DNA from: Geodermatophilus sp. DSM 44513
Lineage (GTDB): Bacteria; Actinomycetota; Actinomycetes; Mycobacteriales; Geodermatophilaceae
DNA: 64,000 bases
Reading direction: 5' to 3'
Assembly: GCF_032460525.1 (NCBI RefSeq)
Contig: NZ_CP135963.1
Span: 1,674,001 to 1,738,000, forward strand
The notes under the pieces were generated by a model. It saw nothing but the letters and a program-made list of their open reading frames with translations. It was not told the DNA's origin and ran no database searches. The position numbers were made by a program, and so were the translations under genes. The stretch's first letter is position 1, and each line of letters starts with the position of its first letter. Below are positions 1-64,000 of the stretch, piece by piece.

Positions 1-962
1 GCGTCCGGCAGCGGCTCGGCCACCGGCGCCGGTCGCGGGTCGAAGGCCGCCACCGGCTCCTCGGACAGCACGTGCCGAGTGACCGTCATGGGCCCGATCC
101 GCCCCGCCCGGCGCTCGGGGACGGCCGAGGGGTCGATCGCGAGGTCCACGCACATCAGGTGCTCGACGAACTGCGGCGCCCGGCCGAGCAGCTCGCCGTC
201 GGGGGACACGGCCATCGAGTCGCCGTCGAACACGAGCTCGTCCTGGCCGCCGACCTGGTTGCAGTACACGACCGTGGCCCGGGCCTCGGCCGCGCGGCGG
301 CGCACCAGCGGCAGCCGCAGGTCGTCCTTGGCCCGCTCGTAGGGCGAGGCGTTGGGGGACAGGACGAGGTCCACGCCGGCCTGCCCGGCCACGCCGCACG
401 GCCCGCCCTCGACCCAGAGGTCCTCGCAGACGGTCAGGGCGACGTCCACCCCGTGCAGCCGGACGATCGGCAGCTCGGTGCCGGGCACGAAGTAGCGGGC
501 CTCGTCGAAGACGCCGTAGTTGGGCAGGTGCCGCTTGGCGTAGCGGACGACGACCTCGCCACCGTGCAGCAGGGCCGCGGCGTTGCGCGGCGCGCCGCGG
601 CGCGGGTTGGCATCGGCCGGGCGGTCGTCGTCCCCGGGCATCGACTCCACCGGCGCCGGGCCTGGGCCCTCGGTGTGCGCCAGGTAGCCGACGACGACGG
701 CGACGCCGCCCAGGCCGCGGGCGTCCAGGTCCGCGGCGAGGTCGACCAGCGCGGTCTCGCTGGCGCGGGCGAAGGACTCGCGCAACACGAGGTCCTCGGC
801 CGGGTAGCCGGTCAGCGTCATCTCGGGGAAGACGACGACGTGCGCGCCGGCACCCGCGGCGTCGGTGGTCCAGCGGGTCACCAGGGCGACGTTGCCGTCG
901 ATGTCGCCCACGCGGGTGTCGACCTGGGCCAGGGCCACTCGGAGCTGCACGGGTCCGGTCAC
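1..962 (-). CDS. nadE: Glutamine-dependent NAD+ synthetase, N-terminal part (runs off window)
   Basis: Makes NAD+ from nicotinate adenine dinucleotide, using ammonia released from glutamine by its N-terminal nitrilase-type domain. About 320 residues are visible, covering that amidase domain; the synthetase domain lies beyond base 1. The nitrilase triad is visible: Glu47 in FPEMTLTGYP, Lys143 in YAKRHLPNYG and Cys179 in LTVCEDLW. The GTG at 962 is taken as the start; a second in-frame GTG at 950 (VQLRVALAQVD) is possible, and the ATG at 970 reads into a stop. A Pro/Asp-rich stretch around residues 107-130 looks like a lineage insertion. It is divergent from glnA2. Family assignment is firm; the exact start is less so. 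Confidence 0.93.
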   Translation of the reverse strand, partial: MTGPVQLRVALAQVDTRVGDIDGNVALVTRWTTDAAGAGAHVVVFPEMTLTGYPAEDLVLRESFARASETALVDLAADLDARGLGGVAVVVGYLAHTEGPGPAPVESMPGDDDRPADANPRRGAPRNAAALLHGGEVVVRYAKRHLPNYGVFDEARYFVPGTELPIVRLHGVDVALTVCEDLWVEGGPCGVAGQAGVDLVLSPNASPYERAKDDLRLPLVRRRAAEARATVVYCNQVGGQDELVFDGDSMAVSPDGELLGRAPQFVEHLMCVDLAIDPSAVPERRAGRIGPMTVTRHVLSEEPVAAFDPRPAPVAEPLPD

Positions 963-1060
963 GCGTCCATCCTCGTCCGCGTCCCCGGCGAGGGGCCAGG
1001 GGGGGCGCGGCGCGGGTGGCCGGTGTGTCCTCGGCGCCGAGGGGGCAGGCTGGGCCCGAC

Positions 1061-1076
1061 GTCACCTCACGGAAAC
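1061..1076 (+). promoter_or_regulatory. Candidate single GlnR box upstream of glnA2
   Basis: GTCAC, six bases, then GAAAC matches the two-part actinobacterial GlnR consensus (gTnAc-n6-GaAAc). It ends 23 bases before the glnA2 ATG, which is unusually close for activation, and no second box pair follows. It may be chance. Confidence 0.35.
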
Positions 1077-1099
1077 GACTGGACGCGATCATGGCGAGC

Positions 1100-2440
1100 A
1101 TGGACCGACAGCAGGAGTTCGTCCTGCGCACCCTGGAGGAACGCGACATCCGCTTCGTGCGGCTGTGGTTCACCGACGTCTCGGGCTACCTCAAGGCCGT
1201 GGCCGTGGCGCCGGCGGAGATCGAGGCGGCCTTCGCCGAGGGCATCGGCTTCGACGGCTCGGCGATCGAGGGCTTCGCCCGCGTCTACGAGTCCGACATG
1301 CTGGCCAAGCCCGACCCGGGCACCTTCCAGGTGATGCCCGGGGCCAAGGGGCAGCCCAGCGACACCGCCCGCATGTTCTGCGACCTCACGCTGCCCGACG
1401 GGTCGCCGTCCTGGGCCGACCCGCGGCACGTGCTGCGCCGGGCGCTGTCCAAGGCCGCGGAGATGGGCTTCACCTTCTACACCCACCCCGAGGTCGAGTT
1501 CTTCCTGCTCAAGGACCTGCCCACCGACGGCCGCGCGCCCGAGCCGGCCGACAACGGCGGCTACTTCGACCTGTCCACCCACAACGTCGCCCACGACTTC
1601 CGCCGCGAGGCGGTCTTCGCGCTGGAGGCGATGGGCATCTCGGTGGAGTTCAGCCACCACGAGGTCGCGCCCGGCCAGCAGGAGATCGACCTGCGCTACG
1701 CCGACGCGCTGTCGATGGCCGACAACATCATGACGCTGCGGCACGTCGTCCGGGAGGTGGCGCTGGCCCAGGGCGTGCACGCGACGTTCATGCCCAAGCC
1801 GTTCACCGACCTGGCCGGCTCGGCGATGCACACCCACCTGTCGCTGTTCGAGGGCGACGGCAACGCCTTCTCCGACCCGGCCGACCCGATGCGCCTGTCG
1901 ACCACCGGCAGGCAGTTCATCGCCGGGCTGCTCACCCACGCCAAGGAGTACACGGCCGTCACCAACCAGACGGTGAACTCCTACCGGCGCCTGCTGGCCG
2001 GCACCGAGGCGCCGACGGCGGCGACCTGGGGCCGGGCCAACCGCTCGGCGCTGGTGCGGCTGCCGTCCTACAAGCCCAACAAGGGCCAGTCCGCGCGGGT
2101 GGAGGTCCGCTCCCCGGACTCCGCGTGCAACCCCTACCTGACCTTCGCCATCCTGCTGGCCGCCGGGCTGCGGGGCATCGAGAAGGGCTACGAGCTGCCC
2201 CCCGAGGCCGAGGACGACGTCTGGTCGCTCACCGACACCGAGCGGCGCGCCGCCGGCTACGAGGACCTGCCGGTGTCCCTCGGCGAGGCGCTCACCGCGA
2301 TGCAGGGCAGCGAGCTGGTCGCCGAGACCCTCGGCGAGCACGTGTTCGAGTTCTTCCTGCGCAACAAGTGGGCGGAGTGGAACGCCTACCGGCAGAACGT
2401 CACCCCGTGGGAGCTCACCCGCTACCTCCCCGGCCTCTGA
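1100..2440 (+). CDS. glnA2: Glutamine synthetase family protein, GlnA2 type
   Basis: Member of the glutamine synthetase family, 446 residues from the chosen ATG. It matches mycobacterial GlnA2 almost throughout as I recall it: it begins MDRQQEFVLRTLEERDIRF and keeps GFDGSAIEGFARVYESD, the metal-binding FSHHEVAPGQQEIDLR region, and EVRSPDSACNPYLTFA. ATGs at 1091 and 1100 are both in frame; 1100 is chosen because it reproduces the family N-terminus. In place of the NLYDLPPEE-type adenylylation loop of GlnA1 enzymes it has YELPPEAEDDVWSL, and GlnA2 enzymes are not generally regarded as adenylylated. A GlnR-like half box lies just upstream. In related actinomycetes GlnA2-type enzymes act in glutamine or gamma-glutamylpolyamine metabolism; the substrate here is not provable from sequence. 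Confidence 0.92.
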   Translation: MDRQQEFVLRTLEERDIRFVRLWFTDVSGYLKAVAVAPAEIEAAFAEGIGFDGSAIEGFARVYESDMLAKPDPGTFQVMPGAKGQPSDTARMFCDLTLPDGSPSWADPRHVLRRALSKAAEMGFTFYTHPEVEFFLLKDLPTDGRAPEPADNGGYFDLSTHNVAHDFRREAVFALEAMGISVEFSHHEVAPGQQEIDLRYADALSMADNIMTLRHVVREVALAQGVHATFMPKPFTDLAGSAMHTHLSLFEGDGNAFSDPADPMRLSTTGRQFIAGLLTHAKEYTAVTNQTVNSYRRLLAGTEAPTAATWGRANRSALVRLPSYKPNKGQSARVEVRSPDSACNPYLTFAILLAAGLRGIEKGYELPPEAEDDVWSLTDTERRAAGYEDLPVSLGEALTAMQGSELVAETLGEHVFEFFLRNKWAEWNAYRQNVTPWELTRYLPGL

Positions 2441-2554
2441 AGGAGGACCCCCTCGCCCCCCACGACGTGCTCCGTGGAAGGACCCCGTCCTCCTCACCAC
2501 TCGCGAGCTCGCGGCGAGCCTCGGGACGGGGCCGCCCTGCGAGGGGGCCGTTCC
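2441..2554 (+). repeat. Stop-codon-associated palindromic element, composite (nested) copy
   Basis: Begins directly after the glnA2 TGA. The outer left part (2441-2477) starts AGGAGGACCCCCTCGC and the outer right part (2534-2554) ends GCGAGGGGGCCGTTCC. Between them, 2478-2533 is itself a complete element running from AAGGACCCCGTCC to GGACGGGGCC around a CTCGCGAGCTCGCGG core. Removing the inner copy restores a good match to the single copies elsewhere in the window (for example 36154-36213). Ends form imperfect inverted repeats, GGAAGGACCCCCT type against AGGGGGCCGTTCC. Confidence 0.75.
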
Positions 2555-2568
2555 ATAAGCTCACCTCC

Positions 2569-3309
2569 GTGGCCCGCCTGCTCGTCGTCGTCCCCTCCGA
2601 GACCGACCCGCCCGCCCGGCTGGGCGGCTGGCTGGTGGACGCCGGGCTGACGCTCGACGAGCGGCACCTGGGCACCGGCGACCCGCTCCCGGAGACGCTG
2701 GACGGCGTCGACGGGCTGCTGGTCCTGGGCGGGCCGCAGTCGGCGATGGACGACGAGGCGACCAGCCCCGAGCTGACCGGCGTCCGCCGGCTGCTGGGTC
2801 AGGCGCTGGCGGCCGACGTCCCGACCCTGGCCGTGTGCCTGGGCGCCCAGCTGCTGGCCGAGGTCGGCGGCGGCCGGGTGCGCACGGGCGTGGACGGGCC
2901 GGAGGTCGGGGCGACCCTGGTCGCGAAGCGGGACGCCGCGGACGCCGACCCGCTGTTCGCCCCGCTGCCGATGACCCCCGACGTCATCCAGTTCCACCAC
3001 GACGAGATCGCCGAGCTGCCGCGCGGGGCCACCCTGCTCGCCAGCAGCCCCGCCTACCCGCACCAGGCCTTCCGCGTCGGCCGGCACGTCTACGGCGTGC
3101 AGTTCCACATCGAGACGACACCCGAGGTCGTCGAGGAGTGGGCCACCCGCGACACCGTCGGCGTGGCCGCCAGCGGGCTGGACCGGGCCACGGTCGTCGC
3201 CCGGTCCACGGCCGTGCACCCCGACCTCGAGGAGGTGTGGGCGCCGTTCGCCGCCCGCTTCGCCGACCTCGTCCGCAGCCGCGACCGCTCAGGGGCGGCC
3301 ACACCGTGA
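2569..3309 (+). CDS. Class I glutamine amidotransferase domain protein
   Basis: 246 residues forming a stand-alone class I (triad) glutamine amidotransferase. The nucleophile motif LAVCLGAQLLAEVGGG supplies the Cys, GVQFHIETTPEVVEEW supplies the His, and the Glu follows two residues later, so the triad appears complete. Proteins of this type often annotate as GMP-synthase-like amidotransferases; the acceptor substrate is unknown. The GTG at 2569 is the first good start after the palindromic element. Its stop overlaps the glnE start (GTGA at 3306-3309), so the two genes are probably co-translated. Position between glnA2 and glnE fits a role in glutamine handling, which is inference. Confidence 0.85.
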   Translation: MARLLVVVPSETDPPARLGGWLVDAGLTLDERHLGTGDPLPETLDGVDGLLVLGGPQSAMDDEATSPELTGVRRLLGQALAADVPTLAVCLGAQLLAEVGGGRVRTGVDGPEVGATLVAKRDAADADPLFAPLPMTPDVIQFHHDEIAELPRGATLLASSPAYPHQAFRVGRHVYGVQFHIETTPEVVEEWATRDTVGVAASGLDRATVVARSTAVHPDLEEVWAPFAARFADLVRSRDRSGAATP

Positions 3310-6300
3310 CGGCCGGCGCACCGGAGGTCCCCCGGCGGGCCGTCGTCCGGCTGGTGCGCTTCGGTTTCGGCGACGGCGAGCGGGCCGCCCGCCTGCTGTC
3401 CGACCCCGCGATGGGGCTGTGGGACCTCGAGCGCAACGAGCCGGCCGACCCCGAGGCCGGGCCCGTCGTGGCGGCCGTGGCGCGCACCGGCGACCCGGAC
3501 CTCGCCGTCCGGTCGCTGCGCCGGCTGGTGGAGGCGCTGGACGCCGAGGACCCCACCGGCGGCGCGGCGGCCGCCCTGCTCGCAAGGCTGCGCGGCTCGG
3601 CGCTGCTGCGCTCCCGGCTGCTCGCCGTGCTGGGCGCCAGCTCCGGCCTGGCCGACCACCTGGCCGCCCACCCCGGCGACTGGGCCGTGCTCGACGACGA
3701 CGACGGCCGCGGCCCCGCGCGGCCCACCCCGCAGGCGCTGCAGCGGCAGATGCTCACCGCCGTCGGCGCCGACCCCGACGACCCCCCGTGGGGCGTGCGG
3801 CTGGGCCGGGCCGCACCGGACGCCGACCCGCAGCGGGTCGCCGGCCTGCGGCTGGCCTACCGCCGGGCCGTCCTGTCCCTCGCCGGCCGGGACCTCGCCG
3901 AGGGCCTGCCCGCCGAGGACGTCGCCGCCGAGCTCGCCGACGTCGCCGCCGCGGTGCTCACCGCGGGCCTGGCCGTGGCGGTCGCCGAGCAGCCCGCCGA
4001 CGCGCCCGCCTGCCGGCTGGCCGTCATCGGGCTGGGCAAGTGCGGCGGCCGGGAGCTCAACTACGTCAGCGACGTCGACGTGGTCTTCGTCGCCGAGCCG
4101 GTCGACCCCGGGGACGCCGAGGCGGCGCCGGCGCTCCGGAGCGCCACCCGGGTCGCCGCCGCGCTCATGCGGGTGTGCCGCGAGGCGGCCTGGGAGGTCG
4201 ACGCGGCGCTGCGCCCGGAGGGCAAGGCCGGCGCGCTGGTCCGCACCCTGTCCGGGCACGCCGCCTACTACGCGCAGTGGGCCAGCACCTGGGAGTTCCA
4301 GGCGCTGCTGAAGATGCGCCCGGTGGCCGGGGACCCCGACCTCGGCCGGGCCTACGTCGAGGAGCTGTTCCCGCTGGTCTGGCAGGCCGGGGAGCGGCCC
4401 GGTTTCGTCGCCGAGGTGCAGGCGATGCGCCGACGGGTGCTGGAGAACATCCCGCCCGCCCAGGCCGAGCGCGAGCTGAAGCTCGGCCGCGGCGGGCTGC
4501 GCGACGTGGAGTTCGCCGTCCAGCTGCTGCAGCTGGTGCACGGGCGGGTCGACGGGCGGCTGCGGGTGGGCGGCACCCTGCCCGCGCTGGCGGCGCTGCG
4601 GGCCGGCGGCTACGTCGGCCGCGACGACGCCGACACCCTCATCGCCTCCTACCGCTTCCTGCGCACCGTGGAGCACCGGCTGCAGCTGCTCCGGCTGCGC
4701 CGCACCCACCTGCTGCCCACCGACGACGCCCAGCTGCGCTGGCTGGCCCGCTCGCTGGGCTACAAGCCCGACCACCGGGGGGACGCCGTCGCCGTCCTGG
4801 ACGCCGAGCTGTCGCTGCACACCCGCGAGGTGCGCCGGCTGCACGAGAAGCTCTTCTACCGGCCGCTGCTGTCGGCGGTGGCCAAGGTGCCGCCGGAGGC
4901 CGCGCAGCTGGGCTCCAAGGCCGCCGGTGACTGGCTGCGCGCGCTGGGCTTCGCCGACCCCGACGGCGCGCTGCGGCACATGGCCGCGCTCACCGGCGGG
5001 GTGTCCCGCTCGGCGTCGATGCAGAAGTACCTGCTGCCGGTGGTGCTGCAGACCCTCGCCGACTGCGCGGACCCCGACGCCGGCCTGCTGGCCTACCGCT
5101 CCGTCAGCGAGGCCCTCGGCGGCAACCAGTGGTACCTGCGGCTGCTGCGCGACGAGGGCCAGGTCGCCGAGCGACTGGCCCAGCTGCTGGGCTCCAGCCA
5201 GTACCTCACCGCGCTGCTCACCCGCACGCCCGAGGCGCTGCGGATCCTCGCCGACGACGACGAGCTGCGCCCGCGCACCGCCGAGGCGCTGACCCGGGCC
5301 TGGCGGCAGGCCGCCGGGCGGGCCGCGGACCCCACCGCCGGCATCCGGGTGCTGCGCGGGCTGCGCCGCTCCGAGCTGCTGCGGGTGGCAGCCGCGGACC
5401 TGCTCGGCATGCTGGACGTCGCACAGGTCGGCCGGGCACTCACCGACATCGCCGTCGCCGTGCTGCAGGTCGGCCTGGACGTCGCCGTGCGGGCGCACGC
5501 CGCCGCGGCCGGCACCACGCCGCAGGAGCTGCCCACCGACGTCGCCGTCATCGGCATGGGCCGCCTGGGTGGCGGGGAGATGGGCTACGGCTCGGACGCC
5601 GACGTGCTGTTCGTGCACCGGCCGCGGCCGGGCGCGGAGGAGGGCCGGGCCACGGCGGCGGCCAACGCGGTCGCGCACACGCTGCGCCGGCTGCTCGCCG
5701 AGCCGGCGCCGGACCCGGCCTTCGCCATCGACGCCGACCTGCGACCGGAGGGCCGCCAGGGCGCGCTGGTGCGCAGCCTGGACTCCTACCGGGAGTACTA
5801 CGAGCGCTGGATGTCGGTGTGGGAGTGCCAGGCGCTGCTGCGCGCCGTGCCGGTGGCCGGCGACGAGGCCCTGGGGACGGCGTTCACCGAGCTGGTCGAC
5901 CCGATCCGCCACCCGGCCGCGGGGCTCACGCCCGAGCAGGTCGCCGAGATCCGCCGGATCAAGGCGCGGGTCGAGCGCGAGCGGCTGCCCCGGGGCGCGG
6001 ACCCGACGACGCACACCAAGCTCGGCCGCGGGGGGCTGGCCGACGTCGAGTGGACCGTGCAGCTGCTGCAGCTGCAGCACGCCGCCGGGACACCCGCGCT
6101 GCAGGTGACCTCCACCGTCGCGGCCCTGCACGCGCTGCGCGAGGCGGGGCTGGTCGACGCCGAGCAGGCCGAGACCCTGCAGCGGGCGTGGGAGCTGGCC
6201 AGCCGGGCCCGCAACGCGGTGTTCCTGGTGCGCGGGCGGCCCAGTGACCAGCTGCCCCGCCCGGGCGTGGAGCTGGCCGGCGTGGCGCGGGCCAGCGGCT

Positions 6301-6413
6301 ACGGCCCGGACGCCGAGCCCGGGCAGTTCCTCGACGACTACCGGCGGGCCACCCGCCAGGCGCGCGCCGTGGTCGAGGAGGTCTTCTACGGCCAGCCGCC
6401 GGCCGGGTCCTGA
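3306..6413 (+). CDS. glnE: Glutamine synthetase adenylyltransferase/deadenylase
   Basis: Bifunctional nucleotidyltransferase that adds AMP to, and removes it from, a tyrosine of GlnA1-type glutamine synthetase. 1035 residues, normal for the family. Two nucleotidyltransferase cores are present, as expected: GKCGGRELNYVSDVDVVF near residue 243 (deadenylylating half) and GMGRLGGGEMGYGSDADVLF near residue 749 (adenylylating half). Each is followed by a KLGRGGLRDVEFAVQLLQL-type helical motif, repeated as KLGRGGLADVEWTVQLLQL. The GTG start overlaps the preceding stop by four bases. Its likely target is the glnA1 product (20035-21468), which has the matching LYELPPEE tyrosine loop. Confidence 0.96.
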   Translation: MTAGAPEVPRRAVVRLVRFGFGDGERAARLLSDPAMGLWDLERNEPADPEAGPVVAAVARTGDPDLAVRSLRRLVEALDAEDPTGGAAAALLARLRGSALLRSRLLAVLGASSGLADHLAAHPGDWAVLDDDDGRGPARPTPQALQRQMLTAVGADPDDPPWGVRLGRAAPDADPQRVAGLRLAYRRAVLSLAGRDLAEGLPAEDVAAELADVAAAVLTAGLAVAVAEQPADAPACRLAVIGLGKCGGRELNYVSDVDVVFVAEPVDPGDAEAAPALRSATRVAAALMRVCREAAWEVDAALRPEGKAGALVRTLSGHAAYYAQWASTWEFQALLKMRPVAGDPDLGRAYVEELFPLVWQAGERPGFVAEVQAMRRRVLENIPPAQAERELKLGRGGLRDVEFAVQLLQLVHGRVDGRLRVGGTLPALAALRAGGYVGRDDADTLIASYRFLRTVEHRLQLLRLRRTHLLPTDDAQLRWLARSLGYKPDHRGDAVAVLDAELSLHTREVRRLHEKLFYRPLLSAVAKVPPEAAQLGSKAAGDWLRALGFADPDGALRHMAALTGGVSRSASMQKYLLPVVLQTLADCADPDAGLLAYRSVSEALGGNQWYLRLLRDEGQVAERLAQLLGSSQYLTALLTRTPEALRILADDDELRPRTAEALTRAWRQAAGRAADPTAGIRVLRGLRRSELLRVAAADLLGMLDVAQVGRALTDIAVAVLQVGLDVAVRAHAAAAGTTPQELPTDVAVIGMGRLGGGEMGYGSDADVLFVHRPRPGAEEGRATAAANAVAHTLRRLLAEPAPDPAFAIDADLRPEGRQGALVRSLDSYREYYERWMSVWECQALLRAVPVAGDEALGTAFTELVDPIRHPAAGLTPEQVAEIRRIKARVERERLPRGADPTTHTKLGRGGLADVEWTVQLLQLQHAAGTPALQVTSTVAALHALREAGLVDAEQAETLQRAWELASRARNAVFLVRGRPSDQLPRPGVELAGVARASGYGPDAEPGQFLDDYRRATRQARAVVEEVFYGQPPAGS

Positions 6414-6457
6414 GCGCGGTGGGTGTGCCGGGCGCCCCGGCAGGGCAGGAGGAGGGG

Positions 6458-6769
6458 GTGTCCCAGCCCGCGCCCGACGACCAGGTCCCGAACGACGCCC
6501 CGCTGCGGCCCGGCGGGGCCACCATCACCCCCTACCGGGACGGACCGCTGATCGTCCGCGGCGACTTCCGGCTGGTCGACCAGGACGGCGGGGAGATCGA
6601 CCCCGGCCGGGAGACCGTGGCGCTGTGCCGGTGCGGCAAGTCCGGCATCAAGCCGTTCTGCGACGGCTCGCACAAGCGGGCCGGGTGGTCCGCGCCCAGC
6701 GCCCCCAGCCGCCCCCGCCCGGCCGCACAGATCCGCCCCGACGCCGGCCCGGGGGACGACACCCGCTGA
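6458..6769 (+). CDS. CDGSH-type iron-sulfur domain protein
   Basis: About 103 residues with one CDGSH signature, CRCGKSGIKPFCDGSHK, which binds a 2Fe-2S cluster through three Cys and one His. Bacterial members are small soluble redox or cluster-transfer proteins of mostly unknown partner. An AGGAGG ribosome-binding site at 6447-6452 lies five bases ahead of the GTG at 6458; the earlier in-frame GTG at 6419 has no such site, so 6458 is used. It converges with the haem-oxygenase-fold gene at 6894-7904; in other actinomycetes CDGSH proteins and these enzymes are often neighbours (recollection, not checked). Confidence 0.9.
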   Translation: MSQPAPDDQVPNDAPLRPGGATITPYRDGPLIVRGDFRLVDQDGGEIDPGRETVALCRCGKSGIKPFCDGSHKRAGWSAPSAPSRPRPAAQIRPDAGPGDDTR

Positions 6770-6893
6770 GCTCTGGGCCGGCTCCGAGGAGATGGGGCCG
6801 GCCCCGCGTCTCGTGCACACACCGCTGCCGCGCGACCGTCCCGTTCGCGGTGGGTGCACGAACGGTCCACCGGACGGGGTGCGAGCCCTCGCC

Positions 6894-7904
6894 TCAGGCG
6901 GCGAGGGCCACCCGCCCGCGCAGGCCCGAGCGGCCGGCCTCCCACTCGCCGAGCAGGTGCCGGGCGGCCAGGCCGTCCATCGCCAGCGAGCAGGCGGCGC
7001 CGAACAGCACGTCGGCGGCCAGCTGCGGCTCACCGGTGACCAGTGAGCCGCACATGTCCACCGCGGCGATCTGCTCGTGGACGGCGTCGGCCTCCACGTG
7101 CTCGTCGTAGAACACCGTCGTCGGCCCGCCGTAGCCCAGCCGGCGCAGGCCCGAGGAGTAGCGGCGGGACGGCTCGGAGGAGGTCATCTCCACGCAGGCC
7201 AGGTGTCCGAGCGCCGCACCCCGCCACCGCCGGTGCAGGCCGAACAGCGACATGGTGTTGACCGAGGCGAACGCCACGGCGGGGGCATCGTCCCACAGCG
7301 CGCCGTAGCCGGCGTCCAGGTCGAGGTCGCGCATCATGCCGGCGAACAGCTCGCTGTGCATGCGCTCGGCCGAGCCGCCGCCGTACTCGTCGGCCTGGAT
7401 CTCCACCATCGCCGCCTTGGTGCGCCCGGACAGCCGGGGCAGCGCGAAGGTGTGCGGGTCGGCCTCCTTGAGGTGGTACACCGAGCGCAGGGTCAGGAAC
7501 TCCCGCCACTGCTCCAGCGAGCCGCTGCGGGCCATGTACCGCGACAGCGAGGGGCCGTCGTCGGCCGCGATGAGGGTGCCGAGCTGCTGGTCGACCGGCT
7601 CACCGGTCACCTCCGGCTCGCCGACCAGCGCGCGCAACCCGGCGGTGTGCGCCCGCTCCAGGTGCGCGCGCACCCGCAGCAGCTCGGGGTCCCACTCCCA
7701 GGTCTCGTCGACACCGTCGAAACCGCGGTAGTGCAGCTCGTAGCAGACCGCGAGGGCCAGCTGGAGGTCCTCGTCGAGCAGCGGGTCGGTGGCGGCGGCC
7801 GCCGTCCGCTCCGCGAGCTCGGCGGTCGCGGGGGACAGGGTGCCGGTGGCGAGGTCGTCGCACAGGGCGCGGGTCAGCGGACCCCTGGGCTCAGGCAGGC
7901 GCAT
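6894..7904 (-). CDS. Iron-containing redox enzyme family protein (haem-oxygenase-like fold)
   Basis: 336 residues, mainly helical, resembling the iron-containing redox enzyme family of the haem-oxygenase-like superfamily, some members of which are non-haem di-iron oxidases. Candidate metal ligands are the acidic and His residues in AMVEIQADEYGGGSAERMHSE, cited here in part as EIQADEY and RMHSE, plus FYDEHVEADAVHEQI. There is no signal peptide or membrane segment. The ATG at 7904 is preferred over that at 7916 because GGGGAT lies just upstream of it. Substrate unknown. It converges with the CDGSH gene, a possible electron donor, which is inference. Confidence 0.75.
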   Translation of the reverse strand: MRLPEPRGPLTRALCDDLATGTLSPATAELAERTAAAATDPLLDEDLQLALAVCYELHYRGFDGVDETWEWDPELLRVRAHLERAHTAGLRALVGEPEVTGEPVDQQLGTLIAADDGPSLSRYMARSGSLEQWREFLTLRSVYHLKEADPHTFALPRLSGRTKAAMVEIQADEYGGGSAERMHSELFAGMMRDLDLDAGYGALWDDAPAVAFASVNTMSLFGLHRRWRGAALGHLACVEMTSSEPSRRYSSGLRRLGYGGPTTVFYDEHVEADAVHEQIAAVDMCGSLVTGEPQLAADVLFGAACSLAMDGLAARHLLGEWEAGRSGLRGRVALAA

Positions 7905-8092
7905 GGAGATCCCCATGCCCAGGACCGCGGCCGTCGATGCACGTCGGCGGTGTGGTGTGCACCCACGGGTGGGGGGATCCACCGGCCGCCACGTGACGAT
8001 CCGGTTGCGACGGGCGCCGGCGGGTTCGGGACGGCGCCGTCCTGGGCAGGGCAGACGGAGCCCGCCGACCCCCACCGGGAGGACGTCGTCCC

Positions 8093-8683
8093 GTGCGCGC
8101 CCTGACCCTCGCCGCTGCCGTCCCGCTGCTCGCGCTGACCGCCTGTGCCTCCCCGGTCACGGGGTCCGCCTCACCGGCGAGCGCCGCCGACCGGGTGCAG
8201 CCGGCCGTCCCGGTGACCGTCCCCGGTGCTGCCGACCCGGAGGCGGACGCCGGCCGGTGCACCTCCGACGCCGGCTACACGGTGTCCTTCCCGGCCGACT
8301 GGGCGACCAACGCCGCCGGCGTGCTGCCCGCGTGCAGCTGGTTCGGCCCCGGCGAGGAGGTCGTCGTCCCCGAGGCCTCCGACGTGCGCACCGCCCCCGT
8401 CACGCTGCGGGTCGTCGACGGACCCCTGGCCCAGGCGGCCCCGGTGTACCCCGACGAGGTCGCCCGCACCACGACGGAGGTGGGTGGCCGCCCGGCGGTG
8501 CGCACCGAGCAGGTGACCACGGTGGGCCTGTACCCCGCGGGCACCCGCATCACGAGCTGGGCCGTGGACCTGGGCGGCCGCACCCTGCTCGCCGACGCCG
8601 TGGAGCTGCCCGGTGGGGACCACCGCCGCGCGGTCGCCGTGCTCGACGCGATGGTGGGGGAGCTGCGCACCACCACCGTGTGA
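8093..8683 (+). CDS. Putative lipoprotein of unknown function
   Basis: 196 residues with a lipoprotein signal peptide: MRALTLAAAVPLLALTAC, where LTAC is the lipobox and Cys18 the predicted lipidation site. A low-complexity linker (residues 19-50) is followed by a domain with TVSFPADWATN, resembling the start of LpqN/LpqT-like or PsbP-like surface domains found in actinobacteria. GGGAGGA at 8077-8083 is a good ribosome-binding site for the GTG. It precedes the hydroxylase operon on the same strand by 79 bases but there is no evidence of joint function. Exported and membrane-anchored is likely; the role is unknown. Confidence 0.8.
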   Translation: MRALTLAAAVPLLALTACASPVTGSASPASAADRVQPAVPVTVPGAADPEADAGRCTSDAGYTVSFPADWATNAAGVLPACSWFGPGEEVVVPEASDVRTAPVTLRVVDGPLAQAAPVYPDEVARTTTEVGGRPAVRTEQVTTVGLYPAGTRITSWAVDLGGRTLLADAVELPGGDHRRAVAVLDAMVGELRTTTV

Positions 8684-8762
8684 GCGGGCGACGCGCCGTC
8701 GCCCGATCGTCACGTCCCTCGTGCAGAGTGCTCGGCAGACCGAGCGGACGAGGGGACCGGGC

Positions 8763-9626
8763 ATGGACTTCCTGCAGCCGTCGTCGTGGGACGACGCGCT
8801 CGCGGCGCGGGCCGAGCGGCCCGACGCGCTGCCCATCGCGGGCGGCACCGACGTCATGGTCGAGCTGAACTTCGACCGGCGCCGGCCCGGGGCGCTGCTG
8901 GACCTCACCCGCGTCCCGGAGCTCGCCGGGTGGTCGGTGGCCCCCGACGGCACGGTGCGCCTGGGCGCCGGCGTCAGCTACGGGCGGGTGATCGGCGAGC
9001 TCGGCGACCGGCTGCCCGGCCTGGCGATGGCCGCCCGGACCGTCGGCTCGCCGCAGATCCGGGTGCGCGGCACCGTCGGCGGCAACCTCGGCTCGGCGTC
9101 CCCGGCCGGGGACGCGCACCCCCCGCTGCTGGCCGCCCGCGCGGAGGTCGAGGTGGCGTCGGTCGCCCGCGGCACCCGGCGGGTCCCGGTCGCCGACTTC
9201 TTCACCGGCGTGAAGCGCAACGCCCTGGCCCCCGACGAGCTGATCGCCGCCGTGCACGTGCCCACCGCGGCGGGGCCGCAGCAGTTCTGCAAGATCGGCA
9301 CCCGCAACGCGATGGTCATCTCGGTGTCCGCGTTCGCCCTCGCGCTGCACCCCGACCGGCGGGCCGTGGGCACCGGCATCGGGTCGGCCGCCCCCACCCC
9401 GCGGCGGGCGCCGGACGCCGAGGAGTTCCTCGCCGGCGAACTGGACTGGGACCGCCGGCCGGCCCTGCCCGAGGGGCTGGCGCGGGCCTTCGGCGAGCGG
9501 GTCGCCGCCGCGGCCTCGCCGATCGACGACGTCCGCGGGACGGCGGCCTACCGCCGGCACTCGCTCGCGGTGCTGGCCCGCCGCGCCGCCACCTGGGCCT
9601 GGGACGACCTGAGGAGGGCCGCCTGA
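8763..9626 (+). CDS. Molybdenum hydroxylase (xanthine dehydrogenase family) FAD-binding subunit
   Basis: 287 residues with the CoxM/PucC-type FAD-binding fold: PIAGGTDVMVEL near residue 28 is the FAD pyrophosphate loop and GTVGGNLGSASPAGD near residue 104 is the second FAD motif, followed by a CO-dehydrogenase-flavoprotein C-terminal domain. It passes electrons from the iron-sulfur subunit to the final acceptor. First gene of a tight three-gene operon (FAD, 2Fe-2S, Mo); its TGA overlaps the next ATG (TGATG). The subunits resemble Bacillus PucC, PucE and PucD and are usually annotated as xanthine dehydrogenase in actinomycetes. Substrate is inferred. Confidence 0.9.
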   Translation: MDFLQPSSWDDALAARAERPDALPIAGGTDVMVELNFDRRRPGALLDLTRVPELAGWSVAPDGTVRLGAGVSYGRVIGELGDRLPGLAMAARTVGSPQIRVRGTVGGNLGSASPAGDAHPPLLAARAEVEVASVARGTRRVPVADFFTGVKRNALAPDELIAAVHVPTAAGPQQFCKIGTRNAMVISVSAFALALHPDRRAVGTGIGSAAPTPRRAPDAEEFLAGELDWDRRPALPEGLARAFGERVAAAASPIDDVRGTAAYRRHSLAVLARRAATWAWDDLRRAA

Positions 9627-10096
9627 TGCGCGTCACCACCACCGTCAACGGCACCGAGCGCACCGCCGACGACGTCTGGCCGGGGGAGAGCCTGCTGTTC
9701 CTGCTGCGCGAGCGCCTCGGCCTGCCCGGCGCCAAGAACGCCTGCGAGCAGGGGGAGTGCGGCTCCTGCACCGTCTACCTCGACGGCGAGCCGGTGTGCG
9801 CCTGCCTGGTCGCCGCCGGGCAGGCCATCGGCCGGGAGGTCACCACCGTGGAGGGGCTGGCCGACGGGACGGCGCTGCACCCGGTGCAGGAGGCCTTCGT
9901 CGACGCCGGCGCCGTCCAGTGCGGTTTCTGCACCCCGGGGCTGGTCGTCGCCGCGCACGACCTGCTGGCCCGGGTGCCCGAGCCCTCGGACCCGGAGATC
10001 CGCGAGGCGCTGGCCGGCAACCTGTGCCGCTGCACCGGCTACGAGAAGGTCCTCGACGCGGTCCGGCTGGCCGCCCGGCGGCAGGCGGCGCAGTGA
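9626..10096 (+). CDS. Molybdenum hydroxylase 2Fe-2S subunit
   Basis: 156 residues carrying both clusters of the family: a plant-ferredoxin-type site [15 protein letters not shown] (Cys ligands) with a later Cys in VCACLVA, and the C-terminal four-Cys helical domain, CGFCTPG and NLCRCTGY. It shuttles electrons between the molybdenum cofactor and FAD. Starts inside the stop of the FAD subunit and overlaps the molybdenum subunit start (GTGA at 10093-10096), so translation is probably coupled through all three genes. Confidence 0.95.
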
Positions 10097-12423
10097 CCAC
10101 CACCGAGCCGACCACCACCGAGCCGACCACCACCGAGCCGACGACGACGCAGACCGGGGCGCGCACCGGCGGGCGGATCGGGGAGAACGCGCAGCGCCCC
10201 GACGGCACCCTCAAGGTCACCGGCGAGTTCGCCTACTCCAGCGACCTGTGGCACGACGACATGGTGTGGGGCGTGACGCTGCGCAGCCCGCACCCGTCGG
10301 CCCGCATCCGGCGCATCGACCTCTCCGAGGCGCTCACCGTGCCCGGCGTCAGTGCCGTCCTCACCGCCGACGACGTCCCCGGGGAGAACGCCTTCGGCCT
10401 GGAGCACGCCGACCAGCCGGTGCTGGCGGGGGAGTTCGTCCGCTACGAGGGCGAGCCGGTGGCGCTGGTCGCCGCCGACCACCCGGAGACCGCCCGCCGC
10501 GCGGCCGCGCGCATCCGCGTCGACTACGAGGTGCTGCCGGCGCTGACCGACCCCCGCAGCGCCCTGGACGACGACGCGCCGCGGGTGCACCCCGGCGGCA
10601 ACCTGGTCCGCCACCTGCGGCTGCGCCGCGGCGACCCGGCGCCCACCGCGCCGGTCGTGGTCAGCCTGGACTTCGAGGTCGGCATGCAGGACCAGGCCTT
10701 CCTCGGACCGGAGTCCGGGCTGGCCGTGCCGGCCGAGGACGGCGGCGTGGACCTGTACGTGGCCACCCAGTGGCTGCACGTCGACCAGCGGCAGATCTGC
10801 CTGGCCCTGGGCATGCCGCCCGAGAAGGTGCGGCTCACCCTGGCCGGCGTCGGCGGCGCCTTCGGCGGCCGCGAGGACCTCTCCGTGCACGTGCACGCCT
10901 GCTTGCTGGCGCTGCGCACCGGGCGGCCGGTGAAGATGAGCTACGGCCGGGAGGAGTCCTTCTACGGCCACGTGCACCGTCACCCGGCGTGGATGACCTA
11001 CGAGTTCGGCGCCGAGCCCGACGGCACCCTCGTCTACGGGAGGGTGCACACCCTGCTCGACGGCGGCGCCTACGCCTCCTCGACCGCCGCCGTCGTCGGC
11101 AACGCCGGCACCCTCGGCCTGGGCCCCTACCGCTTCCCGTCGGTGGCCGTCGACGTCCACGGCGTGTTCACCAACAACCCGCCGTGCGGGGCGATGCGTG
11201 GCTTCGGCTGCGTGCAGGCCGCCTACGCCCACGAGGCGCTGATGGACGAGCTGGCCGCCGCCGTCGGGGTCGACCCGGTGGAGATCCGCCGGCGCAACGG
11301 CGTGCAGGAGGGCGACCGCAACATCACCGGCCAGGTCATCGACTCCGCCGCGCCGGTCGCCGAGCTGCTCGAGCGGGTGGCCGCGATGCCGCTGCCACCC
11401 GCGCCTGCGGGGCAGCCGGACCTGCTCGACCTACCCGGGGCGGTCGGCAACACCACCCACGGCGAGGGCGTGCGCCGCGGCGTCGGGTACTCCGTCACCT
11501 ACAAGAACGTCGGCTTCTCCGAGGGCTTCGACGACCACTCCACCGCGCGGGTGCGGCTGCAGGTCAGCGGCGGGGAGGCGGTGGCCACGGTGCACACCGC
11601 GGCCGCCGAGGTCGGCCAGGGTCTGGTGACCGTGCAGCAGCAGATCGCCCGCACCGAGCTCGGCGTGCAGCAGGTCGTCGTCGTCCCGGCCGACACCACG
11701 GTCGGCTCGGCGGGGTCCACGTCGGCGTCCCGGCAGACCTACGTCACCGGCGGCGCTGTCAAGGCCGCCTGCGAGGCGGTGCGGACGGCGGTGCTGCAGC
11801 GCGCCGCGGTCGCGCTGGACCGCCCGCTCGCCGGGCTGGCGCTGGACGGGGAGAAGGTCGTCGGCGCCGGCGGGGAGGTGCTGGCCGGGCTGGCCGACGT
11901 CCTCGGCGAGGACGCGGTGGAGGAGACGGTGGAGTGGCGGCACCGGCCCACCCACGCCATCGACCCGGAGACCGGCCAGGGCGACGCGCACGTGCAGTTC
12001 GCCTTCTCCGCGCACCGCGCGGTGGTCGACGTCGACACCGAACTCGGCCTGGTCAAGGTGGTCGCGCTGGACACCGCCCAGGACGTCGGGAAGGCGATCA
12101 ACCCCGACGCCGTCGTCGGGCAGATCCACGGCGGGTCCGCGCAGGGGATGGGCCTGGCGCTGATGGAGGAGGTGGTGGTGACCGACGGCCACGTGCGCAA
12201 CCCGTCGTTCACCGACTACCTGCTGCCCACGATCCTGGACGTGCCGCCGATGCGGGTGGAGGTGCTGGAGTACGCCGACCCGCACGCGCCCTACGGCGTC
12301 CGCGGGGTGGGGGAGCCGCCCACCATCTCCTCCGGTCCGGCGGTCGCCGCCGCGGTCCGCGCCGCCTGTGGCCGGCCGCTGCGCCGGGTGCCCATCCGGC
12401 CGGAGCACGTCACGGGCGTCTGA
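10093..12423 (+). CDS. Molybdenum hydroxylase, molybdopterin-binding catalytic subunit (xanthine dehydrogenase D type)
   Basis: 776 residues, large subunit of the xanthine dehydrogenase family. Recognisable sites: GGAFGGREDLSVH, whose Glu sits where purine hydroxylases have their substrate Glu; PPCGAMRGFG, the cofactor loop; GQGLVTVQQQIARTELG; and YGVRGVGEPPTISSGPA, whose Glu matches the catalytic base. The Arg that holds xanthine in bovine enzyme is not obvious (region LLDGGAYASST), so xanthine is likely but not certain. The first 17 residues are an odd low-complexity tract, TTTEP three times then TTTQT, encoded by a 15-base tandem repeat. It probably acts in purine breakdown and so supplies nitrogen. 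Confidence 0.88.
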   Translation: MTTTEPTTTEPTTTEPTTTQTGARTGGRIGENAQRPDGTLKVTGEFAYSSDLWHDDMVWGVTLRSPHPSARIRRIDLSEALTVPGVSAVLTADDVPGENAFGLEHADQPVLAGEFVRYEGEPVALVAADHPETARRAAARIRVDYEVLPALTDPRSALDDDAPRVHPGGNLVRHLRLRRGDPAPTAPVVVSLDFEVGMQDQAFLGPESGLAVPAEDGGVDLYVATQWLHVDQRQICLALGMPPEKVRLTLAGVGGAFGGREDLSVHVHACLLALRTGRPVKMSYGREESFYGHVHRHPAWMTYEFGAEPDGTLVYGRVHTLLDGGAYASSTAAVVGNAGTLGLGPYRFPSVAVDVHGVFTNNPPCGAMRGFGCVQAAYAHEALMDELAAAVGVDPVEIRRRNGVQEGDRNITGQVIDSAAPVAELLERVAAMPLPPAPAGQPDLLDLPGAVGNTTHGEGVRRGVGYSVTYKNVGFSEGFDDHSTARVRLQVSGGEAVATVHTAAAEVGQGLVTVQQQIARTELGVQQVVVVPADTTVGSAGSTSASRQTYVTGGAVKAACEAVRTAVLQRAAVALDRPLAGLALDGEKVVGAGGEVLAGLADVLGEDAVEETVEWRHRPTHAIDPETGQGDAHVQFAFSAHRAVVDVDTELGLVKVVALDTAQDVGKAINPDAVVGQIHGGSAQGMGLALMEEVVVTDGHVRNPSFTDYLLPTILDVPPMRVEVLEYADPHAPYGVRGVGEPPTISSGPAVAAAVRAACGRPLRRVPIRPEHVTGV
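10096..10140 (+). repeat. 15-bp tandem repeat, three exact copies
   Basis: ACCACCACCGAGCCG occurs three times in a row directly after the GTG of the molybdenum subunit, followed by a diverged fourth unit (ACGACGACGCAGACC). The unit is in frame (TTTEP), so copy-number change would lengthen or shorten the N-terminus without a frameshift. Confidence 0.95.
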
Positions 12424-12544
12424 GCACCGCCGGCGTCGGCCGCGGGCAGCGGGCCGGGCCCGTGACGGTGCCGGGTGTCGCGGGGAGGGGCATGCTGGTC
12501 TGCGACCCGGCCCGCGTGCGACCGAGCTCGACCAGGAGCAGCCC

Positions 12545-13513
12545 GTGTCCCTCTCCGACCACCCCTCGGGGTCCGGCCGGCCCACGGGCGGGCCGGCCCA
12601 CCGGCGGACCGTCCCGTCCGACGAGCGCTTCCGGACGTGGCGGCTGGCCGGGCTCGGGGTGCTGGCCGCCGTCACGCTGGGCGTGGTCGGCTGGCTGGTC
12701 CTGGACGGCGCCGAGCCGTCGCCGCAGGCACCACCCGTGGTCGCCGCCCGGCCGACGGAGGTCGTCGGCCTCCCGCCGCTGCCGGCCCACGCCCGGGCGC
12801 CGGAGGAGCAGCTGCGGGCGACGATCGCCGGCTTGGAGGCGCTCGTCGCGCAGGACGCCGGCGCCGTCGGGCCGGGTGCGGGCGAGGTGCTCGACAGCCT
12901 CCGGCGGGTGGAGCTGCTCAGCGGTGGCGGCCAGCGCTCGGCCGCGGTCGTCGCCCACGACGCCGCGGCGGCAGCGGTCGAGGAGGGCGTGGTCGTCGAG
13001 CCCGTCGGCCGGCGGGTGCAGGAGGTGCTGGCCGCCGTCGTGCGACCGCAGCGCCTCATCGACCTGGTCTGGACCGTCGACGTGGACCCGGCCGCCGTCG
13101 GCCCGGCCGGGCCGGACCTGCTCGACGACTTCCTGGCCCTGGACCACGACGTCCCGGCCGACCGGACGGCCGACCGCGCCGCCGCGCTGCTGGCCGAGGT
13201 CCGGGCCGCGGCGGACCGTGGGGAGCTCCGCCGGGTCTTCGCCGACGCCGCCGTCCCCACCCTGGAGCAGCTCACCGACCCGGCGCCGCACCGCGCCCTG
13301 GAGGACCTGCGCGCCGCGGCCGAGGCCGACCCGGCGGCCGTCGGGCCGGCCTCCGGTGAGGTGCTGGCGTCGCTGCGGGCGATCACCGAGCTGCCGGTGT
13401 ACCCGCAGGGGGAGGAGGTCGCCGCGCTGCTGGACCTGGTGCGCCAGGACGGCCGGGTGACCCCGGAGTTCCGGGCGGCCGCCGTCCCGGTGCTCGTCCC
13501 GCTGTACCGCTGA
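12545..13513 (+). CDS. Single-pass membrane protein with three internal repeats, unknown function
   Basis: 322 residues. A short cytoplasmic N-terminus, one membrane helix near residues 32-54 (LAGLGVLAAVTLGVVGWLVL), then an extracytoplasmic part made of three related units of about 75 residues. Each contains a D/AGAVGP or DPAAVGP motif followed by a Leu-rich helix: AVGPGAGEVLDSLRRV, AVGPAGPDLLDDFLAL and AVGPASGEVLASLRAI. I do not recognise the family. The GTG at 12545 is chosen because AGGAG at 12534-12538 is well spaced; upstream in-frame codons look non-coding. It sits alone between the hydroxylase operon and cstA. Confidence 0.7.
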   Translation: MSLSDHPSGSGRPTGGPAHRRTVPSDERFRTWRLAGLGVLAAVTLGVVGWLVLDGAEPSPQAPPVVAARPTEVVGLPPLPAHARAPEEQLRATIAGLEALVAQDAGAVGPGAGEVLDSLRRVELLSGGGQRSAAVVAHDAAAAAVEEGVVVEPVGRRVQEVLAAVVRPQRLIDLVWTVDVDPAAVGPAGPDLLDDFLALDHDVPADRTADRAAALLAEVRAAADRGELRRVFADAAVPTLEQLTDPAPHRALEDLRAAAEADPAAVGPASGEVLASLRAITELPVYPQGEEVAALLDLVRQDGRVTPEFRAAAVPVLVPLYR

Positions 13514-13629
13514 CCCCCGGCACGTCACCGCAGCGTCGTCGCGCGGTCACGGGGCGGTCACGACTGGGTCCCGGTCCGGGCCCCTCCTGGTGCACGGGGG
13601 TGCCTGCTTGGCATGCTCCCTGCGTCCGC

Positions 13630-13651
13630 CGGACAGCGCTGGGGCTGTCCG
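13630..13651 (+). promoter_or_regulatory. Hairpin in the cstA leader
   Basis: CGGACAGC (13630-13637) and GCTGTCCG (13644-13651) form an 8-bp stem with a six-base loop 18 bases ahead of the cstA GTG. It could affect translation; function unknown. Confidence 0.3.
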
Positions 13652-13669
13652 CACGTAGGGAGGGCGCCC

Positions 13670-15907
13670 GTGTCCACCACCGTCAGCAGGCCCGAGGCCG
13701 GGGGGCGACCCCCGGAGGGCACCGGCCGGCGCCGCCCGCCGCTGAAGAGCGTCCTGGTCTGGACGGCGGTGGCCGTGGTCGGCGCCGTCGCCTGGACGGT
13801 GCTCGCGCTGTCCCGCGGGGAGTCGGTCTCCGCGCTGTGGATGCTGTTCGCCGCGCTGTGCTCCTACGCCATCGCCTACCGCTTCTACGCGCGCTTCATC
13901 GCCTACCGCGCGCTGCAGGTCGACGACCGGCGGGCCACCCCGGCCGAGCGGCTGGGCAACGGCCGCGACTACGACCTCACCGACCGGCGGGTGCTCTTCG
14001 GGCACCACTTCGCCGCCATCGCCGGCGCCGGGCCGCTGGTCGGGCCCGTCCTCGCCGCGCAGATGGGCTACCTACCGGGCACCATCTGGATCGTCGTCGG
14101 CGTCATCTTCGCCGGTGCCGTCCAGGACATGGTCGTCATGTTCTTCTCGATGCGGCGCAACGGGAAGAGCCTGGGTCAGATGGTGCGCGAGGAGATCGGC
14201 ATCGTCGGCGGGATCGCCGCGCTGATCGCCGTCTTCGCGATCATGATCCTGATCCTCGCCGTCCTGGCGCTCATCGTGGTCAACGCGCTGGCCGAGTCGC
14301 CGTGGGGCGTCTTCTCCATCGCGCTCACCATCCCGATCGCGCTGTTCATGGGTGTCTACCTGCGGGTGCTCCGGCCCGGCCGGGTGCTCGAGGCCACCGG
14401 CATCGGCGTCGTCCTGCTGCTGCTGGCCATCGTCGGCGGCGGCTACGTGGACAACTCCCCGTTGGCCGAGGCCCTCACGCTGTCCCGCGAGTGGCTGGTG
14501 CTGGCGCTGGTGGTCTACGGCTTCGTCGCCTCGGTGCTGCCGGTCTGGCTGCTGCTGACCCCGCGCGACTACCTGTCGACCTTCATGAAGATCGGCGTCA
14601 TCGTGCTGCTGGCGATCGCCCTGCTGATCGCCCGCCCGGTGATCCAGGCCGACGCGATCACCGACTTCGCCCGCGAGGGCACCGGCCCGGTCTTCGCCGG
14701 CAACCTCTTCCCGTTCGTCTTCATCACCATCGCCTGCGGGGCGCTGTCGGGCTTCCACGCCCTCATCTCCTCGGGGACGACGCCGAAGATGGTGGCCAAG
14801 GAGAGCCAGGTCCGGCTGATCGGCTACGGCGGCATGCTCATGGAGTCCTTCGTCGCGATCAGCGCGCTGATCTCGGCGGTCGTCATCGACCAGGGCCTGT
14901 ACTACGCGATGAACGCCCCGGCCGGCGTCACCGGCGGGACGCCGGAGACGGCCGCTGCCTGGCTCGGCGGCCTGGGCTTCGACACCACGGCCGCCGACCT
15001 CGCCGCTGCCTCGGCCGCTGTCCAGGAGCCCAGCCTGATCTCACGCACCGGCGGTGCCCCGACGCTGGCCGTCGGCATCTCGGAGATCTTCAGCACCGCC
15101 TTCGGCGGGGGCCTGCAGGCGTTCTGGTACCACTTCGCGATCATGTTCGAGGCGCTGTTCATCCTCACCGCCGTCGACGCCGGTACCCGCGTGGGCCGAT
15201 TCATGCTGCAGGACACGGTCGGCAACGTGTGGCCGAAGTTCGGCGACCTCTCGTGGCGGCCGGGCAACATCATCGCCAGCGCCGTCGTGGTGGGCCTGTG
15301 GGGCGGGATGCTCTACATCGGCGTCACCGACCCGCTGGGCGGGGTCAACCAGCTCTTCCCGCTGTTCGGCATCTCCAACCAGCTGCTGGCGGGGATCGCG
15401 CTGACCATGTGCACGGTGCTGCTGATCAAGCACGGCAAGCTCAGGTACGCCTGGATCACCGCCGTGCCCCTGGCCTGGGCGTTGACCACGACGATGACCG
15501 CGAGCTACCAGAAGGTGTTCTCCGACATCCCCGCGATCGGCTACTTCGCCCAGCGGGAGCGTTACGCCACCGCGCTGGAGGCCGGCGAGCTGCTGGCGCC
15601 GGCGAAGACGCCGGAGCAGATGGAGCAGATCGTCACCAACTCCACGATCAACGGGGTGCTGCAGTCCTGCTTCGCGCTGCTCACCCTCGTCGTGGTGGCC
15701 AACGCGGTCGTCGTCATCGCCCGCGCGATCCAGGCCCGCGGCCCGGTGCCGACGACGGAGGAGCCGGCAGTGCCCTCGACCATCGTGGAGCCCTCCGGGC
15801 TGTTCGCCACGCCGGAGGAGAAGCGGGCCATGGCCGAGCAGGAGCGGCTGGTCGGCGCGGGTGCCCGCGGTCAGGGCACCTTCACCGAGGAGGGGCCGAC
15901 GCGATGA
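13670..15907 (+). CDS. cstA: Carbon starvation protein CstA-type transporter
   Basis: 745 residues, a polytopic inner-membrane protein of the CstA/BtsT family, which imports pyruvate or peptides in enterobacteria. Typical segments include GHHFAAIAGAGPLVGPVLAAQ, here noted as GPLVGPVLAAQMGYLPG, also SGFHALISSGTTPKM and FEALFILTAVDAGTRVGRF. The GTG at 13670 follows AGGGAGG at a good distance; an in-frame ATG at 13613 is less likely. Its last codons overlap the start of the small YbdD/YjiX partner (ATGA at 15904-15907), the usual pairing for this transporter. Substrate (pyruvate or peptides) is inferred from family. Confidence 0.93.
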   Translation: MSTTVSRPEAGGRPPEGTGRRRPPLKSVLVWTAVAVVGAVAWTVLALSRGESVSALWMLFAALCSYAIAYRFYARFIAYRALQVDDRRATPAERLGNGRDYDLTDRRVLFGHHFAAIAGAGPLVGPVLAAQMGYLPGTIWIVVGVIFAGAVQDMVVMFFSMRRNGKSLGQMVREEIGIVGGIAALIAVFAIMILILAVLALIVVNALAESPWGVFSIALTIPIALFMGVYLRVLRPGRVLEATGIGVVLLLLAIVGGGYVDNSPLAEALTLSREWLVLALVVYGFVASVLPVWLLLTPRDYLSTFMKIGVIVLLAIALLIARPVIQADAITDFAREGTGPVFAGNLFPFVFITIACGALSGFHALISSGTTPKMVAKESQVRLIGYGGMLMESFVAISALISAVVIDQGLYYAMNAPAGVTGGTPETAAAWLGGLGFDTTAADLAAASAAVQEPSLISRTGGAPTLAVGISEIFSTAFGGGLQAFWYHFAIMFEALFILTAVDAGTRVGRFMLQDTVGNVWPKFGDLSWRPGNIIASAVVVGLWGGMLYIGVTDPLGGVNQLFPLFGISNQLLAGIALTMCTVLLIKHGKLRYAWITAVPLAWALTTTMTASYQKVFSDIPAIGYFAQRERYATALEAGELLAPAKTPEQMEQIVTNSTINGVLQSCFALLTLVVVANAVVVIARAIQARGPVPTTEEPAVPSTIVEPSGLFATPEEKRAMAEQERLVGAGARGQGTFTEEGPTR

Positions 15908-16107
15908 GCCCGCAGGCCGTCGGGACCGCCGCCCGCCGCGCCTGGCACGGCGTGCGCTGGTACCTGCGGGAGTTCAGCGGCGAGGCCCGCTGGGACGACT
16001 ACCTGCGGCACTGCACGCAGCACGGGCACGAACCGGTGAGCCGGCGGGAGTTCGAGCGGCGGCGCGCCGACGAGGCGGAGCGCAACCCGATCAGCCGCTG
16101 CTGCTGA
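15904..16107 (+). CDS. YbdD/YjiX family small protein, CstA partner
   Basis: 67 residues. Contains the conserved RRAWHGVRWYLREFSGEARW region, then DDYLRHC and PVSRREFERRR, typical of the YbdD/YjiX (DUF466) family, and ends in two Cys. It is encoded with a four-base overlap behind cstA, as in Escherichia coli where ybdD follows cstA and is needed for transport activity. Probably a cytoplasmic accessory of the transporter. A strong hairpin follows the stop. Confidence 0.92.
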   Translation: MSPQAVGTAARRAWHGVRWYLREFSGEARWDDYLRHCTQHGHEPVSRREFERRRADEAERNPISRCC

Positions 16108-16120
16108 CCGTCCGAGCCGA

Positions 16121-16158
16121 CCGCGGCCCCGGCCCCCACGAGGGGGCCGGGGCCGCGG
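16121..16158 (+). terminator. Strong hairpin after the cstA operon
   Basis: A perfect 17-bp stem: CCGCGGCCCCGGCCCCC (16121-16137) against its complement (16142-16158), loop ACGA, starting 13 bases after the stop. There is no T tract, as is common in GC-rich actinomycetes. Confidence 0.8.
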
Positions 16159-16318
16159 CCGGCTTGTGCGGACCCGGCGCCGGGTGGGCGGTGACCCGCT
16201 CGCCCCAGGAGGCCCGCGGCGTCCCACCCGTGCGCCGCGGGGTGCGCCCGCGGCGTCGCCCTGCCGAGTCGAGAGGCACGTTGCCGTGGCCCGTGGGCCC
16301 GTCCGAGAGGTGGCACCC

Positions 16319-16660
16319 GTGTCCGTGCCCTCGTCGCCCGACCGGCGCAGCCGGCTCACCGAGCTGCGCACCGGCATGTCCCTGCTGGCCAGCGCGGCCG
16401 CCGACCTGGGGGTCGGCGAGCAGCCCGAGGTGCGCGTGCTGCGCGACGGCCGGCTGTGGCTGGCCGAGCTGTCGACGGCGGTGACCGCGGCCGACGTCTT
16501 CCAGGCCGCCCGCGGCCTGGTCGCCGCCCAGCTCGACGCCATCGCCCAGGTCTCCGAGCGGCCGGTCGAGGACCACGCGTTCGCCTGGCTGGTGACCCTG
16601 CAGACCAACGAGGTCATCGCCGGCCTGGAGGACACCGACCTGGCCGGCGACGCCGCCTGA
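16319..16660 (+). CDS. Hypothetical protein
   Basis: 113 residues, predicted mainly helical and soluble, not recognised. The most protein-like part is residues 15-105 (RLTELRTGMSLLASAAADLG, then a short beta-like RVLRDGRLWLAEL, then long helices). The GTG at 16319 has GAGAGG at 16305-16310. Codon positions show the expected third-base GC, which supports a real gene. It converges with the membrane protein at 16716-18236. No functional inference is possible. Confidence 0.6.
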   Translation: MSVPSSPDRRSRLTELRTGMSLLASAAADLGVGEQPEVRVLRDGRLWLAELSTAVTAADVFQAARGLVAAQLDAIAQVSERPVEDHAFAWLVTLQTNEVIAGLEDTDLAGDAA

Positions 16661-16667
16661 GGGAGGT

Positions 16668-16701
16668 CCCCGGCCGGCGCGTCGCGGCACCGGCCTCGGG
16701 G
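16668..16701. terminator. Bulged hairpin between convergent genes
   Basis: CCCCGGCCGG (16668-16677) pairs with CCGGC-CT-CGGGG (16690-16701) leaving a two-base bulge. It lies between the convergent stops at 16660 and 16716 and could serve both. Confidence 0.45.
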
Positions 16702-16715
16702 AGGACCGGCGCGGC

Positions 16716-18236
16716 TCAGCCGGCGGCCGGTGCCGGCCCGGGCGGAGGGGGCCCCGGGGTGTCCTCGGCGCTCCGCCGCTGCCACGGCGGCGACGCACCG
16801 CGCAGCGCCAGGGCCGCGGCCGGGGGCAGGACGGCCAGGGTCGGGAGCAGGAAGCGGTAGTCGAACGACGCGGTCATCGCCGGGCCCACGAGCACCGTCA
16901 GCCCGAGCGCGGCTAGCAGCGCGGGGTCCAGCCGGTCCCGCCAGCTGCCCCGGCGCAGGAGCAGGGCGCCGAAGCCCGCGACGAGGCAGAGCCCGAGCAC
17001 CGGCCCGGGCGTGTAGACCACCTGCTGGTAGGCGCGCAGGTCGGCGACGAGTGCCGGGCGGTGACCGAAGGGCCCGGGCGCGAGCACGGAGCTGCAGGTC
17101 TGCGGCGGTTCCGGGGTCGGTACCGGGAACTCCCACCACAGCGGACAGGTGTCCTGCGGCCCGGACTCCCGGCCGGGCCGCAGGTAGTGCGCCGTCTCGG
17201 ACACGATCCGGTACAGGTAGTCCCCCGGCTGGCCGGTGATGGCGATGGTCGCGAACTCCGCCAGGTCGTCCTCCGACCACACCCGCACGCCGTCCTGCAC
17301 GGCGTTGGCCGGGCTGTGCGCCATCCACACGAAGTTGTCGCCGGTGGGCCGCTCCTCCGGAGGCGCCGCCGGGCACAGCGGCCGCAGCCGCTCCGGCACG
17401 TCCAGCTCCTCGCACTGCACGAAGGTGGCGACCCGGCCGTAGAGGAAGTGGCCGGTGTGGTCGGTGAGCGCGAAGGAGCCGTGGTGGGCGTGGAACCACG
17501 ACGCGTACGGCAGCAGCACCGCCGCGACCCCCACCGCGAACGCGGCGACCGCCGTCCAGCGCAGGGTGCGCAGGAGCAGCCGGACGACCAGGTAGACCAG
17601 CACGACGGCCACCAGGAAGGTCCCCACCGTGCGGGTGACCGTCAGCGCGCCCATGAGCAGCCCCACCGTGCCCACCAGCAGGGCACCCGGGCGCTCCACG
17701 ACCAGCAGCGCGACCACCGCCAGCGTCAGCAGCAGCATGAACAGCGTCTCGGCCAAGATGAAGTGCTCGATGTTGAGCAGGTAGGCGTCGAAGGCCAGCG
17801 GCACCACGGCCAGCAGGCTCACCCGGCGGGACACTCCCCGGCGCTGCAGCAGGGTGTAGACGAGGACGACCATGGCCAGACCCAGCACGTGCTGGGCCAC
17901 CGCCACGTACCGGAAGACCACCAGCCGGTCGAGCACCGCGAGGAACGCCGAGTACCCGAAGGGCCGGTCGACCGCAGGGTCCAGCGACGTGGCCCGTTCC
18001 ACGTAGGTGCCCGAGTCGGGGAACCACAGCGCGGTGGAGTACGCCGCCGTGACGTAGACGCGGGCGACGGTGGCGAGCACCACCAGCACGAGCAACAGGA
18101 CGTGCCGGCGGGCCAGCCGCAGGGCGCCGGTCCCCAGGCCGGCACGGGCGCCGGTGCCGCCCGCGGGCACGGTCGCCGCCGGCCCGGGTTCCGCGCGCCG
18201 GTCGGGCCGGCGGCGGGCGCCCGGTACCGGGGTCAC
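16716..18236 (-). CDS. Polytopic membrane protein, probable GT-C type glycosyltransferase
   Basis: 506 residues with about nine to eleven membrane helices and one large extracytoplasmic domain. After the first helix comes AYSTALWFPDSGTYVERA; an acidic residue in the first outside loop (here the Asp of PDSGTY) is characteristic of GT-C glycosyltransferases of the GT39/ArnT group, which use polyprenyl-linked sugars. Ends with a Pro-rich cytoplasmic tail. The GTG at 18236 overlaps the stop of the upstream FAD gene (GTGA), so the pair is an operon. A role in cell-envelope glycan assembly is inferred; donor and acceptor are unknown. Confidence 0.7.
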   Translation of the reverse strand: MTPVPGARRRPDRRAEPGPAATVPAGGTGARAGLGTGALRLARRHVLLLVLVVLATVARVYVTAAYSTALWFPDSGTYVERATSLDPAVDRPFGYSAFLAVLDRLVVFRYVAVAQHVLGLAMVVLVYTLLQRRGVSRRVSLLAVVPLAFDAYLLNIEHFILAETLFMLLLTLAVVALLVVERPGALLVGTVGLLMGALTVTRTVGTFLVAVVLVYLVVRLLLRTLRWTAVAAFAVGVAAVLLPYASWFHAHHGSFALTDHTGHFLYGRVATFVQCEELDVPERLRPLCPAAPPEERPTGDNFVWMAHSPANAVQDGVRVWSEDDLAEFATIAITGQPGDYLYRIVSETAHYLRPGRESGPQDTCPLWWEFPVPTPEPPQTCSSVLAPGPFGHRPALVADLRAYQQVVYTPGPVLGLCLVAGFGALLLRRGSWRDRLDPALLAALGLTVLVGPAMTASFDYRFLLPTLAVLPPAAALALRGASPPWQRRSAEDTPGPPPPGPAPAAG

Positions 18237-19771
18237 GCGGCCGACGGGTGGGGACTCCCGTGGTCGTCCGCCGTGGCGTCCGGTCGCTGCGAGGAGACCT
18301 CCTCGTGGTAGTCCTCTTCCACGTTGACGTCCCAGATGTCGTGCTGCGCGCCGTCGGCGATGTTCTGCACGGTCAGCATCGCCGTCATCATCGAGTGGTC
18401 CTGGTTGTTGTAGCGGAACATGCCGTTGCGCCCGACCGGGTGCAGGTTCGGCGTGTGCGTCTCGATCCAGCGCCGGATGACCTCGACGTTGTCCTTGTAC
18501 CCGGCGTCGTAGAACGGGTAGGCCTTCGGCATCCGGACGACGAAGCCGCGCTCCACGTCGCTGGCACGGGCCAGCCCGAGGTGCTCCAGCTCCCGGGCAC
18601 CCTGGGCGATCAGCTCCTCGTCGGAGCGGTTCCAGGTGTCGTCGCCGACGTTGACGAAGAACTCCATGCCCAGGCAGGTGCGCCCGTCCTTGACCAGGTA
18701 GGGCGACCAGGAGCCGAAGTTCTGGATCCGGCCGACCTGGACGTCCGGTGAGTGGATGTAGATCCAGTTGTCGGGGAAACCGGCCTCGACCGGGAGCACC
18801 AGCGCGACGGTGAGGAAGTCGCGGTACTTCAGCCCGTCGGCCGCCTGCAGCACCTCGACCGGGGGCTTGGGGTCCAGGGCGTGCACCAGGGAGGAGAACG
18901 GCATGGAGCTGATGACGTGGTCGGCGACGTAGTGCTCCTCGGTGCCGACGTCGGTGCGGGTCGCCTCCGGGGCGCCCGCGCCGGACCCGTAGCCGCCGGT
19001 GACCACCGTGGTCAGGCCGGTGACCCCCCGCCCGGGCTCCCAGTGCACGGTGCGCACCTTCTCCTCCAGGACGACCGTCCCGCCGCGCTCCCGCACCTGG
19101 CGGGCGGCGGCCTCCCACATCATCCCCGGCCCGTACTTGGGGTACTGGAACTCCTCGATGAGGGACGTGATGTCCTTCTGGTTGCGCCTGGGCGTGAGCG
19201 CGTTGAGCACCGCGCCGGTCAGCGACAGGTTCTTGATCCGCTGCGCGGCGAAGTCGGCCGGCAGCTGGTCGACCGGCACGCCCCAGAGCTTCTCGTTGTA
19301 GGTCTTGAAGAAGTGCTCGTAGAGCCGCTTGCCGAACCGGGCGACGATCCAGCCCTCGAGGGTGTCCTGGTTCCTCGGCGGGCGGACCCGCGCCCACAGG
19401 TAGGACGCCACGCAGCGCACGGCCTCGACCGGGCCGAGGTTGCCCAGCGCGTTGGCGGCCTTGAGCGGGTAGTCGAACAGCTTGCCGTCGTAGAAGATGC
19501 GGCTCATCCGCGGCCGCAGCAGGAACTCCTCGTCGGGGAGGATCTCGTGCCACAGCGCCTCGACCTCGGGGACCTTGGTGAAGAAGCGGTGCCCGCCGAT
19601 GTCGAAGCGCCAGCCCTCCCGCTCGGCGGTGCGGCTGATGCCGCCCACCATCGCGTCGCCCTCCAGGACGGTCACCGGTACCTGGCGGCGGACCAGCTCG
19701 TAGGCAGCGGTCAACCCGGCGGGGCCGGCACCGATCACGGCCACGCTGGTGCGGTTGCCGTCGGGGGTCAT
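18233..19771 (-). CDS. FAD-dependent oxidoreductase, protoporphyrinogen-oxidase/UDP-galactopyranose-mutase-like
   Basis: 512 residues. N-terminal Rossmann FAD site VAVIGAGPAGLTAAYEL, then EGDAMVGGISRTAEREGWRF and the characteristic DIGGHRFFTKVPEVEALW. This subfamily is common in polysaccharide gene clusters, sometimes named after UDP-galactopyranose mutase or amine oxidase, but the reaction is not established. The ATG at 19771 (MTPDGNRTS) is preceded by GAGAAGGCGAGAG. It is the first gene of a two-gene unit with a membrane glycosyltransferase-like protein, which supports a role in envelope sugar or lipid-linked intermediate chemistry (inference). Confidence 0.8.
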   Translation of the reverse strand: MTPDGNRTSVAVIGAGPAGLTAAYELVRRQVPVTVLEGDAMVGGISRTAEREGWRFDIGGHRFFTKVPEVEALWHEILPDEEFLLRPRMSRIFYDGKLFDYPLKAANALGNLGPVEAVRCVASYLWARVRPPRNQDTLEGWIVARFGKRLYEHFFKTYNEKLWGVPVDQLPADFAAQRIKNLSLTGAVLNALTPRRNQKDITSLIEEFQYPKYGPGMMWEAAARQVRERGGTVVLEEKVRTVHWEPGRGVTGLTTVVTGGYGSGAGAPEATRTDVGTEEHYVADHVISSMPFSSLVHALDPKPPVEVLQAADGLKYRDFLTVALVLPVEAGFPDNWIYIHSPDVQVGRIQNFGSWSPYLVKDGRTCLGMEFFVNVGDDTWNRSDEELIAQGARELEHLGLARASDVERGFVVRMPKAYPFYDAGYKDNVEVIRRWIETHTPNLHPVGRNGMFRYNNQDHSMMTAMLTVQNIADGAQHDIWDVNVEEDYHEEVSSQRPDATADDHGSPHPSAA

Positions 19772-19925
19772 GGACTCTCGCCTTCTCGTTGCTCGGCCCA
19801 CGGCGACCGGGTTCCCGACCGTTCCGGTCGGTCGGGACCCGTCCCGTGGGGATGACACGTCGCCCTGCACGGTATGTGGAGCACCCGGCGCGGGCCACGG
19901 CGGTCGTGCGCCCCTGACGCACGGC

Positions 19926-19956
19926 GACCCCCGCCCTCACGGAGAGGACGGGGGTC
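19926..19956 (-). terminator. Hairpin downstream of glnA1
   Basis: A 13-bp stem with one mismatch, GACCCCCGCCCTC (19926-19938) against GAGGACGGGGGTC (19944-19956), loop of five. It follows glnA1 in the minus direction, after the palindromic element, and could also insulate the FAD gene promoter. Confidence 0.65.
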
Positions 19957-19974
19957 GGTGCCGGTCAGTGACCC

Positions 19975-20034
19975 GTGGCCCCCTGCCGGGGCCCGCTGCG
20001 AGCCGGCCAGCGGTGGGGGACAGGGGGTCCTTGG
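19975..20034 (-). repeat. Stop-codon-associated palindromic element, copy after glnA1
   Basis: Reading the minus strand, TGA of glnA1 is followed after three bases by AGGACCCCCTGTCCCCCAC, a CGCTGGCCGGCTCGCAGCGG core, and a right arm ending GGCAGGGGGCC. The two ends can pair into a long imperfect hairpin. Confidence 0.7.
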
Positions 20035-21468
<1,434 letters not shown>

Positions 21469-21502
21469 CGATCCTCCGGGTTGGGGCGGACAGCCGGTGG
21501 CG

Positions 21503-21508
21503 AACGTA
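21503..21508 (-). promoter_or_regulatory. Predicted glnA1 -10 box
   Basis: TACGTT on the minus strand, placing the GlnR boxes around -25 to -60 relative to the predicted transcript start. Position is inferred from the TAnnnT pattern. Confidence 0.4.
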
Positions 21509-21518
21509 CGGCGGGGCG

Positions 21519-21556
21519 GTTGCTCCGCGGTGTCTCGGGTGTTTCGAGCCGGTAAC
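21519..21556 (-). promoter_or_regulatory. GlnR operator of glnA1 (two full sites)
   Basis: On the minus strand the boxes GTTAC, GAAAC, GACAC and GCAAC occur in that order with exactly six bases between each. This is the a1-b1-a2-b2 arrangement of GlnR sites in actinomycetes (gTnAc-n6-GaAAc repeated). The first pair is a perfect match, the second has one substitution per box. It predicts nitrogen-responsive control of glnA1 by GlnR. Confidence 0.85.
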
Positions 21557-21620
21557 AACGACGGCCGGCGTGTCGGGGTTCGGTGGGCCGCAGGCCGGCG
21601 GGGCTGCTGCGGGCGCGTCT

Positions 21621-21626
21621 TACGCT
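21621..21626 (+). promoter_or_regulatory. -10 box for the RDD gene
   Basis: TACGCT, ending six bases before the GTG at 21633; used to choose that start. Confidence 0.5.
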
Positions 21627-21632
21627 GAGGTG

Positions 21633-22052
21633 GTGGTCGGGGACGGGCAGTCAGCCTCTCAGGGGCGCCGGCGGGGTGCATCCCTGGGCCTGCCCGCCGA
21701 GGGGCCGGGCTCGCTGGCGTCCTTCAGCAGCCGGGTCGGTGCCTTCGCCGTCGACGCCATCGCCGCCGCACTGGTCGCGGGTCTGGTCACCGCCCCGGCG
21801 CTGCCGGGCAACTGGAGCCTGCTGTCCTTCGGGCTGATCACCGTGGTCTCCCTGGTCGCCTTCGGGCAGACGCCGGGGATGCGGCTGGTCGGGCTGCGGC
21901 TGGCGCACCCCCGGGTCGGCCGACGGCTGGCCCCCTGGCGGGCCGTCGTCCGCACCGCCCTGCTGGTGCTGCTGGTACCGGCCCTGGTGGTGGACGCCGA
22001 CGGGCGGGGGCTGCACGACCGGTTCACCGGCACCGCTGTCATCCGCGACTGA
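21633..22052 (+). CDS. RDD family membrane protein
   Basis: 139 residues with a short polar N-terminus and an RDD domain: [19 protein letters not shown] (the R..D pattern in the first helix), a second helix, and a third segment ending [16 protein letters not shown] proteins are small membrane proteins of unclear role, some linked to ion transport. From memory, a homologue sits between glnA1 and DUF4191 in Mycobacterium (Rv2219A). In-frame GTGs exist at 21570, 21630 and 21633; 21633 is chosen because a TACGCT box ends six bases before it, matching the leaderless pattern of this genome. Divergent from glnA1. Confidence 0.85.
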
Positions 22053-22116
22053 GGGAGGAGTGCCCTGCCCCCCACTCGCCAGCTCGCGGCGGGGCCCTGC
22101 AGGGAGGCCGCCGGGG
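22053..22116 (+). repeat. Stop-codon-associated palindromic element, copy after the RDD gene
   Basis: Follows the RDD TGA directly: GGAGGAGTGCCCTGCCCCCC, then CACTCGCCAGCTCGCGGCGG, then GGCCCTGCAGGGAGGCC. It fills the space between the convergent RDD and DUF4191 stops, so it could work as a two-way terminator. Confidence 0.7.
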
Positions 22117-22959
22117 CTAGCGGCGGCGGACCTGGCGCTGGCTCACCGACATCTGGCGCCCGCCGGGCAGCGGGCCGCCGGGCACCGGCATGCGGGAGCC
22201 GCCCATGGCCGCGAGCCGCTTGCGCAGGGCGTTGAGCTCTCCGCCGGAGAGGTTGCGGGGCAGCTTCATGACGTGCGGGCTGAGCTTGCGCAGCGGGACC
22301 TGCCCGTCCTCGTCGCCGACGAGCACGTCGTAGATGGGGGCGTCGCCGGCGATCCGGGCGAGCCGCTTCTTCTCCTGCGCGACCAGCGGGCGCACGCGGG
22401 AGGGCACACCCTCGGCGACCAGGATGATGCCCGGCCGGCCGGTCACCCGGTGGACGGCGTCCAGCTGCGTGGTCCCCGCGACGCCGGCGGACACCTTCCA
22501 GTCACCGCGCATGCCCTCGAGCACCCACGCGGCGGCGCCGGGCTGGCCCTCCACCTGGCGGTAGGCAGACCCCTGCGCGCGGCGGCCGAAGACGATCAAC
22601 GCGGCCAGCAGGCCCAGCACGACGGCCAGCGGCAGGAAGAGGAACGGCGAGTCCAGCAGGATGCCGACCAGCTCGACGACCGCCGCGACCGCGATGAACG
22701 CGATGAGCATGACCCAGGGCAGCTTGGGGTCGTTGCGGCGGGTCAGCGAGTACGCCTGCTTGATCATGCGTGCCTGGTTGCCGACCCGCTTCAGCCGGCC
22801 GACCCTGGGCCCGCCGTCCTTGCCGACCTTCGCCGCACCCCGGCCGGAGGCCGTGGCCCCGGTCGACCCGCGCCGGCCGCGGAAGCGGGAGCCGGGCCCG
22901 GTGCCGGCCTTGCCGGGACCGGCGGGCGCGGGGGGGTCGGAGGGCCTGCTGCGTGCCAT
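22117..22959 (-). CDS. DUF4191 family membrane protein
   Basis: 280 residues. A basic, disordered N-terminus (residues 1-60), then two membrane helices around residues 80-120 (LPWVMLIAFIAVAAVVELVG and SPFLFLPLAVVLGLLAALIV), then a cytoplasmic domain rich in basic residues. DUF4191 proteins are confined to actinobacteria and sit next to lipA, as here. Function unknown. ATG at 22959 is preferred over GTG at 22965 because TATCCT ends six bases upstream of the ATG. Confidence 0.87.
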   Translation of the reverse strand: MARSRPSDPPAPAGPGKAGTGPGSRFRGRRGSTGATASGRGAAKVGKDGGPRVGRLKRVGNQARMIKQAYSLTRRNDPKLPWVMLIAFIAVAAVVELVGILLDSPFLFLPLAVVLGLLAALIVFGRRAQGSAYRQVEGQPGAAAWVLEGMRGDWKVSAGVAGTTQLDAVHRVTGRPGIILVAEGVPSRVRPLVAQEKKRLARIAGDAPIYDVLVGDEDGQVPLRKLSPHVMKLPRNLSGGELNALRKRLAAMGGSRMPVPGGPLPGGRQMSVSQRQVRRR

Positions 22960-22965
22960 GACCAC

Positions 22966-22971
22966 AGGATA
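22966..22971 (-). promoter_or_regulatory. -10 box for the DUF4191 gene
   Basis: TATCCT on the minus strand, six bases before the ATG at 22959. Confidence 0.45.
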
Positions 22972-23013
22972 CGGGCGTCGCCGGCCGGCCCCGGTGGACC
23001 GGCCGGGGCCTCG

Positions 23014-23979
23014 TCAGCCCGAGTGGGTGAGCCCGCGCGCCTCGACGGCCTGCTGGTACAGCCGGCCGGCCCGGTAGGAGCTGCGCACCAGCGGCCCGGC
23101 GAGCACGCCGGGGAAGCCGATCTCCTCGGCGGCCTGCTGGAAGCCGACGAACTCCTCGGGCTTGACCCAGCGGACGACGGGGTGGTGCCGCGGCGAGGGC
23201 CGCAGGTACTGGGTGATGGTCAGCAGGTCACAGCCCGCGTCGTGCAGGGCGCGCATCGTCTCCAGGACCTCGTGCGGCTCCTCGCCCATGCCCAGGATCA
23301 GGTTGGACTTGGTGACCAGCCCCGCCTGGCGGGCCGCGGTGATCACCGCCAGGGACCGGTCGAAGCGGAAGCCGGGGCGGATGCGCTTGAAGATGCGCGG
23401 CACCGTCTCGACGTTGTGCGCCAGCACCTCCGGCCGGGAGGAGAACACCTCGGCGAGCTGGCCGGGGTCGGCGTTGAAGTCGGGGATGAGCAGCTCGACG
23501 CCACAGCCGGGCAGCTGGGCGTGGATCTGGCGCACCGTCTCGGCGTACAGCCAGGCCCCGCCGTCGGGCAGGTCGTCGCGGGCCACGCCGGTGACGGTGG
23601 CGTACCGCAGGCCCATGGTGGCCACGCTCTCGGCGACCCGGCGGGGCTCGTCGGTGTCGAGGTCGGCGGGCTTGCCGGTGTCGATCTGGCAGAAGTCGCA
23701 GCGGCGGGTGCACTGGTCACCGCCGATGAGGAAGGTGGCCTCGCGGTCCTCCCAGCACTCGTAGATGTTGGGGCAGCCGGCCTCCTCGCAGACCGTGTGC
23801 AGCCCCTCGCGGCGGACCAGCGACTTGAGCTCGGTGTACTCCGGGCCGGTCTTGAGCCGCGTCTTGATCCACTCGGGCTTGCGCTCGATCGGGACCTGGC
23901 TGTTGCGGACCTCGAGGCGGAGCAGCTTGCGGCCCTGCGGCTCCGCGGCGGTTGGGGTCGGGGCCACCGTCTCGCTCAT
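23014..23979 (-). CDS. lipA: Lipoyl synthase
   Basis: Radical SAM enzyme that inserts two sulfurs into protein-bound octanoyl groups to make lipoate. 321 residues, normal length. The auxiliary cluster is held by [13 protein letters not shown] (Cys in a CX4CX5C pattern) and the radical SAM cluster by CTRRCDFC; the closing RSSYRAG motif, whose Ser ligates the auxiliary cluster, is present near the C-terminus. ATG at 23979. Upstream of DUF4191 on the same strand (54-base gap). Its octanoyl-transfer partner lipB lies 6.8 kb away across leuS, rather than adjacent as in many actinomycetes. Supplies lipoate for the sucB product and the glycine cleavage system. Confidence 0.97.
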
Positions 23980-24007
23980 GATCGACCACGGTACCCCCGC
24001 AGACGGC

Positions 24008-24035
24008 AGCGCCCGCCTCGGTCGAGGCGGGCGCT
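24008..24035 (-). terminator. Hairpin after the Ala-rich repeat protein
   Basis: A perfect 12-bp stem, AGCGCCCGCCTC (24008-24019) and GAGGCGGGCGCT (24024-24035), loop GGTC, starting 22 bases beyond the stop in the minus direction. Confidence 0.8.
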
Positions 24036-24057
24036 GCTGCTCAGGGGTGCTGCGGTG

Positions 24058-25215
24058 TCAGGACGTCGGGTTGCGCTCGTCGTCCGCGTCGGAGCCCACG
24101 CCGCCGGTGCCGGTCTGCGGCTGGTCGTTCGGCGAGGCCGTGGCGGTGTCCATGGCCGGGTCCGGCGACACGGTGGTCGCGGTGCCGGGGGCGCCGGCGT
24201 TCTCCGCGTCGCCGTAGGCGAGCTGCTGGGGCTGCTCGCCGATGGTGCTGTCCGCGGGGGTGGCGTCCCCGGGCATCGTCTGGGCGCTGGACACGGTCTT
24301 GCCGGAGTTGCTCGGTGAACTGGGCACGGGGTCCTCTCGGTAGCTGGGCACGGGCCCGTCGCCGGTGGGTGCGGTCGTCCACAGGTCGTCGGAACCGCTG
24401 CGGCGACGGAGCACCACCACCACGACGGCGACGGTGCCGAGGACGGCGAGCAGCCACGGCCACTGCCGTGCCCGGCTCCTGGTGCCGACCTCCCGCGTGA
24501 CCCTCCTACCCGCCTTCGCCGCCTTCCTCTCCACCTGGCGGCGCTTCTTCGCAGCCTGCTTGCGCGCCGCGGCGGTGGTGGCGGTCAGTTCCAGGCGGCG
24601 CAGGTCCAGCTCCTCGCGGGCGCTGCTCAGCCCGGAGGTGAGGGAGTCGCGCGTGGTCTCCAGCACCGGCGTCACCGCCTCGCGGGCGGCCAGCACCCGC
24701 GGGGCGGCGTAGGCCAGCGTGGCGGCCTGGGCGGCGGTGAGCCGTCGGACGACGTCCTCCGTGAGCGCCTTCTGCGCGGCGTCGCGCGCGGCCTCGACGC
24801 GGGGGGCGAGGTCGGCGGCGGCCCGGCCGGCCGCGGCCTGCGCGGCGGTCACCGCGGCGGCCAGGTGCGGCGCGGCGGCCTCCCGGGCGGCGTCGACCCG
24901 GGGGCCGAGTGCGTCGCGGGTGGCCGAGACACGCGGGGCGATGGCCTCCAGGGCGGCGTCCACCCGCGGGCCGACCGCGTCGCGGGCGGCCTCGACGGCG
25001 GGCGCGGCCACGGCCGCCGCAGCGGCCACCCGGGGCACGACGGCGCCCCGCGCGGCGTCCAGCGCCGGGCCGGTCGCCTCACGGGCGGCCTCCACGCGCG
25101 GTACGAGCTGCTCCGCCGCCGCCCTCCGGGCCTCCGCCACCGCCGTCCCGATGTGGGCGAGGCCCTCCTGGAGCTCCTCGCCGATGATCTGGCCGGATGT
25201 CTTCTTGCGGAACAC
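24058..25215 (-). CDS. Ala-rich membrane protein with tandem 11-residue repeats
   Basis: 385 residues. Residues 39-126 are eight uninterrupted 11-residue units of the form P-R-V-x-A-A-R-x-A-x-x (PRVEAAREATG, PALDAARGAVV, PRVAAAAAVAA and so on), with degenerate units to about residue 200. Eleven-residue periodicity with Pro at each start is the hallmark of apolipoprotein-like amphipathic helices. Then a very basic stretch (KQAAKKRRQVERKAAKAGRR), one membrane helix (WPWLLAVLGTVAVVVVVL) and a disordered acidic Ser/Thr/Pro-rich tail. The GTG at 25215 has GGAGG eight bases upstream; the GTG at 25224 overlaps that site, so is unlikely. Probably a membrane-surface binding protein; no function is known to me. 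Confidence 0.8.
   Translation of the reverse strand: MFRKKTSGQIIGEELQEGLAHIGTAVAEARRAAAEQLVPRVEAAREATGPALDAARGAVVPRVAAAAAVAAPAVEAARDAVGPRVDAALEAIAPRVSATRDALGPRVDAAREAAAPHLAAAVTAAQAAAGRAAADLAPRVEAARDAAQKALTEDVVRRLTAAQAATLAYAAPRVLAAREAVTPVLETTRDSLTSGLSSAREELDLRRLELTATTAAARKQAAKKRRQVERKAAKAGRRVTREVGTRSRARQWPWLLAVLGTVAVVVVVLRRRSGSDDLWTTAPTGDGPVPSYREDPVPSSPSNSGKTVSSAQTMPGDATPADSTIGEQPQQLAYGDAENAGAPGTATTVSPDPAMDTATASPNDQPQTGTGGVGSDADDERNPTS
24838..25101 (-). repeat. 33-bp coding tandem repeat, eight units
   Basis: Encodes the eight contiguous 11-residue units of the Ala-rich protein. Units are diverged at the DNA level, so this is an old array under protein-level selection. Confidence 0.85.
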
Positions 25216-25340
25216 GGGATGCACCTCCGGTAATCGTGTCGGCGATCATCCTGCCCGTTGACCGCGGACGGCACACCCCGGGCGACTCGTGGGGAGGGCG
25301 CCGGCCGGCCCGGACGGTGCCGGTGAGGCCCGCTGGGTGG

Positions 25341-27611
25341 CTAGGACCGGAGGGACCGGGACGGCGTGCGCAGCCAGGTGAGGAAGGCGTCGACCGACAT
25401 CGGCCGGGCGATGGCGTGGCCCTGCGCGGTGTCACAGCCGAGCGCGGCGAGGACGGCGGCGGTGTCGGCGTCCTCGACGCCCTCGGCGGTGAGCGTGAGA
25501 CCGAGCTCGTGGGCGAGTGCCACGGTGTGCCGGACGATCGCCGCCGCCCGCCGGTCGCGGCCGACGTCGAGGGTGAGGCTGCGGTCGAGCTTGAGCTCGT
25601 CGGCGGGCAGGTGCCGCAGGTAGGCCAGCGAGCTGTAGCCGGTGCCGTAGTCGTCGATCGCCGTCCGGACCCCGAGCCGGCGCAGCTGACCGAGCACGAC
25701 CCGACCGCGCTCCGGGTCGGCCATGAGGGTGTCCTCGACCAGCTCCAGGGTCAGCGCGCCGGCCGGGAGCCCGTGGCGGTCCAGGGCCCGGGTCACCCGG
25801 GCGGGCAGGTCGAGGTCGGTGACGTCGGCCACCGACAGGTTGACGGAGACCGGCACGGCGCGCTGCGGCCACCACCGGGCGGTCGCGGCCAGCGCGAGCT
25901 CGAGGACGGCGTCCCCCAGCGGGCGCAGCAGCCCGGCCTGCTCCGCGGCGGGCAGCAGGGCGGCGGGGGACAGCAGCCCGCGGGTGGGGTGCTGCCAACG
26001 GACCAGTGCCTCGACGCCGGTGACGCGGCCGTCCCCGAGGTCGACCTGCGGCTGCAGGTGGACGGCGAGCTGGCCGCCGCCGTCCAGCGCCGTGCGCAGC
26101 TCCTCCATGGTGTGCAGCCGGTCGCGGGAGCCACCGTGCGGTTCGGGCACGTAGGTCCGCACCCCCTCCCGGCCGGACTTGGCCGCGTACATGGCCACGT
26201 CGGCGCAGCGCAGCAGCTCCTGCACCGTCGCGGCGGGGACGGGGGCGGTGGCGACGCCGATGCTGACGCCCACGTGCAGACGGGTGCCCTCCACGGTGAA
26301 CGGCTGCTGCAGCAGCTCCCGCAGCCGCGTGGCCAGCGCCTGCGACTGGACCAGGCCGGCGCCGGGCAGCAGGACGGCGAACTCGTCACCGCCCAGCCGG
26401 GCGAGCGTGTCGCAGGTGCGCAGGGCGCCGCGCAACCGGGGGCCGACCTGGCGCAGCAGACCGTCACCGGCGTGGTGTCCGAGGCTGTCGTTGACCTCCT
26501 TGAAGCCGTCGAGGTCCAGCAGCAGCAGGGCGGCCGGTCGGCCGGCCGTGGCGGCGGCGAGCTCCCGGCCGGCCTGCTCCAGCAGGGCCCGCCGGTTGGG
26601 CAGGCCGGTCAGCTCGTCGGTCCGGGCCTGGTGGCGGACCTCGTGGAAGGCACGGACCTCGCGGAAGGTGATGGCGGTGCGGGCCAGCGCGGCGAGGACG
26701 CAGCCGATGGCGCACCACGCGGCGACCGGGGCGAACGTCGTCCGCCAGCCGGCGGCGAGCACGAGCAGGCTGGCCAGCACGCAGACCAGTGGGACGGCCA
26801 TCACCTGCCAGCCGACGCGGGTGGCGAGGCTGCTGTCGGGCAGCTCACGGTGCACGGGCCGGCCCAGGTGCGCGGCCCCGGCCATGAGGACCACCCCGGT
26901 CAGCCAGGTCAGGTCCAGCGGCCCGCCCTCCGCGTAGTCGCCGTGGGTGGCCAGGTTGAGGAAGACGATGTCACCGGCCAGGGTGACCAGGACCCCGGCC
27001 GCGAGCAGGGAGATGGTGAGGTCCCGCCGCAGTCCGAGGATGGAACCGAGGGCGACGAGCACGGCCAGGAGCAGGACGTCGGCCATCGGGTAGGCCAGGC
27101 TGGTCAGCGCGGCGGCCGGGTCGCCCTCAGTCCCCTCCAGGGCCGGGCTGAGCAGGACGCTGAGGGCGACGGCGCCGCCCCCGAGGGCGCCGATGACGCC
27201 GTCGAGCCACATGCTCGGGTGGAACCGCGGCACCCGCACCCGGATCAGCGTGAGGAGGGCGACGTACAGGGGCAGGTAGTAGGCGAGGTAGAACGCGTCG
27301 GCCACGGAGGGGAAGGGCTCCGGGTCGAGGCCGGCCACGACGAGGCTGTAGACGAGGTTGCCCGCGGTGCCCAGCACCAGGGCGAGGGACAACGCCACCC
27401 AGGCCGTTCGCTCGGTCGGCGACCGGCGTGCCGCGCCGAGGCAGACGATCGCCGTCCCCAGGTACACGGCGTTGTAGAGCACCAGGTCGTACCAGGCTCC
27501 CCACGCCGCGCCGTCGGGCCGTCCGGCCACGCCGGTCGTGAAGAGGGCCAGCGCCACCAGCGGGACCGCGAGCGCGCGGCGGGACGGGGCGGCCGGCAGG
27601 GTGGGTGGCAC
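25341..27611 (-). CDS. Membrane GGDEF-EAL protein (cyclic di-GMP turnover)
   Basis: 756 residues. About ten N-terminal membrane helices (residues 10-330) resembling a MHYT/MASE-like sensor of unassigned type, then GGDEF with intact RLGGDEFAVLL (diguanylate cyclase active site) near residue 410, then EAL with TGVEALVRWQHP, LELVEDTLM, IDDYGTGYSSLAYL, ELKLDRSL and LTAEGVED. Both catalytic sets look complete, so synthesis and hydrolysis of cyclic di-GMP are each possible. No RxxD inhibitory site is evident ahead of GGDEF. The GTG at 27611 follows GAGGAGAG. Stands alone, divergent from leuS; signal unknown. Confidence 0.92.
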   Translation of the reverse strand: MPPTLPAAPSRRALAVPLVALALFTTGVAGRPDGAAWGAWYDLVLYNAVYLGTAIVCLGAARRSPTERTAWVALSLALVLGTAGNLVYSLVVAGLDPEPFPSVADAFYLAYYLPLYVALLTLIRVRVPRFHPSMWLDGVIGALGGGAVALSVLLSPALEGTEGDPAAALTSLAYPMADVLLLAVLVALGSILGLRRDLTISLLAAGVLVTLAGDIVFLNLATHGDYAEGGPLDLTWLTGVVLMAGAAHLGRPVHRELPDSSLATRVGWQVMAVPLVCVLASLLVLAAGWRTTFAPVAAWCAIGCVLAALARTAITFREVRAFHEVRHQARTDELTGLPNRRALLEQAGRELAAATAGRPAALLLLDLDGFKEVNDSLGHHAGDGLLRQVGPRLRGALRTCDTLARLGGDEFAVLLPGAGLVQSQALATRLRELLQQPFTVEGTRLHVGVSIGVATAPVPAATVQELLRCADVAMYAAKSGREGVRTYVPEPHGGSRDRLHTMEELRTALDGGGQLAVHLQPQVDLGDGRVTGVEALVRWQHPTRGLLSPAALLPAAEQAGLLRPLGDAVLELALAATARWWPQRAVPVSVNLSVADVTDLDLPARVTRALDRHGLPAGALTLELVEDTLMADPERGRVVLGQLRRLGVRTAIDDYGTGYSSLAYLRHLPADELKLDRSLTLDVGRDRRAAAIVRHTVALAHELGLTLTAEGVEDADTAAVLAALGCDTAQGHAIARPMSVDAFLTWLRTPSRSLRS

Positions 27612-27704
27612 ACCCTCTCCTCGGCCGTCGTCCCCCCTGGCTGTATACCCACGGCGCCCGGGTGCCCCGGGTGGGTGAGATCGGGCCGGCCACCCGGCGC
27701 GCGG

Positions 27705-27710
27705 TAGGCT
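27705..27710 (+). promoter_or_regulatory. -10 box of the leuS leader transcript
   Basis: TAGGCT ends seven bases before the GTG of the leader peptide, so the transcript is predicted to start at or next to that GTG (leaderless leader peptide). No clear -35 is seen. Confidence 0.55.
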
Positions 27711-27717
27711 CGGTGGC

Positions 27718-27753
27718 GTGACCCAGCGGCTCCTCCTCGCGCGGCCGTGCTGA
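27718..27753 (+). CDS. Leucine leader peptide of leuS (11 residues)
   Basis: GTG start, peptide VTQRLLLARPC, TGA stop. Three consecutive CTC leucine codons lie at 27730-27738. It sits 100 bases upstream of leuS and directly ahead of a stem and an intrinsic terminator with a T tract, the layout of ribosome-mediated attenuators. A -10 box seven bases upstream predicts that the mRNA starts with this codon, so no ribosome-binding site is needed. Too short for standard gene finders. The combination of Leu run, stop inside the first stem and terminator immediately downstream makes chance unlikely. Confidence 0.75.
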   Translation: MTQRLLLARPC

Positions 27754-27778
27754 CCTGAGCCCCCTCTCGTCAGCACGG
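27745..27778 (+). promoter_or_regulatory. Attenuator stem 1
   Basis: CCGTGCTGAC (27745-27754) pairs perfectly with GTCAGCACGG (27769-27778). The stop codon of the leader lies in the first arm. The loop contains CCCCTC (27761-27766), which can instead pair with GAGGGG (27794-27799) of the terminator and so act as an antiterminator. A ribosome at the leader stop would cover this loop; one stalled on the Leu codons would leave it free. Confidence 0.65.
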
Positions 27779-27779
27779 T

Positions 27780-27805
27780 GACCCCTCCTGCGTGAGGGGT
27801 CTTTT
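27780..27805 (+). terminator. Attenuator terminator ahead of leuS
   Basis: GACCCCTC (27780-27787), loop CTGCGT, GAGGGGTC (27794-27801), then TTTT. An 8-bp stem with a T tract is rare in this GC-rich window and lies 47 bases before the leuS start, so it must act within the leuS leader. Confidence 0.8.
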
Positions 27806-27852
27806 GCTGTCCGCCGCCGGAACGAGCACCCCGAGGACCCAGGAGCGCGACG

Positions 27853-30756
27853 ATGAGCCAGACGGTCGACCAGCAGGACGTCGAGCAGGTCGCGGGGGAC
27901 GTGCCCCCGCACCGCTACACGCCCGGCCTGGCGCAGCAGATCGAGCTCACCTGGCAGGACCGGTGGGCCGCCGAGGGCACCTTCCACACGCCCAACCCCG
28001 TCGGGCGGCTGGCCGAGGGCTTCGAGCGGGTCGCCGACCGGCCCAAGTTCTTCGTGATGGACATGTTCCCGTACCCCTCGGGTGCCGGGCTGCACGTCGG
28101 GCACCCCCTGGGCTACCTGGGCACGGACGTCACCAGCCGGTTCCGCCGGATGGACGGCGACAACGTGCTGCACCCGATGGGCTACGACGCCTTCGGCCTG
28201 CCCGCCGAGCAGTACGCCGTCCAGACCGGGCAGCACCCGCGGGTCACCACCGAGGCGAACATCGCCGCCATCCGCGCCCAGCTGCGCCGGCTGGGCGTCG
28301 ACCACGACGACCGCCGCAGCTTCGCCACCATCGACCCGGGCTACTACCGGTGGACGCAGTGGATCTTCCTGCAGGTCTTCGGCTCCTGGTTCGACCAGCG
28401 CGCCGGCTGCGCCCGGCCGATCGCCGAGCTGGTCGCCGAGCTGGACGCCGGGACGCGGGAGCCGGACCCCGGCACGAACCCCGCCGGCCGGCCGTGGGCG
28501 CAGCTCCCCGACGTCGAGCGGCGCCGGGTCGTGGACGCGCACCGGCTGGCCTACCTGCACCAGGCGCCGGTCAACTGGTGCCCGGGCCTGGGCACGGTGC
28601 TGTCCAACGAGGAGGTCACGCCCGACGGGCGCTCCGAGCGCGGCAACTTCCCGGTGTTCCGGCGCCCCCTGACCCAGTGGATGATGCGGATCACCGCCTA
28701 CGCCGAGCGGCTGCTGACCGACCTGGACCGGCTGGACTGGTCGGACTCGCTGAAGCAAATGCAGCGCAACTGGATCGGCCGCTCGACCGGGGCGCGGATC
28801 AGGTTCGCCGCTGGTGCCGAGACGATCGAGGTGTTCACCACCCGGCCGGACACGCTGTTCGGGGCCACCTACGTGGTGCTGGCCCCGGAGCACCCGCTGG
28901 TCGAGGCGCTGACCGCGCCGGCGTGGCCGGACGGCGCCGACCCGCGCTGGACCGCCGGCGCGGCCACCCCCGCCGAGGCGGTGCGGGAGTACCAGCGGCA
29001 GGCCTCCCGGCGCTCGGAGCTGGACCGGCAGGACGCCGGCCGGGAGAAGACCGGCGTCTGGCTGGGCGTGACCGCGACCAACCCGGTGAACGGCCAGGAG
29101 CTGCCCGTCTTCATCGCCGACTACGTGCTGACCGGCTATGGCACCGGCGCGATCATGGCCGTGCCCGGGCAGGACGCCCGCGACTGGGAGTTCGCCGAGG
29201 TCTTCGGGCTGCCCATCGTGCGCACCGTGCAACCGCCCGCGGACTTCGACGGGAAGGCCTGGACCGGGCCCGGCCCGGCGGTCAACTCCGCCAACGACGA
29301 GCTGTCGCTGGACGGCCTGGACGTCGACGCCGCCAAGGCCGCGATCGTCGACTGGCTGGTCGCGCGCGGCTCCGGCGAGGCCACGACCACCTACAAGCTG
29401 CGCGACTGGCTGTTCAGCCGGCAGCGCTACTGGGGTGAGCCGTTCCCGATCGTGTACGCCGTCGACGGCGAGGACGCCGGCCTGCCGGTCGCCGTCCCGG
29501 ACGCGCTGCTGCCGGTGCTGCTGCCCGAGGTCGACGACTACTCGCCGAAGACCTTCGCCGACGACGACGCCGACTCGGTACCCGAGCCGCCGCTGTCGCG
29601 CGCCACCGAGTGGACGACCGTCGAGCTGGACCTGGGCGACGGCCCGCGGACCTACCGCCGGGAGACCAACACCATGCCCAACTGGGCGGGGTCGTGCTGG
29701 TACCACCTGCGCTACCTGGACCCCGGCGACGGCGAGCACATGGTCGACCCGGAGCTGGAGCGCTACTGGCTGGGCCCGCGCGGGGACGGCGACGTCGGCG
29801 GCGTGGACCTGTACGTCGGCGGCGTCGAGCACGCCGTGCTGCACCTGCTGTACGCCCGGTTCTGGCACAAGGTGCTGCACGACCTGGGGTACGTCTCCAG
29901 CGAGGAGCCGTTCCGCCGGCTGGTCAACCAGGGCTACATCTCCGCCTACGCCTACACCGACGAGCGCGGCTTCTACGTGCCCGCGGCCGAGGTCGTGGAG
30001 TCCGACGGGCGCTTCCTGTACCAGGGCCGGCCGGTCGACCGGGAGTACGGGAAGATCGGCAAGAGCCTGAAGAACATGGTCACGCCGGACGAGATGATCG
30101 GCGCCTACGGCGCGGACACCTTCCGCGTGTACGAGATGTCCACCGGCCCGCTGGACCAGTCGCGGCCGTGGGACACCAAGGCCGTCGTCGGCTCGCAGCG
30201 GCTGCTGCAGCGCATCTGGCGGGTCGTCGTCGACGAGCGGACCGGCGTGGTCCGGGCGACCGACGACGTGGAGCCCGGTGAGGCGACGCTGCGGGCGCTG
30301 CACCGCACCATCGCCGGCGTCCGCGACGGCTTCGACACGCTGCGGTTCAACATCGCGATCGCCCGGGTCACCGAGCTGACCAACCACCTGACCCAGACGT
30401 ACGGTGCCGACACCCCGGTGCCCCGGTCGGTGGCCGAGCCGCTGGTGCTGATGGTGGCGCCGCTGGCCCCGCACCTCGCCGAGGAGCTGTGGTCGCGGCT
30501 GGGTCACGAGCAGTCGCTGGCCTGGGCGCCGTTCCCCGTGGCCGACGAGCGCTGGCTGGTCGAGGACACCGTGCAGGTCGCCGTCCAGGTGAACGGCAAG
30601 GTGCGGGCGCAGGTCAGCGTCCCGGCGGACGCGGACGCGGTCGTCCTGGAGGCGGCCGCGCGGGCCGACGAGAAGGTGGCCGCGCAGTTGGACGGCAGGA
30701 CGGTCCGCCGGGTGGTCGCCGTCCCGGGCCGGCTGGTCAACTTCGTGGTCGGCTGA
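27853..30756 (+). CDS. leuS: Leucyl-tRNA synthetase
   Basis: Class I aminoacyl-tRNA synthetase charging tRNA-Leu. 967 residues, usual for actinobacterial LeuRS. HIGH-type motif [13 protein letters not shown] near residue 76, editing (CP1) domain with [21 protein letters not shown] (cited as [12 protein letters not shown]), zinc-domain region [13 protein letters not shown], and a KMSKS-type loop written KIGKSLKN, a form I recall from other actinobacteria. ATG at 27853 with AGGAG at 27841-27845. Controlled by the leader peptide and attenuator just upstream. It lies between lipA and lipB here, while in Mycobacterium leuS is elsewhere, so it appears to have moved into this block. Confidence 0.98.
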
Positions 30757-30759
30757 CCT

Positions 30760-30798
30760 GGAGTCGCTGGGTGACGGGAACCGTCACCCAGCGACTCC
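30760..30798. terminator. Bidirectional terminator between leuS and lipB
   Basis: A perfect 18-bp inverted repeat, GGAGTCGCTGGGTGACGG (30760-30777) and its complement (30781-30798), loop GAA, filling the 45-base space between the convergent stops. Confidence 0.92.
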
Positions 30799-30801
30799 GG
30801 A

Positions 30802-31449
30802 TCACCAGGTGAGCGCGGCGCGGACCGCCTTGTCGACCGGGTCGACCGCCTCGGCGACCGGGACGTCGCGGCCGAGCTCGGCCGACAGCGACGTCACGCC
30901 GGCGTCGGGGATGCCGCACGGGACGATCGCGCCGAACGCCGCGAGGTCGGGGTCGCAGTTGAGGGCGAAGCCGTGCATGGTCACGCCGCGGGCCACCCGG
31001 ATGCCGATCGCGGCGACCTTGCGCTCGGGCCTCCCGAGGCCGTCCGGGCCCGGTTCGTCGGCGGGCAGCCAGACGCCGCTGCGCCCCTCCACCCGCCCGG
31101 CCTCGACCCCGAAGCCGGCGCAGACCTCGATCAGGGCGCCCTCCAGGCGGCGGACGTAGGCGACGACGTCCACCGGGTCCGGCAGCGCCACGATGGGGTA
31201 GCCGACCAGCTGGCCGGGCCCGTGCCAGGTGATCTTCCCGCCGCGGTCGACGTCCACGACCGGCGTGCCGTCCTGCGGCCGCTCGTGGGCCGCGGTGCGC
31301 TTGCCGGCCGTGTAGACCGACGGGTGCTCCAGCAGCAGCAGCGTGTCCGGACCCTCCCCGGCGACCCGGGCCGCGTGCAGCGCCCGCTGGCGCTCCCAGG
31401 CCTCCTCGTAGGGGACCGTGCCCGCCCGGACGACCTCCAGCTCAGTCAC
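30802..31449 (-). CDS. lipB: Octanoyl-ACP:protein N-octanoyltransferase
   Basis: Transfers octanoyl groups from acyl carrier protein to lipoyl domains, the first step of lipoate synthesis. 215 residues. Signature [18 protein letters not shown], substrate-positioning Lys in KVAAIGIRV, and catalytic Cys in [13 protein letters not shown]. The GTG at 31449 is supported by TACGCT seven bases upstream (leaderless pattern). Products: octanoylated sucB-encoded enzyme and related proteins, then completed by lipA. Separated from lipA by 6.8 kb. Confidence 0.97.
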
Positions 31450-31456
31450 GACGGCC

Positions 31457-31462
31457 AGCGTA
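31457..31462 (-). promoter_or_regulatory. -10 box of lipB
   Basis: TACGCT on the minus strand, seven bases before the GTG at 31449. Confidence 0.5.
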
Positions 31463-31471
31463 TGCCCCTCT

Positions 31472-32206
31472 TCAGCGCAGGCGCCGGGGTTCGATGCGGG
31501 TCTCCACCGCGGTGCCGTCCGGTCCGCGCTCGACGCGGTGGGCGGCCGCGTGCGGGCGGTCGGCGACGACCTCCACCAGCTCGGTGCCGCGGTACACCAG
31601 GCCCGCGCCGTCGTCGGTGGCGTGCCCGCCGGGCAGCGTGCCGTCGGCGACCAGCCGGTGGTAGAGCGGTCGGCGCTGCTCCTCGGAGTCGTGGTGGACG
31701 CCGTTCGACGTCGGGATCAGCCCCAGCCCGTTCGTGACGGGCCGCAGCTCCGGGCCGTAGGAGTCGGTGGTGCCGCCGACGTGCCAGCACAGCGACCCCG
31801 CGGACACGCCCCCGAGCACGACACCGGCCTCCCACACCTCCCGGAACACCTCGTCGAGGCCGTGCACCCGCCAGACCGCCAGCAGGTTGGCCACGCTGCC
31901 CCCGCCGACCCAGACCACGTCCTGGGCCAGCAGGTGGGCGCGCACGTCGGGCACCGTGGGCATCGGGAACAGGCTCAGGTGGGTGACCTGCACCCGGCTG
32001 CCGGCGAACGCGCCGTAGACGCCGGCCAGCCGCACCGGGTCGTCGCCGGTGGCGGTGCCGAGGTGGCACAGCCGCGGGCGCTCGGGCGCACCGGCGAGCT
32101 CGACGGCCAGGTCGAACACCGGACCGGGGGCCCAGTCGTGGGGGCCGCGCCGGCGGGAGTCGAAGCCGATGCTGGTGGCCAGGATGGTCGGGGCGGTCGC
32201 GGGCAT
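31472..32206 (-). CDS. Peptidase E-like (S51 family) protein
   Basis: 244 residues of the class I amidotransferase-like fold, closest to dipeptidase E/cyanophycinase (S51). The nucleophile elbow [11 protein letters not shown] holds the Ser expected for the family, preceded by the conserved [16 protein letters not shown]. Family members cleave Asp-X dipeptides or cyanophycin-type substrates; which applies is unknown. Its ATG lies inside the stop of the upstream FAD enzyme (TGATG at 32204-32208), so the two are co-translated. Cytoplasmic; no signal peptide. Confidence 0.85.
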
Positions 32207-33453
32207 CAGGCGGCTCCGGTCGCGGTCGTCGGCCGCAGGGCGCGCAGGACCGCCGCGGCGGTGCGCCGGCCACTGGCCATGGCGCCTTGGATGGACGGGG
32301 TGTCGCGGTGGTCACCGCAGACGTAGAGACCCCCGCCGAGGTCCACCGGCCGGCGGTGCTGCAGCGGCGGCAGGGCGGCCGGTTGGGCGCCGGGGACGGT
32401 CACCGAGGTGAGGTGCTCCAGGTCGCCGGGGGCGACGCCGTGCAGCGCGGCCACCTCGCCGCGCACGTCGGCCTCCCGGGTCGGGGCCAGGCTGGAGCTC
32501 GCGACCAGCGCCCGCCCGTCGGGGCTGTAGGCGGGCTGGGCGTCGGTCAGCACGACGCTGTTCACCAGCCGCCCACCGGGCGTGCCCAGCACGATGAGCG
32601 GCTCCCCGGTCGGTGAGGCCGGCAGCACGTGCAGGTGGGTGGTCACCTGCCGCGGTGCGGAGCCGGTCACGGCCGGGACCAGCGCGGCGGCGGTGTCCGG
32701 GTCGGTGGCGACGACGACGGCGTCGGCCCGCACCGGGCCGGCGTCGGAGGTGACCCCGGTGCCGGTCACCGCGCCGACCCGCACCCCCAGGTGCACCCGC
32801 CTGTCACCCACCCGGTCGGCCAGTTGCTCGCCGATGCGCTGCATGCCCCGGGCCGGCAGCCCGATCGGCCCGCGGGCGAAGCTGCGCCAGAGCAGGTCCA
32901 GGTAGCGGCTGGAGGTCTCCAGCCGGTCCTCCAGCAGCACCCCGGCGAGGAACGGCCGGAAGAACCGGTCGATCGCCGCGTCGCCGACCCCGACCGACCG
33001 CAGCCGCTGCTCCGCGGTCGTCTCCGGCGCCCGCAGCAGCCGCCGCACCGGCGTCAGCGCCGCCCGGGCGGAGAACGCGGCGATGGCCGCCTTGCGGACC
33101 GGGGAGCCGATCGGGGCGCGCAGCGTGTCCAGGACCTGCGCCGGGCGGTGGCGCGGGTCGACCACCCGGTGGGCGCGCCCGTCGACCCGCACCACCGCGC
33201 CGGCCCAGAACCAGCCCAGGTCGAGCGCGGCCAGGTCGAGGTCGGCGACCCGGGGGTAGCCCACGTTGAGGACCTGGAAGCCGCGGTCGACCACGAACCC
33301 GTCGACGACCTCGGTGGCGACCCGTCCGCCGGCGTGGCGGGCGGCGTCGAGGACGTGCACGTCGCAGCCTGCGGCGGCCAGCCGCCAGGCCGCGGACAGC
33401 CCGGCCAGCCCGGCCCCGACGACCACGACCTCGGCACGGGCGGGCAGCGGCAT
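32206..33453 (-). CDS. NAD(P)/FAD-dependent oxidoreductase (amine-oxidase/phytoene-desaturase superfamily)
   Basis: 415 residues. N-terminal FAD site VVVVGAGLAGLSAAWRLAA, then DAARHAGGRVATEV; a C-terminal FAD-closing motif GGLYVCGDHRDTPSIQGAMASG is typical of the protoporphyrinogen-oxidase/amine-oxidase group (cited in part as YVCGDHRDTPSIQGA). The substrate is unknown; similar proteins are annotated only generically. ATG at 33453 with TAGGTT seven bases upstream. First gene of a two-gene unit with the S51 peptidase-like protein, divergent from a kinase gene. Confidence 0.8.
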   Translation of the reverse strand: MPLPARAEVVVVGAGLAGLSAAWRLAAAGCDVHVLDAARHAGGRVATEVVDGFVVDRGFQVLNVGYPRVADLDLAALDLGWFWAGAVVRVDGRAHRVVDPRHRPAQVLDTLRAPIGSPVRKAAIAAFSARAALTPVRRLLRAPETTAEQRLRSVGVGDAAIDRFFRPFLAGVLLEDRLETSSRYLDLLWRSFARGPIGLPARGMQRIGEQLADRVGDRRVHLGVRVGAVTGTGVTSDAGPVRADAVVVATDPDTAAALVPAVTGSAPRQVTTHLHVLPASPTGEPLIVLGTPGGRLVNSVVLTDAQPAYSPDGRALVASSSLAPTREADVRGEVAALHGVAPGDLEHLTSVTVPGAQPAALPPLQHRRPVDLGGGLYVCGDHRDTPSIQGAMASGRRTAAAVLRALRPTTATGAA

Positions 33454-33460
33454 GCCTGCG

Positions 33461-33466
33461 AACCTA
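33461..33466 (-). promoter_or_regulatory. -10 box of the FAD oxidoreductase gene
   Basis: TAGGTT on the minus strand, seven bases before the ATG at 33453; the divergent kinase gene has its own box 93 bases away. Confidence 0.5.
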
Positions 33467-33558
33467 TGCCGCCGGGCGCCGGCGCACGCGGCCAGGCCGG
33501 ATCCGTGGACGGTGCCGGCGCCTGTGGACAGCGCCCGCGGGGTGCCCGGCCGGCGGCC

Positions 33559-33564
33559 TACGGT
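33559..33564 (+). promoter_or_regulatory. -10 box of the kinase gene
   Basis: TACGGT ends seven bases before the ATG at 33572. Confidence 0.5.
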
Positions 33565-33571
33565 GCCCGCC

Positions 33572-35209
33572 ATGCCGACGTCCCCGCCCGCGCCCGTCGT
33601 CCCCGGCTACCGGCTGGAGGAGCTGCTGGGCCGCGGCGGGTCCGGCGAGGTGTGGCGGGCGGTGCCCCGCTCGGGGGGCCCGGCGGTGGCGGTGAAGCTG
33701 CTGGCCGCCGGCGACGCCGAACGGCAGGCGCGCGAGGCCGCGCTGCTCGGGGAGCTGGACCACCCGCACCTGGTGCGGCTGCACGAGGTCGTCCACGAGC
33801 CGCGCCGCGGCGGGCAGCCGCGGGTGGCCCTGGTGCTCGACCTGCTGACCGGCGGCAGCCTGGCCGCGCTGCTCGCCCGCCGGGGCCGGCTGCGGCCGGG
33901 GGAGGTGGTGACCGCCCTGGCCCCGGTGGCCGCCGCGCTGGCCCACGCCCACGACCGCGGGGTGGTGCACGGTGACCTGTCCCCGGGCAACGTCGTGTTC
34001 ACCGCCGAGGGCCGCCCGGTGCTGACCGACCTCGGGGTGGCGCGGGTGCTGGGCGAGGAGTCCGCCGGCGAGGTCACGCCGGCCTACGTCGACCCGACGG
34101 TGGCCCGGGGCGGTGCCTGCACCCCGGCCTCCGACGTCTTCGGGGTGGCCGCGGCGGCCTTCCACGCGCTGACCGGCGTGGCGCCGTGGAACGCCGCGAC
34201 GCCGGCGGACACCCTGCGGGTGGCCGCGGACGGCGAGCTGCCCGACCTCACCGAGCTCGCGCCCGACGCCCCGCCGGAGCTGCTGGCCGTCGTGGCGCGG
34301 GGGCTCTCGGTCGACCCGCACGACCGGGGCGCGGCGGCCGCCTTCGCGCTCGACCTGCGGCACGCCTGCCGGCCGGAGCCGGTGCGGCTGCCCCGGGCCG
34401 GCGTGCCCGACGAGGACCTGGCCCGCACCGGCCGCGGCCCGCGCACGGAGCTCACCCACCAGGTCCCGGGCCGGCACCGGCGGGCGGTGCCGGAGCCGGC
34501 CCCGGCCCGCCGTGGTCTGCGGGCGGGCGCCGCCGTCGCGGGGCGGCTGCTCCGGCGGGCCGGTGTGCCGGTCGCCGGCGTCGCGGTGCTCGGCGGACTG
34601 GTGTGGCTGGGCGTCTCCTGGGGCAGCGGGGCGGCACCCGGGGCCGCGCAGACCGCGCTGGCCGATCGGGCCGTCAGCGCACCGACGTCGTCGGCGCCGC
34701 CCGGCCCGTCCGCACCCGGACCGGTCACGACGGGCCCGGCGCGGCCCTCGCCCCCCGTCACCGTCCCGGCGCCGGCGTCCGCCGCGCCGACGGCGCCCGC
34801 CGACGTGCTCGAGGAGGACTGGGCCGGCCGGCTCACCGGGCTCTACCAGCGCCGCTCCGAGGCGCTGTCCAGCGGGTCGGTGGCGCTGCTCGAGGAGGTG
34901 TACGCGCCCGGCAGCCCCCTGGCGGCCGCCGACCGGGACTCCGTGGTCGCCCTGACCGCCGCGGGGCAGGCGGTGCGCGGTTTCGCCCCGCAGGTGGTCG
35001 GTGCCACCGTGCTGGAGGCGACGCCCGGTGGCGGGCAGGTGGTGCTCCGGGTGGTCGACCGGTGGCCGGACCACACGGTGGTGTCCGCGGCCGACCCGGC
35101 CGGGCCGCCGGTGCGGCTCGTGGCCGGGCGGGGAGAGGCCGAGGTCCGGATGACGCTGGTGGCCACCGACGCCGGGTGGCGCATCGCGTCGGCCGAGCGG
35201 GTGGGTTGA
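33572..35209 (+). CDS. Membrane serine/threonine protein kinase with variant active site
   Basis: 545 residues: a kinase domain (residues 12-270), a basic linker, one membrane helix near 331-350 (VPVAGVAVLGGLVWLGVSW), a Ser/Pro/Thr-rich segment and an extracytoplasmic domain of about 125 residues. Kinase motifs: glycine loop GRGGSGEVWRA, Lys in VAVKLL, and a catalytic loop HGDLSPGNVVF in place of HRD, so the Arg is missing; the metal loop reads TDLGVAR instead of DFG. Catalytic Asp and metal Asp remain, so activity is possible. Lack of the HRD Arg suggests no activation-loop phosphorylation control. The outer domain looks like an NTF2-like fold (low confidence). Signal and targets unknown. 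Confidence 0.88.
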   Translation: MPTSPPAPVVPGYRLEELLGRGGSGEVWRAVPRSGGPAVAVKLLAAGDAERQAREAALLGELDHPHLVRLHEVVHEPRRGGQPRVALVLDLLTGGSLAALLARRGRLRPGEVVTALAPVAAALAHAHDRGVVHGDLSPGNVVFTAEGRPVLTDLGVARVLGEESAGEVTPAYVDPTVARGGACTPASDVFGVAAAAFHALTGVAPWNAATPADTLRVAADGELPDLTELAPDAPPELLAVVARGLSVDPHDRGAAAAFALDLRHACRPEPVRLPRAGVPDEDLARTGRGPRTELTHQVPGRHRRAVPEPAPARRGLRAGAAVAGRLLRRAGVPVAGVAVLGGLVWLGVSWGSGAAPGAAQTALADRAVSAPTSSAPPGPSAPGPVTTGPARPSPPVTVPAPASAAPTAPADVLEEDWAGRLTGLYQRRSEALSSGSVALLEEVYAPGSPLAAADRDSVVALTAAGQAVRGFAPQVVGATVLEATPGGGQVVLRVVDRWPDHTVVSAADPAGPPVRLVAGRGEAEVRMTLVATDAGWRIASAERVG

Positions 35210-35216
35210 GCCCGGG

Positions 35217-36125
35217 TCAGGCCGGCTGCAGGGCCGCCCGGAAGGCCTCGTCCAGGTCGCGGTGGGTCCACCGGTAGCCGGCCCGCTCCAGGACCGCCGG
35301 CAGCGCGCGCTGGCCGGCCAGGACGCTGGACCGGCCGAACTCGCCGAGGGCCAGGGCGAGCACCGGCCCGGGCACCGGCAGCACGGCCGGCCGGTGCACC
35401 GCCGCGGCCAGCCGCCGGACGAACTCGGCGTTGGTGACGGGCTCCGGGCCGGTGAGGTTGACCGGCCCGGAGACGTCGGCGGTCAGCAGGAAGCGGATCG
35501 CGCCCACCTCGTCGTCCAGGCTGATCCAGGGCCAGTACTGCCGTCCCGACCCCATCCGGCCGCCCAGGCCGGCCTTGAAGACGAGTCCGAGGATGCGCAC
35601 GAGCATGGCGTCGGGGCCGACCACCAGCCCGGTGCGCAGGTGGGCCACCCGGACGCCGGCGTCCTCGGCCGGCCGGGTCGCGGCCTCCCACTCGGCGCAC
35701 AGCCGGGCCAGGAAGTCGCTGCCGGCAGGCGCGTCCTCCTGCACCGGTCGGTCACCGGTGTCGCCGTAGTAGCCGACCGCCGAGGCCGACAGCAGCACCC
35801 TCGGGCGGGCCGGGTCCGCGGGTGCGGCGGCCGCCAGGGCCTCGCTCACCGTCGCGGTGCTGTCCAGCCGGCTGGCGCGCAGCTGCTCCTTGTACCCGGC
35901 GGTGAACGGCCGCGGGCGGATGGGCGTGCCGGCCAGGTTCACCACGGCGTCCACGTCGGCCAGCACCGCCGGGTCGATCCGCCGGTGCTGCGGGTCCCAG
36001 CGGTGCTCGTCGGCCGTGCGCGGTGTGCGGCGCACCAGCCGCAGCACCTCGTGCCCGTCGGCGCGAAGTGCCGGGACCAGCCGGGACCCGATCAACCCGG
36101 AGGAGCCGGTGACCGCGACCTTCAA
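35217..36125 (-). CDS. TIGR01777-type SDR/epimerase family protein
   Basis: 302 residues, an extended short-chain dehydrogenase of the TIGR01777 group (E. coli YfcH, Mycobacterium Rv2216 from memory). Nucleotide site VAVTGSSGLIGSRLVPAL at the N-terminus, VVNLAGTPI, a SASAVGYYGDTGD active-site region with Tyr in the GYYG motif, and a C-terminal DUF1731-like domain. Reaction unknown. The start is TTG at 36125, supported by GGAGGAG seven bases upstream and by the family N-terminus MKVAVTGSSG. Located between lipB-side genes and sucB, as in Mycobacterium. Confidence 0.92.
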   Translation of the reverse strand: MKVAVTGSSGLIGSRLVPALRADGHEVLRLVRRTPRTADEHRWDPQHRRIDPAVLADVDAVVNLAGTPIRPRPFTAGYKEQLRASRLDSTATVSEALAAAAPADPARPRVLLSASAVGYYGDTGDRPVQEDAPAGSDFLARLCAEWEAATRPAEDAGVRVAHLRTGLVVGPDAMLVRILGLVFKAGLGGRMGSGRQYWPWISLDDEVGAIRFLLTADVSGPVNLTGPEPVTNAEFVRRLAAAVHRPAVLPVPGPVLALALGEFGRSSVLAGQRALPAVLERAGYRWTHRDLDEAFRAALQPA

Positions 36126-36153
36126 CGAAACTCCTCCGGGGGTCTGAGCCGAC

Positions 36154-36213
36154 GTGGCCCCCTGCAGGGGCCCACCGCGAGCGTGCGAGTGGTGGGGGGC
36201 AGGGGGTCCTTCG
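36154..36213 (-). repeat. Stop-codon-associated palindromic element, copy after sucB
   Basis: Minus strand: TGA, three bases, then AGGACCCCCTGCCCCCCAC, CACTCGCACGCTCGCGGTGG, and GCCCCTGCAGGGGGCC. One of the two cleanest single copies; arms CCCCCTGC and GCAGGGGG pair, and an inner CGAGCGTGCGAG palindrome adds a second stem. Confidence 0.75.
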
Positions 36214-38169
36214 TCAGCCGAGGCCGAGCTCGCCGTGGAACTGGCCGCCCTCCAGCCGCTGCTTCACCGTGGTGAGGAAGCGGGCGGCGTCGGCGCCGTC
36301 GACGATGCGGTGGTCGTAGGTCAGCGCCAGGTAGACCATCGACCGCACCGCGATCACCTCGCCGAGGTCGGGGTCCTGGACGACGACCGGACGCTTGACC
36401 ACCGTGCCGACGCCGAGGATCGCCACCTGCGGCTGGTTGATGATCGGCGTGTCGAACAGCGCCCCGCGGCTGCCGGTGTTGGTCAGCGTGAACGTGCCGC
36501 CGCCGAGCTCGTCGGGGGTGACCTTGTTGGCGCGGGTCCGGTCGGCCAGGTCGGCCGTCTTGCGGGCCAGGCCGCCGATGCTGAGGTCGCCGGCGTCCCG
36601 GATCACCGGCACGAGCAGCCCGCGCTCGGTGTCCACCGCGACGCCGAGGTTCTCCGCGTCGTGGTAGGTCACCGTGCCGGCCTCGAGGTCGATCGAGGAG
36701 TTGACCGCCGGGTGCGCCTTGAGCGCCTCCACCGCCGCCTTGGCGAAGAACGGCAGGAAGGACAGCTTGACGCCCTCGCGGGCCTCGAAGTCCCGCTTGG
36801 CCCGGTCGCGCAGCCGCGCGATGGCGGTGACGTCGGCCTCCACCACCGTGGTCAGCTGGGCGCTGACCTGCAGCGACTCCACCATCCGGCGGGCGATCAC
36901 ACCGCGCAGCCGGGACAGCTTCTCGGTGCGCCCGCGCAGCGTGGTGTCCGGCTGCGCGGCCGGCGACGGGCTCGGCGCCGGCCGGCCGGAGGCCGCGGCC
37001 GGGGCCTCCGCCGGGGCCTCGGCGGGTGCCTCCGCCGACGTCTCGGCCGGGGCGGCGGTCTGCTCGGCGGCGGCGATGACGTCCTGCTTGCGGATCCGCC
37101 CGCCGACACCGGTCCCGGTGACCGACGAGAGGTCCACACCCCGCTCGGCGGCCAGCCGGCGCACCAGCGGGGTGACGTACTGACCGCCGCCGTCCCCGGT
37201 GGGTGCCGGGGACGGGGTCTTCGGGGCCGCGGGGGCCTGCGGGGCCACCGCCTGCGCCGGCGAGGGCGCGTCGGTCGGGGAGGTGCTCGGCAGCACCCCG
37301 CCGGTGCCGTAGTCCGCTCCCGGTGCCGCGGACCCCGGCTTGGCCTGCTGCGGCGTGGGGTCGGCCTGCGGGGTCGGCTCGGTCGCCTGCGAGGGCGGCG
37401 TCGGGTCCCGCTGCTCCTGCTGGGACTGCGGCTGCTGCGGGGCCGGGGTCTCCTGCTGGGCGGGGGTCTCCTGCTGGGCGGGAGCGGGCTGGGACGGCGC
37501 GCTGCCACCGGCCGAGCCCGAGCCGATCACGGCCAGCTCCGCGCCGACGTCCACGGTCTCGTCCTCGCCGACCGAGATCGACAGCAGGGTGCCCGACACC
37601 GGCGCGGGGATCTCGGTGTCGACCTTGTCGGTGGACACCTCCAGCAGCGGCTCGTCCGCGGTCACCTCGTCGCCGACGGACTTCAGCCAGCGGGTCACGG
37701 TGCCCTCGGTGACGCTCTCCCCGAGCGCCGGCATGGTCACCGTCGTCCCCTCGCCGCCGCCGGAGTCACCGCCGCCGGACCCGCCCGCGCCGGACCCGCC
37801 CGAGGACGCCGGGGCGGGCTCGGGCTCGGGCTCCGGCTCGGGCTGGGTGTCCTGCGCCGGGGCCTGCTCCTGCTCCGGCTGGGCCGGGGCCTCGGCGGTG
37901 TCCGGGGCGGCGGCCGGAGCGCCACCGTCGCCGTCCCCGCCGATGACCGCCAGCTCCGCGCCGACGTCCACGGTCTCGTCCTCCGAGACCAGGATCTTGG
38001 TGAGCACGCCGGCGGCCGGGGACGGGATCTCGGTGTCGACCTTGTCGGTCGACACCTCGAGGAGGGGCTCGTCGACCTCCACCTGCTCGCCCTCCTGCTT
38101 GAGCCAGCGGGTGACCGTGCCCTCGGTGACGCTCTCGCCCAGGGCGGGCATGGTGACGGACGTCGGCAT
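36214..38169 (-). CDS. sucB: Dihydrolipoamide acyltransferase (E2), 2-oxoacid dehydrogenase complex, succinyltransferase type
   Basis: 651 residues. Two lipoyl domains with the lipoylated Lys in STDKVDTEI (Lys43 and Lys182), joined by long Pro/Ala/Glu/Gln-rich linkers, then a peripheral-subunit-binding domain ([20 protein letters not shown] region, residues about 330-370) and the catalytic domain with [17 protein letters not shown] holding the active-site His. In actinomycetes this E2 serves pyruvate dehydrogenase and is often shared, so sucB is a conventional name. ATG at 38169 after AAGGAG. 41 bases downstream of lpdA, probably one operon. A repeated QQETPA segment lies in the second linker. 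Confidence 0.95.
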
Positions 38170-38210
38170 CGACGCGGGCTCCTTCTGGCTCCGGGGGAGG
38201 GTGGGGTGGG

Positions 38211-39590
38211 TCAGCTGTGCGCGTGCAGGGGCTTGCCGGCCAGCGCCAGGTGCGCCTCGCCCAGGGCCTCGCTCTGCGTGGGGTGCGCGTGGATCAGGCT
38301 GGCCACGTCGTCGGCCTCGGCCTCCCAGTTGTAGATCAGCTGGGCCTCGGCGATGAGCTCGCCGACCCGGCTGCCGACCATGTGCACGCCGACCACGGGG
38401 CCCTCCGGTGCCTGGACCAGCTTGACCGCGCCCTGGGTCTTGAGGATCTGGCTGCGGCCGTTGCCGCCGAGGTCGTAAGTGAGCACCTTGACGTCGCCGT
38501 AGCGCTCCTTGGCCTGGGCCTCGGTGAGGCCGACCGAGGCGACCTCGGGCTCGGAGTAGGTGACCCGGGGGACGCCGGCGTAGTCGATGGGCGCCGGCTC
38601 CAGCCCGGCCAGGCGCTCGGCGACGAGGATGCCCTCGCCGAAGCCGACGTGCGCCAGCTGCAGACTGGGGACGAGGTCGCCCACGGCGGAGATGGTCTCC
38701 ACGTTGGTGCGCATGTACTGGTCGACGAGCACGTAGCCGCGCTCCATCGCCACGCCGGCCTCCTCGTAGCCCAGGCCCTGGCTGACCGGGCCGCGGCCGA
38801 CGGCGACGAGCAGGAGCTCGGCCTCGATCTCCTTGCCGTTCTCCAGCGAGACCGTCACGCCGTTCTCGGTGGTCTGCACGCCGGAGACCTTGCTGCCCAG
38901 CTCGAAGTTGATCTTCCGGCGGCGGAAGGCGCGCTCGAGCAGCTTGGAGGAGGACTCGTCCTCCAGCGGCACCAGGTGCGGGAGGGCCTCGACGATCGTC
39001 ACGTCGACGCCGAAGGACTTCCACGCGCTGGCGAACTCGCAGCCGATCACGCCGCCGCCGAGGATGACCGCCGAGGTGGGCACGTGGTCCAGGCTCATCG
39101 CGTGGTCGCTGGTGAGGACCTTGGTGCCGTCGATGTCGATGCCCGGCAGGGTGCGCGCGTAGGAGCCGGTGGCCAGCAGCACGTGCTTGCCCTCGTAGCG
39201 CTGCCCGGCCACCTCGACGGCGGTGGGGGAGACCAGCCGGCCCTCGCCCTCGACGTACTGGATGCCGCGGCTCTTGATCAGCCCCTGCAGGCCCTTGTAC
39301 AGCCGGGAGACGACGCCGTCCTTGTAGGCGTTGACGCCGTCCATGTCGATGCCGGCCAGCGACGTCTTGACGCCGAACTGCTCGCCCTCGCGGGCACTGT
39401 CGGCGATCTCGCCGCTGTGCAGGAGCGCCTTGGTGGGGATGCAGCCACGGTGCAGGCAGGTGCCGCCGACCTTGTCCTTCTCGATCAGGACGACGGACAG
39501 GCCCAGCTCGGCGGCGCGCAGGGCTGCGGCGTAGCCACCGGAACCACCGCCGAGGATGACCAGGTCGGCGGGCGAGGTGGGTGCGCTCAC
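38211..39590 (-). CDS. lpdA: Dihydrolipoyl dehydrogenase (E3)
   Basis: Flavoprotein that reoxidises dihydrolipoamide of 2-oxoacid dehydrogenases and the glycine cleavage system, passing electrons to NAD+. 459 residues. FAD site [18 protein letters not shown], redox disulfide [15 protein letters not shown] (CX4C), NAD site [15 protein letters not shown], and the C-terminal His-Glu pair in [13 protein letters not shown]. The GTG at 39590 has GAGGAGAG at good spacing. Followed by sucB in the same direction. Confidence 0.97.
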
Positions 39591-39743
39591 GAGTCTCTCC
39601 TCGGGTGCCGGGGTCCCGCCCGTTCACACGCGCGGGGGATGATGCCCGCCCATCCTGCCACCCCGGGAACGCGGCGGCGGAACGCACCGTTGGCAGCGCG
39701 GACGTCGCGACCCGAGCGCGACCCGGGAGGGACGGGAGCGGGC

Positions 39744-40088
39744 ATGGGCCTGTGGGGCCGGCTGCGCCGGCGGACGCCGAGCCGTGGGACGCCGGACCGC
39801 AGCACGCTGGATCGTGCTGCCGGCCGGGGTGACGTCGCCCACCTGGAGCAGTTCGTCGCCACCCGGCGCGGTGTGGAGGGGTACGTCGAGCCCCGGACGG
39901 CGGTCACCGAGACCACGATCGTGCTGGTGGCCGCGGACGGCGAGTGGACCCGGCGCCGCATCGACGGGCCGGAGACCGCGCGGCGGCTGTCCCGTGAGCT
40001 CGGGATCCCGGTGTACGACGCCCAGGTCACCGGCTACCCGCAGCGCATGCGCGACTGGACGGCGCGCCAGCGCCGGGACCGCCCCTGA
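39744..40088 (+). CDS. Hypothetical actinobacterial protein
   Basis: 114 residues, not recognised. A basic N-terminus ([15 protein letters not shown]), then a compact alpha/beta region: [37 protein letters not shown] and [26 protein letters not shown] text (cited as [20 protein letters not shown]). No signal peptide or membrane helix. The ATG at 39744 has GGGAG upstream. It sits between lpdA (divergent) and pepA (convergent). The final Tyr-Pro-Gln-Arg-Met motif looks conserved-protein-like but function is unknown. Confidence 0.65.
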
Positions 40089-40107
40089 CGGTGGCCGCCC
40101 CGGCACC

Positions 40108-41616
40108 TCACCGGGCGACGAGGTCCTCGATGGCGGCCAGCAGGGTGCGCACGGGGACGCCGGTGCCGCCCTTGGGCGTGTAGCCCCACGGCGCACCGGT
40201 GTTGTAGGCGGGGCCGGCGATGTCGATGTGCGCCCAGGGCAGGCCCGCGGGCACGAACTCGGCCAGGAAGTGCGCGCCGACGAGCATGCCGCCCATCCGG
40301 TCGGCGTTGGCGTTGACGAAGTCCGCTACGGGAGAGTCGATGCCCCGGCGCAGTTCGGCCGGCATCGGCATGGCCCACATGGCCTCGCCGCTGCGGGCCG
40401 AGGCGGCGACGACGGCGTCGCGCATCTCGTCGCTGCCCATCACGCCCGCGGTCCGCGAGCCCAGCGCCACCAGCTGGGCGCCGGTGAGGGTGGAGGTCTC
40501 CAGGATGACGTCGGGGGAGTCCTCGGCCGCGCGGGCCAGGGCGTCGGCCAGGACGACGCGGCCCTCGGCGTCGGTGTTGGTGATCTCGGCCTTCTTGCCG
40601 TTGCGGAAGGTCACCACGTCGGCGGGGCGGTAGGCGGTCCCGCTGGGCAGGTTCTCCGCGATCGGCACCGTCGCGGTGAGCTCGACCGGCAGGCCGAGCC
40701 GGGCGACCAGGCAGGCGGTGGCGATCACGGCGGCGGCGCCGGCCATGTCGCTGGTCATGTGGTGCATGTTCGCGGCCGGCTTGATCGATAGGCCGCCGCT
40801 GTCGAAGGTGATCCCCTTGCCGACCAGGGCGACCCGCGTGCGCGGCCGCTTGCCGCTGTAGGCCAGCCGCAGCAGGCGCGGACCGCGCGCGGAGCCCCCA
40901 CCGACGGCGAGCACCCCGCCGTAGCCGCCGGCGGCCAGCGCCGCCTCGTCGAGCACCTCCACGGCCAGCCCGGCCTGCTTGCCGGCGGCCGCACCGCGGG
41001 CGGCCAGCTCGGCGGGGTACAGGTCGTTGGGCGGGGTGTTCACCAGGTCGCGCACCAGGGCGACGGCCTCGGCGACCGCCCGGGCGCGCTCCAGCGCGGC
41101 CTTGGCGGCGCCGGCGTCGGGGACGACGACGGTGAACTCGCGCGGCGGCGTGGGTCGGCCGTCGAGGTCGGACTTGTAGGCGGTGAACTCGTAGGCGCCG
41201 AGGAGGCTGCCCTCCCCGACGGCGTGCAGGCGCTGGTCGTCCGGCGTCCCGCCGACGGCGGCCAGCAGGGTGACCAGCGAGCGGCGGCCGGCCAGTGCCC
41301 GGCTGGCGGCACCGGCCGCCCGCCGGACCGCTTCGGCGGTGTACCCGCCCTCGGGCCGGGGCGCGCCCAGGCCGACGGCGGCGACCACCGGGAAGGGGCC
41401 CTGGCCCAGCGAGGCGACGCGGGTGACCTCGTCCTCCGCACCCCGGGCGCCCAGGTCGGCCAGGGCGCTCATCAGGCGACCGCCCAGCAGGCGGTCGACC
41501 GCCTCCGCGCCCGGTGTCGGCAGCAGGCCGCCGGGGCCCTTGCCGATGCCGACGACGACGGCGTCGGCGCGGGTCTTCTCGAGCGGGCGGTCGGTGGCGG
41601 AGATCGTCGGCGGCAC
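40108..41616 (-). CDS. pepA: Leucyl aminopeptidase (M17)
   Basis: Cytosolic zinc/manganese aminopeptidase, hexameric in the family. 502 residues. Metal and catalytic motifs are intact: [20 protein letters not shown] (metal-binding Lys and Asp) and [14 protein letters not shown], the family signature with catalytic Arg. The N-terminal macro-like domain is present. The GTG at 41616 is chosen because TACGAT ends six bases upstream. Divergent from gcvT with only 87 bases between the two start codons; Mycobacterium pepB has the same neighbours from memory. Confidence 0.96.
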
Positions 41617-41622
41617 CGGACG

Positions 41623-41628
41623 ATCGTA
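41623..41628 (-). promoter_or_regulatory. -10 box of pepA
   Basis: TACGAT on the minus strand, six bases before the GTG at 41616. Confidence 0.5.
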
Positions 41629-41690
41629 GGAGGACCGGCCTGCCCCCGCGCCTCGCAGGTCGGCCGCGGGACCCGGCGGCGTCGCCGCGT

Positions 41691-41696
41691 TAGCGT
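41691..41696 (+). promoter_or_regulatory. -10 box of gcvT
   Basis: TAGCGT ends seven bases before the GTG at 41704. With the pepA box it makes a compact divergent promoter pair. Confidence 0.5.
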
Positions 41697-41703
41697 GCCG
41701 TCC

Positions 41704-42834
41704 GTGACCGCGCCGATGCCGACCCGCACCTCGCCCCTGCACGACCGGCACCTGGCGGCCGGCGCCAAGCTGGCCGACTTCGGCGGCTGGTCGATGCCGA
41801 TCGAGTACGCCGGGGGTGGCGTGCTGGCCGAGCACGAGGCGGTCCGCACCGGGGTCGGGCTGTTCGACGTCTCCCACCTGGGCACCGCGACGGTCCGCGG
41901 GACCGGTGCCGCGGCGTTCGTCGACAGCTGCCTGTCCAACGACCTCTCCCGCATCGGTCCGGGCCAGGCGCAGTACACGATGTGCTGCCTGCCCGACGGT
42001 GACCCGCGGGCCGGTGGCGTGGTCGACGACCTGATCGTCTACCTGCACGGGCCCGACGACGTCCTGCTGGTGCCCAACGCCGCCAACGCCGCCGAGGTCG
42101 TGGCCCGGCTGGCCGACGCCGCCCCCCCGGGGGTGACGGTCACCGACCGGCACACCGAGGTCGCCGTCCTCGCCGTGCAGGGCCCCCGCTCGCTGCCGCT
42201 GCTGGCCTTCCTCGGGCTGCCCGGTGAGCTGCCCTACATGTCCTTCGTGACCGGCCTGGGCGGCGGCTCGGCCGAGGTCACCGTGTGCCGCACCGGCTAC
42301 ACCGGCGAGCACGGCTACGAGCTGCTGGTGGGCGCCGAGCACGCCGGCGAGCTGTGGGACGTGCTGGTCGAGCACGGCCGCGACGAGGGGCTTCGGCTGT
42401 GCGGGCTGGGTGCCCGGGACACCCTGCGCACCGAGATGGGCTACCCGCTGCACGGCCACGAGCTCTCACCCGACATCACCCCGGTGCAGGCCCGCGCCGG
42501 CTGGGCGGTGGGCTGGCGCAAGCCGGCCTTCTGGGGCCGGGCTGCCCTGCTGGCCGAGAAGGAGGCCGGGCCGGCGCGCCTCCTCTGGGGCCTGCGCGCA
42601 CCGGGCCGGGGGATCCCGCGGCCGGGGATGGCCGTCCTCGACGCCGGCGGGGCCCGCGTCGGTGAGGTCACCAGCGGCACCTTCTCGCCGTCCCTGCGCA
42701 CCGGCATCGCCCTGGCCCTGCTGGACACCGCGTCCGGCGCGGGCGAGGACAGCGAGCTGGCCGTGGACGTGCGCGGGCGGCCGCAGCCGGTGCAGGTGGT
42801 GCGGCCGCCCTTCGTGCCCTCCCGCGTGCGCTGA
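41704..42834 (+). CDS. gcvT: Glycine cleavage system aminomethyltransferase (T protein)
   Basis: Tetrahydrofolate-dependent T protein that releases ammonia and methylene-THF from the aminomethyl-lipoyl H protein. 376 residues. Conserved [28 protein letters not shown] with the catalytic-loop Asp, [12 protein letters not shown] and [20 protein letters not shown]. No gcvP, gcvH or glyA lies in the window, as in Mycobacterium where gcvT is separate. Uses lipoate made by lipA/lipB and the lpdA-encoded E3. Confidence 0.96.
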
Positions 42835-42900
42835 AGAAGGACCACCCTCCCCCCCACGCCTCGCTGCGCTCGGCGCGTGCCCCTGGAGGGTGGCCGTTCC
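42835..42900 (+). repeat. Stop-codon-associated palindromic element, copy after gcvT
   Basis: After TGA and three bases: AGGACCACCCTCCCCCCCAC, GCCTCGCTGCGCTCGGCGCG, then CCCTGGAGGGTGGCCGTTCC. Arms GGACCACCCTCC and GGAGGGTGGCC are complementary with compensating changes relative to other copies, which supports selection on the hairpin. Right terminal GGCCGTTCC matches the copies at 2554 and 45622. Confidence 0.75.
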
Positions 42901-42912
42901 AACAGCTCACTC

Positions 42913-44052
42913 TCAGCCCGCGTTCTTGTGGGTGGGGTCCTTGTCCTCCTTCGAGGGCTCGGGCTTGTCCGGCAGGCTGTCGGCGACGACGGCGTCCCGC
43001 TCGCCCATCGGCGCCGGCGGGCCCTCGGTGGTGTCCTGCGCGGTCTGGTGCTCGGCCTCGGAGTTGATCTCCGCGCCGAGCAGCAGCAGGTAGCAGGTGA
43101 TGTACAGCCACAGCATCAGCACGATGACGCCGGCGATCGTCCCGTAGGTCTCGTTGTACGAGCCGAACCGGTCGACGTAGAAGCTGAACGCCACGCTGAC
43201 CAGGGCCCAGACGACGGTCACCACCACCGCGCCGAGGCTGACCCAGCGCAGCTTGGGGGCGTCCCGGTCCGGTGCCACCCGGTACAGGACGGCGAGCGAC
43301 CCGGCGAACACCCCGAGCAGCAGCACCCACCGCGCCACCTGGGTGAGGACGGTGGCGAACGGCCCCAGCGGCAGGGCGTCCAGCACCACCGGGACGACGG
43401 CCACCAGGCTGAAGGTGACCAGCACGAAGACGATGGCGCCGAGGGTGAGCACCAGGGAGGTCGCCCGCAGCTTGACGAAGTTGCGGGTCTCGACCTCGTC
43501 GTAGGCCAGGTTGACCGCGGTGATCAGGTTGCCCATGCCGCCGGAGACGCTCCACAGCGCGCCGGCCAGCGAGACGACCAGGCTGAGGCTGAGCGCGCCC
43601 CCGTTGCCGGTGGCCAGGCTGCGCAGCTGCTCGCCGATGAGCTGCGCCGCCTCCTCGGGCAGCTGCGCGGAGAGGTCCTCGATCTGGCGGGTGACCGTCT
43701 CCGGTGAGGCGACCAGGCCGTAGAGGGAGATGGTCGCGATCAGCGCCGGGAAGATGGACAGGAAGCCCCAGAACGCCACGCCGCCGGCGATGATCGGCAT
43801 GTTGTCGGCGTTGTGCTCGGCCCACGCCCGCTTGAGGATCTGCTTCCAGCCCCGCCAGGGGATCTCCGTCGGCGTGTCCGCGGTGATCCCGGGCAGCCGG
43901 TCCTCACCGGGTGCTCCCGGCGGGGGCCGGTCGGCCTGCGGGTGCGGCGCGCGGGCCTCGGCGGCCTTCGCGGCCGCCCGCCGGGCCGCCTTCTCCTCGA
44001 CCCGCTCCCTGATCCGGTCGACCGCGCTCTCCCGGGGCCTGGTGCTGCTCAC
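42913..44052 (-). CDS. YihY/BrkB family inner-membrane protein
   Basis: 379 residues. Cytoplasmic charged N-terminus (1-85), then six membrane helices with the family motifs NMPIIAGGVAFWGFLSIFPAL and LWSVSGGMGNLITAVNLAYDE, and a hydrophilic acidic tail. Despite older names (ribonuclease BN, BrkB), the family is of uncertain, probably transport-related, function. Last gene of a four-gene operon (holin-like, DUF3618, DUF4235, YihY), with its GTG two bases beyond the DUF4235 stop. The operon as a whole looks devoted to the cell envelope. Confidence 0.92.
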   Translation of the reverse strand: MSSTRPRESAVDRIRERVEEKAARRAAAKAAEARAPHPQADRPPPGAPGEDRLPGITADTPTEIPWRGWKQILKRAWAEHNADNMPIIAGGVAFWGFLSIFPALIATISLYGLVASPETVTRQIEDLSAQLPEEAAQLIGEQLRSLATGNGGALSLSLVVSLAGALWSVSGGMGNLITAVNLAYDEVETRNFVKLRATSLVLTLGAIVFVLVTFSLVAVVPVVLDALPLGPFATVLTQVARWVLLLGVFAGSLAVLYRVAPDRDAPKLRWVSLGAVVVTVVWALVSVAFSFYVDRFGSYNETYGTIAGVIVLMLWLYITCYLLLLGAEINSEAEHQTAQDTTEGPPAPMGERDAVVADSLPDKPEPSKEDKDPTHKNAG

Positions 44053-44053
44053 G

Positions 44054-44329
44054 TCAGTCGCCCGGCCAGTTGCCGGTCAGCTTGGTGAAGCCGCGGGCGC
44101 CGAGCCGGTCGATGGCGGCCTTGGTCGCGGCGAAGATGGCCCCCTGCAGGGCCGCGGCGAGCACGACCTCGCGCATCCGGTACTCGCTCTGCAGGGCGTC
44201 CGGTGCGTCGTCCTCGTCCGACAGGCGCTTCCACACCTGCTTGAACACCGCTCCGGACACGACACCGGCGAGGACGCCGCCGAGCAGGCCGATCGGCCGG
44301 TAGACGAGCTTGGCCCCGGTGCTGCTCAC
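44054..44329 (-). CDS. DUF4235 family small membrane protein
   Basis: 91 residues. KLVYRPIGLLGGVLAGVVSGAVFKQVWKRL forms the first membrane segment (cited as VYRPIGLLGGVLAGVVSG), then an acidic loop DEDDAPDA, and a second hydrophobic segment LAAALQGAIFAATKAAIDRLG. DUF4235 proteins almost always follow DUF3618 and holin-like genes in actinobacteria; function unknown. GTG at 44329 overlaps the DUF3618 stop (GTGA). Confidence 0.9.
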   Translation of the reverse strand: MSSTGAKLVYRPIGLLGGVLAGVVSGAVFKQVWKRLSDEDDAPDALQSEYRMREVVLAAALQGAIFAATKAAIDRLGARGFTKLTGNWPGD

Positions 44330-44793
44330 CGCGTCCTCCTCGCGGCCCGCCGAGCGCGGGTCCGCTCCGCCGTCCGGCGTGCCGCCCGCTTCGCGGCCTT
44401 CCGCGCGGTCCTGCGGGCCGCCTTCTCCGCCGCGGCCTGACGGGCGGCGGCCACCCTGACCTCCCGCTTCGCCCGGCGCGCGGCCCGGCGGCGGTCCCGG
44501 GTGCTGCGCCGCCACACCAGCAGGCCGAGCAGCGCGGCCAGGCCGGCCCCGGCGCCGATGACCGCAGGCGGGTTCTCCCGGTAGGTCTCGACCGCGGTGT
44601 CCCGGGCGCGGAAGGCGCTCTCCCGGGCCCGCTCGGGGACGTCGAGGCGCTGCGACAGCTCGTCGACCGTGCGGCCGAGCTGCTCGCGGGTGGCCTCGAT
44701 GTCGGCCTTGATGGCGTCCGGGTCGTTCGGCGTCGCGCCGCGGGCCGACGTCCGGTCCCGCCCGTCGGCGCCGGAGCTGACTGGTGTGCTCAC
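44326..44793 (-). CDS. DUF3618 family membrane protein
   Basis: 155 residues. N-terminal soluble helix with DPDAIKADIEATREQLGRTV and DELSQRLDVPERARE, the DUF3618 signature, one membrane helix (PAVIGAGAGLAALLGLLVW) near residues 75-95, then a long strongly basic C-terminal tail (many KxAAR/RTARKAAKRAARR units) that could contact phospholipid head groups or nucleic acid. Starts within the last codon of the holin-like gene. Role unknown. Confidence 0.9.
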   Translation of the reverse strand: MSTPVSSGADGRDRTSARGATPNDPDAIKADIEATREQLGRTVDELSQRLDVPERARESAFRARDTAVETYRENPPAVIGAGAGLAALLGLLVWRRSTRDRRRAARRAKREVRVAAARQAAAEKAARRTARKAAKRAARRTAERTRARRAARRTR

Positions 44794-45245
44794 CGGCGTG
44801 CACTCTCCTTCACGGTCGCGATGTCGGCCTTGGTGCTGGCGATGGCCTCGGTGGGCACCGGCGGTGCGCCCTTCTCGACGTCCTTCTTGCCGACCAGCGC
44901 CAGCACGCCGGCGACGGCGAACAGCACCACGGCCACGACGAGGGCGGCGAGCCAGGCGGGCAGCACCAGGGCCAGGGCGAGGACGGCGGCGGCGACCAGG
45001 ACGGCCAGGCCGAGGAAGGCGAACAGCCCGGCACCGCCGAACAGCCCGGCACCGCCGAAGAGCCCGGCGCCGACGCCCAGCCGCTTGGCCTTCTGGGCGA
45101 CCTCCGCCTGCGCGAGCCGGGCCTCGTCGCGCACCAGCCGGCTGACCTGCTCGGTCAGCTGGCCGATGAGCTGGCCGGTCGAGGCGTCCGCGGGGGCGGG
45201 GGGCGGGGTGGGCGCGCGGCTGGCGCCCACCGTGGGGTCGGTCAT
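44790..45245 (-). CDS. Phage-holin-family (DUF1469) membrane protein
   Basis: 151 residues. Amphipathic helix STGQLIGQLTEQVSRLVRDE and ARLAQAEVAQKAKRLGVGAG, then two membrane helices (LAVLVAAAVLALALVLPAWL and AALVVAVVLFAVAGVLALVG). The segment GAGLFG is repeated three times in succession between them. The family name is historical; these genes belong to housekeeping envelope operons and are not prophage. First gene of the operon. C-terminal ADIATVKESARR resembles the DUF3618 N-terminus. Confidence 0.9.
   Translation of the reverse strand: MTDPTVGASRAPTPPPAPADASTGQLIGQLTEQVSRLVRDEARLAQAEVAQKAKRLGVGAGLFGGAGLFGGAGLFAFLGLAVLVAAAVLALALVLPAWLAALVVAVVLFAVAGVLALVGKKDVEKGAPPVPTEAIASTKADIATVKESARR
45021..45074 (-). 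repeat. 18-bp coding tandem repeat, three copies
   Basis: GAACAGCCCGGCACCGCC (plus-strand sense) occurs twice exactly (45021-45056), followed by a third copy with three changes; encodes GAGLFG three times at the edge of the first membrane helix. Confidence 0.9.
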
Positions 45246-45356
45246 CGGTCCTCCGAACCGGGCAGCGGTGTCGAGGTGCTCACATGCCCCCGATGATCGC
45301 CCGGGTAACCCCCTGCCGGCACCCGGGCGTCGCCGCCCGCCCGGCCGCCGAGCACA

Positions 45357-45362
45357 TAGCCT
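45357..45362 (+). promoter_or_regulatory. -10 box of the 70-residue gene
   Basis: TAGCCT ends six bases before the ATG at 45369. Confidence 0.5.
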
Positions 45363-45368
45363 GCGGCC

Positions 45369-45581
45369 ATGAGCTGGTACTGGCGGCTGGAGGACCCCAC
45401 GGGGGCGGTGATGGACCCCGCCGAGGTCGGGGTGGAGGTCCCGCAGGCGGACAACCAGGGTGACGCGGAGTCCTGGCTGGGGGAGAACTGGCGCGGCCTG
45501 CTCGAGCGCGGGGTCGCCACGGTGACCCTGTTCGACGGGGACCGGCGGGTCTACGGCCCGATGGGCCTCGCCCCCGCCTGA
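45369..45581 (+). CDS. Small conserved-looking hypothetical protein
   Basis: 70 residues, acidic, no membrane segment. Reads MSWYWRLEDPTGAVMDPAEV, then QGDAESWLGENWRGLLERGV and a beta-like ATVTLFDGDRRVYGPMGLAP. Well-formed start (TAGCCT box, ATG), stop and immediate terminator hairpin argue for a real monocistronic gene. I do not recognise a domain; similar short proteins occur widely in actinomycetes as far as I recall. Confidence 0.8.
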   Translation: MSWYWRLEDPTGAVMDPAEVGVEVPQADNQGDAESWLGENWRGLLERGVATVTLFDGDRRVYGPMGLAPA

Positions 45582-45608
45582 GCCTCGACCTCCATCGGAG
45601 GTCGAGGC
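45582..45608 (+). terminator. Terminator of the 70-residue gene
   Basis: GCCTCGACCTCC (45582-45593), loop ATC, GGAGGTCGAGGC (45597-45608): a perfect 12-bp stem beginning on the base after the stop codon. Confidence 0.9.
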
Positions 45609-45621
45609 CAGGCGAGGGACG

Positions 45622-45741
45622 GGAACGGCCCCCTCGTAGGGCCCTGCGCCGAGCGGAGATCGGCCCCCTCGCAGGGTCCCGCCGCGAGCCTGCGAGTGAC
45701 GGGGGGCGAGGGGGTCCTTCCTGGGGGGCAGGAAGGTCCTT
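45622..45741 (-). repeat. Stop-codon-associated palindromic element, composite copy after the aldo-keto reductase
   Basis: Minus strand: TGA, three bases, AGGACCTTCCTGCCCCCC (outer left, 45723-45741), then a complete inner element from AGGAAGGACCCCCTCGCC through ACTCGCAGGCTCGCGGCGGG to CCCTGCGAGGGGGCC (45662-45722), then an outer right part ending CCCTACGAGGGGGCCGTTCC (45622-45661). Like the copy at 2441 it reads as one element inside another. Confidence 0.7.
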
Positions 45742-45743
45742 CG

Positions 45744-46727
45744 TCAGCCGCGGGCGGTCTTGGCGGGATCGCGCTCGACCACGTCGCCGAGGACGTCGTC
45801 GATGCGGGCGAGCACGTCGGCGTCGAGGGTGACCCCGGCCGCCGCCACGTTGTCGTGCACCTGCTCCGGCCGCGTCGCCCCGATGATCGCCGCCGCGACG
45901 TTGCGGTTCTGCAGCACCCAGGCGATGGCCAGCTGGGCCATGGACAGGCCCAGGTCGTCGGCGACCGGCCGCAGCTGCTGGACCCGCGTCAGGACGTCGT
46001 CGGTCATGAACCGCTGGATGAACCGGCCGGCGTCCGGGTCGCTGGCCCGGCTCCCCGGCGGCGGCTGCTCACCGGGCACGTACTTGCCGGTCAGCACGCC
46101 CTGTGCCAGCGGCGACCAGACGATCTGCGACACGCCCTCCCGTTCCGAGGTGGGCACGACCTCGGCCTCGATGACCCGCCAGAGCATCGAGTACTGCGGC
46201 TGGTTGCTGATCAGCTGGACGCCGAGGTCGCGGGCCAGGGCGGCGCCCGCGGCGATCTCCTCGGCGTTCCACTCCGAGACGCCGATGTAGAGCACCTTGC
46301 CGGCCCGGACGAGGTCGGCGAAGGCGGTCATCGTCTCCTCCAGCGGCACCGTCGGGTCGTAGCGGTGCGCCTGGTAGAGGTCGACGTAGTCGGTCTGCAG
46401 CCGCCGCAGCGAGGCGTGGCAGCTCTCCACGACGTGCTTGCGGGACAGCCCGCGGTCGTTGTGCCCGGGGCCGGTGGGCCAGTAGACCTTGGTGAAGACC
46501 TCCAGGCCCTCGCGGCGCTGGCCGGCCAGCGCGCGGCCGAGCACCGACTCGGCCCGGGTGCCGGCGTAGACGTCGGCGGTGTCGAAGGTGGTGATGCCGG
46601 CGTCGAGGGCGGCGCGGACGCAGGCCTGGGCCGCGTCCTCCTCGACCTGGCCGCCGTGGGTGAGCCAGTTGCCGTAGGCGATGGCGGAGATGGAGAGGCC
46701 GGAACGGCCCAGTCGTCGGGATTCCAC
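45744..46727 (-). CDS. Aldo/keto reductase
   Basis: 327 residues, NADPH-dependent reductase of the group that includes Kv-beta-like AKRs. The catalytic tetrad is visible: Asp and Tyr in FDTADVYAGTRAESVLG, Lys in FTKVYW, His in YQAHRYDP; the cofactor loop SNQPQYSMLWR and C-terminal IIGATRPEQVHDN fit. Physiological substrate unknown. The GTG at 46727 is supported by TAGCGT eight bases upstream; an earlier in-frame ATG at 46766 would lie inside the palindromic element. Monocistronic, with palindromic elements on both sides. Confidence 0.93.
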   Translation of the reverse strand: MESRRLGRSGLSISAIAYGNWLTHGGQVEEDAAQACVRAALDAGITTFDTADVYAGTRAESVLGRALAGQRREGLEVFTKVYWPTGPGHNDRGLSRKHVVESCHASLRRLQTDYVDLYQAHRYDPTVPLEETMTAFADLVRAGKVLYIGVSEWNAEEIAAGAALARDLGVQLISNQPQYSMLWRVIEAEVVPTSEREGVSQIVWSPLAQGVLTGKYVPGEQPPPGSRASDPDAGRFIQRFMTDDVLTRVQQLRPVADDLGLSMAQLAIAWVLQNRNVAAAIIGATRPEQVHDNVAAAGVTLDADVLARIDDVLGDVVERDPAKTARG

Positions 46728-46735
46728 GCCGTCCG

Positions 46736-46741
46736 ACGCTA
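46736..46741 (-). promoter_or_regulatory. -10 box of the aldo/keto reductase gene
   Basis: TAGCGT on the minus strand, eight bases before the GTG at 46727, directly adjoining the palindromic element at 46744. Confidence 0.45.
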
Positions 46742-46743
46742 GT

Positions 46744-46803
46744 GGAAGGACCCTCCTGCCCCCCACCGCTCGCAGGCTCGCGGCGGGACCCTGCAGGAGG
46801 GCC
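46744..46803 (+). repeat. Stop-codon-associated palindromic element, single copy after DUF3043
   Basis: Plus strand: GGAAGGACCCTCCTGCCCCC, then CACCGCTCGCAGGCTCGCGG, CGGGACCCTGCAGGAGGGCC. Here the right end, not the left, lies next to the stop codon (DUF3043, minus strand, 46806). Arms GGACCCTCCTGC and GCAGGAGGGCC pair. Confidence 0.75.
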
Positions 46804-46805
46804 TC

Positions 46806-47411
46806 TCAGACGCGGGCGCCGAGCGGGACGGTGGCCTTGGGGAACCGCCAGCGGCGCACCATCGTGGCCCGGGTGACGCCGTACCAGACCAGGCTGCGCA
46901 TCTTGTGGTCCTGGCCGGGGAAGCGCTCCAGCACCGCCCTCTTGATCCGCCGGCCGAGCACGAACGAGTCGACGATCATCACGGCGAAGAAGACCAGCCA
47001 GAGGGACACCGAGTAGGAGCGCACCGGCTCGGGCAGGAAGTTGCCGAACAGCACCAGGGCGGCCACGAGCAGGAAGAAGCTGCCGGCGTTGCGGCGGGCG
47101 TCGACGACGTCGCGCACCAGCTTGCGCACCGGGCCGCGGTCGCGGGCCGGCAGGGCGACCTCCTCGCCGCGGGCGGCGCCGGCGCGGGTGGCCCCCCGCG
47201 CGCCCGCCGGCTGCTCCCGCATCCGCTTCCACGCCTCCTTGCGCGTCCGCGGCGGCGGCGGGGGAGGGCCGGGACGGCGGCCCTGGGCCTCGTGGCGCTT
47301 GGGCGTGGGCCGGCCCTTGCCCCCGGCCTTCACGAGCTGCGGGGTCAGGTCTGCGGCGGGGTCGGGCGCGGCCTCGGTGCGGTCCCGGCGCCCGGGCAGG
47401 CGGAGCTTCAC
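46806..47411 (-). CDS. DUF3043 family membrane protein
   Basis: 201 residues. A long basic, Pro-rich N-terminal tail (to about residue 95), then two membrane helices (FFLLVAALVLFGNFLPEPV and LWLVFFAVMIVDSFVLGRRI) and a basic C-terminus, the DUF3043 pattern. These proteins occur only in actinobacteria, next to the erpA-like gene as here. Function unknown. GTG at 47411 chosen because TAGAGT ends seven bases upstream; the GTG at 47420 lies inside that box. Confidence 0.88.
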   Translation of the reverse strand: MKLRLPGRRDRTEAAPDPAADLTPQLVKAGGKGRPTPKRHEAQGRRPGPPPPPPRTRKEAWKRMREQPAGARGATRAGAARGEEVALPARDRGPVRKLVRDVVDARRNAGSFFLLVAALVLFGNFLPEPVRSYSVSLWLVFFAVMIVDSFVLGRRIKRAVLERFPGQDHKMRSLVWYGVTRATMVRRWRFPKATVPLGARV

Positions 47412-47418
47412 GGCCTCC

Positions 47419-47424
47419 ACTCTA
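47419..47424 (-). promoter_or_regulatory. -10 box of the DUF3043 gene
   Basis: TAGAGT on the minus strand, seven bases before the GTG at 47411. Confidence 0.5.
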
Positions 47425-47468
47425 CGGGTGACCCCGCTCGCTCCAGGTCCGCGCGAGCACCGACGCCG

Positions 47469-47474
47469 TACAGT
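47469..47474 (+). promoter_or_regulatory. -10 box of the erpA-like gene
   Basis: TACAGT, predicting a transcript with an untranslated leader of roughly 77 bases, unlike the leaderless neighbours. Confidence 0.4.
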
Positions 47475-47502
47475 GGGAAGAGGCTCCGCTCCGGCGGCGT
47501 TG

Positions 47503-47530
47503 GCCTGCTGCAGGACGTGCCGCAGCAGGC
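47503..47530 (+). promoter_or_regulatory. Leader hairpin ahead of the erpA-like gene
   Basis: GCCTGCTGC (47503-47511) and GCAGCAGGC (47522-47530) form a perfect 9-bp stem with a ten-base loop, ending 27 bases before the ATG and leaving the GGGAGGA ribosome site free. Confidence 0.5.
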
Positions 47531-47557
47531 ACCCTCGAACGTGGGAGGACTTCCAAC

Positions 47558-47905
47558 ATGACGGTGCAGGACACCACGGCCACCGGCGTCATCCTCAGTG
47601 ACCCGGCTGCCGCGAAGGTCAAGGCGCTGCTGGACCAGGAGGGTCGCGACGACCTCCGCCTGCGCATCGCCGTCCAGCCCGGCGGTTGCTCAGGCCTGCG
47701 CTACCAGCTCTTCTTCGACGAGCGGTTCCTCGACGGCGACCAGACCTTCGAGTTCGGTGGCGTCGAGGTCATCGTCGACCGGATGAGCGGCCCGTACCTC
47801 GGGGGCGCGGTGATCGACTTCGTGGACTCGATCGAGAAGCAGGGCTTCACGATCGACAACCCGAACGCGGGCAGCTCCTGCGCCTGCGGCGACAGCTTCA
47901 GCTAG
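47558..47905 (+). CDS. erpA: HesB/IscA/ErpA family iron-sulfur cluster insertion protein
   Basis: 115 residues. A-type iron-sulfur carrier that passes clusters to apo-enzymes. The three conserved Cys are present: one in QPGGCSGLRYQLFFDE and two in SSCACGDSF at the C-terminus. GGGAGGA precedes the ATG. In Mycobacterium the equivalent gene (Rv2204c from memory) sits in the same block near asnB. Possible clients in this window are lipA and the Rieske protein, which is inference. Confidence 0.95.
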   Translation: MTVQDTTATGVILSDPAAAKVKALLDQEGRDDLRLRIAVQPGGCSGLRYQLFFDERFLDGDQTFEFGGVEVIVDRMSGPYLGGAVIDFVDSIEKQGFTIDNPNAGSSCACGDSFS

Positions 47906-47911
47906 CGGGAG

Positions 47912-47970
47912 GGCCCCTCCGCAGAGGGGCCTGGTCGGAGGCCCGGTCCCCCTCGGGGGGCCGGGCCTCC
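47912..47970. terminator. Two hairpins between erpA-like gene and asnB
   Basis: First GGCCCCTC (47912-47919) with GAGGGGCC (47924-47931); then GGAGGCCCGG (47937-47946) with CCGGGCCTCC (47961-47970) extended by an inner five-G/five-C stem. The symmetric second hairpin can stop transcription from both convergent genes. Confidence 0.85.
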
Positions 47971-47981
47971 GTCGTCTCCGG

Positions 47982-49913
47982 CTACAGCCGGACGGGGTAG
48001 ACCGTCTCCGGGACGTCGGGGGTGATGCGCTGCTCGACGAAGACGCCGTGCCAGACCATGAAGACCAGCAGCGTCCACAGCTTGCGGGACAGGTCCACCG
48101 GCGAGCCGGCCCGCTGGTTGTCCCGGTGCTCGTCGAGCATCCACAGCACCTGCCGGCGGTCCAGCCACTCGTCGGTCTGGCTGTCCTCGACCACCTGCCG
48201 CGCCCAGTCGTGCAGGTCCTCGGCCAGCCAGTGCCGGGTGGGCACCGGGAAGCCGAGCTTGCGCCGGTTGAGCACGTGCGGCGGCACGACCTGCTCCAGC
48301 GCCCGGCGCAGCGCGTACTTCGTCGTCTCCTTCGTGACGCGCTGGCCGACCGGCAGCGTGCCGGCCACCGCGAACACCTCGGGGTCCAGGAACGGCACCC
48401 GCAGCTCGAGGGAGTTGGCCATGGTCATCTTGTCGGCCTTGACCAGGATGTCGCCGCGCAGCCAGGTGAACAGGTCGACGTACTGCATGGCGGTCACGTC
48501 GTCGTAACCGGCCGCGCGGGTGCGCTCGTAGAGCTCCCGGGTGACCGCGACGTGGGACAGGTCGGGGTCGCGCCGCTCGAGGAAGCCGAGCTCGGAGTCG
48601 CGGAAGATGCGGGCGTTGCCGTAGTAGCGCTGTTCCAGCGGGATGGACCCGCGGCGCAGCAGGTCCTTGCCGCGCATGCCCTCGGGCAGCCGCGCCGACA
48701 GCGCGCCCAGCGCCCGGCGGACGCCGCCGGGCAGCCGGTCGAAGGCGGCCAGCGACAGCGGTTCCCGGTAGATGTTGTAGCCGCCGAACAGCTCGTCGGC
48801 GCCCTCGCCGGACAGCACCACCTTGACGTGCTTGCGCGCCTCGCGGGCGACGAAGTACAGCGGCACGAGTGCGGGGTCGGCGACCGGGTCGTCGAGGTAC
48901 CAGACGACCAGCGGGATGGCGGCGGCGAACTCCTCGGGCGTCACGACCTTGGTGACGTGCTCGACACCGATGGCGGCCGCCGACTCCGCGGCGACGTCGA
49001 TCTCGGAGAACCCCTGCCGCTCGAAGCCGACCGTGAAGGTCATCAGGTCGGGGTTGTACCGCTTGGCCAGCGCCGCGATCGCGGTGGAGTCGATGCCGCC
49101 GGACAGGAACGACCCGACGGTGACGTCGGCGCGCATGTGCACCCGCACGGAGTCGTCGAGCACCTGGGCGATCCGGTCGTAGAGGCCCTGCTGCTCCTCC
49201 GGCGCGACCGGCCGGACGGGGAAGGAGGGGTGGAAGTAGCGGGAGGTGTGCAGCTCGCCGTCCACCACGGTGAAGCTGGTGCCGCTCTCGATCCGCCGGA
49301 TGCCGCGGTGCAGCGTCGCGGGCTCGGGCACGTACTGCAGCGTCAGGTAGTGCTGCAGGGACGCCGAGTCCACCCCGCCGGCGCTGTCGGTGCCGCCGAG
49401 CAGCTCCAGCACGGCCTTCTTCTCTGAGCTCACGACCAGCGCGCCGTCGGCCAGGCGGGCGGTGAACAGCGGCTTGATGCCGAACGGGTCGCGCGCGCCG
49501 AACGCCGTCCCGGTGCGGGTGTCCCAGATGACGAAGGCGAACATGCCGCGCAGCCGCCGGACGACGTCCTGGCCCCAGTAGTGGTAGCCGGCGACGATCG
49601 CCTCGGTGTCGCCCTCGGTGCTGAACCGGGCGCCCAGCGCCGCGAGCTCCTGGCGCAGCTCGACGTAGTTGTAGATCTCGCCGTTGAAGACGATCCGGTA
49701 GCGGCCGTCGGCGTAGGGCATCGGCTGGTGGCTGTGCTCGATGTCGATGAACGACAGCCGGTTGAAGCCGAAGGCGACCCGCGCGTCGCTCCAGACCTGG
49801 GTCTCGTCGGGACCGCGGTGCCGCAGGCAGTGCAGGGCCTCCTGCACCTCCTTGACCCGGGTGTCGTCGACGCGGTCGGCGTCGGTGGACAGGTAGGCGA
49901 GCAGGCCGCACAT
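47982..49913 (-). CDS. asnB: Asparagine synthetase (glutamine-hydrolysing)
   Basis: 643 residues. Class II glutaminase domain with the nucleophilic Cys2 (MCGLLAYLS) and FNGEIYNYVELR, followed by the synthetase domain with the ATP pyrophosphatase loop FLSGGIDSTAIAAL and LSGEGADELFGGYNIY. Converts aspartate and glutamine to asparagine and glutamate; some actinobacterial homologues instead amidate cell-wall diaminopimelate (LtsA/AsnB), which is possible here given the length over 640 residues. 55 bases downstream of the DUF3817 gene in the same direction. Confidence 0.94.
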   Translation of the reverse strand: MCGLLAYLSTDADRVDDTRVKEVQEALHCLRHRGPDETQVWSDARVAFGFNRLSFIDIEHSHQPMPYADGRYRIVFNGEIYNYVELRQELAALGARFSTEGDTEAIVAGYHYWGQDVVRRLRGMFAFVIWDTRTGTAFGARDPFGIKPLFTARLADGALVVSSEKKAVLELLGGTDSAGGVDSASLQHYLTLQYVPEPATLHRGIRRIESGTSFTVVDGELHTSRYFHPSFPVRPVAPEEQQGLYDRIAQVLDDSVRVHMRADVTVGSFLSGGIDSTAIAALAKRYNPDLMTFTVGFERQGFSEIDVAAESAAAIGVEHVTKVVTPEEFAAAIPLVVWYLDDPVADPALVPLYFVAREARKHVKVVLSGEGADELFGGYNIYREPLSLAAFDRLPGGVRRALGALSARLPEGMRGKDLLRRGSIPLEQRYYGNARIFRDSELGFLERRDPDLSHVAVTRELYERTRAAGYDDVTAMQYVDLFTWLRGDILVKADKMTMANSLELRVPFLDPEVFAVAGTLPVGQRVTKETTKYALRRALEQVVPPHVLNRRKLGFPVPTRHWLAEDLHDWARQVVEDSQTDEWLDRRQVLWMLDEHRDNQRAGSPVDLSRKLWTLLVFMVWHGVFVEQRITPDVPETVYPVRL

Positions 49914-49968
49914 GGCGAGGGGTCTCCGGGAGGTCGATCGTGTGCCGGCGGTCGGTGCCGCGGCAGGG

Positions 49969-50337
49969 TCAGACGCGCTGGCCGGCGCGGGTCGTGCGGG
50001 TCGCGTGGCGCTCGGCGACGAAGGACAGGATCGGGACGGTTCCGGCCACCAGGGTGAGAACCGTGCCGCGCAACGTCCAGGAGGCGCGCAGGGCGAGGTC
50101 GCACGCGGTCAGGAAGAAGACGAAGTACAGCCAGCCGTGCAGGGTGCCGAGCACCTCGGCCGGCTGGGCGACGCCGCCCAGGTACTTGACCGGGACGGCG
50201 ACGAGCACCAGGGCGACGAGCAGCACGCCGACGACCCAGGCCATAACCCGGTAGCGGGTCAGCGCGGCGGGGACGTCGCGTCCCACCCGTCGGGCCAGCG
50301 CGCGGGGCAGCCGCGACGCCGCCGCCGGTTCAGCCAC
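49969..50337 (-). CDS. DUF3817 family membrane protein
   Basis: 122 residues with three membrane helices: TRYRVMAWVVGVLLVALVLV, HGWLYFVFFLTACDLALRAS and TVLTLVAGTVPILSFVAERH, the standard DUF3817 pattern including the YRVMAW and HGWLYF motifs. Related to integral membrane proteins often linked with cytochrome oxidase genes; function unknown. Its GTG lies eight bases inside the end of the upstream membrane protein gene, indicating coupling. Confidence 0.9.
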   Translation of the reverse strand: MAEPAAASRLPRALARRVGRDVPAALTRYRVMAWVVGVLLVALVLVAVPVKYLGGVAQPAEVLGTLHGWLYFVFFLTACDLALRASWTLRGTVLTLVAGTVPILSFVAERHATRTTRAGQRV

Positions 50338-50692
50338 GGTCGGCCCGCTGCCGCAGCGCCTTCTCGTTGAGCTCGGCGAGGTAGGCGTTGTAGGCGGCCA
50401 GCTCGGGGTCGCCGGAGGTGTCGATGCGCGGCTTCTGGTAGAGCACCACGGCGCTGCCCGGCTCGTCCTCGTCGGGGTCCCGGTGGACCTCCTCGCGGCA
50501 CATGCGCACGTAGAACCACAGGCCCATGAAGCCGTACAGCGGCCACTGCAGCGCGTAGCTCCAGTTGACCGCTCCGCCGCCGGCCTCGGCCTTGGTCAGC
50601 TGCCAGTGGCCGAGGTAGAAGGTGGCCACGAACAGGGCGGCCACGACCAGGTGCGCGAGCACCCAGCGGGGGGTCAGCAGCCGGGACAGCAC
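50330..50692 (-). CDS. Two-helix membrane protein next to cytochrome oxidase genes
   Basis: 120 residues. First helix TPRWVLAHLVVAALFVATFY leading into LGHWQLTKAE, which recalls the opening LGxWQxxR segment of SURF1 oxidase-assembly proteins; second helix SYALQWPLYGFMGLWFYVRM; then a cytoplasmic acidic tail. Only the first helix resembles SURF1, so it is at most a distant relative. The GTG at 50692 has TAGAGT seven bases upstream. Divergent from ctaC across 288 bases, so an oxidase-related role is plausible but unproven. Confidence 0.75.
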   Translation of the reverse strand: MLSRLLTPRWVLAHLVVAALFVATFYLGHWQLTKAEAGGGAVNWSYALQWPLYGFMGLWFYVRMCREEVHRDPDEDEPGSAVVLYQKPRIDTSGDPELAAYNAYLAELNEKALRQRADRG

Positions 50693-50699
50693 GGCCTCG

Positions 50700-50705
50700 A
50701 CTCTA
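50700..50705 (-). promoter_or_regulatory. -10 box of the two-helix membrane protein gene
   Basis: TAGAGT on the minus strand, seven bases before the GTG at 50692. Confidence 0.5.
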
Positions 50706-50980
50706 ACCGCCGGGGGACCCGTCCCGGGCTGTCCGTGAGCCAGGCCACCGTGGTCCCGGGTACCGGCCCCGGCGCCCCCGGGCGGTCGGGGCGCCGTCCT
50801 CCTCCGGGCGCCCCGGAGCCACCCCGTCGCCGTCGTGTCTCCGGTCGCCGGCCGCCGTGCGGGGTCGGATACCCTCGCCGCAGACTGTGGTCGGCACAGG
50901 CGCCGTTCGCCGGGTACGGGCCCGAGGGCTCCCGGCGAGACCGTCCGGTGCTCCGGACGAGGACGAGGAGGCAGCGAGCA

Positions 50981-51850
50981 GTGGCTCGAGGCAGCAGGCT
51001 CGCGCGGGTGTCCGCGCTCGGTCTCCTGGGGGCGCTGGCCCTCACCGGCTGCACCCCGAACAACGAGTTCTGGCGCTGGGGCTGGCCCGACGGGGTGACC
51101 GACGAGGCCTACGAGATGCGCACCCTGTGGATCTGGTCGGTCATCGCGGCCCTGATCGTGGGCTTCGCCGTGTGGGGCCTCATCGGCTGGTCGGTCGTCC
51201 GGCACAAGAAGCGCAGCGACGAGCTGCCCAAGCAGACGGCGTACAACCTGCCCCTGGAGATCGTGTACACGATCATCCCGTTCCTCATCATCGCCGGGCT
51301 GTTCTTCTTCACGGTGGTCGTGCAGAACCGGGTCCAGGAGCGCAGCACCGACCCCGACGTGACGATCGCGGTCAACGCCTTCAAGTGGAACTGGCAGTTC
51401 GTGTACCCGGAGACCACCGGGGACGACGGCGAGCCGGTCAACACGGTCGGCACCAGCGACGAGGTCCCGATCCTCGTCCTGCCCACCGACCAGGACATCC
51501 GCTTCGAGGTCGCCTCCGCCGACGTCATCCACTCCTTCTGGGTGCCGGAGTTCCTCTTCAAGCTCGACGTCATCCCGGGCAACGAGAACGGCCGGGACAA
51601 CGTCTTCGAGGTGACCGTCCGCGAGGAGGGCGCCTTCGTCGGCCGCTGCGCCGAGCTGTGCGGCACCTACCACGCCTACATGAACTTCGAGGTGCGAGCG
51701 GTCTCCCCGGCCGACTACGACGCCTACCTGGCCGCCCGTGAGTCCGGGCTGAGCAACTTCGACGCCCTGGAGAGCATCGGCCAGCCGGGGGCGGCGACCA
51801 GCACCACGCCGTTCGACCTCATCGACGACGCGCAGCGGGCGGACGGCTGA
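50981..51850 (+). CDS. ctaC: Cytochrome c oxidase subunit II
   Basis: CuA-bearing subunit of aa3 oxidase. 289 residues. Lipoprotein signal peptide ending LALTGC, two membrane helices (LWIWSVIAALIVGFAVWGLI and IVYTIIPFLIIAGLFFFTVV), then the outer cupredoxin domain with WNWQFVYPE, HSFWVPEF and CAELCGTYHAYM, which supply the CuA ligands (His, two Cys, His, Met). GTG at 50981 follows AGGAGG nine bases upstream. In bcc-aa3 supercomplexes electrons reach CuA from QcrC without a soluble cytochrome c. Followed by ctaF; subunit I (ctaD) is not next to it. Confidence 0.97.
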   Translation: MARGSRLARVSALGLLGALALTGCTPNNEFWRWGWPDGVTDEAYEMRTLWIWSVIAALIVGFAVWGLIGWSVVRHKKRSDELPKQTAYNLPLEIVYTIIPFLIIAGLFFFTVVVQNRVQERSTDPDVTIAVNAFKWNWQFVYPETTGDDGEPVNTVGTSDEVPILVLPTDQDIRFEVASADVIHSFWVPEFLFKLDVIPGNENGRDNVFEVTVREEGAFVGRCAELCGTYHAYMNFEVRAVSPADYDAYLAARESGLSNFDALESIGQPGAATSTTPFDLIDDAQRADG

Positions 51851-51895
51851 CGTGACCGGCACCCGGGCACCGCACACCCCGCAGGAGGGACGGCC

Positions 51896-52297
51896 GTGAA
51901 GGTCGAAGCGCTCATCTTCAACGCCCTCGGCGTCTTCTGCATCGTCGTGGCCGCCGTCTACGGCATCTGGTCCCGGGAGCCGATCGGCACGACCGCCCTG
52001 GCCCTCTCCGGTGGCCTGGTGTTCCTCGTCGGCGGGTTCTTCTGGTTCGTCTCCCGGCGCATCGACCCCCGCCCGGAGGACCGCAAGGACGCCGACATCG
52101 CCGACGGCGCCGGTGAGCTCGGCTTCTTCAGCCCCGGCAGCTACTGGCCGCTGGGCATCGCCCTGTCGGCCGGCCTGATGGGCCTCGCGCTGGCCTTCTT
52201 CTACGTCTGGCTCATCGTGATCGCCATGGCGGCCATCTTCATCACCGTCGGCGGCCTGCTGTTCGAGTACTACGTCGGGCAGAACGCCCAGGGCTGA
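51896..52297 (+). CDS. ctaF: Cytochrome c oxidase subunit IV, actinobacterial type
   Basis: 133 residues with four membrane helices (NALGVFCIVVAAVYGIW, TTALALSGGLVFLVGGFFWF, then the pair LGIALSAGLMGLALAFFYVW and AMAAIFITVGGLLFEYYV), the fold of actinobacterial oxidase subunit IV. GTG at 51896 with AGGAGGGA upstream, 45 bases behind ctaC. Structural subunit of the bcc-aa3 supercomplex. A strong terminator follows. Confidence 0.95.
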   Translation: MKVEALIFNALGVFCIVVAAVYGIWSREPIGTTALALSGGLVFLVGGFFWFVSRRIDPRPEDRKDADIADGAGELGFFSPGSYWPLGIALSAGLMGLALAFFYVWLIVIAMAAIFITVGGLLFEYYVGQNAQG

Positions 52298-52311
52298 GCA
52301 CCTCCGACTCC

Positions 52312-52345
52312 AGGGCCCCTCCCCGCCACGGCGGGGAGGGGCCCT
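52312..52345 (+). terminator. Terminator of ctaC-ctaF
   Basis: AGGGCCCCTCCCCGC (52312-52326) and GCGGGGAGGGGCCCT (52331-52345): a 15-bp perfect stem, loop CACG, 14 bases after the stop. Confidence 0.9.
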
Positions 52346-52917
52346 CGTCGTGTGCGGGGCCCGTCCACGCCCTGTGCCGCCCGCAGGCGGTTTAGAGCCG
52401 GCGGTGCGCCCTTCTCCAGGTGCCGGGCGCACACCGACGCCGCTGAGGCGCCCGTCCGCCCTCAGCCGTCACTGGGGTGCCACCCGCCCACCCGGGACCC
52501 CGAGGACCCGGCGCCGCGCCCGGCACGCGCCGTGCAGCCCGTGCCGTGCCGTTCCTGCCCCGCGCAGGTGGGGTGAGTCCGCCACCGAGGGCAGCGGCGT
52601 CGCCGCCGGTGTCCCGTCCTGCCCGCCACGGGGTCGCCGGCTCCGAGGAGTGCGCCGGCCGCCGGCGCCGTCGGCACGGCTGGGTGCACGGTCCGTCGTC
52701 GTCCCGCGGGGGCTCCTGCGGCTCCTGGGAGCCTCGTCGTCGTCCGCGGGCCCACGCCGGACCGGGAGGGGTGGACGCCGGCCCCGCCGTCCCCGGCGCC
52801 CAGCAGGGAGCTCCGGGGCACGACCCCGTCTGCAGGGGCCCCGCGGGAGCGCTGCACGGGAGGTCGTGGTGGCTCCGCAGGGGGAGGGCCACCACCGCCC
52901 GTCCCCCCACGACGCGG
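52346..52917. other. Non-coding stretch of about 570 bases between two terminators
   Basis: Lies between the hairpins that end ctaF (plus strand) and qcrB (minus strand). Several open frames cross it (for instance 52350-52967 plus), but their translations are Arg/Pro/Ala/Ser-rich with no domain, no ribosome-binding site and no codon bias, so I call no gene. No tRNA, repeat-element copy or clear promoter was found. In Mycobacterium this interval holds other genes (mmpS3 region, from memory), so it may be an eroded remnant. Confidence 0.5.
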
Positions 52918-52950
52918 AAGGGCCCCGACGGGGTGTCCGTCGGGGCCCTT
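52918..52950 (-). terminator. Terminator of the ctaE-qcrCAB operon
   Basis: AAGGGCCCCGACGG (52918-52931) and CCGTCGGGGCCCTT (52937-52950), a perfect 14-bp stem with a five-base loop, 17 bases past the qcrB stop. Confidence 0.9.
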
Positions 52951-52967
52951 CGCGTTGCTGCGGGTGA

Positions 52968-54629
52968 CTAGTCGCGCGGCTCCTGCGGCCGGCCACCGTC
53001 CGAGGGGCGACCGGAGGTGGTGAGCTCACGGGACTCCGCCGCGGACAGGCCGCGCTCGTCGCGCCGCTGCTCGAGCTCCACCTGCACCGGCTCCTCGATC
53101 GGCGAGAAGAACCCGCGGATGGCGCGGCGGGCGCCACCCACCTGGTTCATCCGCTTGGGCACCGGAGCCCCGCCGTAGGCCAGCTGGCCGTGGCCGTGCT
53201 CGTCGACCGGGCCGAGGGGCTGGTGCACCTCGATGAACTCACCGTGCGGCAGCCGCCGGATGACACCGGTCTCCAGGCCGTGCTCGAGGACCTCCCGGTC
53301 GTGCTTCTGCAGACCCAGGCAGATCCGGTAGGTGATCAGGTAGACGATCGGCGGGAGGATGACCAACCCGATCCGCCCGGCCCAGGTCATCGCGTTGAGG
53401 CTGATGTCGAACTTCTCGGCGATGACGTCGTTGCCACCGGAGAACATGAGCACCACGTAGAAGGTCAGCGACATCATGCCCAGCGAGGTGCGCACCGGCA
53501 CGTCGCGCGGACGCTGCAGCAGGTGGTGCGACGCCTCGTCGCGGGTCAGCACCCGCTCGATGACCGGGTACAGCGCCAGGAGCGTGAAGATGATGCCCGG
53601 CAGCACGACCGTGGGCCAGAACAGCGCCGGGATCGTGTAGTCCCCGGGCAGGTTGATGTCCCAGGCCGGGAAGAGGCGGGTGGACCCGTCGAGGAACATC
53701 ACGTACCAGTCCGGCTGCGACGCGGCGGACACCTGCGCCGGGTTGTACGGACCCCACAGCCACACCGGGTTGATCTGCACCAGACCACCGAGCGCGGCGC
53801 AGACGCCGAACACGATGAAGAACAGCCCGCCGGCCTTGACCGCGAACGCCGGGAAGAGCCGGTTGCCGACCACGTTGTGCTCGGTCCGCCCCGGGCCGGG
53901 GAACTGGGTGTGCTTCTGCTTGACCAGCATCAGCAGGTGCACCGCGATCAGGCCGAGGATGATCGCCGGGACGATCAGCACGTGCACGATGTACATCCGG
54001 CCGAGGATCTCCTCGCCGACGTAGTCACCGTCGAACACCGCCCAGTGCACCCAGGTCCCGACGACCGGGATGGACAGGATGATCGCGCTGACGATGCGCA
54101 GCCCGGTGCCGGACAGCAGGTCGTCGGGCAGCGAGTAGCCGGTGAAGCCCATGGCGAAGGACAGCACCAGCAGGGCGACACCGATCAGCCAGTTGGTCTC
54201 CCGCGGCCGGCGGAAGGCGCCGGTGAAGAAGATGCGCAGCAGGTGGACCACGATCGCGGCCACGAACAGCAGCGCGGCCCAGTGGTGCAGCTGCCGGATG
54301 AACAGACCACCGCGGACGTCGAAGGAGAGCTTGAGCGAGGACTCGTAGGCGGCGGTCATCTCCAGGCCGCGCATCGGCGCGTACGTGCCCTCGTAGACGA
54401 CCTCGGTCAACGCCGCGTCGTAGTAGAAGGTCAGGTAGGTGCCGGAGAGCAGCAGGATCACGAACGAGTAGAGCGCGATCTCACCGAGCAAGAACGACCA
54501 GTGGTCGGGGAAGACCTTGTTCAGGGTGCGACGGAGCGGGCCGGCGACGATCAGACGGTCGTCGACCTCCAGCGCCGCCTTGCCCAGGGGCGTGGTCGGG
54601 ACACCCGGCGCTGTGGCGGTACGGGCCAT
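52968..54629 (-). CDS. qcrB: Cytochrome bcc complex cytochrome b subunit
   Basis: 553 residues, the quinol-oxidising membrane subunit. Haem-b ligands lie in [20 protein letters not shown] and [20 protein letters not shown] (His pairs 14 apart). The quinol-site motif reads PDWY (in [10 protein letters not shown]) instead of PEWY, the form I know from actinobacteria. The extended hydrophilic C-terminus (residues 430-553) is also actinobacterial. Its ATG lies in the qcrA stop (TGATG). This is the target class of Q203-type inhibitors in mycobacteria. Confidence 0.97.
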
Positions 54630-55741
54630 CAGATGCGCTCCCGGTTCCAGTAGGTGGGGCCAACAGCTTCAATGTAGTCACTACGCGCAACGAAGAAGCC
54701 CTCGTCGTCGACGGTGATCGGCAGCTGGGGCAGCGGGCGGGTGGCCGGGCCGAAGACGGGCTTGGCGCCCTGGGTCACGTCGAACTGCGACTGGTGGCAC
54801 GGGCACAGGATCCGGCTGGTCTCCTGCTCGTACAGCGACACCGGGCACCCGGCGTGGGTGCAGATCTTGGAGTAGGCCACGTAGTCGCCGTAGCCGAAGT
54901 CGTCCTGGCCCTGGCGGGGCTGCTCGACCGAGACCTGCTCCGGGCGCAGCCGGATGAGCATGGTGGCCGCGTCGGCCTCCAGGTTGCCGCCGGGGACGGC
55001 CGGGAAGACCGTCTCCAGCGACCCGGGCTGCTGGTCACCGGGACGGATCGGGCTGCCGTCGTCGCGCAGCAGGCGCGTCCCCTCGGCCCAGCTGGTGGTG
55101 CCCAGCGGGTTGCCGACGTTCGGGTTGCGGATCAGGCCGCCCAGCGGCATGAGCAGCATCAGCCCGACCCCGCCGCCCATGAAGACCAGCGAGCGGGTGA
55201 TCAGCTTGCGGCGGGCCAGGCCGTAGGTGTTCAGGCCGCCCAGGAGGGACGCGCCGGTGGTGACCCGGTCGAAGTGCGACCCGTCGTGCTTGTCCTGCAC
55301 CGCGGTCTCGTGCGGGAGGAGCTTCTTGGTGAACAGCACCATGCCGACCCCGACCAGGGTGAGCGACAGCCCACCGAGCCCACCGATGAGCGGGGTGAAC
55401 AGCGCGCTCCACCCGCCCTCGGTGATGTCCCACTGCCAGTCGGGGAGGAACCACCCGGAGCCGACGTAGACGACGAAGGCCGCGAACGCCGACAGGCCGG
55501 CGAGGGCGAACGTCATCGACACCTGCCGGACGGCCGCCTTCTCCAGCCGGGAGCCCGGCTCCGGGGCCGGGTCGACGTGCAGCACCTGCACGCCGTCGTA
55601 GCGGGCACCGAGGAGGTCCAGCTCCTCGCGCGTCATCGTGGCGAGGCGCTCGGGGGTGTAGTCCTCGTCCGGCCCGCCGTGCAGCGGGCCGGGGGTGTCC
55701 GAGCCGCCGGTCGACCCGGGCGCGGTGTGCGGGGCGCTCAC
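54629..55741 (-). CDS. qcrA: Cytochrome bcc complex Rieske iron-sulfur subunit
   Basis: 370 residues. Three N-terminal membrane helices (around residues 70-90, 105-130 and 170-190), as in other actinobacteria, instead of the usual one; then the Rieske domain with [14 protein letters not shown] and [10 protein letters not shown] binding the 2Fe-2S cluster by two Cys and two His. GTG at 55741 overlaps the qcrC stop. Passes electrons from quinol to the dihaem cytochrome c. Confidence 0.97.
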
Positions 55742-56625
55742 GCCTTGCTCCCCATCCAGAAGATGCCGAACAGCAGCGCGGCCACGCCGACGACCCAGAT
55801 CACGACGCCCTCGGCGACCGGGCCGATGCGCCCGATGCCGGCACCGCCCGGGTCGGCCTGCTCCTTGACGGTCTGGATGTAGTTGATGATCGAGCGCTTC
55901 TCCTCGGGGGTGAGCTGGTTGTCCCCGAAGATCGGCATGTTCTCCGGCCCGCTCAGCATCGCGCTGTAGATCTCGAGGTCGTTGGCGTCCTCGAGGCTGG
56001 GCGCCCGCTTCCCGGAGGACAGCGCGCCGCCCTCGCCGACGAAGTTGTGGCACTGCGCGCAGTTGAGCCGGAACAGCTCCCCGCCCTCGGCCAGGTCACC
56101 GTCGCGGAGGTCCCCCGACGGGAGGGTGGGACCGCCGCCGTTGGCCTGGATGTAGGCCATCAGCTGGTCGATCTCCTCGTCGTTGAAGACCGCCGGCTTG
56201 TCCGGGGCCTGGGCCTCCTGGCGGACCAGCGGCATGCGGCCGGTGTGCACCTGGAAGTAGACGGCGGCCTCGCCCACGCCGATGAGCGAGGGCCCGCGGG
56301 TCGGCACGCCCTCGAGGTTCTCGCCGTGGCAGGTGATGCAGCTGCGCTCGTACAGCTCGCGGCCGGCGGCCTCGGCCGAGGACTCGCTCTGGATGGCCTC
56401 CTCGGTCGCGTGCGCCGGGGACAGCGCCGAGTACAGCGCGCCGGTGAGGACGAGGCCGGCCATCAGGCCGGCCACGTTGGCGACGCGGCGGCGGTGCCGC
56501 GACCGCCGCCGGGCGCGGGCCGCGGCAGCGGGGGAGCCGTCGGTGGGACGGCGGGACCAGCGGCGCAGGCCGCGGGGAACGCCCTCCTCAGCGGGGGCGA
56601 CGGACTGCGGGTTCGGAGTGGACAC
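55738..56625 (-). CDS. qcrC: Cytochrome bcc complex dihaem cytochrome c subunit
   Basis: 295 residues with two haem-binding sites, CITCH near residue 95 and CAQCH near residue 195, marking the dihaem cytochrome cc of bcc-aa3 supercomplexes. N-terminal membrane anchor (VANVAGLMAGLVLTGALYSA) and C-terminal helix (GVVIWVVGVAALLFGIFWMG). Axial Met candidates lie in RMPLVRQEAQAP and NMPIFGDNQLTPEEKRSI. GTG at 56625, eight bases behind ctaE. Confidence 0.97.
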   Translation of the reverse strand: MSTPNPQSVAPAEEGVPRGLRRWSRRPTDGSPAAAARARRRSRHRRRVANVAGLMAGLVLTGALYSALSPAHATEEAIQSESSAEAAGRELYERSCITCHGENLEGVPTRGPSLIGVGEAAVYFQVHTGRMPLVRQEAQAPDKPAVFNDEEIDQLMAYIQANGGGPTLPSGDLRDGDLAEGGELFRLNCAQCHNFVGEGGALSSGKRAPSLEDANDLEIYSAMLSGPENMPIFGDNQLTPEEKRSIINYIQTVKEQADPGGAGIGRIGPVAEGVVIWVVGVAALLFGIFWMGSKA

Positions 56626-56632
56626 CGTTTCC

Positions 56633-57247
56633 CTAGCGGATCAGGTAGATCGTGGCGAAGAGCCCGACCCACACGACGTCGACGAAGTGCCAGTAGTAGG
56701 AGACCACGATGGCCGAGGTCGCCTGCGCGGGCGTGAACCGGCCCATGGTGGACCGGATGAGCAGGTACACGAAGGCGACGAGGCCCCCGATGACGTGCAG
56801 CGCGTGGAAGCCGGTCGTCAGGTAGAAGACCGATCCGTAGGTGGAGCTGGAGATGCTGGTGCCGTGCTCGACGACCAGCACCCGGTACTCGTTGGCCTGG
56901 GCGAGGACGAAGACCAGGCCCATCACGAAGGTGATCGTGAACCAGCGCCGCAGGCCGTACACGTTGCCGTTCTCGGCCGCGAACACCCCGAGCTGGCAGG
57001 TGACCGAGGAGGCCACCAGGATGATCGTGAAGAACGCCGCGTAGGGCAGGTTCAGCTCGGTCGGCTCCGGCGGCCACCCCTCGGTGGCCCGCGCGCGGGC
57101 CGTGAAGTACATGGCGAAGAGGCCGGCGAAGAACATCAGCTCGCTGGAGAGCCAGATGATCGTGCCGACGCTCACCAGGTTCGGTCGGGTCAGCGAGTGC
57201 ACCCGGGAGGTGTCGAAGGTGCCGCCCGCCAGGGGAGCCGTTGTCAC
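56633..57247 (-). CDS. ctaE: Cytochrome c oxidase subunit III
   Basis: 204 residues, five membrane helices. [20 protein letters not shown] and [54 protein letters not shown] and [20 protein letters not shown] are the classic subunit III segments. First gene of the ctaE-qcrC-qcrA-qcrB operon. GTG at 57247 gives an N-terminus like the mycobacterial protein (short Thr/Gly stretch then TSRVHSL); ATGs at 57256 and 57259 are alternatives. Confidence 0.96.
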
Positions 57248-57366
57248 GGGGCCCATCATGGCACCGGTTTCGCGGAGGCACCGCCCGCGGGTGGGATGTC
57301 GGGGCGCGGCCGTGACCTCCCCGATACCCGGTCGGCGTCCTGACCGGTCGACCGACGCCCTGCCAC

Positions 57367-57372
57367 TACGCT
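57367..57372 (+). promoter_or_regulatory. -10 box of the receiver-like gene and trpD
   Basis: TACGCT ends seven bases before the GTG at 57380. Confidence 0.5.
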
Positions 57373-57379
57373 CGCCGCC

Positions 57380-57796
57380 GTGAGCGACGCCACCCCGGCC
57401 ACCGTCCTGGTCTACAGCTCCCGGTCCGACGTGCGGGCCGCCGTGCGCCTCGCGGTGGGCCGCCGCCCCGCCGCGGACGTCGGCCCCCTGACCTGGATCG
57501 AGTGCGCCACGGCCGACGAGGTCGTGCAGACCGTGGACGGCGGTGGCGTGGACCTGTGCGTGCTCGACGGGGAGGCCCAGCCCACCGGCGGTCTGGCGCT
57601 GGCCCGCCAGCTCACCATGGAGGTCGCCGACCGCCCGGCGCTGTGCGTCCTCATCGCCCGCCAGCCCGACCGCTGGCTGGCGCACTGGTCGCAGGCCGAG
57701 GCCACCCTGCCGTTCCCGGTCGACCCGCTCACCGCCCCCGCCGTCGTCGCCGGGGTGCTGCGCGACCGGGTGGGACGGCGCCCGGTCACCCGGTGA
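57380..57796 (+). CDS. Receiver-like (response-regulator fold) protein without output domain
   Basis: 138 residues with the beta-alpha pattern of response-regulator receivers: [20 protein letters not shown], a central [20 protein letters not shown] (Asp at the phosphoacceptor position), [16 protein letters not shown] and a final LRDRVG. The acidic pair normally following the first strand is replaced by SSRSD, and the conserved Lys is not evident, so it is probably a pseudo-receiver. No output domain follows. GTG at 57380. Its stop overlaps the trpD start (GTGA), so they are co-translated; why is unknown. Confidence 0.7.
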
Positions 57797-58836
57797 GCGG
57801 CGGACCGACCTGGCCGGCCCTGCTGACCCGCCTGCTGGCGCGGGAGGACCTCGCGGCCGCGGACACGTCCTGGGCGATGCGCGAGGTGATGGCCGGCGAG
57901 GCCAGCCCCGCGCAGATCGCCGCCTTCGCCGTCGCGCTGCGCGCCAAGGGCGAGTCGCCGGCCGAGGTCACCGGGCTGGCCGAGACGATGCTCGAACGCG
58001 CCGTCCCCGTGGACCTGCCGCTGGACTGCGTCGACATCGTCGGCACCGGTGGTGACGGCGCCCACACCGTCAACATCTCGACGATGGCGGCGGTGGTCAC
58101 CGCCGCGGCGGGGGTCCCGGTGGCCAAGCACGGCAACCGGGCCGCGTCGTCGTCCTCCGGGGCCGCGGACGTGCTCGAGGCGCTGGGGGTGGTCATCGAC
58201 CTGCCGGCGCCCGCGGTGGCGCGCTGCGTGCAGGAGGCCGGGATCGGGTTCTTCTTCGCGCCGCTGTTCCACCCCGGGTACCGGCACACCGCCGTCCCAC
58301 GGCGGGAGATGGGGATCGGCACCGTCTTCAACTTCCTCGGCCCGCTGGCCAACCCCGCGCGGCCGAAGGCGGCGGCGATCGGCTGTGCCGACGCCCGCAT
58401 GGCCCCGGTGCTGGCGGAGGTGCTGGCCGGGCGCGGGACGCGCGCGCTGGTGTTCCGGGGCGACGACGGCCTCGACGAGCTGACCACCGCCACCACGTCG
58501 TCGGTGTGGGTGGTGCGCGGCGGCGAGGTGGTCCCCGACCGGGTGGACCCCGCGGCCCTGGGGCTGGCGCCGTCGGCGGTCGACGCGCTGCGCGGCGGCG
58601 ACCCGGCGGTCAACGCCGACGTGTTCCGCCGGGTCGTCGGTGGCGAGCGGGGCCCGGTCCGTGACGCGGTGCTGCTCAACGCCGCGGCCGCGCTGGTCGC
58701 CCACGACGAGCGGGCCGGGCGGCTGCACGACGCCCTGGCGGCCGGGATGGCGCGCGCCGCGGAGGCGGTCGACGACGGCCGAGCCGCGGCGCTGCTGGGC
58801 CGCTGGGTCTCGGTCAGCCGCTCGCTGCGCGACTGA
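57793..58836 (+). CDS. trpD: Anthranilate phosphoribosyltransferase
   Basis: Second step of tryptophan synthesis: anthranilate + PRPP to phosphoribosylanthranilate. 347 residues. PRPP site [41 protein letters not shown] (cited as [18 protein letters not shown]), [13 protein letters not shown] and [13 protein letters not shown] with metal-binding acidic residues in GDDGLDELT. The other trp genes are not in the window, as in mycobacteria where trpD stands alone near ctaE. GTG start overlaps the receiver-like gene. Confidence 0.96.
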
Positions 58837-58846
58837 GGAAAGGGCC

Positions 58847-59125
58847 TCAGTCGAGGCCGATGGAGAAGGCCGCCTCCAGGTCGTGCCGGGAGTAGGCGCG
58901 GAAGGCGATGTGCGTCTCGGTCTCCAGCACGCCGGGCACCTTGTTGATCCGCCCGGCGATCACCTCGGCCACCTGCTCGAACTCGCGGACGCGGACGACC
59001 GCGATGAGGTCGACCTCGCCGGCGGTCGAGTAGACCTCGCTGACCCCGTCGAGGTCGGCGACGGCCTCGGCCACCTCGGGGATCGCGTCCGTGGCGGCGT
59101 CGATCATGACGATGGCGGTGATCAC
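58847..59125 (-). CDS. Lrp/AsnC ligand-binding (RAM) domain protein, no DNA-binding domain
   Basis: 92 residues consisting of a single RAM domain: ITAIVMIDAATDAIPEVAEA, VSEVYSTAGEVDLIAVVRVR and INKVPGVLETETHIAF. Stand-alone RAM proteins bind amino acids and assemble as rings; without a helix-turn-helix this is a sensor or effector partner, not a regulator by itself. GTG at 59125 overlaps the stop of the upstream DnaQ-UvrC gene (GTGA) and also has TACGAT seven bases upstream, so it may be made both from the longer mRNA and alone. Confidence 0.88.
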   Translation of the reverse strand: MITAIVMIDAATDAIPEVAEAVADLDGVSEVYSTAGEVDLIAVVRVREFEQVAEVIAGRINKVPGVLETETHIAFRAYSRHDLEAAFSIGLD

Positions 59126-61002
59126 GCCGGGGATCGTAACCGGGCGGCCGGGGCGCCGGCCGGTCCGCGGGACACCCGCTCGGGGCGGGCGCGGGTGCCC
59201 AGGGAGCGGCCGTCGGCGAACGGGTCGAGCCCGGCCCGGCCGGCCTCGACGCGGTCGAGGAAGTCGGTGTACCCGCCGGTGCCCGGGACCGGACAGGCCA
59301 GCGTCCCGTCGACCTGCACCAGCCGCGTGCCGGGCCTCTCCATCCAGCGCAGCACCAGCTCGGTCTCCTCGACCGTGGCGGCCAGCTCGCCGTCGGGGCC
59401 GGTCGTGGTCTCGGCCGTGGCGAGCAGCCCGTCCAGGGTGGCCCGCACGGAGCTGCCGCGGGCCGCGCACCCGGCGGCCACCAGCCGACCCCGGCGGACG
59501 ACGGACAGCTGCCAGCCACCGTCGCCGTCCGGGCGGGCGAGGACCAGCTCGGGGACCGCGGCGAGGGACTCCAGGCGCTGGCGCCGGCGCACCGCGCGGA
59601 CCAGCACGGCGACGCGGTCGCGCAGCACGGCGGCGTCCTCGTAGCGTTCGTCGGTGGCCAGCCGGTCCACCCGCGCCAGCAGCGGCGCGAGCAACCGGTG
59701 GGGGTCGGCGGCCACCGCCGTCCGCAGCACCGCGGTGACGGTGCCGTACTCCTCGACGGACTGCGCGCCGGTGCAGGGCGCGCCGCAGCGGCCCATGCCG
59801 GCCAGCGCGCAGGCGGTGCCGAGCACGCGCACCGACAGCCGGCCGGTGCACTGGCGCAGCGGCAGCGCCTCGTGGACGGCGGCCACCGCGGCGTCGGCGG
59901 CGCGCCGGTGCGGGAAGGGCCCGAGGAAGACCCCCGCGCCGGGGCGCACCCGGCGGACGACGGACAGCCGCGGGAACGGCTCCTCGGTGAGCCGCACCCA
60001 CAGCGCCCGCTCGGGGAAGCGGGAGCGGCGGTTGTAGCGGGGCTTGTGCTCGGCGATGAGCCGCAGCTCGCGGACGGCGGCCTCCAGGTCGTGCGCGCAC
60101 GGGATGGCGTCGACCCGCCGGGCCAGGGCCACCATCTCGGTCATCCGGCTGCGCTGCTCGCCGGCGGTGAAGTAGCTGCGCACCCGGGTGCGCAGGTCGC
60201 CCGACGTCCCGACGTAGAGCGGCTCGTCGCGGGGACCGCGGAACAGGTAGACGCCCGGGCCGTGCGGCACGTCGTCGGCCAGGTGGCGCTTGCGCAGCCG
60301 GTGCGCGTCGACCTGGCGGGTCAGCCCGGTCAGTTCCTCCAGGCTGGTGACGCCGAGCGGGCCCAGCCGCTCGAAGAGCCCGTGCAGCACGTCGACGGTG
60401 GCGCGGGCGTCGGCCAGCGCGCGGTGGCAGGGCTCGGTGCTGGTGCGGAAGAACGGCGCCAGGGTGGCCAGCTTGCAGTTGGGCACCTCGTCGCGGCTGA
60501 GCAGCCGGCGGGCGAGGACGGCGGTGTCGACGGAGGCCGCGGCCGGCCACGGGACGCCGGTCTGGGCGCAGGCGGCCCGGAGGAAGCCGAGGTCGAAGGG
60601 CGCGTTGTGGGCGACCAGCACCGCGCCGTGGGCGAACTCCAGGAACTGCGGGAGGACGGCGTCGATGCGGGGGGCGGCGGCCACCATCGTCGAGGTGATG
60701 CCGGTGAGCACGCTGATGTAGGGCGGGATCTCGCAGCCCGGGTCGACCAGGGTCTGGAACTCACCGAGGACCTCCCCGCCGCGCACCTTGACCGCACCGA
60801 TCTCGGTGATCGCGCAGTCCTTCGGCGACCCGCCGGTGGTCTCCAGGTCGACGACGACGAAGGTCACGCCCGCCAGCGGCGTGCCGAGCTCGTCGATGGT
60901 GGCCTGCTGGTAGCGGGGCAGCCCGACGGCGGCGGCGCGCGCGGCCGTCCCGGCCAGGCGGGCGGGGGAGAGCGGCACCGGCCGGGGAGAGGAGGGGCGC
61001 AC
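59122..61002 (-). CDS. DnaQ-like exonuclease fused to UvrC-type GIY-YIG domain
   Basis: 626 residues. Residues 45-215 form a DEDDh 3'-5' exonuclease: VVDLETTGG (Asp52, Glu54), VAHNAPFDLGFLRAAC, and HRALADARATVDVL. Residues about 245-330 form a GIY-YIG domain like UvrC (GPGVYLFRGP, PLYVGTSGDLRTRVRSYF), followed by UvrC-like EHKPRYN, a Cys-rich GMGRCGAPCTG and a UVR-like helix pair (ERYEDAAVLRDRVAVLVRAV). The UvrC C-terminal endonuclease and HhH domains are absent. Matches Mycobacterium Rv2191-type proteins, probably involved in DNA repair; reaction unproved. GTG at 61002, TACCGT seven bases upstream. Confidence 0.9.
   Translation of the reverse strand: MRPSSPRPVPLSPARLAGTAARAAAVGLPRYQQATIDELGTPLAGVTFVVVDLETTGGSPKDCAITEIGAVKVRGGEVLGEFQTLVDPGCEIPPYISVLTGITSTMVAAAPRIDAVLPQFLEFAHGAVLVAHNAPFDLGFLRAACAQTGVPWPAAASVDTAVLARRLLSRDEVPNCKLATLAPFFRTSTEPCHRALADARATVDVLHGLFERLGPLGVTSLEELTGLTRQVDAHRLRKRHLADDVPHGPGVYLFRGPRDEPLYVGTSGDLRTRVRSYFTAGEQRSRMTEMVALARRVDAIPCAHDLEAAVRELRLIAEHKPRYNRRSRFPERALWVRLTEEPFPRLSVVRRVRPGAGVFLGPFPHRRAADAAVAAVHEALPLRQCTGRLSVRVLGTACALAGMGRCGAPCTGAQSVEEYGTVTAVLRTAVAADPHRLLAPLLARVDRLATDERYEDAAVLRDRVAVLVRAVRRRQRLESLAAVPELVLARPDGDGGWQLSVVRRGRLVAAGCAARGSSVRATLDGLLATAETTTGPDGELAATVEETELVLRWMERPGTRLVQVDGTLACPVPGTGGYTDFLDRVEAGRAGLDPFADGRSLGTRARPERVSRGPAGAPAARLRSPA
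59133..59138 (-). promoter_or_regulatory. -10 box of the RAM-domain gene
   Basis: TACGAT on the minus strand, seven bases before the GTG at 59125 and inside the end of the upstream gene. Confidence 0.4.
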
Positions 61003-61009
61003 GGGGCGG

Positions 61010-61015
61010 ACGGTA
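61010..61015 (-). promoter_or_regulatory. -10 box of the DnaQ-UvrC gene
   Basis: TACCGT on the minus strand, seven bases before the GTG at 61002. Confidence 0.5.
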
Positions 61016-61167
61016 GGTCGGGCGGCCGACAGTCCCGGGACGGCGCGCCGGGTGGGTGTCTCACCCGGGAGGGGAGGGACCCGGGCGCAGGGCTGGCCCC
61101 CGGGCACCGCGCCGGTCACCATCGGGGTGGTCCGAGCCCGGTCCAGGACACGTCGCGGGGGTGGTCG

Positions 61168-62865
61168 ATGCGCCGGGGGACCCTGGCCGCGGCGGTGGTG
61201 GCCGCCCTGGTGTTCGCGCCGGCTCCCGCGCTGGCGGCGCCCGGCGACCTCCCGGCCGGCTCGGCCAGCCTGCTGGACAGCCCCGAGCTCGACGAGCTGC
61301 AGCGGCGCGCCGCCGCGGTCCAGGCCGACCTGCAGCGGCGCCAGGCGCGGGTGCTCGAGGCGCGCGCGGCCCTCGACGCCGCCCGCAGCGCCGCCGAGCA
61401 GGCGCAGGCCGACATCGCCGCGGCCGACGCCGAGCTGGCCCGGGCCCGCGCCGAGGTGGCCCGGCACGCGTCGGCCGTGTACCGGGACGCGGGGGAGGTC
61501 ACCGCCCTCAGCGTGCTGCTGGGCGGTGGTGGGCCGGCCGACGTCGTCGCCGCGGCCGGCCTGCTCGACGCCGCGGAGCGGCACGCCGCCGCCGTGGTGG
61601 GCGCCGCCGAGCGCCGGCGCCAGGAGGCGGCGGCCCGGCGGTCGGAGGCCGAGGAGGTGCAGGCGACCGCGCGGGCCCGCGCCACCGAGCTGACCGGGCA
61701 GATCGCGGAGCTGGAGGCGGCCGCGGCCGCGGCGACCCGCGACCTGGAGGCCGCCGTCGCGGCGGCCGACCGCGAGCTCGGCCGTCAGCGGGAGGAGCAG
61801 CGCGCTGCCGGCCGGGCGGCGGCCGCCGCCTGGCAGGACCGGCTCGGCCGGCTGGCCGCGGCCGGCGTCGACCCGCCGCCCGCCGCGGCGCTGCGCGACC
61901 CGGCGGCCGGTGCGCCGGAGGGGCTGGTGCCGCTGCCCGCGGCCGACGGAGGCGTGCAGGCCGGGGCGGCCCAGCTGCCCGGCTCGCCGCTCGTCGTCCT
62001 GCCCGCCGAGACCGTCACCGCGGTCAGCGCCGCCGTCGCCGCCCTGGACGAGCCCTACGCGGCCGGGGCGACGGGGCCGGCCGCGTGGTCCTGCGGCGGC
62101 CTGGTGCAGGCCGTCTACGCCGCGGCCGGCGTCGACCTCCCGCGCGGTCAGGCGGAGCTCTACGCGGTCACCACCCCGGTCGACCGCGCCGACGTGCTGC
62201 CGGGTGACCTGGTCTTCCTCGGCGGGCGGGCGGCCGGGCTGGGCAACGTGGGCATCGCCGTCGACGGGAGCACCGTGCTGGCTGCCGACGCCCGCGCCGG
62301 GGCCGTGGTCGTCGGCCGTCCCGCGGCCGAGCGGGTGCTGGCGGTGGGGCGGCCCAGCCTGGGGCAGCGCGCGGCCGTCGCGGCACCGGGACCGTCCGCC
62401 GGGGTCCTGCCGGTCGAGTGCGGCGCCGTCCGCCACCCGCCGTCGACGTCCGGGGGGAACGCGTGGGGCGGGTTCCCCAACGGCCTGATCCCGCCGGGCT
62501 CGATGTGCTCGCTCGGGGTCGCCGGGCACCTGCTGCGCTGCGACGCCGCGGCTGCCTACCGGGAACTGGCCGCCGCCTTCGCCGTGGCCTTCGGGCGCCC
62601 GCTGTGCACCACCGACTCCTACCGGACCTACGCCGCCCAGGTGCGCCTGTACGGGGAGAAGCCGGAGCTGGCCGCCGTGCCGGGCACCAGCGAGCACGGC
62701 TGGGGGCTGGCGGTCGACCTGTGCGGCGGGATCGAGCGGTTCGGGACGCCGGAGTACGCCTGGATGGTGGCCGAGGCCGGCCGCTTCGGCTTCGTCCACC
62801 CGGGTTGGGCCGACCAGGGCGGTGGGCGCGAGGAGCCCTGGCACTGGGAGTACGCCGGCGGGTGA
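61168..62865 (+). CDS. Secreted cell-wall hydrolase: coiled coil, degenerate NlpC/P60, VanY-type carboxypeptidase
   Basis: 565 residues. Signal peptide (residues 1-24, cut near ALA-AP), a long coiled coil (about 38-235) as in RipA/RipC-type proteins, an NlpC/P60 domain (about 285-395), and a C-terminal M15B VanY-like domain (about 455-565). NlpC: Cys309 is present in WSCGGLVQAVY, but the usual His is Asn360 (GNVGIAV for HVGI), so this domain may be inactive. VanY: SYRTYAAQVRLY, zinc motif SEHGWGLAVD (His510, Asp517) and PWHWEY (His559) are intact, predicting D-Ala or related carboxypeptidase activity. Homologues in this synteny block that I recall lack the VanY part. ATG at 61168. Confidence 0.88.
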   Translation: MRRGTLAAAVVAALVFAPAPALAAPGDLPAGSASLLDSPELDELQRRAAAVQADLQRRQARVLEARAALDAARSAAEQAQADIAAADAELARARAEVARHASAVYRDAGEVTALSVLLGGGGPADVVAAAGLLDAAERHAAAVVGAAERRRQEAAARRSEAEEVQATARARATELTGQIAELEAAAAAATRDLEAAVAAADRELGRQREEQRAAGRAAAAAWQDRLGRLAAAGVDPPPAAALRDPAAGAPEGLVPLPAADGGVQAGAAQLPGSPLVVLPAETVTAVSAAVAALDEPYAAGATGPAAWSCGGLVQAVYAAAGVDLPRGQAELYAVTTPVDRADVLPGDLVFLGGRAAGLGNVGIAVDGSTVLAADARAGAVVVGRPAAERVLAVGRPSLGQRAAVAAPGPSAGVLPVECGAVRHPPSTSGGNAWGGFPNGLIPPGSMCSLGVAGHLLRCDAAAAYRELAAAFAVAFGRPLCTTDSYRTYAAQVRLYGEKPELAAVPGTSEHGWGLAVDLCGGIERFGTPEYAWMVAEAGRFGFVHPGWADQGGGREEPWHWEYAGG

Positions 62866-62961
62866 GCCGGAAGTGTCGGTGCCCGCTCCTAGCGTCGGGT
62901 CCGGATCGAGCGGGGGCCACGGGGCCCGCGACGGGGCCCGGCCAGCAGAGGAGTGACCACC

Positions 62962-63306
62962 GTGTTCATCGACTGCGACACCTGCACCGCCCGCGGCACC
63001 GGCTGTGGGGGTTGTGTCCTCACCGTGCTGCTGGGGGCGCCGCCGGGCTGGCAGGGGTCCGACCCGGTGGTGGTGCCGCTGGCCGGCCGGCGGGACGACG
63101 GGCTGACCGCCGAGGACGTGGTCGTCGTGCCGCGCCCCGGGACGGTCGTGGAGTTCGACGAGGTGGAGCGCCGCGCCGTCCGGGTGCTGGCCGACGCCGG
63201 GCTGGTGCCCCCGCTGCGCCACCAGGCCCCGCCGCGCGCGGTCCCGGCGCGACGCCCGGCGCCCGGACGGCGGGCCGGCGGCAGCGCCCGGCGGCGCACC
63301 GGCTGA
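62962..63306 (+). CDS. Cys-rich small actinobacterial protein
   Basis: 114 residues. N-terminus VFIDCDTCTARGTGCGGCVL has four Cys as two CxxC pairs, suggesting a metal or iron-sulfur site or a disulfide centre; the rest is a short alpha/beta segment with VEFDEVERRAVRVLADAGLV and a basic Pro/Arg-rich tail. GTG at 62962 is preferred over 62953, since AGAGGAG abuts the latter but is nine bases from the former, and the product then begins with the Cys motif. I recall this FIDCDTC family from other actinomycetes without known function. Confidence 0.75.
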   Translation: MFIDCDTCTARGTGCGGCVLTVLLGAPPGWQGSDPVVVPLAGRRDDGLTAEDVVVVPRPGTVVEFDEVERRAVRVLADAGLVPPLRHQAPPRAVPARRPAPGRRAGGSARRRTG

Positions 63307-63341
63307 CCCCACGGGGGGCGGTGAGGGCGGGCGGGTCCTCC

Positions 63342-63347
63342 TAGGAT
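63342..63347 (+). promoter_or_regulatory. -10 box of the M48 gene
   Basis: TAGGAT ends seven bases before the GTG at 63355. Confidence 0.5.
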
Positions 63348-63354
63348 CGGTCGG

Positions 63355-64000
63355 GTGAGTCCTCGCCGGGCCGCGCTGCTGGCCGCGGTCGTGCTCGGCG
63401 GCGTGCTCGTGGTGGTCCTCGCGGTGGTCCCGCCCTGGACGCTGCTGGCCGAGCCGGCCGGCGGGCGCACCCCGGCCGACCCGTCGACGGTCCTCCCGCC
63501 GGAGGCGCTCGCGCGGGCGGAGGCCTTCGCCGCCGCCCTGCGCCCGGCCTCCCTCACCTCGCTGGTGCTCGGCCTGGCCGTCTCCGCCGTCCTCGGCCTG
63601 ACCCCGCTCGGGGCCCGGCTGGTGCGCGCCGTGGCCCGGCCCGCGGGCGGCGGGCCGACCGCCCAGGTGCTGCTCGGCACGGCCGCCGTGGTCGTCGCCG
63701 GCCGGCTCGCCACGCTGCCGGTCTCGGCGTACGCCGAGGTGGTCCGCCACCGCTACGGGCTGTCCACCCGCGGCTGGGGGCTGTGGCTGCGCGACGTCGC
63801 CGTGTCCACCGCCATCGGCGCCGCGGTCACCGCACTGGCGCTGCTGGGCTTCCTGTGGCTGGTCCGCCGGGCGCCGCGCACCTGGTGGGCGTGGGCGGCC
63901 GGCGTGGCGGCCGGCCTGGTCGTCGTCGGCTCCTTCCTCTACCCGGTGGTCGTGGAGCCGGCCTTCAACCGCTTCCAGCCGCTGCCCGCCGGTGAGCTGC
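63355..64000 (+). CDS. M48 family (CAAX protease-like) membrane peptidase, N-terminal part (runs off window)
   Basis: 215 residues are visible: a first membrane helix (ALLAAVVLGGVLVVVLAVVP), a loop with PPEALARAEAFAAALRP, further helices, and the conserved ending YPVVVEPAFNRFQPLPAGEL, typical of the N-terminal region of Ste24-type M48 proteases before the HExxH domain. The zinc motif lies beyond base 64000, so activity cannot be judged. GTG at 63355, TAGGAT box seven bases upstream. Confidence 0.85.
   Translation, partial: MSPRRAALLAAVVLGGVLVVVLAVVPPWTLLAEPAGGRTPADPSTVLPPEALARAEAFAAALRPASLTSLVLGLAVSAVLGLTPLGARLVRAVARPAGGGPTAQVLLGTAAVVVAGRLATLPVSAYAEVVRHRYGLSTRGWGLWLRDVAVSTAIGAAVTALALLGFLWLVRRAPRTWWAWAAGVAAGLVVVGSFLYPVVVEPAFNRFQPLPAGEL

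Follow-up and report, generated by a model that had tools for sequence, protein, structure and literature searches.

A family of ~66-bp palindromic elements at gene 3' ends in Geodermatophilaceae

According to PMC3733652, REPs are dispersed extragenic palindromes of high copy number that are clustered and sit close behind ORFs, in unidirectional and convergent gaps. The same paper states that REP ends can supply a stop codon, and its abstract that CGTC REPs lack a dedicated Y1 transposase; its main text contains no occurrence of either Geodermatophilus or Actinobacteria. The mentions of repeats in passages of PMC9686282 refer to CRISPR. No description of the palindrome family reported here was found in the literature searched, which excluded subscription journals and preprints.

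The members of this family are imperfect palindromes of ~66 bp. Seven intergenic loci in a 64,000-nt stretch of the genome of Geodermatophilus sp. DSM 44513 (the window) all belong to it.

Seven loci and their shared hairpin

A covariance model recovers the seven loci with scores of 51.7 to 86.1 bits and E values of 2.3e-17 to 1.7e-9 in 64 kb, and the common plan that a preliminary description had claimed for them is present at each. Since the 38 sequences used to build the model included six of the loci or sub-copies of them (45622 being the exception), recovery within the window is partly by construction, and it is the genome-wide evidence given below, rather than this recovery, that constitutes independent support. 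Loci 19975, 36154 and 45622 are on the minus strand. The features are as follows:

2441..2554, plus strand: nested composite 3' of glnA2, absent in the closest relative compared (G008)
2441-2475, plus strand: outer left half of the 2441 composite
2476-2534: inner element of the 2441 composite, with GGACC at 2480-2484 and GGCC at 2530-2533
2535-2554: outer right half of the 2441 composite, ending in GGCCGTTCC
19972..20034, minus strand: simple element 4 nt past the glnA1 stop, 57.6 bits, absent in 5/5 relatives compared (by eye)
22053..22113, plus strand: degenerate element filling the convergent RDD/DUF4191 gap, 51.7 bits
36151..36213, minus strand: simple element 4 nt past the sucB stop, 74.2 bits
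42835..42900, plus strand: simple element in the convergent gcvT/BrkB-family gap, 71 bits, with the long right end GTTCCAACAGCTCAC
45622..45743, minus strand: composite 3' of the aldo-keto reductase stop, model match at 45656-45721
46744..46803, plus strand: simple element between DUF3043 and a reductase, 86.1 bits; the gap in G008 is 25 nt long and empty

Two of these loci, 2441 and 45622, are composite, and 22053 is degenerate. The 45622 composite consists of a left-half remnant 4 nt past the stop, a full element and an extra right half, the GTTCC end of which lies at 45622. The 22053 copy is missing 3 nt of the inner stem, and its GGACC motif reads GGAGT. Six loci had been described as starting two or three bases behind a stop codon; the adjacency holds, and the spacing, measured from the stop to GGACC, is exactly 4 nt at all six. 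At the seventh locus, 46744, which had been placed beside the DUF3043 stop, the right end is indeed 2 nt away from it, and the left end adjoins a CTAG resembling the −10 box of the reductase (TAGCGT).

The unit length of 66 bp can be read from a head-to-tail array (see below); pairing extends over ~56 nt, from GGACC to GGCC. The hairpin has two parts, a strongly covarying outer stem and a sequence-conserved inner hairpin with the very conserved core CCCCCCACC-R-CTCGC-NN-GCTCGCGG-CGGG. The earlier term "terminal inverted repeats" fits only loosely: each element is a single hairpin in two parts, with a full GTTCC foot immediately after GGCC in just 41 of 175 copies. In alignment A3, 56 cells were changed on both sides of a pair, compared to 11.2 (s.d. 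2.5) after shuffling, and 64 model-aligned copies from relatives yielded 161 such changes against 57.1 (s.d. 5.4). This covariation exceeds that of both the shuffles and slid partners, as befits a structured hairpin under pairing constraint. The outer arms are fully complementary in 66 of 86 cases (shuffled mean 5.6, maximum 14), and 15 different left arms occur among 29 copies that share one core, identical save for two loop bases. Orthologous copies between gnd and recF, having the same 29-nt core, display a compensated double difference in their arms (T-A versus G-C).

Single-sequence folding of the seven loci gave z-scores of −3.4 to +1.2, which are ordinary for such a GC content; the score was weaker than −1 at 22053 (+1.18), 45622 (−0.23) and 19975 (−0.78). 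In a wobble test, the antisense strand was better paired at two inner pairs only (A.C), with the other pairs symmetric and G.T absent from the listed types, so that the result is a hint only. Within the window, Rfam families gave 0 matches at gathering score.

Copy number, turnover and placement

The further copies expected genome-wide were found in large numbers. A sample of evenly spaced stretches, 400 kb in all, yielded 37 copies (E < 0.002; 44 including the window), which extrapolates to ~430, or 400 or so, in the 4.63-Mb genome. The core pattern, allowing up to three mismatches, matches this genome 205 times, against 0 for the reversed pattern. A replichore polarity suggested among the matches listed was dropped; the evenly spaced sample mixes both strands (by eye).

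Of 57 Geodermatophilaceae genomes, 47 contain the elements, as against none of 295 genomes from the rest of the phylum; an earlier sample had them in 34 of 37 Geodermatophilaceae genomes and in none of 24 belonging to different families in the order. A database search returned at least 80 contigs (118 stretches), all from Geodermatophilaceae among the matches listed, and the exact core pattern had 0 matches in viral contigs, as a check for phage carriage. Copy number varies inside one genus, with 0 in one genome (G358) and 25 to at least 91 in seven scanned congeners.

Filled and empty sites alternate between species. Our genome and G008 have 3 of 12 comparable copies in common, a comparison that leaves out the 45622 gap. 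Empty sites were seen at gnd-recF, dnaN-gnd, gcvT and 46744; the gcvT/BrkB gap in G008 measures 6 nt, and the RDD/DUF4191 gap of this relative also holds an element. The sucB element is absent from G008, G015 and G024, with elements at the same place in G003 and G025 (by eye). Presence/absence polymorphism at orthologous sites, a hallmark of MITEs, is thus found. Elements are also nested within elements, the deepest nest having three levels (gyrB-gyrA gap of L089; by eye), and contig ends of G359 carry a head-to-tail array of 66-bp units. The empty sites, the nests up to three deep and the array point to a mobile family and, together with the copy number, back the original proposal of a dispersed small element. 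Inspection of the nests and of filled/empty pairs by eye revealed no clean target-site duplication. Some copies seem to be old and to have been retained, because the gnd-recF element has an identical 29-nt core in four congeneric species and only 1-2 differences in two further genera.

The elements are placed directly 3' of TRR triplets, which may be stop codons or −10-like boxes. Placement relative to stops is non-random, as the window had led one to expect: a called stop precedes 117 of 189 copies by 0-6 nt, and in 71 of these by exactly four, the mode. Among gaps of at least 60 nt, 30 of 117 tandem and 12 of 25 convergent ones (together 42 of 142) are occupied, versus 1 of 48 divergent gaps. 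For 21 start-side copies without a gene stop, a stop triplet was found 0-6 nt before GGACC in 16, compared to 184 of 2280 background positions. In the class at a distance of four, G precedes the stop in 2 of 60 cases, whereas elsewhere it does so in 266 of 792 (p = 5.5e-8). Of 20 nested copies, only 4 have the TRR motif, so the target is not strictly TRR.

Origin and use of the elements

We consider it fairly probable that these are Geodermatophilaceae-specific, non-autonomous mobile palindromes of ~66 bp, REP/BIME-like in their working yet distinct, and moved by some factor. This reading builds on observed copy number, structure, interspecies presence/absence, self-nesting, a tandem array and TRR-adjacent placement; mechanism and function are what we infer from these. 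The folded single strand (DNA or RNA) of a unit would be copied by an enzyme, either of the host or mobile, that recognises the conserved inner hairpin, and the copy would land beside a T-R-R sequence or within a resident copy's inner part, insertion often costing a few target bases. Copies within genes would be purged, so that survivors would lie right behind stops or upstream of −10 boxes. Transcribed survivors are probably used secondarily, or at least tolerated, as hairpins at mRNA 3' ends, either blocking exonucleases or aiding termination without a U-tract.

A mobilising enzyme was not found among the candidates searched. The Y1 (RAYT) transposase, PF01797, gave no match in our own genome and matched in 0 of 57 family genomes, with 5 of 14 control genomes positive, and was rejected as a partner. 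PF04986 (IS91-type Y2) gave 0 matches in our genome, and its control also matched nowhere. Two reverse transcriptases, one retron-like and one UG22-like (PADLOC), are encoded in this genome, with no elements within 3.5-3.7 kb around either. The retron-like enzyme, matched in 14 of 34 genomes (our own and fragments counted), is missing from element-rich G004 and G014 and present in element-poor G375 and G036; it was rejected as mobiliser, since its distribution fails to track the elements and none are nearby. No autonomous transposon with these ends split around a gene was detected in 1.49 Mb scanned.

The elements might instead have been a cellular signal first, that is, a lineage-specific terminator or RNA-stability hairpin spread by recombination and held by selection at each gene, rather than a selfish element. 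Their position behind stops and in convergent gaps, the avoidance of divergent gaps and the compensated arm changes, including that at gnd-recF, would all suit such a signal, as would the other strong hairpin (z −3.0 to −4.6) in the gyrB-gyrA gaps of L098, L099 and L100, which have no model match; z-scores for how strong the hairpins in the gyrB, gnd and dnaN slots are were mixed. A use as terminator or mRNA 3' end, raised in the preliminary description, is plausible, but the combination of GC hairpin and U-tract that marks intrinsic terminators is not found: a run of three or more T in the 15 nt after GGCC occurs in 0 of 175 copies (longest run 2), and a terminator scan of 36000-47000, a range that includes four of the loci, gave none. 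In addition, glnA1 retains a separate downstream hairpin of its own in 6/6 species, with the element in front of it in one only (by eye). A signal held by selection also sits poorly with the few copies common to G008 and with the lack of any match in G358, and a terminator has no reason to nest or form arrays. We regard this origin as unlikely.

Less likely still, and in our view improbable, is that the elements are true REPs whose RAYT has been lost or has diverged past the reach of Pfam. They occupy the niche that PMC3733652 describes for REPs, and 21 of 189 copies have a GTAG among the 9 nt that precede GGACC (left foot only counted). This is a minority, however, with CGTC in 2 of 189 by the same count, the unit is a two-domain hairpin of ~66 bp, and the Y1 search was negative in all 57 family genomes, with matches in 5 of 14 controls. 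Finally, a protein-binding or DNA-uptake motif (DUS-like or chromosome-organising) sitting at gene ends by chance would account for the very conserved inner core and for an estimated several hundred copies, overdispersed per 20 kb (mean 1.85, variance 4.77), but is very improbable, given that a binding site gives no reason to expect nesting, variable complementary arms or the 66-bp array and that the 205 core matches are balanced between strands (103 forward, 102 reverse).

Returning to mobile palindromes, we tentatively put forward, as a possibility rather than an expectation, that they represent a new class of mobile hairpin. The 29-nt inner hairpin alone would be the identity that is recognised and copied, the outer arms would be rewritten as a self-complementary pair in the course of each move or after it, and TRR sequences and the loops of resident copies would steer insertion by an enzyme that is neither a Y1 transposase nor the retron-like reverse transcriptase; the elements would thus supply interchangeable gene 3' ends throughout a bacterial family. 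At dozens to hundreds per genome, copies at gene 3' ends would shape transcript ends, rearrangements and assemblies (compare the array at contig ends) in most of the genomes sampled from this stress-tolerant actinobacterial family. Fixed cores with varied complementary arms, stop-spaced placement and Russian-doll nests make REP-like spread without a visible transposase testable.

Comparison with known systems

MITEs of the RUP/Correia/NEMIS type have IS-like inverted termini and TA-type duplications. The elements described here are likewise non-autonomous, intergenic and hairpin-forming, but no such termini or duplications were seen by eye. IS200/IS605-type elements have hairpin ends and insert 3' of a short AT-containing target without target duplication; the hairpin and the target side are shared, and no clean duplication was seen by eye here, whereas our element consists of one hairpin and not of two ends flanking genes, in a family with Y1 transposase in 0/57 genomes. 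The MIRUs of mycobacteria are direct-repeat units and are not known to be strong palindromes. Our elements resemble them in being actinobacterial and short, in touching stop or start codons at gene junctions and in occurring in tandem copies, but are palindromic.

Like REPs and BIMEs, as presented in PMC3733652, the elements are dispersed, numerous and found in clusters, can supply a stop codon with their ends and stand behind ORFs, mostly in unidirectional and convergent gaps. They differ from them in feet that seldom carry GTAG or CGTC, in having no associated Y1 transposase in the 57 family genomes and in a unit of ~66 bp versus 20-40 bp. What further sets them apart is the insertion of element inside element and a two-domain hairpin, in which a variable, covarying outer stem encloses an inner hairpin of fixed sequence.

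Structure of the element and covariation of its arms

The plan ascribed to the seven window loci in the preliminary description is present at all seven: a left foot that is GAA or close to it, then GGACC, an arm of variable sequence, CCCCCCAC, CTCGC-NN-GCTCGCGG, CGGG, a complementary arm and GGCC, with GTTCC following GGCC only in some of them. At the six loci described as abutting a stop codon, the spacing from stop to GGACC is exactly four bases in each case (the motif reads GGAGT at 22053). Pfam analysis of the adjoining genes gave glnA2, glnA1, RDD, sucB, gcvT, an aldo-keto reductase and DUF3043 (the names glnA1, glnA2 and sucB are those of the preliminary description; Pfam gives glutamine synthetases and a 2-oxoacid dehydrogenase acyltransferase), and, as convergent partners, DUF4191 and a BrkB-family gene. 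Two loci are composite: at 2441, one element lies within another, and at 45622, a left-half remnant is joined by a full element and a spare right half. No Rfam family reached its gathering score in the window, and, in line with the earlier statement that no described family matches, no account of this one came up in searches of open-licence PMC papers.

The outer stem consists of 11 pairs and one bulged A; the inner hairpin has about nine pairs, with a nearly fixed internal loop TC/TC. Changes on both sides of a pair occurred in 56 cells in 38 copies versus 11.2 (sd 2.5) in shuffles. The covariation score of these copies was 0.240 versus 0.086, and at most 0.106 with slid partners; for 64 copies from relatives, whose alignment was fitted to the model, it was 0.338 versus 0.119. 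Arms were compared in the 97 canonically parsed copies of 193, 86 of which have arms of equal length. Among these 86, the arms are perfectly complementary in 66, versus 5.6 after shuffling (maximum 14), and 26 different left arms occur. One identical core, two loop bases aside, is common to 29 copies, yet 15 different sequences occur as their left arms. For a copy folded singly, the energy is unremarkable compared with shuffles at this GC content.

At inner pairs 22/43 and 26/40, the gene-sense strand often shows A.C, equivalent to G.U on its complement; the types listed for these pairs do not include G.T, and one T.G was seen at 26/40 among copies from relatives. Because no such strand bias was found at the remaining pairs, this gives only a hint that the antisense strand is the folded form.

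Copy number and taxonomic range

The genome containing the window at bases 1674001–1738000 (4.63 Mb in a single contig, 75% GC) yielded 205 matches to the core pattern with up to three mismatches, versus 0 for the reversed control. The covariance model R1, built from 38 copies, was run on the window and on evenly spaced stretches totalling 400 kb, where it gave 46 matches at E ≤1. Of these, 44 have E <0.002, and the 400 kb account for 37 of the 44. The covariance-model search proposed in the preliminary description has thus revealed further copies in this genome, and it did so in relatives as well. Extrapolation from the 400 kb gives about 430 copies per genome, with a wide error because the counts per 20 kb are overdispersed. 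Elements are clumped along the chromosome, with seven in stretch L073 and none in 8 of the 20 evenly spaced 20-kb stretches:

L062, L065, L070, L071, L074, L078-L080: element-free 20-kb stretches

Within the family, 34 of 37 genomes (that of the window among them) matched, whereas none of 24 genomes from the order's remaining families did. In a wider draw of Geodermatophilaceae, 47 of 57 had the element. It was missing from the genomes sampled for genera g5, g8 and g10, mostly small or incomplete assemblies, and from genome G358, whose seven scanned congeners have 25 to at least 91. Elsewhere in the phylum, none of 295 genomes matched at 1e-5 under strict filters, with 17 candidates scored per genome. 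A pattern scan of named genomes returned at least 118 stretches, and the 80 matches listed all belong to Geodermatophilus, Blastococcus, Modestobacter, Trujillonella or Geodermatophilaceae without a genus name.

Placement at gene ends

Placement was analyzed for 193 model matches (two with E >0.01), of which 190 could be anchored at GGACC and 189 remained after duplicate removal; genes were called by a simple codon-usage script. A called gene's stop lies near 118 of the 189 copies, 117 at 0–6 nt and one at 10 nt. With d the distance from stop to GGACC, d=4 is the mode (71 copies), followed by d=5 (15), d=1 (13) and d=2 (10), so that the stop-codon adjacency first noticed in the window extends to the larger set. 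A gap census used 44 copies from the evenly spaced sample and the window, the two weakest matches being dropped and one further copy overlapping a gene call. Of the gaps of at least 60 nt, an element was present in 30 of 117 between tandem genes, 12 of 25 between convergent genes and 1 of 48 between divergent genes (non-divergent versus divergent, Fisher p=1.6e-5).

The element-to-stop spacing depends on sequence. Among the 60 distinct stops of the d=4 class, the preceding base is C in 47, A in 9, T in 2 and G in 2, and the d=1 class has G there in 8 of 12; in 792 other stops it is C in 439, G in 266, A in 77 and T in 10. The 72 copies outside the stop class comprise 20 nested copies, 21 by a gene start and 31 others. 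TAA, TAG or TGA occurs 0–6 nt before GGACC in 16 of the 21 start-side copies, versus 184 of 2280 comparable intergenic positions, and in 4 of the 20 nested and 10 of the 31 other copies. By eye, the triplet in several start-side copies contributes the TA of a hexamer that resembles a -10 box and lies near a start codon. Since start-side copies also keep stop-like triplets, several within such hexamers, the site is better described as sequence next to TRR than as translation termination itself, although no strict rule holds.

A role as terminator or mRNA 3' end had been proposed. None of 175 copies has a T run longer than 2 in the 15 nt after GGCC, and a terminator scan of 36000–47000, covering four of the seven loci, found none; the element is therefore not a classical intrinsic terminator. 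The orthologous copy between gnd and recF has the same 29-nt core in stretches L061, L081, L086 and L088 and differs at both bases of a pair, with T-A in two species versus G-C in the window's species and T.G in its sister (L081). This single case suggests either that pairing is selected for there or that one arm was copied from its partner. Strong hairpins lie behind gyrB in genomes L098, L099 and L100, where the model finds no match in the region; this is suggestive only.

Probable mobility, candidate enzymes and known palindromes

We compared the dnaA-gyrA region of 20 relatives (one shortened by a contig end) and window synteny in five. One and the same gap holds differing elements, opposite orientations, nests or no element across species. 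The gnd-recF gap measures 24 nt in L084 and L087, where it is empty, 39–68 nt in L091, L092 and L093, also element-free, and 84–174 nt where elements are present; the gyrB-gyrA gap of L089 holds, by eye, a three-level nest. Behind glnA1, the element occurs only in the window genome, and a separate hairpin lies further down in 6 of 6 genomes. G008 is the closest of the relatives compared, its proteins being on average 92% identical, and 3 of 12 copies are common to both genomes: 2 of 6 in the dnaA-gyrA region and 1 of 6 comparable window copies, the 45622 gap being left out. Near 206.4 and 308.6 kb of the own genome, a nearly identical nested core is enclosed by different outer arms, each self-complementary. 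At contig ends of genome G359, a unit of exactly 66 bp is repeated head to tail in an array. The suggestion of a dispersed small element, perhaps mobile, is strengthened by the few copies common with G008, the empty gaps, the nests and this array. Losses and recombination could explain some of the presence/absence differences, but hardly nests and arrays.

The array lies at the end of L259 and the start of L260 (G359 contigs C24 and C18) and probably breaks that assembly. The gap homologous to window 59121–59125 is element-free in G000 and G008, where 4 bases are common to the two called genes; in G003, G025, G015 and G024 it holds an element followed by one or two extra right halves, and the neighbouring gene takes its called stop from the element's right end. 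In L089, L261 (G358) and L267 (G382), the final bases of gyrB recur behind the gene's stop codon, in G358 at least twice, as would be expected of the remnant of a former gene end.

Y1 transposase was found in 0 of 57 family genomes, no gene flanked by element halves in 1.49 Mb, and no core pattern in a viral collection. Two reverse transcriptases are encoded in the own genome:

L274:727-2238, minus strand, 4.02 Mb: UG22-type reverse transcriptase, defence-associated by PADLOC
L273:1285-2850, minus strand, 1.56 Mb: retron-like reverse transcriptase, uncertain type (PADLOC)

The retron-like enzyme was rejected as mobiliser, its presence across genomes not tracking the elements.

Perfect palindromes of 22–30 bp centred on ATGGCCAT lie in the gnd-recF gap (L091:4746, L092:15086, L268:14903). 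There are three in the 1.72 Mb searched, similar ones are visible in G358, and they are a different small palindrome family. From REP, the known tagged bacterial palindromes, the present family is set apart by the missing tag, the missing RAYT (their Y1 transposase), its size, its two-domain structure and its self-nesting.
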